From positions 1-46,510 of the IMG/VR virus record IMGVR_UViG_3300032286_000750: a DNA stretch of 46,510 bases; one strand, written 5' to 3'. Position 1 is the first letter of the stretch. Each line of letters opens with the position of its first letter. The notes below the pieces were generated by a model. It was given only the letters and a program-made list of their open reading frames with translations, was not told the origin of the DNA and ran no database searches. This document shows, piece after piece, positions 1 through 46,510 of the stretch. Both the position numbers and the translations under genes were made by a program. The DNA comes from a virus.

Positions 1-1264
1 AACGCATCTCTAAATTTAATTAAACCTTCAAGTACTTTTATATAACCATTTAATACGGCTAGTGTTACGTTGGCTTTAGCAATAACAAACGCTTTGGTAA
101 GCTGAAGCATGCCTCTTCTTATAACCGCATAAGCCCTAAGCGCAGCCGCTTTCACACGATTGGCTAGTATATTAAATGAATTTTCTATTGCAGGTAAAGC
201 TTTTAAAACATCGGAGGGTTTACTAAATGGAAGGAATGTAAGTACAGATAGTCTAGTTCTTATGTAGGATATTATTGGAGATATTTTAGCTTTAAATATA
301 TCTCTAACTTTAATTAAACCTTCTAAAGCTTTAACATATCCAGACAATCCAGCAGAGAATGCTTTAAGTCCAGCTAACTTAAATGCTGCTCCAAATCTAG
401 CCACGCCCTGCTTAATAGGTACTGAAGCAGCTATCAAAGAATCTTTTGTAGCCTTTGCTGTCTGCTGCACAGCCTGAGTTACTGGAGCTATTTTTTCTAA
501 AGCTTTCAAAGCTACAGGAGTAGCTTTTATTACAAATGCATTTTTGAGTTTAGTAAATGATGCTTTAATAGAAGATACAACAGATCCTATAATTGATTTA
601 ACTCTATCTCTTAAGAAAATCAAACCTTCTAAGGCTTTTACGTAAATATTTATTCCAGCAAGAATTGTATTTAAACGAGCGATTTTAAATGCAGTAGCTA
701 CCTTAGCTAGGCCAGCCCTAATCGAAATAGCCGCTGAATTAAATCCAGATTTTATTTTTGAATATAGGGTATTTAGTGCGGCACCTACTTTAGAAGCTAG
801 TGCAACTATTGGAGCAACTATTTTTGCTCCAAGTTTTATTATTGCTATTGCAAGCCTAAAGGCGTCCATTCTAATGTTAAGATACATTAGTTTAAAGAAA
901 GTACCAACACTTCTTATTATGTTTTCAATCGGTCCTAAATATTCCAGAATCTTTAAAGCTGCTGGAGCTGTCTTAATAACAAATGCCTGTGAAAGCCTAA
1001 TAAGCCCAGTTTTTACAGCATTGGCAACTGCATTTATTTTAGATTTAAACGCGTCTCTAAACTTAATTAGACCTTCAAGTACCTTTACGTAGCCATTTAG
1101 TATTGAAGATAGGACAGAAAGACCAAAACCTTTAGCAACAAGAAATGCTCTAGACAGCTTTGAAAACCCAGTTTTTACCGCATCAACTAGCGAGGCTAGT
1201 TTAGATTTAAAAGCATCTCTAAGTTTAATTAGTCCTTCTAAAGCTTTTACATAGCCATTCAGCA
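1..1264 (-). repeat. Tandem protein repeats in the tape measure gene
   Basis: Five copies of a block like NGYVKALEGLIKLRDAFKSK lie at about 1201-1260, 1041-1097, 600-655, 291-347 and 1-54 (copy 5 is cut by the window edge). They are joined by at least seven copies of a second block like VKTGLIRLSQAFVIK (variants IKASFTKLKNAFVIK, IRRGMLQLTKAFVIA). Spacing is about 155 bases or multiples of it, so the unit is about 50-54 residues and some units have lost one block. DNA identity between copies is partial, so the repeats are old. Confidence 0.8.
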
Positions 1265-4200
1265 ATGCAACCGCTACAGCTCCACCCTTAACTACAAAGA
1301 ATTTGGCTATATTTAAACCAACTTTTCTAAAAGTTGTAATAGCTTTATTCTTAAAAGTGTCAAAAGCAGTTGCCGCTTTTACAATAAATCTACCCAAAGC
1401 AGTCTCAGTTAAGAACCTGAACTTAAGTAGTTCTATTCCCATACCCTTGGTTAAGGATAGTTTATTGTAGTATAGAAGAGATCTTCGATCCTTCATCTGA
1501 GCTATTGCATTTTTTCTTTGAGAAGATGAGATTAGCCCCATCTCTTTCATTTTATCTAAGCTCGAACTTAATTTTTCAAAGTTCTTTTTTCCAATTCTTT
1601 CGGTATCAAAAACAGACCTATTGAATAAAGACTGTACTATAAGCCTAGTTTTTAAAACACCGTTTAATTTAGTTTCTTTACCGGTGACTCTAGTTACAGC
1701 CTCTTCAAGTATTTTTATTTGAGCAAGTCCTTTAGACCACTTATTAGTTATAGGCCTAGCTAAAGCAGATAAAAACCCAGTAATCTTTGGAAAAACATTT
1801 TGAATAGACCCAAACACTTTTTTAAATGCATTAGAAAATACTCCACCTATTTTTTTAAAAGTAGTTTGAATACCATTGAGCATTTTATAAAGTAAATAAG
1901 AACCATAATACATAGACCTAAGTCCAGAAGCCCCCGCCTCAGCTCCAGCAACAAATCTACCTACAGCAACAACTCCAGCATTTCTGGCTTTTATAAGTTC
2001 TGATTCTAAAAGTCTAAACCCAGATCTTTGAAGAGATCCAGACTTACTGCTACTTTTTAAAGTTTTTTCATTAAGTCCATATAAAGCCAACCCCTGAGCC
2101 CTGAGTTGAGTAAAGTTTCTTTCACCTTTTAAACTTCTTTGTATATAGTTTTGACCAAATACAGATTTTAATCTAATTTGAAGTCTTTTTAGTGCACCAA
2201 TCTGACCACCTATTGCCATATTTTGAAGTTTTATAGCGGCCGTACCAGATGCCCAAGTTCTAGTAACTAAAGCTTGCCCACCACCAAGTACTCGAAGAGT
2301 TTTTTCTCCATACCCGAGCATAATCTTAAGACCGTTTCTAAATAAAACAGACGCAGCATATAGAACTAAAAGCCAGCCGTGAAGTTCCGCCAAGAAATTA
2401 ATTAATGGAGCTAGCTTATCTACTACTTTAGCTAAAAAGCCAAAAACATTGGATAAACCAGTAAAGAATGCTTTAATAGCACCAGACTCAGATAAAACTG
2501 AAACAAAATGTATAAAGTTGTTAAATAGATCAGCCATTGCCGGGGCAGCCTTGGCTCCTTCAGTAAATATGTAAATAAAATCTGGAGCAGCTTTTCTAAT
2601 TGTTAGCCAAAATTGTTTAATATCAGGATCACCAGCAAGATCAATAAATACGTGAGCGAACGCACCTATAGTGTCTATAGTCGTTGTTAAACTATTAGTA
2701 GCATCATTTAACCATTTAGAAAATTTAGGGCTTCCAGTCCAATTTTTAAAGTTATCTGCTAATGACTGCATCCACTTTAAAAGTGACCACCCGCCGCCCT
2801 CACCGCCAGGGGGAAAAGCAGCCTTCATATCATTTTTTATACCTTGAAAAATAGTTCCAAATATTTTTCCAACTTTAGATGCAACGTCTCCTGCAGTTTT
2901 AAAATAGTCAGCAAGGCTACCATCCGCTAATCCTTCGGAGCTCCACTTTTTAAAGTCCTCAGTTGATTCAACAATCCAATCAGAAAATCTTTTAGTTAAT
3001 GGAGCCGCAGCATTTAGGGTATTAACCACACCGGACAACGCATTGCTAATAGCCTTTCCAAAATCTTCAATTATAGGTTTAGAATCTTCAGTAAACTGTA
3101 GAAAGCCTTTTGCAAAAGCTGGATCTTTAAAAGTGTCGGCAATGGAATTTACAGTTTTGCCCATTGACGTATTTACATTTCTTAAACCACGCTCAAACAA
3201 TGGGAACCCATATTTAACCATTGTATTAATTGCATTTTGTAGAGGAGGCAAGAATGACTGAGCGGCAACTTCTTTAAGAGCTTGAATCTGAGGTTTTAAG
3301 GTAACTAAGTATTTAGTAAAAGAAATCTGGGATTTAGTTAATCCTTTAAATGGGCTATTTGCCGCAACAACTGCAAGTTGTCCACCCTGCTTTATTTCAG
3401 TCTTGATGTCATCGCTAGCTGCTTTAGCTCTTCTGACACCGAGCTCAGCTTGCTTCAAGTCAAGTAAAGCTTCTCTATATACTAAGTTGTTTTTTGGTAA
3501 ATCTTGAACTGCAGCAAATCTTAATCTTGCTCTAGTCAAGGCAATGGCAGCGCCCTCTTGAGCAAGAGCAGCACTCTCCGCCTCAAAGCGAAGATTTTTC
3601 ATAGCAATTCTAGCTTGTACTAAAGATCTATTATATTGCTGTTGACCATTCCACAGATTGCCAACCGCCCTGCCTACGCCAGCCAAGGCAGTTTTTGCAC
3701 CAATCATGCCGGCCATTACGCTAAGGAATGCCCCACCCACTGCAACTAAAGAAACACCCAACTGACCAGCTACAGCAACAAACGACATAAATCCGCCTAT
3801 TAAATCTCCTATAACTCCGCCAACTATAGACAAGACTCCCTGAAGGGACATTCCAATCATTTGAAGTTTATAGAAACCCTCCGCGGCCCTTTCGGCATAG
3901 GATTTAACTCTGTCTAGTGCAGTAGCCGCTAGACCTAAAGATCTGGCCATAGCTTGTAGGTAGTTCTCATCTTGATGGTATTTTGCGGTAATTATCTTAC
4001 CCTTTTGCATACCTCTTCTAAAGTTCTCTACAAAACTTCTAGTAAAGTCTTGACGCGAAAGTCTGTCAAAAAATCTAGAGTTTTCTCTGTGAGATCTACT
4101 TATAAAATCTTGATAATCGCGTTGAACCGCAGTTACTCTTTTTGCTTCTTTTTCAAGAGATTTTATAGATCTCTCTCTACTAATTCTTTCTTTTTCTTTT

Positions 4201-4493
4201 AAAGCCATTTCATGCTTTAAACGAGCTTCTTCTTTTTTGTAGTAGTCGCTATCTTTTAATCTAGCTTTAAGAGAGTCCCTTGTTTTTTTAGCTGCTTCAT
4301 CTAAAGCTTTATTTTGCTTAGCAGTTACTTTTTCTAAAGCATTAGCGCTCTTCTCGGCAGCATCCGCTAGTGCAGCTTGCTGCCGAGCCTGAGCCTCTAA
4401 TGCTTTTACGTTTTGACCAATGGAGCGTATAGCTTCTCTAGAGTCGGCAACGACTTTAATGAATACTTCAGCTACTTGATTTCTGACTGCCAT
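1..4493 (-). CDS. Tail tape measure protein (3' end beyond window)
   Basis: The protein sets tail length and sits inside the tail tube. At least 1497 residues are visible and the frame is still open at base 1. The start ATG at 4493 follows a strong ribosome site (AGGAGGTG, 7 bases upstream). Residues 20-150 are charged, Ala/Lys/Glu-rich and probably coiled coil. Residues about 214-265 are hydrophobic (starting IGMSLQGVLSIVGG), as in the membrane-active segment of many tape measures. The rest is helical with many Phe, Leu and Lys. The last visible 400 residues are tandem repeats (see 1-1264). It follows the tail assembly chaperones directly, the usual position for this gene. No lytic domain was seen in the visible part. 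The identification rests on position, length, composition and repeats, not on a catalytic motif. Confidence 0.88.
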   Translation of the reverse strand, partial: MAVRNQVAEVFIKVVADSREAIRSIGQNVKALEAQARQQAALADAAEKSANALEKVTAKQNKALDEAAKKTRDSLKARLKDSDYYKKEEARLKHEMALKEKERISRERSIKSLEKEAKRVTAVQRDYQDFISRSHRENSRFFDRLSRQDFTRSFVENFRRGMQKGKIITAKYHQDENYLQAMARSLGLAATALDRVKSYAERAAEGFYKLQMIGMSLQGVLSIVGGVIGDLIGGFMSFVAVAGQLGVSLVAVGGAFLSVMAGMIGAKTALAGVGRAVGNLWNGQQQYNRSLVQARIAMKNLRFEAESAALAQEGAAIALTRARLRFAAVQDLPKNNLVYREALLDLKQAELGVRRAKAASDDIKTEIKQGGQLAVVAANSPFKGLTKSQISFTKYLVTLKPQIQALKEVAAQSFLPPLQNAINTMVKYGFPLFERGLRNVNTSMGKTVNSIADTFKDPAFAKGFLQFTEDSKPIIEDFGKAISNALSGVVNTLNAAAPLTKRFSDWIVESTEDFKKWSSEGLADGSLADYFKTAGDVASKVGKIFGTIFQGIKNDMKAAFPPGGEGGGWSLLKWMQSLADNFKNWTGSPKFSKWLNDATNSLTTTIDTIGAFAHVFIDLAGDPDIKQFWLTIRKAAPDFIYIFTEGAKAAPAMADLFNNFIHFVSVLSESGAIKAFFTGLSNVFGFLAKVVDKLAPLINFLAELHGWLLVLYAASVLFRNGLKIMLGYGEKTLRVLGGGQALVTRTWASGTAAIKLQNMAIGGQIGALKRLQIRLKSVFGQNYIQRSLKGERNFTQLRAQGLALYGLNEKTLKSSSKSGSLQRSGFRLLESELIKARNAGVVAVGRFVAGAEAGASGLRSMYYGSYLLYKMLNGIQTTFKKIGGVFSNAFKKVFGSIQNVFPKITGFLSALARPITNKWSKGLAQIKILEEAVTRVTGKETKLNGVLKTRLIVQSLFNRSVFDTERIGKKNFEKLSSSLDKMKEMGLISSSQRKNAIAQMKDRRSLLYYNKLSLTKGMGIELLKFRFLTETALGRFIVKAATAFDTFKNKAITTFRKVGLNIAKFFVVKGGAVAVALLNGYVKALEGLIKLRDAFKSKLASLVDAVKTGFSKLSRAFLVAKGFGLSVLSSILNGYVKVLEGLIKFRDAFKSKINAVANAVKTGLIRLSQAFVIKTAPAALKILEYLGPIENIIRSVGTFFKLMYLNIRMDAFRLAIAIIKLGAKIVAPIVALASKVGAALNTLYSKIKSGFNSAAISIRAGLAKVATAFKIARLNTILAGINIYVKALEGLIFLRDRVKSIIGSVVSSIKASFTKLKNAFVIKATPVALKALEKIAPVTQAVQQTAKATKDSLIAASVPIKQGVARFGAAFKLAGLKAFSAGLSGYVKALEGLIKVRDIFKAKISPIISYIRTRLSVLTFLPFSKPSDVLKALPAIENSFNILANRVKAAALRAYAVIRRGMLQLTKAFVIAKANVTLAVLNGYIKVLEGLIKFRDA

Positions 4494-4505
4494 TGGTCAC
4501 ACCTC

Positions 4506-5245
4506 CTAAATGAGCGGGTCATCCAGTAAAGACCCAAAAGGGTTAAACTGGTCGTCATTTAGAGTCGTTGATTGTATAAACGGTTTAACCTCACGTTCAC
4601 GAGGGTTAAATGGGTTTATTACGTCCATTTCTAGGCTTTCGTCAGAGATTGGCGGAGAGTCTAGTTGCATAGATTCATTTTCTCCAAAATCTCTATTTAG
4701 CGAGTAAGCATAGTCGACGTCGTACATTTCTTTGTACATCCTCATACGAAGCTCATCTCGAGAAATAGAATCTTCTTGCGAAACAAATCTAAAATCTTCT
4801 TCAAAAAAGAAGTGGAGTACGTCTATCATATCTGGAGCATCCATCTCTGCCAAACGTAATCCAAGTGATATTCCTTTACCGTTAACGTACGGCCAGAGGC
4901 TTACTCCCCAGTGGAGGAGGCCTCTGACGGCTGATTTGGGCGGGAAGTGTACTCCTCAATCAACCAAGTAGAAATGTCAGTCAAAGTTTCAATAGAAACG
5001 ATGTTGTCTTTGCTATCTAGTAGAGTGTTGAATCTGATCAAACTTTCTGCTGACAAAACTCTCTCGAAAAACTTAAGAGTTACTGCGCTTGCTACTGCAG
5101 GGTCATCTGAACTTGAGCTGGCAATTAGGTCAAGAAGAGTCTTTCCCTGAATTGCTGGTAGGCAGGTGAATTCTTCACCGTGAATCTTGAAGACAATAGG
5201 TTCGAGAGTGTTCTTCTCGCTACCAAAATCCTTAAATCTAGCCAT
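4506..5245 (-). CDS. Tail assembly chaperone, long frameshifted form (gpGT-like)
   Basis: This is the predicted fusion made by a -1 ribosomal frameshift at 4934-4940: about 104 residues of the upstream chaperone plus 142 residues from the -1 frame, about 246 in all. From the slip site the -1 frame is open to the stop at 4506. Just after the shift it reads LLHWGVSLWPYVNGKGISL, a hydrophobic stretch typical of the T domain. The downstream part is then acidic (LAEMDAPDMIDVLHFFFEED). A separate gene starting at a TTG at 4853 has no convincing ribosome site and would lose the conserved-looking hydrophobic part. The lambda G/GT pair is the model: both forms bind the tape measure during tail assembly and are absent from the virion. 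The stop overlaps the ribosome site of the tape measure gene. Confidence 0.75.
4901..5245 (-). CDS. Tail assembly chaperone, short form (gpG-like)
   Basis: The unshifted product has 114 residues. The start ATG at 5245 has an AAAAGGA ribosome site 8 bases upstream. The N-terminal part is a small mixed fold (PIVFKIHGEEFTCLPAIQGK) followed by helices (VTLKFFERVLSAESLIRFNT). The C-terminal tail is acidic and Ser/Pro-rich, where the frameshift occurs. It lies just upstream of the tape measure gene and after the neck genes, the canonical position. The family role is to bind and keep soluble the tape measure protein before tube polymerisation. Sequence similarity across this family is low, so the call relies mostly on position, size and the frameshift. 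Confidence 0.75.
   Translation of the reverse strand: MARFKDFGSEKNTLEPIVFKIHGEEFTCLPAIQGKTLLDLIASSSSDDPAVASAVTLKFFERVLSAESLIRFNTLLDSKDNIVSIETLTDISTWLIEEYTSRPNQPSEASSTGE
4934..4940 (-). promoter_or_regulatory. Programmed -1 frameshift site CCCAAAT
   Basis: Read on the minus strand, the zero frame is C CCA AAT and the -1 frame is CCC AAA T, the X XXY YYZ form of a slippery heptamer. The zero frame stops at 4901, 33 bases on. The -1 frame continues without a stop to 4506. The zero-frame codon phase was checked from the start at 5245. Other G-rich bases near the zero-frame stop (ACT GGG GAG TAA) do not allow good re-pairing. Confidence 0.65.
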
Positions 5246-5271
5246 CTTTTATATCCTTTTGTTTGTTGGAA

Positions 5272-5290
5272 ATCTATAAATTTTATAGAT
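5272..5290 (-). other. AT-rich inverted repeat after the neck gene
   Basis: ATCTATAAA and TTTATAGAT flank a single base, giving a perfect 9-base inverted repeat. It overlaps the stop codon of the gene ending at 5283 and precedes the chaperone ribosome site. It has no GC stem and no good T run, so at most it is a weak RNA hairpin or processing site. Confidence 0.3.
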
Positions 5291-5672
5291 ACATATATTT
5301 TACATTGTCTGAGAGGAACCTATTTGGACGAGTACCCCTATGTACGTGACGGTGTCTCATAGTTCGCACCCCTCCCCGAGGAGACGCTATAATAGTTTTT
5401 CTTCTATAGAATCCTGGTCTAGTGCCTTCGTGGTGCCAATAACCGTAGTGGACACTAGACCCTATTTTTAAAGCCTGAATAGTAGAACCAGTTTTGATGT
5501 GATCGTAGGTTTTAATAGATCTTCTCAAACGTCCAGTCTGAACACCGACCTGCATTTTAGCTGCCATTACAACCCTATCCGCTCGGCTTTTTAGGGTTTT
5601 ACCTACTTCACCTCTAGGGTTGACCATAATAAATTCAATCTGACCCTTATCCACCTTTGAGTAGGACGGCAT
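5283..5672 (-). CDS. HK97 gp10-like neck / tail completion protein
   Basis: The 129-residue basic protein has the layout of the HK97 gp10-like family: an N-terminal helix (GKTLKSRADRVVMAAKMQ), the hallmark QTGRLRRSI (usually TGxLRxSI), then VHYGYWHHEGTRPGF (usually YAxYxExGTxxxxxRPF), and RPNRFLSDN near the end. Members join the head connector to the tail or complete the tail tube. The ATG at 5672 lies one base after the preceding stop, so translation is probably coupled. The C-terminal part is rich in His and Arg (MRHRHVHRGTRPNR). The gene sits between the tail terminator and the chaperones. Confidence 0.8.
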   Translation of the reverse strand: MPSYSKVDKGQIEFIMVNPRGEVGKTLKSRADRVVMAAKMQVGVQTGRLRRSIKTYDHIKTGSTIQALKIGSSVHYGYWHHEGTRPGFYRRKTIIASPRGGVRTMRHRHVHRGTRPNRFLSDNVKYMYL

Positions 5673-5673
5673 T

Positions 5674-6177
5674 TTAAGGAACCGCCATAGTTACTTCCAA
5701 CCTGATAGTTTGAAAACCACCCTCAGGTTCGGTAACATATAAATTAGCAATTACACCAAGCCCAAACCCATACTCATCCCATTGATCGAGAAGGTTGACG
5801 GATTGCATCAGCACCCACGAATCAACTGCCGAAATATAAGCTGATTGTTCAATTTTGTCCGGGCTAGGTGGGCGTCCGTTAACACCACTTATAGGCACAG
5901 ACCTAGCTACACCGATAGTAATGGTTGCAGTTCTAGGCATATGACAACGTTGAGGACTACTAACTGGAAGCCCAGGAGCACCGAGATACATCTGATTAAA
6001 AGAGACTACAACTTGCTCACAATCGACAACAGGGTCGCCAAAAGTCCAATAGCGACGTTCTGGAAGTGGGACGTTATAGGATTGGTAAATAGTTATGACC
6101 CGGTCCAGAACTCCATCCATCATCTTCTTCAGATTTAGAGCATCATCAGAAATGTCTGAAACATCTGTCGGTGACAT
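5674..6177 (-). CDS. Tail terminator / head-tail joining protein
   Basis: The 167-residue protein has a pattern I associate with tail terminators of actinobacterial phages: an N-terminal helix (MMDGVLDRVITIYQSYNVPL), then a beta-rich part with DCEQVVVSFNQMYLGAPGLP, PQRCHMPRTATITIGVARSV and a C-terminal strand FQTIRLEVTMAV. Tail terminators cap the growing tail tube and bind the connector. A GGAG ribosome site lies 6 bases before the ATG at 6177, and the gene follows the 72-residue gene by only 3 bases. Head closure or stopper proteins in the same place have a similar size, so the exact ring in the neck is uncertain. Confidence 0.65.
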   Translation of the reverse strand: MSPTDVSDISDDALNLKKMMDGVLDRVITIYQSYNVPLPERRYWTFGDPVVDCEQVVVSFNQMYLGAPGLPVSSPQRCHMPRTATITIGVARSVPISGVNGRPPSPDKIEQSAYISAVDSWVLMQSVNLLDQWDEYGFGLGVIANLYVTEPEGGFQTIRLEVTMAVP

Positions 6178-6180
6178 AAA

Positions 6181-6399
6181 CTACTCCGCGTCTTCTAGCT
6201 TAACTTCTTCAGTAACTTCAGTAACTACTTCTTCAACAACTACTTCTGGCTCTACTACAGTATTAACAACAACCTCAACTGGCTTAGCTTCAACTTTAGC
6301 AACCTTAGGAGTTACCTTAGGCTTAACTACTTTTACTTCTTCTTTAACTGTACCTAGCATGTCTGCAGCGGTAAAGTTTGTTTGAACGTATTTTGACAT
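6181..6399 (-). CDS. Small Val/Glu/Lys-rich protein of unknown function
   Basis: The 72-residue protein begins MSKYVQTNFTAADML and then runs into a low-complexity stretch of Val, Glu, Lys and Pro (residues 20-72), with a basic first half and an acidic second half. There is no catalytic motif or membrane segment. It starts 15 bases after the stop of the connector gene with a purine-rich leader (AGAAAGAAAAAG), and is followed after 3 bases by the tail terminator. The tight packing in a neck operon suggests it is expressed and may be a small virion or assembly factor. A function cannot be assigned from the sequence. Confidence 0.55.
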   Translation of the reverse strand: MSKYVQTNFTAADMLGTVKEEVKVVKPKVTPKVAKVEAKPVEVVVNTVVEPEVVVEEVVTEVTEEVKLEDAE

Positions 6400-6413
6400 T
6401 CTTTTTCTTTCTA

Positions 6414-7529
6414 CTAGTCGTATAGTTTGATCTGGAGGTTTCCAGTTTCAATTTCTGCAAGGGTTGTAACACCAGCTATGGTCTTACTTGCGTACAGAGT
6501 CCATGTGCCCGGGTCCACCGCACCCAAGGTCTTATATGCATCATCGTATGAAATATTAAAAGATATCGATTCATTTGTTGGATTGACTACAATACTTGAA
6601 GATGCAATATCCACAGCCTTTGACGCAGAGGTGTTTCTTATAGTCACAACAGGGGTCCAACCTGGTTCATCAAAAAATAAAGTTACGTCAGCCGTGGCTT
6701 TACCAACTGAGGTCCAAGAAGCTGGAGTCTTTTTTACTACTGCAATATCAAAAGTAGCATCCACCGGTAACACCGCACTTTTAGGGGTAGAGCGACGAGC
6801 TCTAGGGATATCAGGGGAAAAAACTCTAGACTTAGCTCTAGCCTTGTCTGGGTTTACAGACTTGAGAAATAGGTCGATAGCGTAGACACCAGTTCTCATA
6901 TCATCAATAAAATCTTGGCTATCTAGGAGGGTGTAGCTAACTCCTTGACGAGCGACAGAAGTGACACGCTGTGGCAACATGCAGTCATCATCTCCGGCCC
7001 AAAGTTTGGCAAATTCCATAGCCAAAGTACGAGCCGCCATCTTTCCGGCTACAGGGATTGTAGACCCATAAGTATAAGTAACTTCAACGTTACAAGGAGT
7101 CCAAGGTACTCCCGCTGAAGCTTGAAGAGTAGAGTGATCAACTAAGTAGTAGCTACCTGGATCTAAAATACGGCCATCACGAGTTCTTACTGCGTGAATT
7201 TTAGTTACTGGACGACCGCGAAGTCTGATTCGGGACTCGGGAGAGAGGCCATCCGAAACCAACTCAGCATATTCTTGAAAGTCAGTAATCGGAATATTGT
7301 AAACTTCACCAGCAATCAAAGTTGCATAGTAGTTTTTAGAAGAAGGCCCCATACGATATGCACGCTTAGCGCAAACGTAACGTTCAGTTACAGTAACCTC
7401 ACCGGTAAACTTTCTACCGGACATAGCCCAAAGAAGATAGGATGCAGTTTTAGCTGCTTCATACGCAAACTCTGTGTTTGCGTATACTCCAAGTTCTTCG
7501 GGTTGAACCCATAAGTTTGTACCGGCCAT
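6414..7529 (-). CDS. Head-tail connector with a C-terminal beta-domain extension
   Basis: Residues 1-240 resemble a head-tail adaptor. Helix-forming segments (FAYEAAKTASYLLWAMSGRK) are followed by a beta part (RLRGRPVTKIHAVRTRDGR, DPGSYYLVDHSTLQA) and a helix with MAARTLAMEFAKLWAGDD, then VTSVARQGVSYTLLD. This layout is common in connectors of actinobacterial phages that bind the portal ring. Residues about 265-371 are extra: a Val/Thr/Ser-rich segment with alternating hydrophobic residues that looks like one Ig-like beta sandwich (VTLFFDEPGWTPVVTIRNTS to the end). The start ATG at 7529 has a GGAG site 10 bases upstream. Usual adaptors are 100-250 residues, so the extension is additional and could be exposed at the neck. 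Confidence 0.65.
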   Translation of the reverse strand: MAGTNLWVQPEELGVYANTEFAYEAAKTASYLLWAMSGRKFTGEVTVTERYVCAKRAYRMGPSSKNYYATLIAGEVYNIPITDFQEYAELVSDGLSPESRIRLRGRPVTKIHAVRTRDGRILDPGSYYLVDHSTLQASAGVPWTPCNVEVTYTYGSTIPVAGKMAARTLAMEFAKLWAGDDDCMLPQRVTSVARQGVSYTLLDSQDFIDDMRTGVYAIDLFLKSVNPDKARAKSRVFSPDIPRARRSTPKSAVLPVDATFDIAVVKKTPASWTSVGKATADVTLFFDEPGWTPVVTIRNTSASKAVDIASSSIVVNPTNESISFNISYDDAYKTLGAVDPGTWTLYASKTIAGVTTLAEIETGNLQIKLYD

Positions 7530-7555
7530 TGGCTATGTCTCCTAAGAAATGAATC

Positions 7556-7598
7556 AGGCGGCGTACCGGCATGTCTCGCACACCAAGGCACGCCGCCT
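7556..7598 (-). other. GC-rich inverted repeat between tail protein and connector genes
   Basis: AGGCGGCGT at 7556-7564 and ACGCCGCCT at 7590-7598 form a perfect 9-base GC-rich stem around a 25-base loop. It lies between the stop of the major tail gene and the connector ribosome site. No T run follows, so a factor-independent terminator is unlikely. An mRNA-stabilising or processing hairpin that keeps tail protein expression high is possible. Confidence 0.4.
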
Positions 7599-7616
7599 TC
7601 ATCAGATATTTGCTTA

Positions 7617-8765
7617 TTAAGCTACTGGATCCTCGTTTGAAACGATAATTCTGTCCACAGCAGTTGCTGGGTTGAAGTTTACGTTTCCAGGAACGTTGAA
7701 GGTGCTTGCACCAGCAGCGTTTCCTGCAGAGAGACCCTGACCAGCAAAATCATTAACAGCTGTCGAGGTTGGGGTCTCAACACCGCCACCAAGAACCTTG
7801 ATTAGTGGTGTATTAACTACACCATTGACTGTGGTATTTGCAACAGCAACTGAAGTAACGTTTGCAGCAACCAAAGCATAGGTTGTGAAGTAACCAGCTG
7901 TAGCGTTTCCACCAGTTGCTAGAACAACTGCAGGAATGTTTCCAACTGTATCGAAGGTAGCGTCCACACCCTGTACAAGGATCTGGTCATTGACTGCGAA
8001 TGGGTTAGTTGCAACACCAACACCAGATACAAGGTTAGCCACGTTAGCGCCAAGAGCCTTGTTGGTGACGTAGTATGGGTCTGCAACACCGTCGGTCCAA
8101 GTGTAGTAACCGTTTAGACCAACTGGAGCCCATGTAGAGCGTGCATATGAATAAGGACGCTCTGCAGCAACTGGATACTCCCAGCGGCCATCAGGACCTG
8201 AACCGAAGTTAATGTTTCCAAGAGCAAAGCCCTCGAAAGTGTTGGCCATTAGACCATTTTCGATAACACGGTCGCCTGACTGACGTACCTTAACATATGG
8301 AAATACCCAGTGGAAGTATGGACGAGCGCCATCACGCTTTCCATCCTTAACAGCCCATGACCAAGCTTCGATAGCCACACCGTAACCGGCAGGGTCATCG
8401 CCAACGGCTGGGGATGCCCAACCGATTGACTTGTTGTTTGGGGTTGCTAGGGTTCCTACGTTCTTGCGAAGTAGTAGACCTCCAGATAGAAGAGCAGTTA
8501 GCTCCGGATCTGGTTCACAGATAGCGAGTTCCATGGTAAGACGCTTTAGTACATCTGGAGACTTGTAGGTCACACAGACGATACCGCTAGCCGACTTCTC
8601 AGTGATTTCGTCACCTTCTTCGTATTCTGGGGTAAATGACAAACGCATAAATGCGGATGTTGTGTAGCTGTCACCTGCGGCGGTGCCGAGGTTGCCTGCT
8701 GCGTCCAAGCGGGTGACACGAATTGACACACCTTGGATGCTGGCTGCATAGTCTTGAGTAGGCAT
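7617..8765 (-). CDS. Major tail protein (tail tube subunit)
   Basis: The 382-residue protein starts at ATG 8765, with AAGGAG 8 bases upstream. Residues 1-130 look like a tail tube fold: a long beta region with SFTPEYEEGDEITEKSASG and then LKRLTMELAICEPDPELTAL, the helix-turn seen in tube proteins of actinobacterial phages. Residues 150-230 continue the tube core (YFHWVFPYVKVRQSGDRV, MANTFEGFALGN). Residues about 250-382 are Ala/Val/Thr/Gly-rich beta sequence without obvious tube features, probably an extra domain on the tail surface. The product would be abundant; hairpins on both sides of this region may help set its level. The gene lies upstream of the connector genes, earlier than in the common siphophage order. 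Confidence 0.7.
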   Translation of the reverse strand: MPTQDYAASIQGVSIRVTRLDAAGNLGTAAGDSYTTSAFMRLSFTPEYEEGDEITEKSASGIVCVTYKSPDVLKRLTMELAICEPDPELTALLSGGLLLRKNVGTLATPNNKSIGWASPAVGDDPAGYGVAIEAWSWAVKDGKRDGARPYFHWVFPYVKVRQSGDRVIENGLMANTFEGFALGNINFGSGPDGRWEYPVAAERPYSYARSTWAPVGLNGYYTWTDGVADPYYVTNKALGANVANLVSGVGVATNPFAVNDQILVQGVDATFDTVGNIPAVVLATGGNATAGYFTTYALVAANVTSVAVANTTVNGVVNTPLIKVLGGGVETPTSTAVNDFAGQGLSAGNAAGASTFNVPGNVNFNPATAVDRIIVSNEDPVA

Positions 8766-8795
8766 TACCTATTCTCCTTAATTAGTAGTTGATTG

Positions 8796-9941
8796 TTAAT
8801 TTGCTGTAGTTGAAACATCAACTTTAACAGCGAGGTGTATCGAGGTATCAAAATATGCAGCCACAGGGCGGAATGCTTTGAATCTCATGTCATTATTATT
8901 TGCTGTGACAGCATAGGCTTGAGCCAATGTGTCATTTACCACTTCTGACTTACCGAGTTTGATTCCGATAGTGCCAGTAGCGTAAAGCCATTTGTGATCA
9001 GCTGATGCCTGCATCTGAGCATATGCTCCTGCAGCAACAGATGAGTTCCCAGCCACTGTTTGGCTAGAAGGTAGTGTTACAACAATAGTACTTCCAGTAG
9101 TCCCCGCTACCGCTGCATAGCTACCATTAAGTGTAGCCTGAGCACCAGTTAGCCCAGTAATTTTAACTGTTTCACCTACTGAAATGTGGTGCGGGTTAGT
9201 TGTAGTAAGCGTGAAAGCTGTACCAGATACAGCAGTAGTAGTTGCAATACTGTAGTGAATACCATTTCCAGTGTAGCCAGAACCGATTGCCACAGTTGTA
9301 CCCGAGTTAGTCTCAATGTGAATGTGATTAGGGTCATCATCATTTCGAGTAAGCATGTATTGAGAACCAAGAAGAGCAGCTACGTCACGAGTAATGTGGA
9401 GAATACCTTGCTCGCCTGAAGCAGAAGTGTCTCCAATTGCACGCTCTAGATAGGCAATAGCGTGATGAGGCGGTACAGCAGTCGTTCTTGCTCCACTTGG
9501 AGCAGCCAAAACTACGGTGTTTTCATCTGTGAGATAAGTATTTGCGTAACCACGCCCAGTAGTGATGTCACCTTCCCAGAATTCTCGTTCCACTGTACGC
9601 TGAGTAACAGCCTCAAGCTGACGAAGTACACGCTCTTTACGGTCTAAGCCAAGAAGGCCCATAGTGGTTGCAAAGTCTTCAACTTCAATGAAAAAAGGTT
9701 TTACTTCCAAGTAGCGTGGTGCATTTGGATCGCTAAATACAACACTAGTAACGCTGTCGGTATCGTCCATAATACGGACGTAGTTAGGACGAGACTCCAG
9801 ATCAACTTCAAATCCACGGACCCAGTGCTCAGCCTCTACAGAGTCACCAGTAACTTCTGGTCCGCCCTTGTTAACACTGAAAAGCCCGAACTCCATAGGC
9901 TTTAGCTTAGGAGCTGGGAATATGCCCTTAAAAGTGGCCAT
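8796..9941 (-). CDS. Virion structural protein, possibly a second head protein
   Basis: The 381-residue protein starts at ATG 9941 after AAAGGA. The N-terminal part (FPAPKLKPMEFGLFSV, RPNYVRIMDDTDSVTS) and middle part (TQRTVEREFWEGDITT, AIAYLERAIGDTSASGEQG, HITRDVAALLGSQYMLTR) look like a capsid-type A domain. The C-terminal part returns to this fold (YFDTSIHLAVKVD). Between them, about residues 230-305, lies an inserted Thr/Gly/Val-rich module (FTLTTTNPHHISVGETVKI then LNGSYAAV) of a kind common as add-on beta domains in phage structural proteins. Its position directly after the major capsid gene fits a pentamer subunit, decoration or minor capsid protein. I cannot choose between these. Confidence 0.5.
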   Translation of the reverse strand: MATFKGIFPAPKLKPMEFGLFSVNKGGPEVTGDSVEAEHWVRGFEVDLESRPNYVRIMDDTDSVTSVVFSDPNAPRYLEVKPFFIEVEDFATTMGLLGLDRKERVLRQLEAVTQRTVEREFWEGDITTGRGYANTYLTDENTVVLAAPSGARTTAVPPHHAIAYLERAIGDTSASGEQGILHITRDVAALLGSQYMLTRNDDDPNHIHIETNSGTTVAIGSGYTGNGIHYSIATTTAVSGTAFTLTTTNPHHISVGETVKITGLTGAQATLNGSYAAVAGTTGSTIVVTLPSSQTVAGNSSVAAGAYAQMQASADHKWLYATGTIGIKLGKSEVVNDTLAQAYAVTANNNDMRFKAFRPVAAYFDTSIHLAVKVDVSTTAN

Positions 9942-9972
9942 CTTTTTCCTTTAATGTAAGTTAAAATTTTGG

Positions 9973-10015
9973 GGTTTCCCCGGGTGACTTCATTAAAAAA
10001 GCCACCCGGGAAACC
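9973..10015 (-). terminator. Strong hairpin after the major capsid gene
   Basis: Arms 9973-9990 and 9999-10015 pair over about 17 bases around ACCCGGGAAACC-type sequence, with one G-T pair and one bulged base and an A/T-rich loop. On the minus strand the stem is followed by CC and then AAAATTTTAA rather than a clean T run. It could be a partial terminator that lowers expression of tail genes relative to capsid, or a 3' end that stabilises capsid mRNA. Confidence 0.5.
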
Positions 10016-10039
10016 ATGTCTACCAGTTTGCTAGAAGAT

Positions 10040-12127
10040 TTACTCTTCGATAGCAGCAGCAGTAGCGCCACCTGTAGTGTCGCGCAGAGCTGCGGCAACA
10101 CCGTTGATACTGATCTTGCTAGTGATGTACAATGATTCAACACCAACGAATGCAACGCTTTCGAAGGTTTCAACGAACATCTTGTAATCGTTTGTGCCAA
10201 CTAGAGAGCTGTCACGAATGATACCTAGGTCTAGAGTACCGCCATCAAGGAACAAGAATGTACCTTCAGCGAACAAGAACCAGTTGATTGTGTCAGGGAA
10301 CTCTAGTAGAGCAGCAGCAGAACCCTGCTGTGCACCAAATGAGTTCAAGTCCACTGATGCAACCATTTCGACATTGCTTCCAGATAGGTAACCCTGGATT
10401 TCAGCAGCGCCAACACCTAGAGAACCATCACCCGGCATGTTTAGAGCAAGGTCTGCAGACATAGCGTCAAAGATCCAAGCAGGTACAACAGCCTTTAGGC
10501 GAGTACCAGCATCGATACGGTGACGGCTACGGTAAGCAACAGCTGCCTTACGAACCTGTACCAAGAAGTCACGAGCAAAACCAATAAGGCTTGCAGCCTC
10601 AGTAGTTGCAACGTGTGCGTTAACTGCTGTTGAAGCAGTTGACATCTTGCTTAGTAGGTTTAGTTCTGCTTCGCGAGCGTGCTGAACTAGAGCTAGCTCA
10701 TTGTGACGAGCAATCAACTCTGGGTATGCACGGGTCATCAGGTTACCAAACTGTAGCTGTAGAGTTACAGCATCAGTTGAAACGGTCTGTTCCTGAGCAG
10801 AAGTTACAGTAAGACTTGCCTTTGTGATTGAGGTTGTGGTCGCAGCAGCAACGTCAGTTGCAGCTGTCCAAACGCCAACAGCGTTGTCATAGTCATAAAC
10901 TGAACCGCCGTTGTAGCGAATCAGGGTTGGAGGTGTTACATAACGGATACCACCGCGGTCAGCCTGGAAACGTGGCAACGAGTCACGAACTGGGCGAACG
11001 GTAGTAGAACCGAGACCGAAGATGTCATACTTAACTTCGAACGGTGCAGCGTGACCACCAGAAGCAACAAGTGCCTCAGGGCCAGCAACAGCAGAGATCT
11101 TACGCGCGTTTGACTCAGCGTCGGTTGATAGAGTACGAGACTCTGGGTATGAAGTGGTGAAGGATGCAACGATGTGTTGTTCTCCATCTCCACCGTTGAC
11201 ACGGCGAAGTGAGTGGAGACGCTTCTCCATAGCTGATGCTACCTCACTCATGTCATTGATTGTTGAACCAGCTGTGTAACCAGGGATGTCAGCACCAGCA
11301 GTAATTGCTACTGGAGCCTCTGTTACCTGAATTACAGGCTGACGATCAGCTGGAGCTTGGAAGCTCTCTTCTGCTGCGGCGGTCACGGGGGCCTGCTCTT
11401 TCTGCTCTTCTGGAGCTGTTTGGGTTTCAATTGGTGTTTCTTCAACAGCGATCTCTTCGCTGTCGGTTGAGAACTCTGTGTTCTCTGCAACAACCTCTGG
11501 CTCTTCGCCTTCAGCTACTACTGGCTCCTCGACTACAGGCTCTTCAGCTGGAGTTTCGGTTGGGGTTACTTCTTCGGTTGAAAGTTCAGAACCTTCTACA
11601 GTTTCAATTGACGCATCAGCAGACTCGGTGGTGGAATAGGACTCCATGTCCTTCTTCTTCTTTTCCTCGTCCTCTTCCGCTGGAGTTTCTCCCATTTCTT
11701 CTTCAGGAGTTGCAGGCTCTTCGCCCGGCATCTCTTCAGGAAGCTGGTCAGCAGGCGGTACTTCACCATCTGCTGGGGCTTCAGCAGGTGGGACATCGCC
11801 CTCTGCTGGAACTTCTCCATCGGCCGGCACAACAGTGTCATCTTCTGATGGCATTGCATTGTCGGTTGAGTCGCCCTCGCCCTTGACTCGAGCCGAAGCC
11901 TCCGCCATACGAGAGTTCAGCTCTTGAAGAGCTGCCTCACGGCGGGAAACTTCACCACGAACGGTGTCAAGCATGTCAGCGAGAGACGTCATAGCGTCAA
12001 CTGATTCTACAGTCGGGTCCTGTGATTCAAACGATTCAAATTCGCTTACGATAGCATCTTGCAACTGAGCGACTTGTTCATCGCTCAGTTCTGCAAGGTT
12101 ATCAACCTGCGACTTAATCTGATCCAC
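10040..12127 (-). CDS. Major capsid protein with fused N-terminal scaffold-like region
   Basis: The 695-residue protein starts at GTG 12127, with a strong AAGGAGG site 5 bases upstream. Residues 1-100 are helical and acidic. Residues about 100-260 are a Glu/Pro/Ala/Thr-rich disordered stretch. This part resembles a delta (scaffold) domain that is removed during maturation. From about residue 265 an HK97-type shell protein can be read: MSEVASAMEKRL, then RPVRDSLPRFQADRGGIRYV, FGNLMTRAYPELIARHNELA, RLKAVVPAWIFDAMSADLAL and the C-terminal FESVAFVGVESLYITSKISI. The last part matches the C-terminal strands of capsid proteins from actinobacterial phages. The protease in the preceding gene is the likely processing enzyme. 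An mRNA leader hairpin and a hairpin after the gene frame it. Confidence 0.85.
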   Translation of the reverse strand: MDQIKSQVDNLAELSDEQVAQLQDAIVSEFESFESQDPTVESVDAMTSLADMLDTVRGEVSRREAALQELNSRMAEASARVKGEGDSTDNAMPSEDDTVVPADGEVPAEGDVPPAEAPADGEVPPADQLPEEMPGEEPATPEEEMGETPAEEDEEKKKKDMESYSTTESADASIETVEGSELSTEEVTPTETPAEEPVVEEPVVAEGEEPEVVAENTEFSTDSEEIAVEETPIETQTAPEEQKEQAPVTAAAEESFQAPADRQPVIQVTEAPVAITAGADIPGYTAGSTINDMSEVASAMEKRLHSLRRVNGGDGEQHIVASFTTSYPESRTLSTDAESNARKISAVAGPEALVASGGHAAPFEVKYDIFGLGSTTVRPVRDSLPRFQADRGGIRYVTPPTLIRYNGGSVYDYDNAVGVWTAATDVAAATTTSITKASLTVTSAQEQTVSTDAVTLQLQFGNLMTRAYPELIARHNELALVQHAREAELNLLSKMSTASTAVNAHVATTEAASLIGFARDFLVQVRKAAVAYRSRHRIDAGTRLKAVVPAWIFDAMSADLALNMPGDGSLGVGAAEIQGYLSGSNVEMVASVDLNSFGAQQGSAAALLEFPDTINWFLFAEGTFLFLDGGTLDLGIIRDSSLVGTNDYKMFVETFESVAFVGVESLYITSKISINGVAAALRDTTGGATAAAIEE

Positions 12128-12150
12128 TGGTCCTCCTTAAGGACAGTTGT

Positions 12151-12169
12151 GTGAGTGTATTTCACTCAC
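12151..12169 (-). promoter_or_regulatory. Hairpin in the leader of the capsid mRNA
   Basis: GTGAGTG and CACTCAC flank a 5-base loop, a perfect 7-base stem about 24 bases before the capsid start and just upstream of its ribosome site. It may protect the 5' end of the capsid mRNA or keep the ribosome site open. Confidence 0.35.
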
Positions 12170-12208
12170 TGGCTTTTTCGGTCCAAGGTAAAGGGACTTA
12201 ATGCAAAT

Positions 12209-12236
12209 AGCATAGAGGCACTCCACCTAGTAACAA
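12209..12236 (-). promoter_or_regulatory. Candidate promoter for the capsid gene
   Basis: On the minus strand TTGTTA (12236-12231) and TATGCT (12214-12209) are 16 bases apart in the 138-base gap before the capsid gene. The gap is long for this tightly packed operon. The match is moderate, and it lacks the TG extension of the other promoters proposed here. Confidence 0.3.
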
Positions 12237-12265
12237 TTTTACATTGTTTTTTGTTTTTCTATTAT

Positions 12266-15200
12266 TTAAGTCAATAGTCTGAGCATTTTAGCCAGATTAG
12301 CGGACAAGTCCGACTGGTTAAATAGCTCAGACCCAGACATAAACTGTCGGAGAGATTCAGTGGCCTCGGCCGCGTCATCTTTTCCTATTTTCTTAGTCAC
12401 CCGATCTACCATGGTATCTAGTAGATTTTTTAGTACGGGAGGTAAGTCTGAATATCTCATTTTTGCGTTAGGATCTTTAAACGGTAGTGGTAAATTAGTA
12501 ACAATCTTTCCCAACTCCGAAGCAGCACTCTTTACGTTTGCTAGCTCCTCACTATTCAAAGAACCGTCATCTAATTGATCTAAGGTTTTTAGTAGTTTTT
12601 GACTAGCTTCAACAGATTCAGAATAGTTACCAGCCTGAGCGAGCTTATCCGCTTGATGAACGGCATCAACAACATCTTGGCTAGCATTTGGACCTAAATC
12701 ATTTTTTAGCCTAGCTAGAACATCTAAAAATCTTCCAGATCTGTCCCTAGGTTGGTTTACCCCAGGAACGTATTTTGCCTCACTTTCCGGTGATGCAGGT
12801 ATTTCAGCAATTGGCGCAGGGGTTACTTCTGCAGCTGGGGCATCGGTAGTAGGTGCGACTACTACTGATGAATCATCCTCAGCTGCGAAGGTTTTTCCCA
12901 TGGCCTCCTGAGAAGCTAAATCTAGAATAGAGTAGGATCTTTCTGTCCTAACCCCCCAATCTTCAGGGATTAAAGCTAGTTTTCCTAGTGTTTCGGCCCT
13001 TTTAACTATGTGAGCTTTAACTACCTCTACATCTTCAAGAGTAGCTCTACCAGATGCCGTAATAGCATTTTTTAGATCCTGCTCGTTGCGAATTGGGTAT
13101 GAACCGTCGGGGAGTGCTTTACCTTTTTTAGCCAAACTTGCACGCTCTGCTTCCGGGATAGAGGATAGTTCAGAAATAGCGGTAAATTCTTCTAATCTAG
13201 TACGGATATCCTGAGCACTGGCAGTTACTGCATCAGTTGCCGCAGTCTTCCAGTTTTCTGGAATCAAGTGGCGTACGTTCAGCTGACGAGCACGCTTTTC
13301 GATGTGCTTGCGAACAGCTGCTTTGTGGCTATCTTTTGCACGTCCATAAGCTTGAATGGCATCTCGAAGATTCTCTACATTTTCAATAGGGAATGAGCCA
13401 TCTGGAAGAGCCTTACCTTCTTTAGCTAGTTTTTCACGTTCATCCCTAGAGATGTATGTGAACTCGGTTTTAGCCTCATCAACTCTTGACTTTAGAGATG
13501 CTACTCTAGCAGCCAAGTCTTCTTTTGGAACTCCATACTTTTCTAGGTTGTCTAGTCTTGCTTTAAGTTCATTAATAGGGTCTGCCTTCATTTTTGCAAG
13601 AGTCATAGCACCCGCAGCAACCAGTGCCATAACTGCGCCCGATGCAACACGAGCTCTAGCAATAGGGAATCCCGGAACGTTTACCTGACATACGGCAACA
13701 AGTTCAAGTGCACCGCGAATAGGTCTCCAGTCACCAGAAGGAGCTGAGGCGCGAAGCGAACGAATCTGCTCTGGCTGTGCGCTAGGACGTAGGGCACCAG
13801 CTACCCAGATACCGTAAGCATCTTCGCCCGCATGAACATCTGCAATAGCAGAAGCTGTGTCGTCGTAGTGCTTTACTGCTTCATAGGCACTAGCTTCTAA
13901 GGAAGCGTGACCCCCAGCAAGAGTTAGCTGACCCACTGGGTAATCTTTACCGTCGTCTGCGCGAACAACTCCAGTGTGGAAATAGGCATAGTTACTCTTG
14001 CTACGAGGAGGCTTGGTCCCAGCAGTGAGACCAATGTGGTCGACGTGCCATGCAGCAATGTGTCCAAAGACACGCCCCATGTCATCTACTGTTAGGGGGG
14101 TAGGGCCAGTGAGTTTAGGGTTTTCAAACCACTCAGCAGGCGGTACGGTTGGGATAACGCTAGCGATAACGCCGCAAGCCACTAAGGCTTGGGCATCTGC
14201 TGCGTCCACTTCATCTACATATATTCCATCTTGCATTTTATTGCTTTCCTTTGGGAGAGTTAGTTGGTTGTTGTCATTATGTACTATATGAATACTGCAC
14301 TCTTGGAAGGCTGGTTTTGCAACAATTGTAGCCCCCATAACGCGCGCCTTATTTATTAAAATTTTGCTCTTTTTTAGTTCTGAGTCATCTTCTGCATTCT
14401 CTAAAGTAGGTTTTTCTTCAGTAGCTTCAAATTTATCCATGTCAGCAGATACCCCACGAAGGAACCCATTACGAACTAAACGCTCAGCTTCCTGACCGTG
14501 AACTCCAGTATCAAAGACTCCATATGCGTTCCCAAGCCCTTGAGTGGTGCGCTCTAGTCTGTCTATTCGACCTACTACTACTGACCCTAAATGACCTTCA
14601 CCAGTTTTCATCTGCCACATAAGTGGTAATGGAAGATCACGGTGAGTTATAGAGTTTTTCTTGAACTTTCTACCGTCACCAGACTCCACATCTTCAGGCA
14701 CTACTAGAGGAATACAAAAAGCCGCCCCCTGAGGCTGAATTGCTGAAGCAACTAGTCCAAATCGCTCTCTAGCAAGCTCAGCTTTTACAGATACCGCAGA
14801 TGCAGTAAGAACCTCAGCAGTAGAGTTAACGAACTCCGTGCTAAATACATTTTTACCATTTTTCTTACGACCATATAGTTGACGGTGAGATTTATCACCA
14901 GTCCACATTCCCGTCACTTCCCTGTGGCGTAGAGCACAGTACCCTTTTGCACGAGGACCTAAGTATTTAGCTAAGTGTCGAACGCAACGAGTCCAATCTC
15001 CTCCAGTATTCCAGCGAATCTTTAAAGCACCTTTACCATGGGTCCAATAGTGGCGAAGTTTTTCAGCATTACCTCTATTTTTATCCAAACCTCCTGCAGC
15101 AGCTAGTGAAAAAACTGCTTTGAAAGTGTCATTAATTTGCTCTTTTTCATTCAATGAGTTAAAGAACTGGTCCCCGTAAGTGTCTACAATCTCCTGACGT

Positions 15201-17110
15201 GGTCCCCAAAGAACCATTAACAAATGATCCACATCAAAAATTCCGGATGCAGTCATAGAGGACTTATCTACTTGAAGAAGTACGTCATTAAGCACTTTAG
15301 GTGTAAGAGGAATAACTGGAGGCGGGGTAGCAGATTTTAAGTCATTAAGCACCTTAGGATCTCTGGCCCACTTGCCTTTAACTCTTTTGTAGACCATAGG
15401 TGATGTAGAGGTGGAACTTGCCGGAACTATAGAAATTAGACTTAAAACTGCTCTAGGGTCATCATCAGCAACAATAGCAAAATATAGTGGCTTAACGTCA
15501 GATGTTTTTGGGGTCATCTGATAAGACTGTTTTGCCTGAGTCTTTAGTGGAGCTGGTGCAACTCCAGCTGCAGAGATAGTTGTTTTAGCCCAATCCTCAT
15601 CAGGGCTTTGGGTCTGCGATTTATGTCTAGCTATTAACCATTTTCTTAAAAGCGGGTGATCATGCTTGTCATCATTCTCGTCTTCATCATGCTTTTCTGG
15701 CTCATCTAACTGACTCTCATCTACTGGAGCACCGGAGCTTTGTATCCCAGACGCGTAGTCAGCTCTCTGGGACTGAACCCAGCCATCCCAGTTATACATA
15801 ATGTCATGAATATCTCCAGCAGTTAGAGCTGGTAAAAGTCCAGGGGTGTGGGCATATGGTTGGTTTATTGGGTCTCTAGGTTCCCCTAAAATTCCTGAAG
15901 TATCTAGTGGACGGGTAAGATCATCCATAGGCTGGTCTTTATCCCTTTTACGATTTATATCAGAATCTTCGTTGTTATTTTTGATTTGAGCCTCAGGATC
16001 CTCAGGCTTATTTTCAGGAGAGAATCTACCCAAAGAACTACGCACCTGTTGCTTAGCGTGCATTGAATGCTCTTGTGGAGTATAGACTCCATCGCCAGCA
16101 GAAGTTCCAGCTGCAGTAAGGGTGTAGTCTATTACATCCCACTCCATCTCTGAAGCAGCAAACATAGTTAAGGCTGCCTCATCGGCATCTATATCCCCGA
16201 CAGAAACCAACCCATAAGGGTTCTGTTGCATACGAGCTGCAATGATAATAGCTGAGTCAGGGTCGACTGGTAGGTGTGACTTTTCAATCAAATCATATGG
16301 GTCATCTAAGACTTTATCGTAGTCCCACACGTCAGCCTGAGCACCAAGGTCGTCCCAGCAACCGTCATCCCAAACATAGACCTCGCCATCAGTATCAATT
16401 TTATAGAGTCGGTCAATACCAGAGCCATCAAGTCTGACTCTAATGAGGAAGTCTGGTGCAGACATAGGGTCTAAATAGAATGCTTTTTTAAATGAGTCTA
16501 AGTCCGCTCCAGCTATGATAGCAGCAGATGCTGTTTTAGCGGCTTTGTTTTCGCGTTCAACAATAGCCTGGGCCCAACGCCAAGCGGTGTCCCCGCCCCA
16601 CAAGGCCCACGCGATTCGTCCGTTGCTTGGGAAGCCATCTTCTCCTGGCTTCCAACCTTTACCCTGTTTATCAACTTCATGGCGAGGGAAGTATTTTGCT
16701 ATATGACGAACCTTTGCTAGCCCAATCTGCCCACCCTTAGCTAAAATACGTGCGCTGTTTAACCCAACTGGAGTACCGCCCCTGTGATGCTCAGCATGCC
16801 AATCAAGAGCTTTTTCAGCTTCAGACTGAGCACCCTTTGGTATTGTATATAGACGTCCAGACGCAGAAGCGGTTACAACTTTAATGCTTAGGTCAGTTAA
16901 AGATGCCTGAGCAAGCTCTAAGGCAGCTTTAGTTATTTCAACAGACTGGTCTATCTCCCAGTCTCTATGGGAAGATAGGGTAGACGTAAATCCAGTACCC
17001 ACTACAATGTTGTAGTCTAGGTCTAAAACTATGGCTTTTTCACCCAATGAAAAGAGTGCTAAAGACCCGGAACTACCTACATAGAGTGGAGTTTTTCCTG
17101 AATCTGTCAT
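12266..17110 (-). CDS. Giant capsid maturation protease fusion protein
   Basis: The 1614-residue protein starts at ATG 17110 with GAGGAAA upstream. Domains in order: residues 85-190, a module (IPKGAQSEAEKALDWHAEHH, then RHIAKYFPRHEVDKQGKG) that recurs in head-region proteins of actinobacterial phages; 370-560, charged and low complexity; 620-755, a second module (LRHYWTHGKGALKIRW, GYCALRHREVTGMWTGDKSH); about 795-1150, an S78-type prohead protease with the likely catalytic His in GEGHLGSVVVGRID and Ser in GFLRGVSAD, ending in LRPSAQPEQIRSLRA and VNVPGFPI; about 1223-1290 and 1320-1387, two DUF6582-like repeats (KALPDGSFPI, KALPDGSYPI); then a helical C-terminal part. Ordinary proteases of this family have 200-600 residues. 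It would cleave capsid and other packaged proteins inside the prohead. Confidence 0.85.
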   Translation of the reverse strand: MTDSGKTPLYVGSSGSLALFSLGEKAIVLDLDYNIVVGTGFTSTLSSHRDWEIDQSVEITKAALELAQASLTDLSIKVVTASASGRLYTIPKGAQSEAEKALDWHAEHHRGGTPVGLNSARILAKGGQIGLAKVRHIAKYFPRHEVDKQGKGWKPGEDGFPSNGRIAWALWGGDTAWRWAQAIVERENKAAKTASAAIIAGADLDSFKKAFYLDPMSAPDFLIRVRLDGSGIDRLYKIDTDGEVYVWDDGCWDDLGAQADVWDYDKVLDDPYDLIEKSHLPVDPDSAIIIAARMQQNPYGLVSVGDIDADEAALTMFAASEMEWDVIDYTLTAAGTSAGDGVYTPQEHSMHAKQQVRSSLGRFSPENKPEDPEAQIKNNNEDSDINRKRDKDQPMDDLTRPLDTSGILGEPRDPINQPYAHTPGLLPALTAGDIHDIMYNWDGWVQSQRADYASGIQSSGAPVDESQLDEPEKHDEDENDDKHDHPLLRKWLIARHKSQTQSPDEDWAKTTISAAGVAPAPLKTQAKQSYQMTPKTSDVKPLYFAIVADDDPRAVLSLISIVPASSTSTSPMVYKRVKGKWARDPKVLNDLKSATPPPVIPLTPKVLNDVLLQVDKSSMTASGIFDVDHLLMVLWGPRQEIVDTYGDQFFNSLNEKEQINDTFKAVFSLAAAGGLDKNRGNAEKLRHYWTHGKGALKIRWNTGGDWTRCVRHLAKYLGPRAKGYCALRHREVTGMWTGDKSHRQLYGRKKNGKNVFSTEFVNSTAEVLTASAVSVKAELARERFGLVASAIQPQGAAFCIPLVVPEDVESGDGRKFKKNSITHRDLPLPLMWQMKTGEGHLGSVVVGRIDRLERTTQGLGNAYGVFDTGVHGQEAERLVRNGFLRGVSADMDKFEATEEKPTLENAEDDSELKKSKILINKARVMGATIVAKPAFQECSIHIVHNDNNQLTLPKESNKMQDGIYVDEVDAADAQALVACGVIASVIPTVPPAEWFENPKLTGPTPLTVDDMGRVFGHIAAWHVDHIGLTAGTKPPRSKSNYAYFHTGVVRADDGKDYPVGQLTLAGGHASLEASAYEAVKHYDDTASAIADVHAGEDAYGIWVAGALRPSAQPEQIRSLRASAPSGDWRPIRGALELVAVCQVNVPGFPIARARVASGAVMALVAAGAMTLAKMKADPINELKARLDNLEKYGVPKEDLAARVASLKSRVDEAKTEFTYISRDEREKLAKEGKALPDGSFPIENVENLRDAIQAYGRAKDSHKAAVRKHIEKRARQLNVRHLIPENWKTAATDAVTASAQDIRTRLEEFTAISELSSIPEAERASLAKKGKALPDGSYPIRNEQDLKNAITASGRATLEDVEVVKAHIVKRAETLGKLALIPEDWGVRTERSYSILDLASQEAMGKTFAAEDDSSVVVAPTTDAPAAEVTPAPIAEIPASPESEAKYVPGVNQPRDRSGRFLDVLARLKNDLGPNASQDVVDAVHQADKLAQAGNYSESVEASQKLLKTLDQLDDGSLNSEELANVKSAASELGKIVTNLPLPFKDPNAKMRYSDLPPVLKNLLDTMVDRVTKKIGKDDAAEATESLRQFMSGSELFNQSDLSANLAKMLRLLT
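12950..13440 (-). repeat. Two DUF6582-like repeats within the protease fusion
   Basis: Copy one (about 13440-13245) has AKEGKALPDGSFPIENVENL, then AIQAYGRAK, KHIEKRARQL and LIPENWK. Copy two (about 13150-12950) has AKKGKALPDGSYPIRNEQDL, AITASGRA, AHIVKRAETL and LIPEDWG. The copies are about 290 bases apart start to start, with a helical linker. The DNA has diverged, so the duplication is old. Confidence 0.75.
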
Positions 17111-17171
17111 CTAAATTTTCCTCTTGATAAGGCACAAAAACGGTGAATTATTACTAAATAATCCTTGCTCT

Positions 17172-17180
17172 ATTGTATCA
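17172..17180 (-). promoter_or_regulatory. Extended -10 promoter for the protease gene
   Basis: The minus strand reads TGATACAAT: a TG one base before TACAAT. Exactly the same nine bases lie before the first gene of the operon (44989-44997). No -35 box is clear, which fits an extended -10 promoter. The start would fall near 17165, giving a leader of about 55 bases. The box lies just past the stop codon of the giant gene, inside the 75-base gap. Confidence 0.5.
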
Positions 17181-17185
17181 TTCTA

Positions 17186-20100
17186 CTATTTAGCCTTATT
17201 TTGTAGTTCTGCTACAGTTCTAACTTTATCAATCCAGTTTCGTACTGCTGGATCAACTTTCACATCATCTAAGCTAATTTTTCTAGTTAGGAATAGTCCC
17301 TCTAAACTTCTAAGACGGCTAAGAGCAACATACAATTGACCTGCATCCCAAGGTTCTCTTTCTCTTCTTATTGGTTCCCCAGTCAGTGGGTCAATCTTAT
17401 AGTCAGAGTTTTTATCTTTAGGATTTACACGTTCAGGATCCATAAAATCTATAATTGCAGCGTCTAAGCTTTTACCCTGAACCTTGTGGACGGTTAAGGC
17501 ATATCCCAATCTTATAGGGAATTGCTCATACTTGCCCTGTGAAAGCATCTTCAGTCGTTTTTTAATAGATCTACTATTTTCGTCAAAAACATCTGTAAGA
17601 TCTAAGCCCTTCTTTTCCTCAGAATCTCTATATACTTTGTGAACAATCGCGTTACCCTTAGAGTCTAACAAATCTTCACCGTCTGAGTCAACCAGAGACA
17701 CAGTTATATAGTCTGGATCATTTTTCTTTCTGTCTTCTTCATTGGCATAGTGCACACCTTTAAGTCTACCCATGGTGCCGTTACTCCATCGATTGTAGTT
17801 ATCGCTAATTCCAGCTTTATCTCTCTGGTCACCGTTGTCATTTTTAACTAGCATAACTAAGTCGCCTATTTTTACTTCAATGGTTTTTTCAGCAAATAGG
17901 TTATTTTCTTCATCTCTAGTAAGCTCTAAATCCTCTGGAATGGTAGCTTTTAATTTATGAGTAGCCCCCTCTACTTGAGCAGATCTTTCTTTATTAATTA
18001 AATCTACTGCAGCATTTGTCAGTGCAATTGTCGGAGCTCCCTTCTTAAGATTCTTTCTATCCACCATTCGTCTACCATTTATCAGATCTAAGTCAGATTC
18101 GGTAACTTCGCCCTCTCTAACAGCATTCAAAGCATCTACATAAGGACCATTCTTTTGACGATATACAGTAGTTAACTCCACTACCGGAACCGGCTCTTTA
18201 GAAAAAGCATCAGCACTAAAGAACCAGTTGTCTACATATTTTTCTCTAAATTCAGTAGCTTGAGCTAGCTCTAGCCTCTTTCTTTCACGGACTTTAGGGG
18301 AGTCCGTGTCTTCAATTTTAAGCTCTGGGTCATTTAGTTCTTTTATTCCAACAGGCGGTAGCTGGAACGGATCACCAAACATAATCAAAGCAACTCCACC
18401 AAATGGCTTATTTATGCCCTTGGCTATTCTAAGAGCTCTATCCATTCCATCTATTAAATCTGGTCTAACCATGGAAACCTCATCTAAAAGTAGATACTGA
18501 AGATCTTTTAGTTTAGCTCCAATATAACCTGAAGCGGAGTATCTATCTAGCTTACCTAAACCATCCACATCCAAAAGATTTGTCATTTGCGGTCCGGTGT
18601 CGAACCCGAACAGTGAGTGGATGGTAACTCCACCCACAGGAGTAGCTGCAACTCCAGTAGGAGAAATGACAGCATAAGGAATGCCGGCCATTGTTAGTCT
18701 AGCTCTCAGTAGATTTAGAAGAACAGACTTACCTACACCACCCTTACCAATAATAGCCATAACTTCTGGGTTATTCAGAATATACTCTACTAAATCTCTC
18801 TTTTCAGCACCATCAGGCCCACTAGTAATTTGAATAGCTTCTTTCATGGCAGCGTCCAAAACCTTAGACATTTCGGACTCACTTGCATCCTCAGGCAACT
18901 TGGACGTAGGAGCATATCCAGTAAGTTTACTTGTGTTATACCCCTCTGGGATGGTAAGTCCATCTATTGGTTGGTCGTTTGCTATTCTCTTATTTAATAA
19001 AGCAGTTTGTAGTTTTTTGTGAAGTTTTTCTGCTTCTTTCTGGCTCATGTTAGGTAATTTAGAGATGATGCTATTAGCTTCAGAATCTTTAACCACGTCT
19101 AATTCATAGAGTATTCCCTGAATATTAGCCATCAAACTATCTCCCGCTGGGTCAGTCGGGTGCTGGCTAGAAATTAAAGGCATTCCATTTAATAGATTGT
19201 CCTTATTTGCAAAAGATCTAAACTCATCTATATTGCTAACGGCAAATGCATTTTTAGTGACAGCGGGAGTAGTGGTTGTTTCTTCAACCGGGCGCTCTGG
19301 TGCATATTTCTTTTGCTTTGTAGCTCCCTTGTTAGAGTTTTTACGAATAATATCTTGAATTAGACTTCTACGGTACCTATCAAAGTTTTTTAAGAAACTG
19401 AGAATTTCAAGACCACCCGTGTATGTTACAAATCTGTTGTGAATGCTATTGAAAATAGCATTTTCAATATCCTCAGGTATGTAGCCATAAGATCTTAGAG
19501 ACGCAATAACTTCAAGTATCTGAGCATATGTTTCAGTATCCATAGCCATATTACGCTCATGTACAGGAGAGTTTTTGTCTGGGTCCAGGGTCTCTCGTCT
19601 ATCTTGGATAGGTAGGAACTGCGAAGATTTAATTGTATGCATTTTGTATTGCTTTATTCCATATTTGTCTACGCCAGTTAGCTGAGCTATCTCTATAACT
19701 CCAGGGGAGATAAATCTATTTACTCTTCCGTAGATTCCTTCTCCAGAAATAACACCGTACATAGTATCACTTAGATAGATAGATCCTCCACCTGAAGTCA
19801 CAAAACTTCCAGTGACTGGCTCTAAATCACCAATAGCGTGGAGTTTTTCTGTGTAAGCTCTTCTGTCGTTGTACGACCCAGTTTCATCAGATATACCATG
19901 AATACGAACTCTTTCACCATTTGAGTCGTAGTCAATCTCTTCTTTAGGATAGTTATCAAGTGCATCAACAATTCCATCTAGATATCTTACCTGTAGTTTG
20001 CCTGTATACTTACCGTCACCATCGGTCTCAAAGCCAATTATTTGACCAATTCTTCCATTTGCTTTATTTTGAACATAGGTTCCAGGATTAAAAGGTGAAG

Positions 20101-23100
20101 GAAGTCTACTGGCATCTTGCTTATAAGCATCAGACACGTCTTTTCTGTCTTTAGCAGACATATCCACTCGAGCAAGCCCTATAGCCATTTCTTGAATAAG
20201 GTCTTCTCCCACAGAAGAGTTACCGACCAACATATCTGCAGGATCAAAGACAAAGTATGGGTGACTATTTACAGGAAAGTTTTCTGGAGACAGTGATGAG
20301 TCCGCCCAGTTCTGACCTAGTTTAGTAGCATTTGGGTGATCCTCTACGTTAAATGATCTACGCAAAACTCTAGTCGGAACATGAGAGATACCATTTCTAT
20401 GAGCGGCCTCTACTCTGTGGTTCCCATCCCAAAGATAGCCAAAGCCAGTTTGAGGATCAAAAACAACAACGGCGGGGTGAGTTATTCCACGCTTAGACGA
20501 TATGTCATCAAGTTTCTCTTTTAGCTTTTCTTCATTGTCAGCTGGGTTTCCTGCCATACTTCTAAGCTTATTTGTAGATACATATCCAACCAAGGAGTTG
20601 TTAGGTCCTAGCCCAGCACCACGTCTAGATCTAGCATCAACAAGCTTAGGATTTAGATTACGTCCATACTCTCTACCAACGTTATACGCATCACTTTCAG
20701 AGCGAGAATCTCTCTTTCTACCTTCAGGTTCTACTAAAGATTTTCCTGTATTTGATCCAGAAAGCATGTCTAATACAAGAACCGTATTAAATGCATTTTC
20801 TAAAACTTCGCCATTTTCATCTTTACGTTTAGTTCTATTTACATTAGCTACTCTAAAAGATGAACCTCTATCTAGCAGAATTTTTCCATCCGAGCTAGTT
20901 ATTGCTCTAGAACCTTTAGGAGCTCTAACAATGAGCATAAATCCTTCTTCAGATTCTTCATTACTAGCTTTGCCAGGACCTAAGGTTTCATATGCTGAAA
21001 CTGGAGAATTAGTGGCTGAAATATATCTATCATTTATTGAAACTACATCCCCACGGTTTTTGTTGGAGAATAACCCATGAAGATCAGATCCCTTTAGAGC
21101 ATGAGCACCGCTATAGATATACGTTGCCCTAGGAAGTCTACTTTCTTCTTTGTTAAACGCTGATATTAGACTACTCTCTACAAACTCGGAGTTCAAGCCG
21201 TTGTAGTGAGCTTGTACAGCAGAGAGCTCGTCTGCAGTATATCTTCCATCATATGATGGTCTAATATCCATCTGAGGAAGTAGTCTGTAGTCTTGAACTG
21301 TCAGCGGAACTTGGTGACGTGGCCAAAGTACAGTACCATCCTCTAGTTCTTTTATGGCTGGTTCAGCTTTTGGAGCAGCTCCAGTAATATAATATCTATC
21401 CATAAATCTAGAAAGCACAATGTGGTTATTTGGATTTTTATCCACAGAGTGAGCCCATGCCTCCATGCTTAAAGTAGGATTAGTTGAATGAACTATTTTC
21501 TTTTTGTTATTCATTCTTGCAAAAGCTAGTAATGCTGTGGCTAATCCCTGCCCCTGATCTTCTGGCTTAGTTTCTACGCCATGAATCTCCAAAGAGTCAG
21601 TATCGTAGTATCCAATAGTCATAGTACTTGAACTAGACTCTAGAAGCTTTCTTAGAGTAGCATTTTCTCCAAAAAACTCATCTTTATTCTGGTTAGGCTT
21701 TGATGCAATAACCATAACCTTTTCTTTAGAGTCTTCAGGGTCAGTAAGATCGACGGTTCTAACGTATGCAAGGTGGTAGGTATCGCCATTATCAGCCTTA
21801 TACCTTCCCATCGCAATCTGGTTACCAAACTTAGTAGATGTGTCTGAGTTTCCGCCAGGGATAAATGGCTTGTTGCTACTCCAAGTAGTGTATGTGCTAG
21901 GAGATATTTCCTGAGAAATATTATCTTTAATAGTCTCAACGTTGAATCTAGGCTCCCTGCTAGCATAGGCAAAGAAGAATGAATCGTAAGCTTCTTTCAA
22001 ATTCAACATCGCAACATGCATATTGTGCGTATTTGCTGGAGTAGGGTTTTGACTATTTATGTTGATATAGTCAAGTGTCATTTTGTACATTGCTTGAACA
22101 AGAGAGTTGTCCATTGGATTTAGCTTACTTCCATAAGGAGTAAGTCCACGCTCATAGAATGGAGTTCTCTCATGGAACTCATTCTCTACATTGTTTTTAG
22201 TCTTCTTTACAACTTTTTTAGGGAAGTTAGGTCTACTATTGGCCATCTCCTGCTCTTGTATTGCACTAGCAAAGACTTTATTTTTTTCAGCTACCGGAGG
22301 CAATCCCCTGACAGATATATCCTCTAGCTTAGAGGTTAAAAAGTCTATAAACTTGGATATGTCTCTATTAGAAGATATACCTTTGTCATACTGAATAGCT
22401 AGATAAGCGGCTTTAATGAACTCAGCAAGTGCCTCTCCATCGGATGCGGCTGCATATCTAGAAATGGGATGATCATTCTCATTTCCAACAAGATGACCGA
22501 ACAGGGAAACAAACTCGTTGTATTCAGGTCCATGGCTATCCTTTCCATCTTTATATTGTCCTAAGAGTAGCTGAGCTATGCCATGGCCATATTCATGAAT
22601 AGTTGCATCCATTAGACCATCTAGTGGCTTAGACCCGTATTTGACTCCATTATCTTCACCAAGCGGTGCGTCATGCATGTTTGGATTTATAACCATGGTG
22701 AATGAAGAGTCGCCTAAAGCGCTGTAACCACTAAGCACAGTTGGCTGTACTCTAATATATTTACTATTAGGGCCGAAAGTATTAGACGGAGCTAGAATTA
22801 TATTGATTTTTTGTTGATGAGTACCAAACACATCATTAAGTTTTTTAATCTCGCCAACTATGTTTTTAAGAGCCTTCGGATCAACTTCACCATCTATCCA
22901 ACGAATATGGGAGTATGTGCCACTAACTTGAAGCATTCTGTATCGCTTACTACTTCTAGAGTTTTTCTTAGCGTTTTTGACTAAAAGATTAAACCAGTGT
23001 TTTGATTTTTCAGTTTCTTCATAGCCCATGTCCTTTATGTATTTTTCGTACGCTTTTTGATACGCTTCTGGAGCGTTCACGTCTGGGATCAAATCGCCTG

Positions 23101-26100
23101 GAGTTTGATAGATTGTACCGTCATTTCCGTATAACTCGGCTTCAACGAATGCTTTTCTATCTCCAGTAATCTCTGTCGCACCTTCAATTTCTAATCCGTT
23201 AACCTCCGAGATAGCCGGAGATTCGTAAGCTGGGGATTCTACTACTTCAGATTCTTTTTCTTTCTTTTCTTTATTTTCTTTTTTACGCTGATTTACAGCC
23301 TCTGTTTTTGATTGATTATTTAAGATGTCAACTAAATCTTTTAAGGTTAAGATTCTATTCTTAGCTTTATTTTCTTTTTTAGCTTCTTTAGCCATTTCTT
23401 TTGTAATACGATTTGCCCAACGCTTACTGCCTTTTTTAATTCTTCTTTCGTTCTCCAAATCATATGCGAAAGGGTATTTATTGTATGCATTATTTAATAC
23501 TTCAATGGCTCTAGATACCAGGTCTTTTCTTTTTTCTGGATCTAGTTTATTTAGGGCATCAGCAAATCTCATGCGTTCTGCATAGCTTATGTTTACTCTA
23601 TTTGAAGCATCCTCAAATTGCTTCCACATTTCATCTGAAATTTCTCTAGAATCTTCAAATCCTTCAAATCCTTCAACCCTAGGAGGAGACCACCCACCCT
23701 CTTCAAACTCAGACATCAGCATATCTCCGAGCAAAAGAGCATCCGAGTAGTCTTTTAGCAGTGCTCTCTCTTCGTCGGTAAATCCAGACAAGTCAAGTTT
23801 TATTGGACGACTTTGAGCCCTAGGTTTAGCTTCTTTTTTAGGCTTAGCTTTTTCAGTTTTGGGAGGTGTAGCTGGTTTCTTGTCCCCTCGATCTTCTTCA
23901 GGCTTAACTGGAGTAGGGCCACCCTCAAAAGCAGCTGGAGTTAGAACAGGGGTGTTATTGTCAGCTAACTCTTTATATGCGTAGCCACCAATAGGATTTT
24001 CAACTTGAATGTCCATTTGCTGAATTAGTCTATCTATTCCATCATCAGCCTGTACCCAGTCGACACGTCCCAGCTCGATATCTAAAATTTGCTGCCATTG
24101 GTTGTTATAGAAGATGTAATCTCCAGCCTTAAGGTCCCCAACTTTAACCATTTTTGCATAGCCATCTTCAACAAGTTTATCTACACCCTCAGAGTCTCTA
24201 TGAGCATCTATTTTTTGAATATGATCTAAAACTTTTGGCTTTTCAACGGCAGGTTTTTCTTCTTCTTTTTCTTCGCTCTGCGGTTTCTCTGTCTCTTGCT
24301 GCTCGCTCTGCGGTTTCTCTGTGGTACCAGCAGGTTCGGCTGCAGGCTTTTCTGCAGGCTTTTCTTCTGTAGGCTTGGCTTCTGGTTTGGCTTCTTCTTT
24401 TTTAATGTAGACAGCATTAGACATTTTTTGCTTAAGCCAGTTAGCCGTAGAGCCATCTTCGCGTTCGGTAATTATGTCTCTATACCCAGGCATCTTAACT
24501 TGGATATCTTCTTCTGAATAAGTAGGCTTACCGTCTACTATTTTCTCTACTTTTTTCTTTTGAGTATTATAGGAGTCAGATATCTTTACTACTTTAGCAG
24601 TTTTACCTGTCTTAAGGTCATATAAAACATCGCCTACCTGAAGCTCGCCGATATCTTTTTTACTTACACCTTTAGGAAGCTCTTCCGTTTCTGGAGCCTC
24701 GGTGGCCTCCGGCTTGGGTGTAGTAGTGTTTGAGACTGGTTCAGATTTAGGTTCAGGAGTTATTTTTTCTTTTTTCAATACATCGCGTAAAGCCCTATGA
24801 GCAGGACTGACGATCCGATCTTTTTTTGAAAGACCATTCAAAGCTTCATAAAGTAGTTTTTTAGCTTTTTCTGTATCTCCATCTTCAGCTGCAAGTATCC
24901 CGCGCTGAGTTAGTATATAAGTATCTTTACTGTCTTCATGCTTAGCTAGTAGATCCCTAACTTCATCTTTTTTACCTTTATCCAGAAGCAGTGCAGTTAG
25001 TTTTTTTACTGACTGGATATCCCCAACATGAGCCCTATCTTCTAAATCTTTTCTAAGTGCTTTAGCATCTTCAGCATCTTTAGCGGCTTTTTCAGCTGCT
25101 TTTTCAGCTTCGGTTTGTTTAGATATTTTTGAATCGGGGTTTTTAGAATACTCATCTACTACATTACTAATACCTGAATAAAAATCACTATAGTCCTTGC
25201 CACTCGGTTTAGGAAATTTAGTTTCCCAATCTTCTTGATATTTTTTAAGTTTATTTAGTAAGCCACCAAAATTAGAGATTTTAGTAGCAATATCATTAAG
25301 GTTGCTTCTTGCCCTGTCATCAGATTCTGATTCCTGCGAACCGTCTTTAGATCCTTTAAAGGTACTAGAGTTATAAGCTGCACCGTATAGCCACTTATAA
25401 AGATTAGCTTTTTCTTCTTCTTGAGTAGGTTTTTCTTCTGCAGGCTTTTCTTCTGGCTCATCAATAACAACTGCTTTAATATCAACAAGGCCTTTTGTAT
25501 CAAGCTGCTCTCTAATTTGTTTAATGTAGTCGGCAGCTTCGCCTCTTGTGGCCTTTTCTAGGGGAGTTAGAATATCTTCAATGGTTTTTTCATCAGTGAT
25601 TTTGTACTTGTTTCGAAGCATATCTGCAAAACCATCTTTAGCATCTATAGACTTTTGTCTACGAGTTGCAGGAGCATCTGAACTAGTGTACTTTAGGAAC
25701 TTTTCAAGATTTTCTCTATAACGTTCGTCAATTTTTGCAAAATCAAAAGCGGTCACACCAAAGCGTCCGCCCTTAGGTACGGAATCCGGTTTCTCTGCTG
25801 CATGACGAAGTAGACCGTCTAGAATTCTTAGAGTGTCTTCAGCATCTCCATCGGCTGTGTGCCAACCACTAGGTTTAAGACCTAGGAAAGACAGAACGTC
25901 GGGGAGTTTGGCACTACTTACTCTGTTGGTAGGGTCATTAGGATCTTTTGATTCATCATTAACTCTGCTAGGTCCCTCTAGAACACCCTTTCCAGCGTCA
26001 TAGGTCTTAGTGATGTAACGAGCAAGATCCATGGTGTCGATTGCACCAGCAAAACTGAGCTTAACCTTGTCTTCTTCAGATTTGTTTGCATTGATTCTAT

Positions 26101-29100
26101 TGATCATGTCATGTAGCAATGGTAAATCGTATTGAATATTGTGAGCTGCAAGAATAGGGTTGCCACTTAAAATCTCTAGGATTTTAGGAAGAAGCTCTTC
26201 TTCGGTCGGTTGAGTCGCCAACCACTCATCAGTTAGTGGGGTAGTCCCAGTGACTTTTCCATCTTTACCGTAAACAGGTCTGACTAGGTTGGTTTTTGAC
26301 CACTCAGAGAGAGTAGCTCCATCGGACGGACGAATAAAGAAACTGTGTCGTTCTTCAGTTCCATCTGGGTTGTGAACTATAAAGCCCCACTGAACAACTC
26401 GATTTATTTGACCATCCCCATCAAAAGCATTGAATCCCGTTGTTTCAGAGTCAGCAGATACAACTTTAGAGTCTCCTAAAAATATTCTGATTTTATCAAA
26501 GTCGCCTTCCAGCGAGGTAATCATATTTCTAAGTGCTTCTCCAGAGAATGGGCCTGGAGATGGGGTATAAATAGTTTTAGGTCTTCCCTTATTATCCAGT
26601 TCAGTTGGGTGGTAAGCGTCTCCAGTAGTTCTGGTGAAAGTTAGACCGGCTGCGCCAGAAATATCTGTTGATGGGGCTTTAGCAACCATGCCGTTGTTTG
26701 AGACAGGTTTGGCTTTTTCTTTCTCTTCTTCTTCTTTTACGGGCTCCTGAGGCGTATTGGCCTTCATGCTTTTTAGCATGTCATCGGCTGCTTTTCTCAA
26801 AGCATCTTTAGCTTTAGGATTAAACTTTTCGTTAATCTGGGTAGAACGCTTATCTAGAAGTGTAAATACTCCACCATCTAAAGCAGATTTAGTTAGCTGG
26901 TGAATATCTGTACCTGAACCGTTTAAGGATTGATAGACTTCTACCATTCTTGCATAATCTACATATGCTTTAACATAAATATCAGTTAGACTTTTTATTT
27001 TACTTTCATCAGTCTCATTTTTAATTAAATCTTCTAGGTCGCCCATGGCTTTATTCCAAGCCAATCTGTACTGAACGCCACCGTCTCCAAATAGTTTTTT
27101 GTAAATATTCTTTAGTTCATCGTCCTGATTAAATTGAATAGTGGTGGTGCCATCCTTGGGGTCCACTGTTTCTTCTTTAGTAAGATGCTCTGACGGAATA
27201 AAGCCTTCCGGGATTCTTATGTCTGGTAGAGCATCTACAATTTCTTTAGCTTTAGCTACAGAGTCTTTAGCTTCCGGCTCTTCAGTGCTAGTAGACGGAA
27301 CAACTTGATCAGGTTGAGAGATTAGATTATTGTAAGGGAATCGCTGTTGGCCCTCGGAATCTAACGGATGGAAGTCTCCATTGGTAGTACCTCTATTTAT
27401 GTAATCAGCGTATAAACCTCGTACTTTACCGAGTTCAGTCACAAGTTGACTGTTTTTAGGAGTGACTCCACCCTCTGACACCCTAGATATTTCGTCAGTA
27501 AGATTTAAATAGTGGCCATAGTCGGGAGATTTTTTCTCAAGCTCAGCACGAATTTTTGCAGCTTCTTCTAGTTTACCCTCTTTGACTAGCTTATTGTGCT
27601 GTACAAAAATATTTCTAGCCTCTTCCCAGGCGGCCTTGTTTATTTCCTGCTGAGTAGGTCCTTCCGGTTTAGCCTCTTCAGGTTGCTTTTGAACTGCCGG
27701 GGCTTCCGTTTCCGGGGTGGAGACGGCCTCCGGTTCCCCGTCTTTTTCGCCTTCACTCTGCGCAGAAATGATGTCTTTAATACCATTTAAAAGTCTATTA
27801 CGCTCCGCATCTCTTTCTTCATCGTTAGGTGCAAATGGAGTGATAGTTAGCTGAGTAACGTAATCATTGAACTTAAGTTGGCTATTGCCTTTTCTAATAT
27901 GCTCTTTAACTAGTTTTCTAAAGTCATCATTATCAAAATTACCGTCAATAACGATATCGCCATTTTCTTCAATCTTGTATGTAAATCCAGGACCTAGTTC
28001 TACTTTATCCTTGCTGTCTTCTTTTGTTTTTATACCTTGATTATTAAAGTAAGAAGATAGGGCTTCTACCACCGCTAATCTGACTTCATCTGGCGAGACA
28101 TTAGTCTTTTTTGTATTTACTTCAATAACAACGCTATTTGCATCCCAGTCAGGATTTCTGTTAGCCTTTCTATATTTTCCAATACCGGATCTGTACTTTT
28201 TTAAATCATCAGCTGCCTTAGAGTCTCCAGCTGTAGCTTTACCAGCAAGTACATTCTCATCTTGCTTAGATTTTAAAATCCAAAGTTTTACTTCTGCATC
28301 TGAAGGATCTACAGCCGATCTAGCTACGTTTCCCCATGTGCTCATATTAGGCATAAAACCAGTTAAAGCTATATCTCCGCTAGGTAGGATCTCGTAGTTT
28401 GCTCTATTACCTAATTTACCCTTAGCCCCGACTTCAGCATTTACAGCAACTGTAGTATCTTCATCCCCCTGTAGAGCCTCAGGAACTTCAGAGTACTTGT
28501 TTACAAACCCCGAGTACAGCCTACTTAAAAACTCGGCTCTATCTTCTGGAGTATCTCTCTCTTCTCCTTGACGTACCCAACCCATTTCACGGTAAACTTC
28601 ACCGGTTGATTTTACAACCTTTGGATTACCATCTTCATCTAAAACATCCCTGTAGCTATCGTTCCAACTAAACTGAGCCCCTTGTATCTTTTCTTTAGAC
28701 CCACCGTTCCACCATTTGCCCTTTCTAAGAGCTTTAAAGATTTCATAGTCACGATCTTTTTTGGATAGAACTTTTATGAAAATATTTCCATCTTCATCTA
28801 TGTCGTATTTAAGAGATGAGCCCAAATATCCAGATGTATTTTTTTCTCCAGATATCCCTGTGCCAGAGTCTTTTTTAGCTTTTCTGGCTAGTTCATAAGC
28901 TATGGCACTATCTCTTACTTGGCCATCATTCTTTGGAAAACGTACGCCATCTAGAGGTAGGTTGTTTGCCATAAGGTGTAGAACTTCAGCCTCGTCGGCT
29001 TCGTTGACTAACTTACCTACCTCAGTAGAGGACGCAGTTGGCAGAGTAGCTAAAATCTCTTTAGCTCGGTTGTCTTGGAAAATACCCATCTTGATGCGTC

Positions 29101-30859
29101 TAAGAACGCTATCAAGTTGCTTTTGAGTAGGCTTACCTTCAGTGCGTTCGCTTACTATACTTTCAGGAAGTACAATAGGACCTTCAGGAATGATTATTGT
29201 AGGCTTTTGTGCCGCAGCTCCCCTAGGTTTTTTAGGTTTTTCATACTTTTTACCTTTAAGTATCATGTCTTTAGGTAGTTTATCTAAACTTTCTTGGGCA
29301 ATATCTTGAGGTCTACTGCCAATAACATGATAGGATTTTGGATCTCCATTAGGACTAAATTCTGCAAGAACTTTTCCATCAGATGTCTGTACACCTATTT
29401 GACTACCTTCTCTACCTGTTTTAGGGTCTGTGATTACCCTAATTCCAAGGAAAATCCCAAGTTCTCTATCTGGATCTTTTTTGTCAACAATGATGTCACC
29501 ATAAGTTAACTCGGTTGCATACTTTTGTTTGAATTTTTTACCAGCGGAGTTGGTTCTTCGAACCCCACCTTTTTCAGGAGCTTTTTCTTCAGTTTTTGAC
29601 TCTTTTACTTCTTTTGCCTGAGGGTTGGTTGGAATACGACCAGCAAATACAGACTCGTACTCACCTGCATCCATTGCATCGGCTAGTTCATCGGCGGTTA
29701 TCTTATCTGCAGTGGCTTTTGATTCAGGATCGTATACGCCTTTTTCAATAAAACCTTTGGAGTTAACGTGGAACTGCTGTACACCAGTAGCGCCCTTTTT
29801 CTTTAGATAGATTTCGTCGCCAACACTTAGTTTGCGGGCATCATCCGAGGTTAAAAGTTTTGGCTGTGCTGGTGTCCCCTTTACTGGCTTGGCACTTGGT
29901 TTTTGTCCACCAGGCTCTTCACCCATACCTCGAGAGATTTGTATTTTATCTCCAGCATTATACAAACTTGATGTTATTTTGTTTGTTTCAGGGTCAGTGT
30001 AATAAACATCTAGTTCTCGTCCAGACTGCTTTATTTTTGTTACAAGAACTTTTTCACCATAACGATTTGTAAAAACATCGCCTGGTTGTAGATCTCTAGC
30101 TCTTCCTTCAAATCTACCCTTTTCAGGACCGCCTGCCATTTCCTGCTCAGGTCTTTCCTTTGCAGGAGCTTTCCAAATTCTAACAAGAGCATCTTTAGGG
30201 GCAGGAGTTGTTGTTGAAATTCTATTCCCCTGCCAACGAACTGTTGCAGAAACCTTATCGTTATCAGGGGTGACATTTATTACTGAACCGTATGTTTTGG
30301 TGCTATTGTCGTAAACAATATCATCAACATCCAAATCCCCGTGAGTGCCCCCCTCCATCTCACCTCGTTTAGCCGCCTCTTCTGCTAAGTTACCGAGTGG
30401 CTCTAACTTAGAGGCTCCCATTAGGAGGTCAGTCTCAGTTATTGGATCCACTCTAGTGTTAGCTAGATCAATCACCTCATCCGCATCAGGGGTTAGGTGA
30501 CTAACGTCGTATCCAAGAGCAGCAATATCCTGATCGCTAATCATTGCTTGGATAGGGACAATCTTGCTAGAGTCGATGTGGTAGATTCCGTCAGGGATAC
30601 CTTTAACACCTCTAACTAGAAAACGTCCATAATCTTTGCCCAAAGACGATGGGCCAATATATGTACCAGAAGCTCCAATAATATTTCCATTATTGTCGTT
30701 GAAAGCCAAGTGATTTGAGCTTCCCATGTCAATCCACCAGCCCTTGTGGCCCTTGGCCTTAGAGCGGAGCTGATACTTAGCCCACCACCCCCAAGGTTGA
30801 CCATGCAACCCAGCTGCTGCTAGCAGTGGGTTAAACTCTGGTTGCTGGTTATTTTCCAT
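17186..30859 (-). CDS. Giant polyvalent protein 2: exonuclease, zincin, GNAT, ART-like, ParB-like, Pif1 helicase
   Basis: The product has 4557 residues. Order of parts: 1-240, an N-terminal region with GIPDGIYHID, like one in the other giant protein; about 255-530, several short SH3/KOW-like modules of the form LxxGDxI; long Lys/Glu/Pro linkers; 1465-1685, a DEDDh exonuclease (D1470 and E1472 in ADSETTG, AAHNIQYDLPLLHDM, HTADGDAEDTLRILDG); more SH3-like modules near 2030 and 2235; 2580-2860, a zincin with H2755-E-Y-G-H2759 and a possible third ligand E2809 or E2813; about 3000-3140, a GNAT (EDQGQGLATALL); 3190-3345, an ADP-ribosyltransferase-like region with degenerate motifs; 3410-3510, a ParB-like domain (LWDGNHRVEAAHR); 4020-4557, a Pif1-like SF1 helicase (K4044 in GKGGVGKS, LLLDEVSM, GDPFQLPPV, VHKVQGKSLDAA, LYVALSR). 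The ATG lies 8 bases after the preceding stop without a good ribosome site, so translation is probably coupled. Confidence 0.85.
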   Translation of the reverse strand: MENNQQPEFNPLLAAAGLHGQPWGWWAKYQLRSKAKGHKGWWIDMGSSNHLAFNDNNGNIIGASGTYIGPSSLGKDYGRFLVRGVKGIPDGIYHIDSSKIVPIQAMISDQDIAALGYDVSHLTPDADEVIDLANTRVDPITETDLLMGASKLEPLGNLAEEAAKRGEMEGGTHGDLDVDDIVYDNSTKTYGSVINVTPDNDKVSATVRWQGNRISTTTPAPKDALVRIWKAPAKERPEQEMAGGPEKGRFEGRARDLQPGDVFTNRYGEKVLVTKIKQSGRELDVYYTDPETNKITSSLYNAGDKIQISRGMGEEPGGQKPSAKPVKGTPAQPKLLTSDDARKLSVGDEIYLKKKGATGVQQFHVNSKGFIEKGVYDPESKATADKITADELADAMDAGEYESVFAGRIPTNPQAKEVKESKTEEKAPEKGGVRRTNSAGKKFKQKYATELTYGDIIVDKKDPDRELGIFLGIRVITDPKTGREGSQIGVQTSDGKVLAEFSPNGDPKSYHVIGSRPQDIAQESLDKLPKDMILKGKKYEKPKKPRGAAAQKPTIIIPEGPIVLPESIVSERTEGKPTQKQLDSVLRRIKMGIFQDNRAKEILATLPTASSTEVGKLVNEADEAEVLHLMANNLPLDGVRFPKNDGQVRDSAIAYELARKAKKDSGTGISGEKNTSGYLGSSLKYDIDEDGNIFIKVLSKKDRDYEIFKALRKGKWWNGGSKEKIQGAQFSWNDSYRDVLDEDGNPKVVKSTGEVYREMGWVRQGEERDTPEDRAEFLSRLYSGFVNKYSEVPEALQGDEDTTVAVNAEVGAKGKLGNRANYEILPSGDIALTGFMPNMSTWGNVARSAVDPSDAEVKLWILKSKQDENVLAGKATAGDSKAADDLKKYRSGIGKYRKANRNPDWDANSVVIEVNTKKTNVSPDEVRLAVVEALSSYFNNQGIKTKEDSKDKVELGPGFTYKIEENGDIVIDGNFDNDDFRKLVKEHIRKGNSQLKFNDYVTQLTITPFAPNDEERDAERNRLLNGIKDIISAQSEGEKDGEPEAVSTPETEAPAVQKQPEEAKPEGPTQQEINKAAWEEARNIFVQHNKLVKEGKLEEAAKIRAELEKKSPDYGHYLNLTDEISRVSEGGVTPKNSQLVTELGKVRGLYADYINRGTTNGDFHPLDSEGQQRFPYNNLISQPDQVVPSTSTEEPEAKDSVAKAKEIVDALPDIRIPEGFIPSEHLTKEETVDPKDGTTTIQFNQDDELKNIYKKLFGDGGVQYRLAWNKAMGDLEDLIKNETDESKIKSLTDIYVKAYVDYARMVEVYQSLNGSGTDIHQLTKSALDGGVFTLLDKRSTQINEKFNPKAKDALRKAADDMLKSMKANTPQEPVKEEEEKEKAKPVSNNGMVAKAPSTDISGAAGLTFTRTTGDAYHPTELDNKGRPKTIYTPSPGPFSGEALRNMITSLEGDFDKIRIFLGDSKVVSADSETTGFNAFDGDGQINRVVQWGFIVHNPDGTEERHSFFIRPSDGATLSEWSKTNLVRPVYGKDGKVTGTTPLTDEWLATQPTEEELLPKILEILSGNPILAAHNIQYDLPLLHDMINRINANKSEEDKVKLSFAGAIDTMDLARYITKTYDAGKGVLEGPSRVNDESKDPNDPTNRVSSAKLPDVLSFLGLKPSGWHTADGDAEDTLRILDGLLRHAAEKPDSVPKGGRFGVTAFDFAKIDERYRENLEKFLKYTSSDAPATRRQKSIDAKDGFADMLRNKYKITDEKTIEDILTPLEKATRGEAADYIKQIREQLDTKGLVDIKAVVIDEPEEKPAEEKPTQEEEKANLYKWLYGAAYNSSTFKGSKDGSQESESDDRARSNLNDIATKISNFGGLLNKLKKYQEDWETKFPKPSGKDYSDFYSGISNVVDEYSKNPDSKISKQTEAEKAAEKAAKDAEDAKALRKDLEDRAHVGDIQSVKKLTALLLDKGKKDEVRDLLAKHEDSKDTYILTQRGILAAEDGDTEKAKKLLYEALNGLSKKDRIVSPAHRALRDVLKKEKITPEPKSEPVSNTTTPKPEATEAPETEELPKGVSKKDIGELQVGDVLYDLKTGKTAKVVKISDSYNTQKKKVEKIVDGKPTYSEEDIQVKMPGYRDIITEREDGSTANWLKQKMSNAVYIKKEEAKPEAKPTEEKPAEKPAAEPAGTTEKPQSEQQETEKPQSEEKEEEKPAVEKPKVLDHIQKIDAHRDSEGVDKLVEDGYAKMVKVGDLKAGDYIFYNNQWQQILDIELGRVDWVQADDGIDRLIQQMDIQVENPIGGYAYKELADNNTPVLTPAAFEGGPTPVKPEEDRGDKKPATPPKTEKAKPKKEAKPRAQSRPIKLDLSGFTDEERALLKDYSDALLLGDMLMSEFEEGGWSPPRVEGFEGFEDSREISDEMWKQFEDASNRVNISYAERMRFADALNKLDPEKRKDLVSRAIEVLNNAYNKYPFAYDLENERRIKKGSKRWANRITKEMAKEAKKENKAKNRILTLKDLVDILNNQSKTEAVNQRKKENKEKKEKESEVVESPAYESPAISEVNGLEIEGATEITGDRKAFVEAELYGNDGTIYQTPGDLIPDVNAPEAYQKAYEKYIKDMGYEETEKSKHWFNLLVKNAKKNSRSSKRYRMLQVSGTYSHIRWIDGEVDPKALKNIVGEIKKLNDVFGTHQQKINIILAPSNTFGPNSKYIRVQPTVLSGYSALGDSSFTMVINPNMHDAPLGEDNGVKYGSKPLDGLMDATIHEYGHGIAQLLLGQYKDGKDSHGPEYNEFVSLFGHLVGNENDHPISRYAAASDGEALAEFIKAAYLAIQYDKGISSNRDISKFIDFLTSKLEDISVRGLPPVAEKNKVFASAIQEQEMANSRPNFPKKVVKKTKNNVENEFHERTPFYERGLTPYGSKLNPMDNSLVQAMYKMTLDYININSQNPTPANTHNMHVAMLNLKEAYDSFFFAYASREPRFNVETIKDNISQEISPSTYTTWSSNKPFIPGGNSDTSTKFGNQIAMGRYKADNGDTYHLAYVRTVDLTDPEDSKEKVMVIASKPNQNKDEFFGENATLRKLLESSSSTMTIGYYDTDSLEIHGVETKPEDQGQGLATALLAFARMNNKKKIVHSTNPTLSMEAWAHSVDKNPNNHIVLSRFMDRYYITGAAPKAEPAIKELEDGTVLWPRHQVPLTVQDYRLLPQMDIRPSYDGRYTADELSAVQAHYNGLNSEFVESSLISAFNKEESRLPRATYIYSGAHALKGSDLHGLFSNKNRGDVVSINDRYISATNSPVSAYETLGPGKASNEESEEGFMLIVRAPKGSRAITSSDGKILLDRGSSFRVANVNRTKRKDENGEVLENAFNTVLVLDMLSGSNTGKSLVEPEGRKRDSRSESDAYNVGREYGRNLNPKLVDARSRRGAGLGPNNSLVGYVSTNKLRSMAGNPADNEEKLKEKLDDISSKRGITHPAVVVFDPQTGFGYLWDGNHRVEAAHRNGISHVPTRVLRRSFNVEDHPNATKLGQNWADSSLSPENFPVNSHPYFVFDPADMLVGNSSVGEDLIQEMAIGLARVDMSAKDRKDVSDAYKQDASRLPSPFNPGTYVQNKANGRIGQIIGFETDGDGKYTGKLQVRYLDGIVDALDNYPKEEIDYDSNGERVRIHGISDETGSYNDRRAYTEKLHAIGDLEPVTGSFVTSGGGSIYLSDTMYGVISGEGIYGRVNRFISPGVIEIAQLTGVDKYGIKQYKMHTIKSSQFLPIQDRRETLDPDKNSPVHERNMAMDTETYAQILEVIASLRSYGYIPEDIENAIFNSIHNRFVTYTGGLEILSFLKNFDRYRRSLIQDIIRKNSNKGATKQKKYAPERPVEETTTTPAVTKNAFAVSNIDEFRSFANKDNLLNGMPLISSQHPTDPAGDSLMANIQGILYELDVVKDSEANSIISKLPNMSQKEAEKLHKKLQTALLNKRIANDQPIDGLTIPEGYNTSKLTGYAPTSKLPEDASESEMSKVLDAAMKEAIQITSGPDGAEKRDLVEYILNNPEVMAIIGKGGVGKSVLLNLLRARLTMAGIPYAVISPTGVAATPVGGVTIHSLFGFDTGPQMTNLLDVDGLGKLDRYSASGYIGAKLKDLQYLLLDEVSMVRPDLIDGMDRALRIAKGINKPFGGVALIMFGDPFQLPPVGIKELNDPELKIEDTDSPKVRERKRLELAQATEFREKYVDNWFFSADAFSKEPVPVVELTTVYRQKNGPYVDALNAVREGEVTESDLDLINGRRMVDRKNLKKGAPTIALTNAAVDLINKERSAQVEGATHKLKATIPEDLELTRDEENNLFAEKTIEVKIGDLVMLVKNDNGDQRDKAGISDNYNRWSNGTMGRLKGVHYANEEDRKKNDPDYITVSLVDSDGEDLLDSKGNAIVHKVYRDSEEKKGLDLTDVFDENSRSIKKRLKMLSQGKYEQFPIRLGYALTVHKVQGKSLDAAIIDFMDPERVNPKDKNSDYKIDPLTGEPIRREREPWDAGQLYVALSRLRSLEGLFLTRKISLDDVKVDPAVRNWIDKVRTVAELQNKAK
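20183..20197 (-). other. Weak candidate cleavage motif IQEMA in giant protein 2
   Basis: The residues are DLIQE-MAIGLA, with M3558. It lies between the ParB-like region and the KOW/helicase part. The lack of E before Q and the helical context make it weaker than the EQEM sites. Confidence 0.3.
22241..22255 (-). other. Candidate cleavage motif EQEMA in giant protein 2
   Basis: The residues are AIQEQE-MANSRP, with M2872. It lies directly after the zincin domain and before a new region that leads to the GNAT. Confidence 0.5.
30134..30148 (-). other. Candidate cleavage motif EQEMA in giant protein 2
   Basis: The residues are KERPEQE-MAGGPE, with M241. It separates the N-terminal region from the first SH3-like modules. 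Confidence 0.5.
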
Positions 30860-30867
30860 ATGAGGTA

Positions 30868-31185
30868 TTAGTTATCTTCTGAATAGAGTTCTTTATATTT
30901 TTCTGGGTTGCGATCAGCCCAATCACAGAACCAATCATATGCTTTTTTCTGATCTTCAATAGGGCTAAATAGATCTATTTTTAGATCTGCGCCAGTCCTC
31001 TCTCTGTGCTCTAATCTAGCCCCATCAGCCCTGAGCGTTTCGTAGAAATGAATCAGCTCTTCATCGCTGCATTCTTTCCAATTAATAGGACCTACAGATT
31101 CGGTGCCGTCAGCATATTCAAAATGCACAATCGGGTCGGAGCTTGGAACTTCATTATCTTCCATTAGATACCCAAGCCTTTGCAA
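30868..31185 (-). CDS. Small acidic protein between the two giant genes
   Basis: I do not recognise this protein. With a TTG start at 31185 it has 105 residues. An ATG at 31164 (MEDNEVPSSD) would give 98. Neither has a strong ribosome site. It contains HFEYADGTESVGPINWKECS and two helices (DEELIHFYETLRADGARL, KKAYDWFCDWADRNPEKY), so a small beta-plus-helix protein is likely. It is not membrane-bound. It sits in the only break between the two giant genes, behind its own possible promoter at 31244-31252. It may be an assembly factor, inhibitor or partner of one of them. That role is inferred from position only. Confidence 0.6.
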   Translation of the reverse strand: MQRLGYLMEDNEVPSSDPIVHFEYADGTESVGPINWKECSDEELIHFYETLRADGARLEHRERTGADLKIDLFSPIEDQKKAYDWFCDWADRNPEKYKELYSEDN

Positions 31186-31243
31186 GTAAATTTCATCAAT
31201 GTCCTAAGTCGCTAGTCGGTTATACCCGATATTTTACCTTTAT

Positions 31244-31252
31244 AGTATACCA
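31244..31252 (-). promoter_or_regulatory. Extended -10 promoter before the small gene and giant gene 2
   Basis: The minus strand reads TGGTATACT, a TG one base before a good -10 box, in the 99-base gap after giant gene 1. No clear -35 box was seen. Transcription would start near 31237. Confidence 0.45.
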
Positions 31253-31284
31253 ACTTATCGCTTAATCGATGAAATATTTGAAAA

Positions 31285-34200
31285 TTATCCTTCAGATTGT
31301 TGCATTTTCTTAGCCATGTCGACCAACTGTTGGTACATAGATAGCTGTTGAGTGAGTTTAGATCTCTCTTGATCCCTAAAAGCTTCTTTAGTTTCAGCAA
31401 ATAGTGGGTCAAATGGGTCTAGCTTTTTGACGTTGGCAGGGAGATACTTTCCTTCTTGAAGAGATTGAAGTAGATCCTCGTAGTGAGCAACCATTTCCGT
31501 TGCCTTAGAGGTGATCTTCTGAGACATCTCCTGCTCAGGAATTTCTTTAGGTTCTTCCGGACTTTCTTCAGCAAATTTCTTATTAAACTCTTGAATAGAT
31601 GCTTTAAGTTCCGCCATAGACTTATCCATGTAGAATCTCAGTGGGCCTGGATCAAGCTTAAACTTAGCTCTACTTAAGCCTACATAGTGTAGGTTACGTT
31701 CTTCGAAGGCTCTCCAGTCTCTAGACGCATCTTCATCGTTAGAGTCTGAATTGTCACCACTATCAGAGGTACCCCACTTATCATTCCAAATCATAACATT
31801 ATCGGATTCTAGACCCTTTGAGGTGTGGGCTGTATAGGCTTTAAAGGCCCCATCCCTACCAGACAAAGATTCAACCAGATTGTCAAGAATCTTTTTAATG
31901 TTCTTTTTACCCACAGCGAGTTCCCATTCAAAAGCCGTCTGAGGACCAAACTTCTCATCAATTATAGGGTTACCATTTTCATCAAGCGATGGTCTTTGAG
32001 TTCTAGCAAATCCGTTATCTTCAGCTGCCATCCTCTGTCTCCATAGTCCCCATGCAACAGACTCTCTAGGAGACCTTTGCCCGTTGCTGAAAAGAATCAA
32101 GTTACCGTCCTCTACGCGGTAGGAGATACCTCCACCTAGATTACCCTTTTTTCCTATTTCCTTAGGGACAGAGAAGTTATCATTAATAACTCTAGCTCTA
32201 CTGAGTAATTTTGTTAAGTGCTCGTAGGCTTCACTGATTTTATCGTAGTCGTGGTTTATCATTACACTAAGTACCGCATTCCTAACCATCGTAACTCGGT
32301 GTGGAAGCGTGCCAGCTTCGGCTGACTTTTTAATTTGATCCATAGTCACAAAGCCCTTTAAAAGTGGAGACCTATCTTTTTGAGCAAGAGGTTCTTGTAT
32401 ACCGGTAACCTTGTCAGGGTTATTGAATCGATACTCTTGGTACGAGAACCAACTTAGATGCTTTAGAATCTGCAGTGCATCCATCTTTAAAGCTTCACTG
32501 ATGATTGCAGGCTTATCGTCATATCTAGGAGATAGAAAATCTATAGCCTCTAGAACACCAGCGTTAGTTCTAGGGATCACCATCAGATTTGGTTCTCCAA
32601 TCAGTTCTCCATCGTCAACGACTTCAGATTCTTTGGTTGGGTCCGGCTTAAGTCTGTCTGACCCTCCACCGGCTTCCAAAACATTATTTGTAATGTTAAC
32701 AATTGGCTCACCGCTTCTGTAGCTTTGCGTCAAACCTAGGTCTATGTCCGTTGGGACAAACTCTAGGGCATCTTCAGAGCCACGGAACTGGTAGATAGCT
32801 TGATTCTGGTCACCAACGGAGACTATTTGAATTCCATTGCGGTGAAGATCATACTGATCGATAATAAGCTTCCTAAAGGCCGGGTTAATGTCCTGAGCCT
32901 CATCTAGAAGTAGACCGTCTGGGATACGCTCTAGCCCATGTATGCTTCTTCCCCTATCATCTACAGCGGTTAAATCTGGGTTAGTTAGAGCCCAGTGCTT
33001 AAACATGTGGTTAAAATCTACAAGAATTTGTCTAGACTCTAAATCTAATGGGGATACTATGTCTGCCCACAAAGTCTGAACATATTCAATAAGCTTTGGA
33101 TTTGTTGGAAGCTTTCCATCATTCTCCAACTTATATCTTCTAAAGTGTTTGAAGTCGACTTCTTCATCGGCAGACTGCACCCAGTTTGTCAAAGCATCGA
33201 CTACCACAGCAACTGTAGATATTCTAGACTGTCTCTCCTCTGGATTAGAGCCGATACCCAAGAAATCAGCAACAAGTTCTGGAATTGCTAGGTTTATTGG
33301 AGCGTTTCTAGCAGTATCTTGAATTTCATACAAAAATTGTTGCTTTTCTCTGAGTGGGAAGTTTATGTCTGTGTTGAATGATACCGAGTCGCTAGTTCTA
33401 GACTCGGTATTTCCAATCTTAGAAAATACTTCCTGAGCGTGTAGCTGGTTTTCTTTATTGAATACTACGTATAGAAGACCCATGTGTGGCTTCAAAATAG
33501 AAACCATCTGAGCAATCATTTCCATAGAAGTGGTTTTACCACTACCGGCTAGAGCCTTGATTCTAATGTTAAGCCCTTGCATAAAAGCTTTGAGGATTCT
33601 TTCACCCTCTGTATTAGGAGCGAATCTTAGTCCTAACTTGTCAAAAGCAATTTTTATTTTATCCATTTCTTTAGGATCTACAGAACCCACCGTTTTCTTT
33701 GGTCCCATATCCGACATTTCTTGGATAATCTCTACCCTAGGAGATCTTCTAGCCTTAGGTAGACTGTCTTTTCTGTCTTCATTAGCTTGAACCTTATAGT
33801 GTTGGTCCTTAGCTTTCACTAGTCTACTTATAAGAGATTTAGCTGAATCCGCAGAATAGAAGTGGTTAGTAGCGGCACTCTGGTAAGCGTTGGAAAGAAC
33901 TCTATCAATAAGGCCAAGTTTCTCTAGGTCACTAGCGTTGTTGATGATTCTATTCTCTTGCTGCTTTGATGCTGGGGACAATCCACCATTAGAAACTACT
34001 GAAGCAGACTGAGGATCTACAATAAGTTTTCTATCTTTGTTTGAGACAATAATCTTATCGATATCGAATAATGATGAAACTTGCCAAGTTCCTTCTTCAT
34101 TAGGTATAGTGACACCCATGCCGATATCAAGCAAAATGCCATTTCTAGACATAAAACGTTCTGTGGCTGCAGCTATGGTGTCTGGGTAGACAGCTTCCAA

Positions 34201-37200
34201 AACAGTTTTTCCTGTGACTAGGAAATCCGCTGCAGGATACTCTACTAGAACCTTGTCTCCAGCAGTTGAACCGTAAGATTTTCCAACTCTGCGGTTCTTT
34301 ACGTTGACAACATAAGTTCCCGCTGGAACGTCAGCCAAAACTGCAGGGGCTGGAAGGTCAGTGTTATCAACTATATCCGGACCTTGAATAGAGTTCTTAA
34401 TTGACTCGGCAGCCCCTAGAAGGAAATCTAACGCATTGGAGCTAGAGTCCCCTATGTCTCCAGCAAATAAGGCAACCTGAGAAGTCCTGAATGCTAGGTA
34501 ATCAAGCAACGCTTCGTGGTATTCGTCGAGGGCCTTGTTATAGTCTTCTTCACTGTAGTTGTTAGATGCTCCAATGAGACTAAACTTCTGCCCACTGGCA
34601 CTCTTGCCGGCCACTGCCCTATCTAGCATTTTATTCAAAACATCTAGAGTAGAGATAACGTCGGCATCGGCTTCGTGACGACCATTGTTTGAAAGACCAA
34701 AGTATGTAACCAAATCTTCCAAGCGATCAGATCTATACTGATTACCGTTAGGGAGTAGTTTAAATGGAGCATCTGGAGCTTCAATAGACCATCTAGGCAT
34801 TACATGAGCCGATAGGCCATAGGTATCTAGGTAGCCTTCAGGCTCTAGTTCAGGTAGGCCGGATTCTCTGAGAGATCTGTTAATAACTTCCATGTCAAAG
34901 TGAATGATATTGTGTCCAGCAAGCAGAGCTCCCTGAGGCACAAACTCTAGTAGCTTTTCTAAAGCTTCTCTTCTAGAAGGTTGTCTAGATAGGAATGCTC
35001 TAGTTACCTTTCCACCCATACCGTCTCCAACAGTCTTTAGAGTGTAAGGACTTAGTTCAGATTCCGGGTTAATATAGGTTTTATACATGTCAACTTGCTG
35101 TAGGTTTTTTACCTTAATGACTGCAATCTGAATAATATCATTTTTGATTGCAGGGTTTTCTATGTCAGGTAGCCCTGTGGTTTCTAGGTCGAAGATGTAG
35201 AACTCTTTATCAGACAAGAAGTTTTTTAGATCTTCCCAATCGGAAGAGCCATTCAATATCTCAAATACCGGTCCCCAAAGTGCTGGAGGCATAACTCTAC
35301 GCATGGAAGGTTTTTGACCAAATGAGGCCATTTCCTGTTCGAATCTCTCGAACCCTGTTTTATCTGCCGCTGGTCCAGTTTCTCCTGCGGTGTAGGTTCC
35401 TATAAGAGCTTTTACAGAGTCTCCAAGAACACTAACAATGTTAAACATGTCTTTGTTACTCTTAGGGAACTCACCGTACTTGTGGGCTGAACCAGAGTCA
35501 GTTAGTCCATCATGGATAAGCTTTAGTTCTCTATCTACGTCAGCTGCGGATGGTTTGTTTCTACCGCGCATCTTGCCTTGAAGAGCAGTCAGGTCTGAGA
35601 TAGCTCCCTTAATGAGTGGAAGAACTTTTGGATATATTTTAGTGTTCTTGTTATTTAGCGCAGCTCCTAAAAATGCTAATGCATAGACTAAGTTACCTCT
35701 AAATATTTTTGCATCAGCATTTCTAGCTGCTGCCTTAATAGCTGCAGTTCTAGCGTCAACTAGCTCCTCAGGTTCTTCTTTCTTTTTAGCCTTTTCTTTT
35801 TTAGGCTTAGCTTCAGTCGCAGGTTTGGCCTCAGTTGTAGGTTCCTCGGTTGTAGGTTCCTCAGTTGTAGGTTCCTGCTTGCCCTCTTCTTCTTCTTGAG
35901 CTGGCTTTTGTCCATCCTCTGGTTCTTGGGCTGGTTTTTGTTTATTATCGATTTCCTCTTCCTGAGCCGGCTTTTGTTTATTGTCCGCTTCTTGAGTCTG
36001 AGGTTTAGTTGTGGGCTCGGCTGATGAATCCGCTTCTAAGTTAGGGGTTAAGATGCTATCAATGTAGTTAATTAGGTTGTCTGAACTACTAGATAGTTCT
36101 GGGTGCTTTTTTGCAATAGCTGAGTTTAACCAAGAAACGTGAGATCTTAGAGACTCTAGAACTTTTTTGTAGTCTTCTGGATTGTAGTCACCAATAGGCA
36201 TACCAAAAAACTTATTTAAAGCTGGGATTAAGTTAGTCATGAATGGTGCCAGAATATCTTCATCTAAATCTTGGGTATACCAGAAAGGTAGTCTTTCTAG
36301 CAACTCACGCGCTGGAGCGCTCATTGTAACAATTTCTTCAAGCGCCTGAGTAATGCCGTCAGATTGAGCATCATCTCGATCTTCTTCATTTAGGTAGTGT
36401 TCTAAGAACCCCGGTGAGTGTGTAGGGGCAGCAGTTCCTGTACTAGATGATAATTCTGGTTTAGATGTAGGTTCAGCAGGTTCAGCTGGTTTAGCAGCAG
36501 GTTTACTGGTACCTGGAACAGTAGTCCTATTGGAAATAACTCGCTGAAGTTCTTCAGCACCATACTTTGTGTAAGTATCAGCAATATCTTGATCGTCTGG
36601 AAGATATATTGAACTTATCTCTGCATTGAAAGGAGCTAGAGTGGGAATAAGATTCTCTGCAGCGGTTCTACCCGCGTTGTCTGGGTCGTAAGCAAGTACA
36701 ATCTCTCTTATGCTGTCTAGTCCAACCGCGTCCTGAATAGCCTTTACGTGGTCATCACTAAAAGCAATACCGGAAGAAGAAACTACGTTATCATACCCAG
36801 CTTTACGCAAAGCCATGGCGTTAGTAGCACTTTCAACAACAATAAGTTGTCCCGTCTTTTTAATCGACTCTTTGGCTAAATCTAAGTTGTATATAACCTT
36901 GGCTTTTCCATAAATCTCTGAGTTTTTTGGATTCATGAACTTATTGTTTTGGTCGGTTACGTCTTCTGGAAGAGCTCTACCATTAAAACCTAGAGGAACT
37001 CCGTCAACATCTTTAATAGGCCAAACGATACGGCCTTGGAACATGTCGTAGCCACCTGAAGTCATAAGACCGACTTCTTTTAGCTCGTCTTCGGTGTAGC
37101 CCTTTTCTTTAAGGTAGTTGCCTACAAAGTTCTTTGACTTAGGAACAAGACCCATCTTGTAGTGCTTCATGTCTTCTACACTAAAGCCTCTACTCTCCAT

Positions 37201-40200
37201 ATACTCCTGAGCCCTCTTAGCCTCTTTAGTATTTTTATTGAATAGTAGGCCATAGAATAGGTTAGCGGCTTCTTTTACGGCACCCTTCAAACGTTCTGGG
37301 TCAAACTTAGGAGTTACTTCTTTCTTTTCTGCAGCCTGTTTCTTTTGAGGCTGAGCCTTGGAAGGTTCTTCTGAAGTAAGTTTATTAGCCTGCTTAGCGT
37401 CGCGCTCTTCTTTAATCTGCTCTGGAGTTTTATCTGGGTATTTAGCAAACTGAGATGCAATAAGCTTCCATTTAGATCCAGGAAGTTGCCTGTGGTTCTC
37501 CATGAAATCATTTAAAACATCTTCAGGAATATTTTTAGTTCTAATAAGATTTGAAACCTGAGCTATAACAGTTGAACTAGGTCCAAAATCAGTTAAGTCA
37601 GTTCCAAGGGCTTCTTCAACTTCTAGATTTACCCCGTCTTCGTCTCTAGTAGTGTACTTTTTTACCGGCTTTATGCCAGGGTATTTCTCAGTCAGATACT
37701 GTACGGCATTTTCAATACCCTGTTTAGTCATACGAGCAATTTTTTTATTACTGTATCTAGCTAAATCTTCTGGAGATATATCTATATCGGTAAATCCATC
37801 TTGATTCTTTAAAAAATCACGTAGGTAGTTTCTCTGAACGTCGCTTGGGTATTCTGACCTAGGTACACGGGCCCAGACGGAGGAACCATCAGTTTTGTCG
37901 GGAAAAGTATTAGCACTCTTTAAAGCACCAGAAACTCCGTCATGAATCCAGTCAAACTTTGCTGGGTTGGCAATAACAGAATCTAAGAATGCTAATAAAT
38001 CCTCGCCCTCTCGGCCAAAGTCTCTAGTGTATGTAGCTGTTTTTAGCCAACCAAGCGCTTGAGTAGATATTACGTTCTTAACATTTCGAGAACCTTCAAC
38101 ACCCTCTACAGCTTTGTTACGTCCAGCATCCCTAGATAATCCTTTAGCAGTATTTATCTCAAGAAGCAGGGCGGATAGGTCTTTAAAATTTAGATTCCTA
38201 TATCTGTCTCTAAACTCTTCCTTTTGCTCGTCAGAGAGTGTAGTTTCTCCATTATCTAGATCGATGGCACGTCTAACCTTTTCACGCTCTTCGGCCATAG
38301 CGTATGGGTATTGAGTGGTTGTTAGCGCTTCTTCGTATTTAGGAGTTGCCTTAATGCTCTCGAGTAGGGCCTGAGCCTGAGCATAGGTATACTTTTCTGG
38401 ATTAGCTACAAAATCATCATAGGTGTCTACTAGCGCAGGATCTGGCATTGTATGGTGTCTAGCCGCTATGTATATAGGATAGAGAATACCGTTTAGTTTA
38501 GTAATTCTACCTAGGTGCTTTGTAGGTTTAGGTAGAAGCTCTGTTGCCTTAGCTCCGCCAATCTGCTTATCGTTTGGCTTAGCGTATTTATCTGCATCTG
38601 CAAGCGGAGGGGTAACGGTAACGGTTTGTGAGTTAGCAATTACAGGCTCACCGTCGTCGGCCGTGTTTGACTCTCTGGCATCTTCAATAGAGTCCCAATC
38701 AGAGCCAACCACAAGTCTGTTTTTCCTATTAGGGTCATCGCCTCTAAACAAAGCTAGAGTATTAGGGAAAACAGTGTTATCAAGCTCGTAACTAATGTCT
38801 CCAGTTTCTGGATCAATGACTGCTACAGCTTCTGATGCCAATAGATGGTCGCCAAAATAGGCTACATACTTTCCTTCTTGGAAGGAGTAGAAAGCAGGCT
38901 GACCTCTTTTGAAGTTGTTGATTAGTGCCCAACCCTCAGGCATGTTCTGGCTAGGATCCCAACCAGGCTCGCCATCTTCCGGGAATACTTCTTCAGCAAC
39001 TTCTTCAACTACGGGTTTTTCTGCTACTGGCTTTGCTACCTCAGCAGGCTTTTCTACCTTAGGTGCAGCTTTCTTAGCCTTAGTTGCTTCTGGAAGGTTA
39101 TATCCAATAATGTCAGCAACCTTGCGTACAGCACTAGGGAAAGAAACATTGTCAATCTTCTTAACAAACTCAAATACGTCTCCACCCGAGCCGTCAACAA
39201 AGCACTTAAAGATTCCCTTGTTGGTGTCAACGTTAAGCGAAGGTTTGCTATCCTCGTGGAATGGACAGATTCCTTTAAACTTACCCGCTCCAGCTGGCTT
39301 GAGATCTATGTACCTGCCGATAACGTCTGCTATGTCTGCTCTAGATCTAATAGCATTGACATCGTCGTCTGAAATCTTTCCTGCCATTTCCTGCTCTACA
39401 GGTTCTTTAGCAATTCTAGCTACAGGTTCATTCTCAACGCCAGGGTAGTTCTCATCTTCACCAGCGGCTAGCTGCTGAATAGATGCCCAGTCCTGAGCAT
39501 ATCCAACAACTTCATTCTGACCACGCTTGCTTGAAATAACCTCGTAAACGGCCTGTGAAGGGTCTAGAACGTCAGTTCCGGTATCCCCTACAATCTGAGC
39601 ACCAAACTTCTCTATAGCCTCTTCTACACGCTGTTTTAGGGCATCTGATTCGTTGCGATAAGCATTTACTTCATAGCCATCTGCAGAAACGTAGTGTCCG
39701 GAAGCTTTTTCAGAAGTAAGGCCGGAAACTTTACCGGAAATTTTAGTTGGAGACCAGTTGTCCGGGAGCGCCTTAGGAATCATATTTGCAATGTCAACAA
39801 ATGGAACATCCGAACGTTGCTGAACCTTTGCAATCTTGGAAGCAGTGTGTTCTGGAAGAACAGCTTCAATCATTTCTGTTGTATTTGCTGGAACGGTGTA
39901 GATACCATTCTTAAATCCAGTGATGTCCTTGATTTCGATGTCAATACCGTTAGCATCTCTGCTGTTTCCAGCAACCTTACCAACAACAGAGACAATCTGG
40001 CCATTACGCTTTTTTGCATAGAAGCGGACCCCGCCACCCATGTAAGCGAAACGGCCGTAGCGGTCGCGTCTTTGGGCTCTAGCTCTAGCTGCACGATAAA
40101 CACTAGCGTTCTTACCAGCGTATGGGTCACCGAACGCAAGGAGCGGGAGTAGGTGGATATCTGCAGGAAGATCTTCTAGGGAAATCATCTGCATACGAGT

Positions 40201-40656
40201 CAAGTGGTATGTGAACTCTATTGAAGTCGGGTTACATGAGTAAACCGAAGCAACAACTGATCTTACATATTCATCGGTAATGCGTGGGTCAGATGCAATC
40301 CAAAGAGCTCGTACTTCGCGTAAAGCTGATGCAGATAACGCAGTCGGTGCAGTTGAAGATGGGTTAGAGATAGGTAGAAGATCTGTGTTGTCTGCCTTAC
40401 CATTCGAAGGAATACCAACGCTAGCCAAAGATAAGAAGTTATTTACGTCGCGGATAGCATTGAAGTGTCTGACATCCTGAGGCAGACCAACACTGGCAGT
40501 TAGGGATCTTTCAGCAACGGTGAATACGGCCTCATCGGTCGTCCAACGCTCTTGAGGGGTAGAAACGTGGATGGACTCAATTAGGTCAATAATAACGCCT
40601 TCTAGCGGGTCTGAGCCCTCGTATTGGCTATCAAAATCTCTAACTATTTCGCTCAT
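31285..40656 (-). CDS. Giant polyvalent protein 1: DnaG-like primase, DnaQ-like exonuclease, UvrD-like helicase
   Basis: The product has 3123 residues. Order of parts: 64-99, a short region shared with the Dps fusion (NNFLSLASVGIP, DLLP); about 200-270, a beta module (RYGRFAYMGGGVRFYAKK, GFKNGIYTVP); 425-515, a CHC2 primase zinc domain (C464, H467, C485, with Asp at 488 in place of the last Cys); about 1090-1345, a DnaG-type catalytic core (FQGRIVWPIKD, LGFNGRALP) with Toprim residues E1275, D1324 and D1326; 1480-1660, acidic repeat linkers; 1820-2000, a DEDDh exonuclease (D1823 and E1825 in DLETTG, AGHNIIHFDMEVI, HEADADV); 2340-3000, a UvrD/Rep-type helicase (K2374 in AGSGKTT, LLLDEAQD, GDQNQAIYQFRG, SKGLESDNVMI, YVGLSRAK). 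The ATG follows the preceding stop with no gap (TAAATG), so translation is coupled. Four QEM motifs separate these parts. It fits the phage polyvalent protein class. Confidence 0.87.
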   Translation of the reverse strand: MSEIVRDFDSQYEGSDPLEGVIIDLIESIHVSTPQERWTTDEAVFTVAERSLTASVGLPQDVRHFNAIRDVNNFLSLASVGIPSNGKADNTDLLPISNPSSTAPTALSASALREVRALWIASDPRITDEYVRSVVASVYSCNPTSIEFTYHLTRMQMISLEDLPADIHLLPLLAFGDPYAGKNASVYRAARARAQRRDRYGRFAYMGGGVRFYAKKRNGQIVSVVGKVAGNSRDANGIDIEIKDITGFKNGIYTVPANTTEMIEAVLPEHTASKIAKVQQRSDVPFVDIANMIPKALPDNWSPTKISGKVSGLTSEKASGHYVSADGYEVNAYRNESDALKQRVEEAIEKFGAQIVGDTGTDVLDPSQAVYEVISSKRGQNEVVGYAQDWASIQQLAAGEDENYPGVENEPVARIAKEPVEQEMAGKISDDDVNAIRSRADIADVIGRYIDLKPAGAGKFKGICPFHEDSKPSLNVDTNKGIFKCFVDGSGGDVFEFVKKIDNVSFPSAVRKVADIIGYNLPEATKAKKAAPKVEKPAEVAKPVAEKPVVEEVAEEVFPEDGEPGWDPSQNMPEGWALINNFKRGQPAFYSFQEGKYVAYFGDHLLASEAVAVIDPETGDISYELDNTVFPNTLALFRGDDPNRKNRLVVGSDWDSIEDARESNTADDGEPVIANSQTVTVTPPLADADKYAKPNDKQIGGAKATELLPKPTKHLGRITKLNGILYPIYIAARHHTMPDPALVDTYDDFVANPEKYTYAQAQALLESIKATPKYEEALTTTQYPYAMAEEREKVRRAIDLDNGETTLSDEQKEEFRDRYRNLNFKDLSALLLEINTAKGLSRDAGRNKAVEGVEGSRNVKNVISTQALGWLKTATYTRDFGREGEDLLAFLDSVIANPAKFDWIHDGVSGALKSANTFPDKTDGSSVWARVPRSEYPSDVQRNYLRDFLKNQDGFTDIDISPEDLARYSNKKIARMTKQGIENAVQYLTEKYPGIKPVKKYTTRDEDGVNLEVEEALGTDLTDFGPSSTVIAQVSNLIRTKNIPEDVLNDFMENHRQLPGSKWKLIASQFAKYPDKTPEQIKEERDAKQANKLTSEEPSKAQPQKKQAAEKKEVTPKFDPERLKGAVKEAANLFYGLLFNKNTKEAKRAQEYMESRGFSVEDMKHYKMGLVPKSKNFVGNYLKEKGYTEDELKEVGLMTSGGYDMFQGRIVWPIKDVDGVPLGFNGRALPEDVTDQNNKFMNPKNSEIYGKAKVIYNLDLAKESIKKTGQLIVVESATNAMALRKAGYDNVVSSSGIAFSDDHVKAIQDAVGLDSIREIVLAYDPDNAGRTAAENLIPTLAPFNAEISSIYLPDDQDIADTYTKYGAEELQRVISNRTTVPGTSKPAAKPAEPAEPTSKPELSSSTGTAAPTHSPGFLEHYLNEEDRDDAQSDGITQALEEIVTMSAPARELLERLPFWYTQDLDEDILAPFMTNLIPALNKFFGMPIGDYNPEDYKKVLESLRSHVSWLNSAIAKKHPELSSSSDNLINYIDSILTPNLEADSSAEPTTKPQTQEADNKQKPAQEEEIDNKQKPAQEPEDGQKPAQEEEEGKQEPTTEEPTTEEPTTEAKPATEAKPKKEKAKKKEEPEELVDARTAAIKAAARNADAKIFRGNLVYALAFLGAALNNKNTKIYPKVLPLIKGAISDLTALQGKMRGRNKPSAADVDRELKLIHDGLTDSGSAHKYGEFPKSNKDMFNIVSVLGDSVKALIGTYTAGETGPAADKTGFERFEQEMASFGQKPSMRRVMPPALWGPVFEILNGSSDWEDLKNFLSDKEFYIFDLETTGLPDIENPAIKNDIIQIAVIKVKNLQQVDMYKTYINPESELSPYTLKTVGDGMGGKVTRAFLSRQPSRREALEKLLEFVPQGALLAGHNIIHFDMEVINRSLRESGLPELEPEGYLDTYGLSAHVMPRWSIEAPDAPFKLLPNGNQYRSDRLEDLVTYFGLSNNGRHEADADVISTLDVLNKMLDRAVAGKSASGQKFSLIGASNNYSEEDYNKALDEYHEALLDYLAFRTSQVALFAGDIGDSSSNALDFLLGAAESIKNSIQGPDIVDNTDLPAPAVLADVPAGTYVVNVKNRRVGKSYGSTAGDKVLVEYPAADFLVTGKTVLEAVYPDTIAAATERFMSRNGILLDIGMGVTIPNEEGTWQVSSLFDIDKIIVSNKDRKLIVDPQSASVVSNGGLSPASKQQENRIINNASDLEKLGLIDRVLSNAYQSAATNHFYSADSAKSLISRLVKAKDQHYKVQANEDRKDSLPKARRSPRVEIIQEMSDMGPKKTVGSVDPKEMDKIKIAFDKLGLRFAPNTEGERILKAFMQGLNIRIKALAGSGKTTSMEMIAQMVSILKPHMGLLYVVFNKENQLHAQEVFSKIGNTESRTSDSVSFNTDINFPLREKQQFLYEIQDTARNAPINLAIPELVADFLGIGSNPEERQSRISTVAVVVDALTNWVQSADEEVDFKHFRRYKLENDGKLPTNPKLIEYVQTLWADIVSPLDLESRQILVDFNHMFKHWALTNPDLTAVDDRGRSIHGLERIPDGLLLDEAQDINPAFRKLIIDQYDLHRNGIQIVSVGDQNQAIYQFRGSEDALEFVPTDIDLGLTQSYRSGEPIVNITNNVLEAGGGSDRLKPDPTKESEVVDDGELIGEPNLMVIPRTNAGVLEAIDFLSPRYDDKPAIISEALKMDALQILKHLSWFSYQEYRFNNPDKVTGIQEPLAQKDRSPLLKGFVTMDQIKKSAEAGTLPHRVTMVRNAVLSVMINHDYDKISEAYEHLTKLLSRARVINDNFSVPKEIGKKGNLGGGISYRVEDGNLILFSNGQRSPRESVAWGLWRQRMAAEDNGFARTQRPSLDENGNPIIDEKFGPQTAFEWELAVGKKNIKKILDNLVESLSGRDGAFKAYTAHTSKGLESDNVMIWNDKWGTSDSGDNSDSNDEDASRDWRAFEERNLHYVGLSRAKFKLDPGPLRFYMDKSMAELKASIQEFNKKFAEESPEEPKEIPEQEMSQKITSKATEMVAHYEDLLQSLQEGKYLPANVKKLDPFDPLFAETKEAFRDQERSKLTQQLSMYQQLVDMAKKMQQSEG
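31522..31536 (-). other. Candidate cleavage motif EQEMS in giant protein 1
   Basis: The residues are EIPEQE-MSQKIT, with M3044. It would release an 80-residue helical C-terminal piece from the helicase. Confidence 0.5.
33712..33726 (-). other. Candidate cleavage motif IQEMS in giant protein 1
   Basis: The residues are VEIIQE-MSDMGP, with M2314, about 60 residues before the helicase Walker A motif. The E before Q is replaced by I. Confidence 0.4.
35326..35340 (-). other. Candidate cleavage motif EQEMA in giant protein 1
   Basis: The residues are ERFEQE-MASFGQ, with M1776, about 47 residues before the exonuclease DLETTG motif. Confidence 0.55.
35831..35876 (-). repeat. 15-base tandem repeat encoding an acidic linker
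   Basis: Three copies of GTTGTAGGTTCCTC plus one variable base encode repeated Glu-Pro-Thr-Thr-Glu. A looser repeat of QKPAQEE follows in the same linker (to about 35990). It lies between the primase and exonuclease parts and behaves as a flexible spacer. Confidence 0.7.
39382..39396 (-). other. Candidate cleavage motif EQEMA in giant protein 1
   Basis: The residues are EPVEQE-MAGKIS, with M424. The sequence after it (KISDDDVNAIRSRADIADVI) looks like the natural N-terminus of a DnaG-type primase. Confidence 0.6.
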
Positions 40657-41967
40657 TTAGATAATACTCTCTGGTCTTGGTAGTAGGTCTGCATCTTCAC
40701 TAGCGTACAGGTTAGTAGCTAGGTTAGAAACTCGTTCAAACGGGTTTTCTGAGTTTGAAACTGCTCTTTTCCATGATGCACGAAAAGCAGGGATTGTTTC
40801 GTAGCCCAATCCGGAGAATTCTGCCATGGCAAAAATGATTTCCTCCGGGTTTTTGTAAAAATCTTCTGGTTTTAGCTCAACAAACAGCTCTTGCTCGGCA
40901 TGAGCCGATGCAGTTAGGCCATTTTCAGAGTTAAGAGAGGCTTTTTGATGAGAATTTGGCAATAAATCGTTATCTGAAGTGTAAGAACCTAGCTTAGGCA
41001 TTCCAGATTTCACTAAATGTAGGAAATTTGCGATTCTTTCGAACCCTGCTGAGTTGAAATCACCTACGGAGCCAAATTCTGACACAAAATCAGTGACTCC
41101 ACGTCTATAAACAGCCTTAATTTGGTCCAAAGTCACTTTTTTGTCTGAAAATTGAACACTAGAGTTGTGTTGACTGACTTTTTGATTTAAAGCTTCTTCA
41201 GTTTGGGTAGAAAAGGTTAGTTTTCTATTTTTTACTGAAAAATTAACAGTTTCTTCGTCAAAATCGGAGTCTGGAGACCCTAAAGATGTAAAATCGCCAT
41301 CTTCATCGGTAAAAAAATCGTTAAAACCGTCATAGCTTAGTAGGTCAGTAAGCGGCTGAGTTTCCACAGACAACGAAATGTCATCTGCGTTTAAAGAAAA
41401 CTCAGCCTTAGATTTTCCCATATCAGCCGGAGGTGTTACAGAAGAGTCTTGAATAATGATGGTGTTAACTTGAGTAGAGTCTGCGCCAATAGTTGCGCCA
41501 AGTTGCCACTTCCATTTATTCTGCATCTCGATGCGAGCCGCAAGTAGATTTAGGATGTCCTGCTGGTTCAGTACCTGGGCAAGGTCAGCGCCTTCCTGTA
41601 GGCAGTGTAGCCCAACCATGTTTCCTTCATAAAGAAGTGCAGCCATCTCTAGGGGATCTCCAGAAGATCTGCGAGCATCAATAGAGGTTAGTTCTACAAA
41701 CTCAGTCAGCAGATGGGGCGCATCAAAACCTAGGCTACGAATAGCTTCAGCTAGACCATCTTCTGCATGGTAGTAGTCTTCGTATATTTCACCAAAAAAC
41801 TCGTGGAACTGTGCAAAGTGAGGGCCCTTGACATTCCAGTGAAATCCTTGAGCCATGTAGTGTAGTGCAACAGTGTCTGCAAGAATCTCAGCGAGTTGCT
41901 GAGCCAAGTGTTGTAGACTAGCTTGAGGAGTTACGGGTGAACCCTCTTTTGGAACTATGTGATTCAT
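40657..41967 (-). CDS. Dps-like ferroxidase fused to a C-terminal virion-type domain
   Basis: Residues 15-160 of 436 are a Dps/ferritin-like four-helix domain. The ferroxidase ligands are all present: H43 in FHWNVKG, H55 in QFHEFF, D70 in HAEDG and E74 in LAEAI. Their spacing (12, 15 and 4) equals that of bacterial Dps. Such proteins oxidise and store iron and can protect DNA. Residues 160-280 are acidic and probably disordered. Residues 284-340 (IKAVYRRGVTDF, RIANFLHLVKSGMP, DNDLLP) are a domain known to me from head-region proteins of actinobacterial phages; a similar stretch is at residues 64-99 of giant protein 1. Residues 340-436 are helical and end in ADLLPRPES. The ATG at 41967 has AAGGAA 5 bases upstream. 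Plain Dps has 150-200 residues, so most of this protein is an added part. Being next to the portal gene suggests it is packaged. Confidence 0.82.
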   Translation of the reverse strand: MNHIVPKEGSPVTPQASLQHLAQQLAEILADTVALHYMAQGFHWNVKGPHFAQFHEFFGEIYEDYYHAEDGLAEAIRSLGFDAPHLLTEFVELTSIDARRSSGDPLEMAALLYEGNMVGLHCLQEGADLAQVLNQQDILNLLAARIEMQNKWKWQLGATIGADSTQVNTIIIQDSSVTPPADMGKSKAEFSLNADDISLSVETQPLTDLLSYDGFNDFFTDEDGDFTSLGSPDSDFDEETVNFSVKNRKLTFSTQTEEALNQKVSQHNSSVQFSDKKVTLDQIKAVYRRGVTDFVSEFGSVGDFNSAGFERIANFLHLVKSGMPKLGSYTSDNDLLPNSHQKASLNSENGLTASAHAEQELFVELKPEDFYKNPEEIIFAMAEFSGLGYETIPAFRASWKRAVSNSENPFERVSNLATNLYASEDADLLPRPESII

Positions 41968-41981
41968 TTTATTTCCTTAAT

Positions 41982-43787
41982 TTATTGTGGGATTTGAGAT
42001 TCGTTTGTTGTTGGCTCTGCTAGTGGAACTGGCGGACCTTCAGGCTGTGCTGTAGCTTCAGTAGCAGTTGGTGCAGGCGGAGTAGCTAGTTCAGACCCAG
42101 GAGCGCCTGGAGTCCCTGGTTGTCCACCTTGAAGAGCTTGTTGTAGTGCGTCTGGTACCGGACCAACGCTGGCAGATTGCTGTGTTTCTCTCGCTGCCTT
42201 CATAACTTCTGGAGCATACGCACCAAGAAGAGATTCTGTTAGCTCAGGGGTAATCATACCCTTTTCGATAAGAATACGTAGACCAAGTTCTGTTGGGTTT
42301 GGGGCGTCTGCATCAGAGAATCCATGCGCACGTCTCCAAGTCTCAAATGAAACTGCCATCTTTTCAAAACCAGCGTCTGCATCCATTGCACGGTCGTTAC
42401 GAGTAGCAACTTGACTTGGGTCAAACCAAACAACAATCTTGTTTACTTCAACTGGGTCATAGCCGTTTGCAATCAAATAAGGACGTAGGTAAACTACGGT
42501 CAAAGCATCTGCAATAAGAAGCATTAGAGGCTCAATGTGTGCCTTGTATAGCGACTCGTCAATCTGCATAGCATTTGAATACTTAACGTTTGCAAGACCG
42601 GTAACGATATCCTTAGGGACGTCGAGACCTTGCAGAATACGCTCTAGAACTCGGTCAGCACGCTCGGCAAGAGCAGGGTCAAATGAACGTTCAAACTTAA
42701 ACTGCTTGATCTTGTCACCAAGTTCAGCAGGGCCACGAATAATCAGTGGAACAACTGCAGAAGCTGAGTCTTCGTCGCGAATCGGGGTTGTCATCGCGTC
42801 GATTAGTTGGTCTTCAAACTCATCTGCTAGCTCTTCCGGAGTAGGTTCTGAGTAGAGACCGTCTTCGTCTTCATATGGGTAGTTAGGGTCCGGAGTTGCA
42901 GCTACGGATAGGCCGTCAGGCAGATAGAGCGCACCAGCGTTCAGACGGGAACGCGCCGTTGCACGGAAGGTGCGGTTTAGAAGTAGAAGTTCAGCACACA
43001 TGTCTAGGAGACCGCGTAGGCTAGAATCAGCTTCTTCGGAATAACGTGGGTGAGCTCTCCAAATACGTCCAACAAAAGCACTCTTTGGAAGAATAACTGC
43101 ACCGTTTTTTACTTGGCTATTGCCAATGCTACCCTGCTGAAACTCTCGACGAGGTGCAATGATATATTGCCCCTTGGTATCAACGTTTAGTTCGTCAGTT
43201 GAACGGATGTCCCAGCTCTCAGGAAATCCAGAACCAATCTGAGCCGGCATCTGAACTAGGTAGCATTCTCCAGTTACAGATAGGTTTAGGGCACAGTCAC
43301 GAAGAAGACCCGCTTGGCCTCCGTAAGCGCTGTCTAGGCGGGCCAAGGCACGCTCTGAAGCGTTGGCTAGTTCGCGGTTCATGTTGTCTACAAGAGTTAC
43401 GGACTTAGGGGCTTCCGCTGGATCTTCAACAATAGCGGTGTAGAGGCGGATACGAGAAACAACTGAGGCAACAAGATTGAAAGCGTATTTTACTTCGCCA
43501 ATAGCGTCGTAGTATTCCCACGCTTCTGACTGCCAAGTAGAGGATTGCGAGATACGTCTATTGCGGAACTTATTAGCTTCGTTTGGATCGTTAAGTTTGA
43601 TTTGAGTTGCAGCAGCAGTGATAGGGCGAAGTGCCATGTACGGGGCTGACTGTGCTTGGACAATGCCGGCAGGACTGATATACGCAGGAGATGGTCTATT
43701 AGGCTGGTTAGGTGCAGATGCACGAATACCCGCTGTGCGGTTAGGTTGCGCTGAATTCTGATTAGGGTCGCGCTTAAATATGCCCAA
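41982..43787 (-). CDS. Portal protein
   Basis: The 601-residue protein starts at TTG 43787, with AGGAG 5 bases upstream. Its order fits a portal of actinobacterial phages: a Pro/Ala-rich N-terminus (1-75), AWEYYDAIGEVKYAFNLVAS (wing), GGQAGLLRDCALNLSVTGEC and WRAHPRYSEEADSSLRGLLD, then a stem/clip region with LERILQGLDVPKDIVTGLAN and the long crown helix region from about 440. The last 70 residues are Pro/Gly/Ala-rich and flexible. Twelve copies form the DNA channel at one vertex and bind terminase and connector. No catalytic motif is expected. The terminase that should act with it is not in this window. Confidence 0.85.
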   Translation of the reverse strand: MGIFKRDPNQNSAQPNRTAGIRASAPNQPNRPSPAYISPAGIVQAQSAPYMALRPITAAATQIKLNDPNEANKFRNRRISQSSTWQSEAWEYYDAIGEVKYAFNLVASVVSRIRLYTAIVEDPAEAPKSVTLVDNMNRELANASERALARLDSAYGGQAGLLRDCALNLSVTGECYLVQMPAQIGSGFPESWDIRSTDELNVDTKGQYIIAPRREFQQGSIGNSQVKNGAVILPKSAFVGRIWRAHPRYSEEADSSLRGLLDMCAELLLLNRTFRATARSRLNAGALYLPDGLSVAATPDPNYPYEDEDGLYSEPTPEELADEFEDQLIDAMTTPIRDEDSASAVVPLIIRGPAELGDKIKQFKFERSFDPALAERADRVLERILQGLDVPKDIVTGLANVKYSNAMQIDESLYKAHIEPLMLLIADALTVVYLRPYLIANGYDPVEVNKIVVWFDPSQVATRNDRAMDADAGFEKMAVSFETWRRAHGFSDADAPNPTELGLRILIEKGMITPELTESLLGAYAPEVMKAARETQQSASVGPVPDALQQALQGGQPGTPGAPGSELATPPAPTATEATAQPEGPPVPLAEPTTNESQIPQ

Positions 43788-43820
43788 AATAGCTCCTGTC
43801 GTTTATAACGGAACGAGAAA

Positions 43821-44120
43821 TTAATCTACTCGTGCGGTTATGATACCTGCAACTGCCGAAAGGGCTAACGGCACACAAAAAAGTGTCGTTATTGCTGGTT
43901 CTATTGTATACGATATTGTGATAAGTGATGCGAACCAAATCGACATACACCAGACGCAAGTAAATAAATATCCAAAGGTTGTAGAAGGTGGAAAACGCTT
44001 CCAGATTCTATTTCTAAGGCCTTCAAAAATGACGTCGATAGTAAATAGTCTAGCTAGTCTATATGTTGCTAAGGCTAGAACTATAAACTGAAAAGGGGTA
44101 GGCTCACTAAGATGGATCAT
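43821..44120 (-). CDS. Small DUF1360-like membrane protein
   Basis: The 99-residue protein resembles DUF1360: an N-terminal helix with LALATYRLARLFTIDVIFEG, the loop RNRIWKRFPP, then GYLFTCVWCMSIWFASLITI (CVWCMS is the typical CxxC signature) and a second hydrophobic segment (TTLFCVPLALSAVAGIIT). Two or three membrane segments are likely, so it acts in the host membrane. The function is unknown. The ATG at 44120 overlaps the end of the previous gene by 14 bases, with AGGA upstream. Such genes recur next to portal or terminase genes in actinobacterial phages. Confidence 0.7.
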   Translation of the reverse strand: MIHLSEPTPFQFIVLALATYRLARLFTIDVIFEGLRNRIWKRFPPSTTFGYLFTCVWCMSIWFASLITISYTIEPAITTLFCVPLALSAVAGIITARVD

Positions 44121-44472
44121 AAATAGATCCTAGCGTACGATATGGGTTCCAGCTTCTCAATCGAGATCCGCAACCACAATTGGTATCTTTTTGGAAGGCA
44201 ATCATTTTGCCAGACTCAGTAACAACGTGGGCATCCTGCTCGACCTTAGATGGTTTAATAAACATCTTGTAAACTTCATTAAAAACAATCTGAGGGCCTT
44301 CGGGCGAGTCGACAGCAACAGTGATGTTGGTTTCAGTAATGATCACTCGAGTGGTTGCTAGGTAGTATGCACCTTTAGTTGGAGGATATGAGGACAGATT
44401 ACGCACCTCAATAAGAGGGTTGGATGGGACAATGGCAAAATGGGCTGGGAATACATCATAAAGTATTTGCAT
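44107..44472 (-). CDS. Small protein of unknown function
   Basis: I do not recognise this 121-residue protein. It is beta-rich (FAIVPSNPLIEVRNLSSYPP, YLATTRVIITETNITVAVDS) and ends with a Cys/Gly-Cys motif (KDTNCGCGSRL). It resembles small head-region proteins with such a cysteine cluster, but no fold is certain. The ATG at 44472 lies 12 bases after the HTH gene stop, without a strong ribosome site. Its end overlaps the membrane protein start, so the three genes are one transcript. Confidence 0.55.
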   Translation of the reverse strand: MQILYDVFPAHFAIVPSNPLIEVRNLSSYPPTKGAYYLATTRVIITETNITVAVDSPEGPQIVFNEVYKMFIKPSKVEQDAHVVTESGKMIAFQKDTNCGCGSRLRSWNPYRTLGSIYDPS

Positions 44473-44484
44473 AGGTATAGTGTA

Positions 44485-44982
44485 CTACTTATTCAAACGT
44501 CTGGCTATTGCACGATGGGTGACGTTGGCAGCTCTAGCTATGTCAGCGATAGAGACGTTGTTGGAGCGAAGATCTTTCACTATCCTATCCATTTCCTCGT
44601 TTGCTTGTGACTCCCTAGACGTCGATGGCATTCTGGCACGATATAGGCGAGCTAGGGGAGCTAGATTCTTAAGGACGTCGGCCACGTCGTCTGGCACACC
44701 GGGAGAAACGGGGGTGATGCGCTGATAGCCGTTTTTGGGGGTCTTGTGAGTAGGGTCTGGAATAGGGACGTTGATTGGGTGGATTGTGTCTTTTTTATCA
44801 ACCCAAGCTTTTACAGTTGATCGACGTCGAGGTGGATCAAATGCGTTACCGATTGCTTGTAGTGTCCATCCTTTGTTGTACAGGAGATGAACTCGGGTCA
44901 ACAGTTCTTTACGTTTGAGACTGCGTAGCAGGTCTACTTCATTTTTTGGAAGAGGTAAGTCTCTTGCGGATCTTCTAGTCAT
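44485..44982 (-). CDS. DNA-binding protein with two HTH motifs (possible small terminase)
   Basis: The 165-residue basic protein has two helix-turn-helix segments: residues 28-60 (LLYNKGWTLQAIGNAFDPP, STVKAWVD) and 130-165 (IVKDLRSNNVSIADIARAAN, VTHRAIARRLNK). They are joined by a Pro-rich linker (INVPIPDPTHKTP). It is the first gene of the leftward structural operon. Genes of this type before the portal are often called HTH proteins or small terminase subunits. With no large terminase nearby, either a DNA-end recognition role or control of the operon is possible. The start ATG sits where transcription from the 44989-44997 promoter should begin, so the mRNA would be leaderless and no ribosome site is seen. 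Confidence 0.65.
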   Translation of the reverse strand: MTRRSARDLPLPKNEVDLLRSLKRKELLTRVHLLYNKGWTLQAIGNAFDPPRRRSTVKAWVDKKDTIHPINVPIPDPTHKTPKNGYQRITPVSPGVPDDVADVLKNLAPLARLYRARMPSTSRESQANEEMDRIVKDLRSNNVSIADIARAANVTHRAIARRLNK

Positions 44983-44988
44983 ACAGAT

Positions 44989-44997
44989 ATTGTATCA
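44989..44997 (-). promoter_or_regulatory. Extended -10 promoter of the structural operon (leaderless start)
   Basis: The minus strand reads TATGATACAATATCTGT and then the ATG. TG, one base, then TACAAT form an extended -10 box. The start of transcription, 7 bases after it, falls on the A of the ATG at 44982. No -35 box is clear. TGATACAAT is identical to the box before the protease gene. Confidence 0.6.
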
Positions 44998-45277
44998 TAG
45001 TTTGGGGCAAAGTTTACGTACTTTATTTAAAAAAGATACCTTAAGTTTTTTTGGATTTGGCCTGCGAGAAGGCTACACACGTTTTTCGAGCTGCTCCAAA
45101 TCGTTTCCAGAATTGATTACAAAACACGCTTTACAAACCTAAATAAGTCAAGAATTAAAAAGCATTGTAAATACCAATTAAGCATCACCAAGTAAATAAA
45201 AATAATCTAAAAATACAATTTTCACTTATCTAGTTCCAACAAATTAATAAATTGCCTATCGGCTTAGCCCATTGGCT
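44998..45277. other. AT-rich intergenic region
   Basis: No gene is seen in these 280 bases. They are AT-rich with runs of A and T. One GC-richer patch at about 45058-45110 and the stretch GGCTTAGCC near 45260 stand out; a related GGCTAAGCC occurs at about 46337. I see no convincing tRNA or rho-independent terminator. Confidence 0.5.
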
Positions 45278-45867
45278 AACACACACAACACACACACACA
45301 CACACAACACACACAACACACACAACACACACACACAACACACACACACAACACAGACACAACACAGACACACACACAGACACACACACACAACACACAC
45401 AACACACACAACACACACACACAACACACACACACACAACACAGACACAACACAGACACACACACACAGGCACAGACACACACACAGACACACACACAGG
45501 CACAGACACACACACACAGGCACACAGGCACACAGGACACACACAGGCACACAGGACACACAGGACACACAGGACACACAGGACACACAGGACACACACA
45601 CACAGGCACACAGGCACAGACACACACACAGACACACACACAGGCACAGGCACACAGGCACACAGGACACACACAGGCACACAGGACACACACACAGGCA
45701 CAGGCACACAGGCACACAGGACACACACAGGCACACAGGACACACACAGGCACACAGGACACACACAGGCACAGGCACACAGGCACAGGCACACAGGCAC
45801 ACAGGCACACAGGACACACACAGGCACAGGCACACAGGCACAGGCACACAGGCACAAGACAAAACCC
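45278..45867. repeat. 590-base tract without T (CA / CAGGCACA repeats)
   Basis: There is not one T on the + strand from 45278 to 45867. The left part is almost pure CA with AACAC interruptions. The middle adds CAGACA, and the right part is built of GGCACACA and GGACACACA units. A block of about 95 bases (ACACAACACACACAAC through AACACAGACACAACACAG) occurs twice, at about 45296-45390 and 45389-45485, showing growth by duplication. All six frames read as His/Thr or Cys/Val low-complexity chains without a ribosome site, so it is not coding. Alternating purine-pyrimidine DNA of this kind can form Z-DNA. Confidence 0.9.
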
Positions 45868-45908
45868 TATAAATAGCCTCTAATTTGATAACAAAAAAGT
45901 TATAAAAC

Positions 45909-45928
45909 TTTACCTAAAAATAGGTAAA
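45909..45928 (+). promoter_or_regulatory. Palindromic operator-like site
   Basis: TTTACCTA and TAGGTAAA flank four A bases, a perfect 8-base inverted repeat of operator size. It lies 5 bases upstream of the proposed -35 box of the rightward gene. A repressor or activator bound there would control it; the HTH protein at 44485 is one candidate. Confidence 0.5.
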
Positions 45929-45933
45929 TAAAC

Positions 45934-45961
45934 TTGCTATTATCCTAGAAATTGGTAATCT
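45934..45961 (+). promoter_or_regulatory. Promoter of the rightward small gene
   Basis: TTGCTA and TAATCT are 16 bases apart, with TG one base before the -10 box (TGGTAATCT). It again has the extended -10 form seen on the other strand. The start would be near 45968, giving a leader of about 47 bases. Confidence 0.45.
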
Positions 45962-46014
45962 ATAAGTAGTTAGATAAAAGTCTAATCTAAACCATAAAAA
46001 ATAAAGGATAAAAA

Positions 46015-46284
46015 ATGAATGAATTAGTAAATGAAGTTGTAAAGTTTGCGGCAACTGAGCGTAGTGTATCAACAGACACAATTCTAGGCGTTCCTAGACT
46101 TGTAGAAATTATTGGTTATGTTTGCGAAGATAAAAATGCTCATAAATCGGTTGCTGATAAAATGGCTAGCCTTGCCCTTAGAATTTATCTCAATGAAGAA
46201 GAACAAATCAAGTTAGCGAAGCAAAGCGAACTAGAAGAAATTAAAAAGTATTGGGATACTAAGTTAGAAGAATTCAACAAGTAA
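46015..46284 (+). CDS. Small rightward protein of unknown function
   Basis: This 89-residue protein is the only + strand gene. The start ATG has AAAGGA 6 bases upstream. The sequence is helical and acidic overall (MNELVNEVVKFAATERSV, ILGVPRLVEIIGYVCEDKN), with a charged C-terminal helix (EEEQIKLAKQSELEEIKKYW). It is soluble, with one Cys and no catalytic motif. It has its own promoter, an upstream palindrome and a strong terminator, so it is a self-contained unit transcribed away from the structural operon. An early or regulatory role is possible but not shown. Confidence 0.75.
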   Translation: MNELVNEVVKFAATERSVSTDTILGVPRLVEIIGYVCEDKNAHKSVADKMASLALRIYLNEEEQIKLAKQSELEEIKKYWDTKLEEFNK

Positions 46285-46293
46285 TAAAAAATA

Positions 46294-46328
46294 AATAACT
46301 CCCCTAGCAATAGGGGAGTTATTTTTTT
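46294..46328 (+). terminator. Rho-independent terminator
   Basis: AATAACTCCCCTA and TAGGGGAGTTATT pair perfectly over 13 bases around the loop GCAA, and the stem runs into a T tract. It begins 10 bases after the stop of the rightward gene. Confidence 0.92.
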
Positions 46329-46370
46329 ATGCCAACGGCTAAGCCTAACGGCTAGGCGTAAAGCGTAAAT

Positions 46371-46510
46371 CCCTTGCCTAGCCCTTGCCTAGTGTCTGCC
46401 CTTGCCTAGTGTCTGCCCTTGCCTAGTGTCTGCCCTTGCCTAGCCCTTGCCTAGTGTCTGCCCTTGTCTAGTGTCTGCCCTTGCCTAGCCCTTGCCTAGC
46501 CCTTGCCTAG
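46371..46510. repeat. Array of CCCTTGCCTAG repeats
   Basis: Ten copies of the 11-base unit CCCTTGCCTAG run to the last base of the window (one copy has TCTAG). Five are followed by the 6-base spacer TGTCTG, making 17-base units; the others abut directly. The 41 bases before the array carry related words (AACGGCTA twice, GCTAGGCG). There are no unique spacers, so this is not CRISPR. It may be an iteron-type site or one end of a larger array. Confidence 0.9.

Follow-up and report, generated by a model that had tools for sequence, protein, structure and literature searches.

The window analyzed here is the whole stretch of 46,510 nt of the IMG/VR virus record IMGVR_UViG_3300032286_000750. Its minus strand encodes two giant proteins, identified as open reading frames: P1 (3123 aa, positions 31285–40656), located between portal/Dps and P2, and P2 (4557 aa, positions 17186–30859), for which relatives have homologues of 4.0–6.85 kaa at the equivalent place. 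The same strand encodes P3, a prohead-protease fusion of 1614 aa (positions 12266–17110), and the major capsid protein, which has a long N-terminal region (positions 10040–12127). Giants are encoded among the head genes, between the portal and the prohead protease/capsid genes, in the window, in phage DSL-LC01 and in Microbacterium and Arthrobacter relatives. The N-terminal module of the giants is conserved, and the N-terminus of P1 is related to the giant protein of DSL-LC01. The C-terminus of P1, used as a single-protein query against viral contigs, gave no match, and an alignment of the helicase used as a query returned mostly generic helicases.

Within P1 we identified a DnaG CHC2 zinc finger (residues 429–523, positions 39088–39372; PF01807), the DnaG catalytic core (DNAG_N) with Toprim (residues 1142–1350, positions 36607–37233; PF08275 and PF13662), a DEDD exonuclease (residues 1821–2006, positions 34639–35196; PF00929) and a UvrD-type helicase (residues 2343–3016, positions 31609–33630; phrog_1967, PF00580 and PF13361), all on the minus strand. 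P2 contains a second exonuclease (residues 1464–1708), a zincin module that is the candidate processing protease (residues ~2540–2871, positions 22247–23242, minus strand), a ParB-like domain (residues 3427–3528) and a Pif1/Dda-like helicase (residues 4022–4548, positions 17216–18796, minus strand; phrog_325 and PF05970). The domain calls of an earlier reading, made from the sequence alone (the sequence-only reading), hold for both giants.

A six-frame scan of the window found the tripeptide QEM seven times, confined to the two long frames of P1 (M424, M1776, M2314, and M3044) and P2 (M241, M2872, and M3558). It is followed by A or S in all seven cases, five being EQEM[AS] and two IQEM[AS]. 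When residues were shuffled within 60-residue blocks, 0.0065 occurrences of [EI]QEM[AS] were expected, and seven were reached in none of 2000 shuffles. The scan and the shuffles thus bear out the sequence-only reading, which had reported these counts for the two giants only. Its remark that the codons differ between copies is also correct: every synonymous position varies, which indicates that selection acts on the protein and not on the DNA.

None of the copies lies inside a detected domain; the motif recurs between domains in the giants of the window, as do the relatives' own motifs in theirs. In P1 (all positions on the minus strand), EQEMA at residues 421–425 (39382–39396) lies 5 aa upstream of the zinc finger envelope, EQEMA at 1773–1777 (35326–35340) precedes the DEDD exonuclease, IQEMS at 2311–2315 (33712–33726) precedes the UvrD-type helicase, and EQEMS at 3041–3045 (31522–31536) is C-terminal to that helicase. 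In P2, also on the minus strand, EQEMA at residues 238–242 (30134–30148) is C-terminal to the N-terminal module, EQEMA at 2869–2873 (22241–22255) is directly C-terminal to the zincin, and IQEMA at 3555–3559 (20183–20197) is C-terminal to the ParB-like domain. A degenerate eighth copy, ESEMS (residues ~3994–3998, positions 18866–18880, minus strand), is found just N-terminal to the Pif1 helicase and was matched by eye to a VEESS site at 2638 in the relative L007. The sequence-only reading had counted all seven intact copies, leaving M3558 without a placement, and had missed the degenerate one.

QEM[AS] was absent from the giants of every relative read. Instead, the same proteins of each close relative contain a dispersed motif particular to that relative: VEE[MS][AS], [IL]DKM[AS], PSQNRE, GPSPKEE (identical in 16 of 16 copies), GFxQx[PA]G (25 copies) or NIAPDAEG. 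Scans of whole contigs showed these motifs to be limited, or nearly so, to the giants, and the codons of their copies are scrambled too, including TCN and AGC codons for serine. At orthologous junctions the position is kept and only the letters of the motif switch. One such site reads PSQNRERPADTK versus PSPKEERPADRK, IQEMSD, IEEMAA, and IDKMAA across lineages; the IQEMS site of P1 corresponds to IEEMA, IDKMA, PSQNRE, and PSPKEE in relatives. The sites of P2 are likewise orthologous with changed letters, EQEMA after the zincin corresponding to IDRMA in L019 and VEESS in L007, and IQEMA after the ParB-like domain to IDKMA and VEEMA, respectively. An intermediate between motif types, GPSQKEE, is present in L014, although intermediates are seen for part of the changes only. 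The motifs of G012, G013, and L020 were identified post hoc and have weak statistics. A different motif at the same junctions in each relative is the trace expected of sites that co-evolve with a trans-acting enzyme. The sequence-only reading would have abandoned its proposal if the motif were not conserved in homologues; as the letters vary while the sites between domains persist, that rule would have misled.

A natural swap, L023/G009, links the motif to a protein domain. The backbone is of the QNRE type (72–77% identity to QNRE phages, 34–36% to PKEE phages), yet the motifs and the C-terminal HExxH domain of P2 are of the PKEE type (domain identity 35% to QNRE versus 44–47% to PKEE phages). 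An unrooted tree of this domain gave no information; in a rooted tree, the C-terminus of L023 joins the PKEE phages (support 91/99) and grouping with the QNRE phages is rejected (AU p 0.001). Two other genes also changed in L023/G009, and neither tracks the motif elsewhere. As partner factors, the gene that follows the capsid gene and a 123-aa gene between P2 and P3 were rejected: they fail to follow the motif or are missing from other lineages. The motif co-segregates with the encoded HExxH domain in one event, which lies outside the lineage of the window. Homologues of the C-terminal domain are present, too, in giants that yielded no repeated motif, and its model had no PDB match in Foldseek. 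The domain is absent from the lineage of the window, so different zincins would be needed in different clades. In the window the candidate is the zincin of P2, with an HEYGH motif (residue ~2755) and invariant glutamates E270 and E274 (alignment numbering). In Foldseek, its AlphaFold model (pLDDT 70.5) weakly matched the zincin fold of lethal factor (E 7e-3, probability 0.96–0.99), and its alignment offered no stretch conserved enough to serve as a search query. Pfam did not detect PF18818 in the window; it is present in relatives. No cultured phages with either candidate zincin were found. A zincin had been the second candidate of the sequence-only reading, and it fits better than the prohead protease.

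Nine related contigs have the giant gene divided at a -1 frameshift signal, C CCA AAA followed by a hairpin, with C CCA AAA no more than 3 nt from the stop at all nine junctions. HExxH is found in eight of the nine downstream parts (the shifted extensions) versus none of the nine upstream parts, and in L116, L158, and L021 a copy of the motif lies within ~15 aa after the shift. By analogy, a shifted extension holding the protease region is the logic of Gag/Gag-Pol. A scan of the window itself found no such signal.

Could the repetition be an artefact of similar low-complexity linkers, of gene conversion between DNA repeats or of internal translation starts? E, P, A, and K abound in the linkers, and in the giants of DSL-LC01, Microbacterium, and Arthrobacter we found no dispersed motif beyond low-complexity linkers, those of the latter two repeating only APE-type ones. 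The shuffles, the differing codons, the orthologous positions and the motifs lacking methionine nevertheless refute this explanation, to which we attach a negligible probability. Internal starts, called less likely in the sequence-only reading, are excluded because the motifs of most lineages contain no methionine. Alternatively, the motif could serve each module as a short docking peptide, tying the giant to a lineage-specific prohead partner and never being cleaved. The cargo peptides of encapsulins are an example of such short docking peptides. The motif is indeed short, repeated, located in linkers and lineage-specific, co-evolution with a partner would leave the same pattern, and phages do use packaging signals, as described for DarB of phage P1 (PMC9024508). 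We nonetheless consider docking unlikely: the conserved N-terminal module could already serve packaging, copies sit at nearly all domain junctions (up to 25), as cutting but not docking requires, and what follows the motif in the L023 swap is a segment with HExxH and no capsid protein. The gene next to the capsid gene does not follow the motif.

The prohead protease in P3, the cutter preferred by the sequence-only reading on the analogy of T4, where cutting is after Glu, is suggested by its gene neighborhood and by the internal proteins of other phages, which are cut, some after Glu (A-X-E in SPN3US; PMC10052503). However, the enzyme and the part of the capsid protein where its cut site should lie are conserved across the EQEM, GFxQ, PKEE, and QNRE types of phage; the QAPVTAAAE...AITAGADIPG stretch of the capsid protein is kept in all lineages compared while the motif of the giants changes. 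Head proteins have a separate motif, [VIL]TA[SA], that is constant across these lineages, and P3 itself contains six [VILM]TA[SAG][AGVS] motifs and no EQEM. EQEM was found in none of the capsid, portal and protease proteins, and the capsid protein and the giants seem to share no site motif. G009 carries PKEE motifs, yet its prohead protease is closer to those of QNRE phages, and GFxQxPG and IDKMA contain no Glu. The partner of the giants' motif is therefore probably not the prohead protease, and cutting by this enzyme is highly improbable. Similarly remote is cleavage by a host protease, or by a zincin other than those named, possibly only after injection into a new cell. Several zincins are encoded per genome, including further ones in P2, and the polyvalent proteins ArdC and TraC1 are described by Iyer et al. 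(2017) as transferred full length (PMC5512222). A host protease, however, cannot explain motifs that differ between lineages or their co-segregation with a phage domain.

We therefore favor, with a probability of about 70%, the reading that P1 and P2 are head-packaged polyvalent polyproteins, cut at the interdomain motif by a co-evolving phage zincin of the same polyproteins. Both giants would be packed into the phage head, and the zinc metalloprotease they carry would cut at the repeated motif, probably at QE|M, releasing separate enzymes (primase, exonucleases, helicases, and others). The cutter would be the HEYGH zincin in the window and the C-terminal HExxH domain of P2 in QNRE and PKEE phages; co-evolution of protease and sites would give each lineage its private motif. 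Counting against this, switching 16 sites demands many coordinated changes. The core of the processed-polyprotein idea in the sequence-only reading is strongly supported by the relatives' own motifs at the same junctions, and its preferred protease is probably wrong. Extended to a whole clade of dsDNA actinophages, the proposal has about even odds: head-packed multi-enzyme polyproteins, continued in some lineages by -1 frameshifting into the protease part, would follow a retrovirus-like logic and be cut at a lineage-private code by a co-evolving metalloprotease, and fast diversification of the code may serve to block cross-processing of cargo between co-infecting phages.

If correct, DNA phages possess a polyprotein strategy that includes its own protease, frameshift-regulated in sister lineages, and this would explain how one packaged chain could deliver a replication kit of separate enzymes. 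The zincin-processing proposal of 2017 would become testable, as sites are predicted for about ten lineages, and the phages would provide naturally occurring orthogonal protease/site pairs that could serve as laboratory tools.

Prohead proteases (T4 gp21, SPN3US gp245, HK97 gp4) act during maturation on internal head proteins, which they cut at a short consensus; here, capsid protein and giants seem to follow two motifs, of which only that of the giants changes. The giants resemble the polyvalent proteins described by Iyer et al. (2017; PMC5512222): very large multi-enzyme chains (here a primase, two exonucleases, UvrD and Pif1 helicases and a ParB-like domain) encoded near head genes, for which zincin processing was proposed. 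A zincin is present in the window, as HEYGH in P2, and in relatives, as PF18818, and the relatives carry the MPTase-PolyVal and ArdcN domains that mark such proteins, as well as GNAT domains. The sections consulted name no repeated site motif, lineage-specific code or frameshift, and the paper states that Toprim primases are never found in phage polyvalent proteins, unlike the DnaG/Toprim primase of the window; the giants of the present group reach 6850 aa. DarB and DdrB of phage P1 are large, head-packaged, defence-related proteins, with an N-terminal targeting signal in the case of DarB, or with reported processing, and the consulted sections describe no repeated interdomain site motif in them, unlike the window giants (PMC9024508, PMC5512222). 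A phrase search of the literature found no paper on phage polyproteins. With retroviral Gag/Gag-Pol and other viral polyproteins, the present phages would share several proteins per chain, an in-chain protease, co-evolution of site and protease and, among sister lineages, a -1 frameshift ahead of the protease part. They differ in being dsDNA phages with a putative metalloprotease instead of an aspartic, cysteine or serine protease, and in having almost one uniform motif per genome, at which cleavage is predicted from sequence.

The window, an IMG/VR virus record (46,510 bases), carries an actinophage-like head operon on its minus strand, in the order portal, Dps/ferritin fusion, P1, P2, P3, major capsid protein and tail genes. 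P1 (3123 aa) and P2 (4557 aa) are giant open reading frames, and P3 (1614 aa) is a prohead-protease fusion; functional names rest on profiles. In a six-frame scan, QEM occurs seven times, restricted to the two long frames, and is followed by A or S in all seven copies and preceded by E in five and I in two, confirming the sequence-only reading, which had placed the repeats in these giants alone. By block shuffling 0.0065 copies of [EI]QEM[AS] are expected, and at least seven were reached in none of 2000 shuffles. The earlier statement that codons differ between copies also holds, at all synonymous positions. No Pfam or PHROG domain of the giants contains any of the motif sites. Directly adjoining the portal gene, a Dps/ferritin-like domain is fused to a second domain (40657-41967), perhaps for protection of packaged DNA. 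Upstream of the operon lies a long low-complexity CA/CAG-type repeat (45230-45883), in which several reading frames are open on both strands.

P3 is 41-50% identical to its counterparts in Actinomycetia phage DSL-LC01 and Microbacterium phages Pumpernickel, Zooman, A3Wally, Cece and Big4, and from relatives only we infer the host of the window virus. A giant protein is present in the portal-protease slot of the fetched relatives and of Arthrobacter phage Mimi, with two large ones in Zooman. The giants of actinophage relatives share an N-terminal module, QxRDRxGR[FW]xxMGxxV (window about 39838-40077 and the P2 N-terminus; loci L002-L006). Because a variant form also occurs in P3 homologues, it is a plausible candidate for a virion-association or targeting module.

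Scanning viral contigs twice with alignments of P3 gathered 154 loci, on metagenomic and partly incomplete contigs. The motif search in homologous giants that had been proposed earlier went against conservation of the letters: QEM[AS] is absent from the giants of all 154. A per-protein pattern search showed that the giants of every close relative carry a dispersed short motif, differing from phage to phage. For example, contigs G005/G016 carry VEE[MSFL][AS] (about ten copies) and G004 carries [IL]D[KR]M[AS] (about fifteen). PSQNRE is the motif of G002/G003/G014 and others, with 11 exact copies in G002, and GPSPK[EQ]E that of G009/G010/G011, all 16 copies in G009 reading GPSPKEE. G001/G015, G008 and G007 have GFxQx[PA]G, of which the 4801-aa protein of G001 alone contains 25 copies. 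NIAPDAEG occurs seven or eight times at locus L021, and MGMALP two or three times at L140/L143. Weaker motifs, recognized after the fact, are P[IV]VD in G013, [LF]MAF in G012 and S[AP][VI]D in L020. In a whole-contig scan the motifs fell almost exclusively in the giants, with isolated stray matches to GFxQ in other places. Synonymous codons vary among the copies, serine TCN versus AGC included, so that protein sequence rather than DNA is kept.

Alignments of the giants place the motif copies at orthologous positions across lineages. At P1 site 2314, IQEMSD of the window corresponds to IEEMAA in G005, IDKMAA in G004, NPSQNRERPADTK in G002 and RPSPKEERPADRK in G009, the motif being replaced between conserved flanks. 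Likewise, EQEMA at P2 site 2872 corresponds to IDRMA (L019) and VEESS (L007), and IQEMA at site 3558 to IDKMA and VEEMA. Such concerted change at many sites per genome suggests a partner acting in trans that would recognize all of them. Between two motif copies lies a DnaG primase cassette (36607-39372), which begins MAGKIS, resembling a native DnaG start; none of the ten relatives has an aligned counterpart at this position, and both features suggest that motif-bounded cassettes may be shuffled.

The best-supported reading of these sequences is that the giants are polyproteins that a phage zincin would cleave at the motif. The sequence-only reading had named the prohead protease and the zincin as candidate cutters; the former is probably not the partner. 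Whichever motif class a phage belongs to, its capsid-protein stretch QAPVTAAAE...AITAGADIPG is almost unchanged. Several lineages also repeat a second motif, [VILM]TA[SAG][AGVS], in the portal, Dps, P3 and capsid proteins and at the N-terminus of P1, whatever the giant motif; in the window it is found in the capsid protein at 11291-11386, in P3 (12266-17110), at P1 residues 52 and 107, and in portal and Dps. These are likely the prohead protease sites, and their constancy while the giant motif varies makes that enzyme an improbable partner.

A natural swap points to a zincin as partner. The phage of locus L023 (contig G009) carries GPSPKEE, yet its P1 and most of its P2 are nearer to phages with PSQNRE (QNRE phages) than to other phages with GPSPKEE (PKEE phages). 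The 1500 aa of P2 before the last motif are 72-77% identical to QNRE and 34-36% to PKEE phages; in the roughly 600 aa after it, which contain HExxH, similarity is reversed (35% and 44-47%). In a C-terminal tree rooted with L021 and others, L023 groups with PKEE phages (support 91/99), and union with QNRE phages is rejected (AU p 0.001); this swap is a single event. The G009 P1 metallopeptidase region (2951-3250) goes with the QNRE-like backbone, and a P2 zincin near residue 853 has ambiguous affinity. Two further G009 genes side with PKEE phages; as partners, the gene after the capsid gene is disfavored by having two alleles that elsewhere vary independently of the motif, and the gene between P2 and P3 by its absence from several lineages. 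The former (G009:43525, G001:60051 and other contigs) comes in strongly divergent alleles, which lineages have exchanged separately from the rest.

The C-terminal domain of QNRE and PKEE P2 has an invariant HExxH followed by E/H..YDR; its model (pLDDT 68.7) gave no match against the PDB. This domain is absent from the window's own lineage, where the candidate partner is the P2 zincin (residues about 2540-2871), with HEYGH and two invariant Glu in the alignment. Its model (pLDDT 70.5) best matches the metalloprotease domain of lethal factor in Foldseek (E 7e-3, probability 0.96-0.99, TM 0.32), indicating with modest confidence a gluzincin-like fold. Since thermolysin-type zincins favor a hydrophobic residue after the cut, cleavage at QE/M and VEE/[MFL] might suit such an enzyme. 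A search for cultured phages with either candidate zincin found none.

Nine split giant genes in head operons of relatives carry a signal for programmed -1 frameshifting, namely C CCA AAA with a stop 0-3 nt downstream and then a stem-loop (L116:4429, L158:7458, L021:4128, L022:7789, L024:2504, L098:7866, L102:6131, L131:6934 and L241:8252; the L022 and L024 loci resemble each other in sequence). Long ORFs totalling 844,783 codons contain 87 in-frame copies of C CCA AAA, 11 of them within 6 nt of the stop versus roughly 0.3 expected by our arithmetic, the 11 including near-identical loci rather than counting independent cases. HExxH is found in 8/9 shifted extensions and 0/9 upstream parts, and a motif copy follows the shift by no more than about 15 residues in L116, L158 and L021. 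The frameshift scan found no such signal in the window itself. The main rival to zincin cleavage, that the motif is a docking peptide, is countered by its up to 25-fold repetition at domain junctions, by the involvement of an HExxH domain in the natural swap and by a layout that places the protease behind the frameshift.

The frameshifted giants share the layout of Gag/Gag-Pol, with the protease-like HExxH in the shifted extension. Zincin processing has been proposed for polyvalent proteins by Iyer and colleagues (PMC5512222), and the window giants may be placed as a variant of these. That paper states that no phage polyvalent protein carries a Toprim primase, whereas P1 of the window has one. 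To the proposal as outlined there, the present analysis would add a site code that turns over in concert and co-segregates with a protease-like domain, as well as the frameshift.
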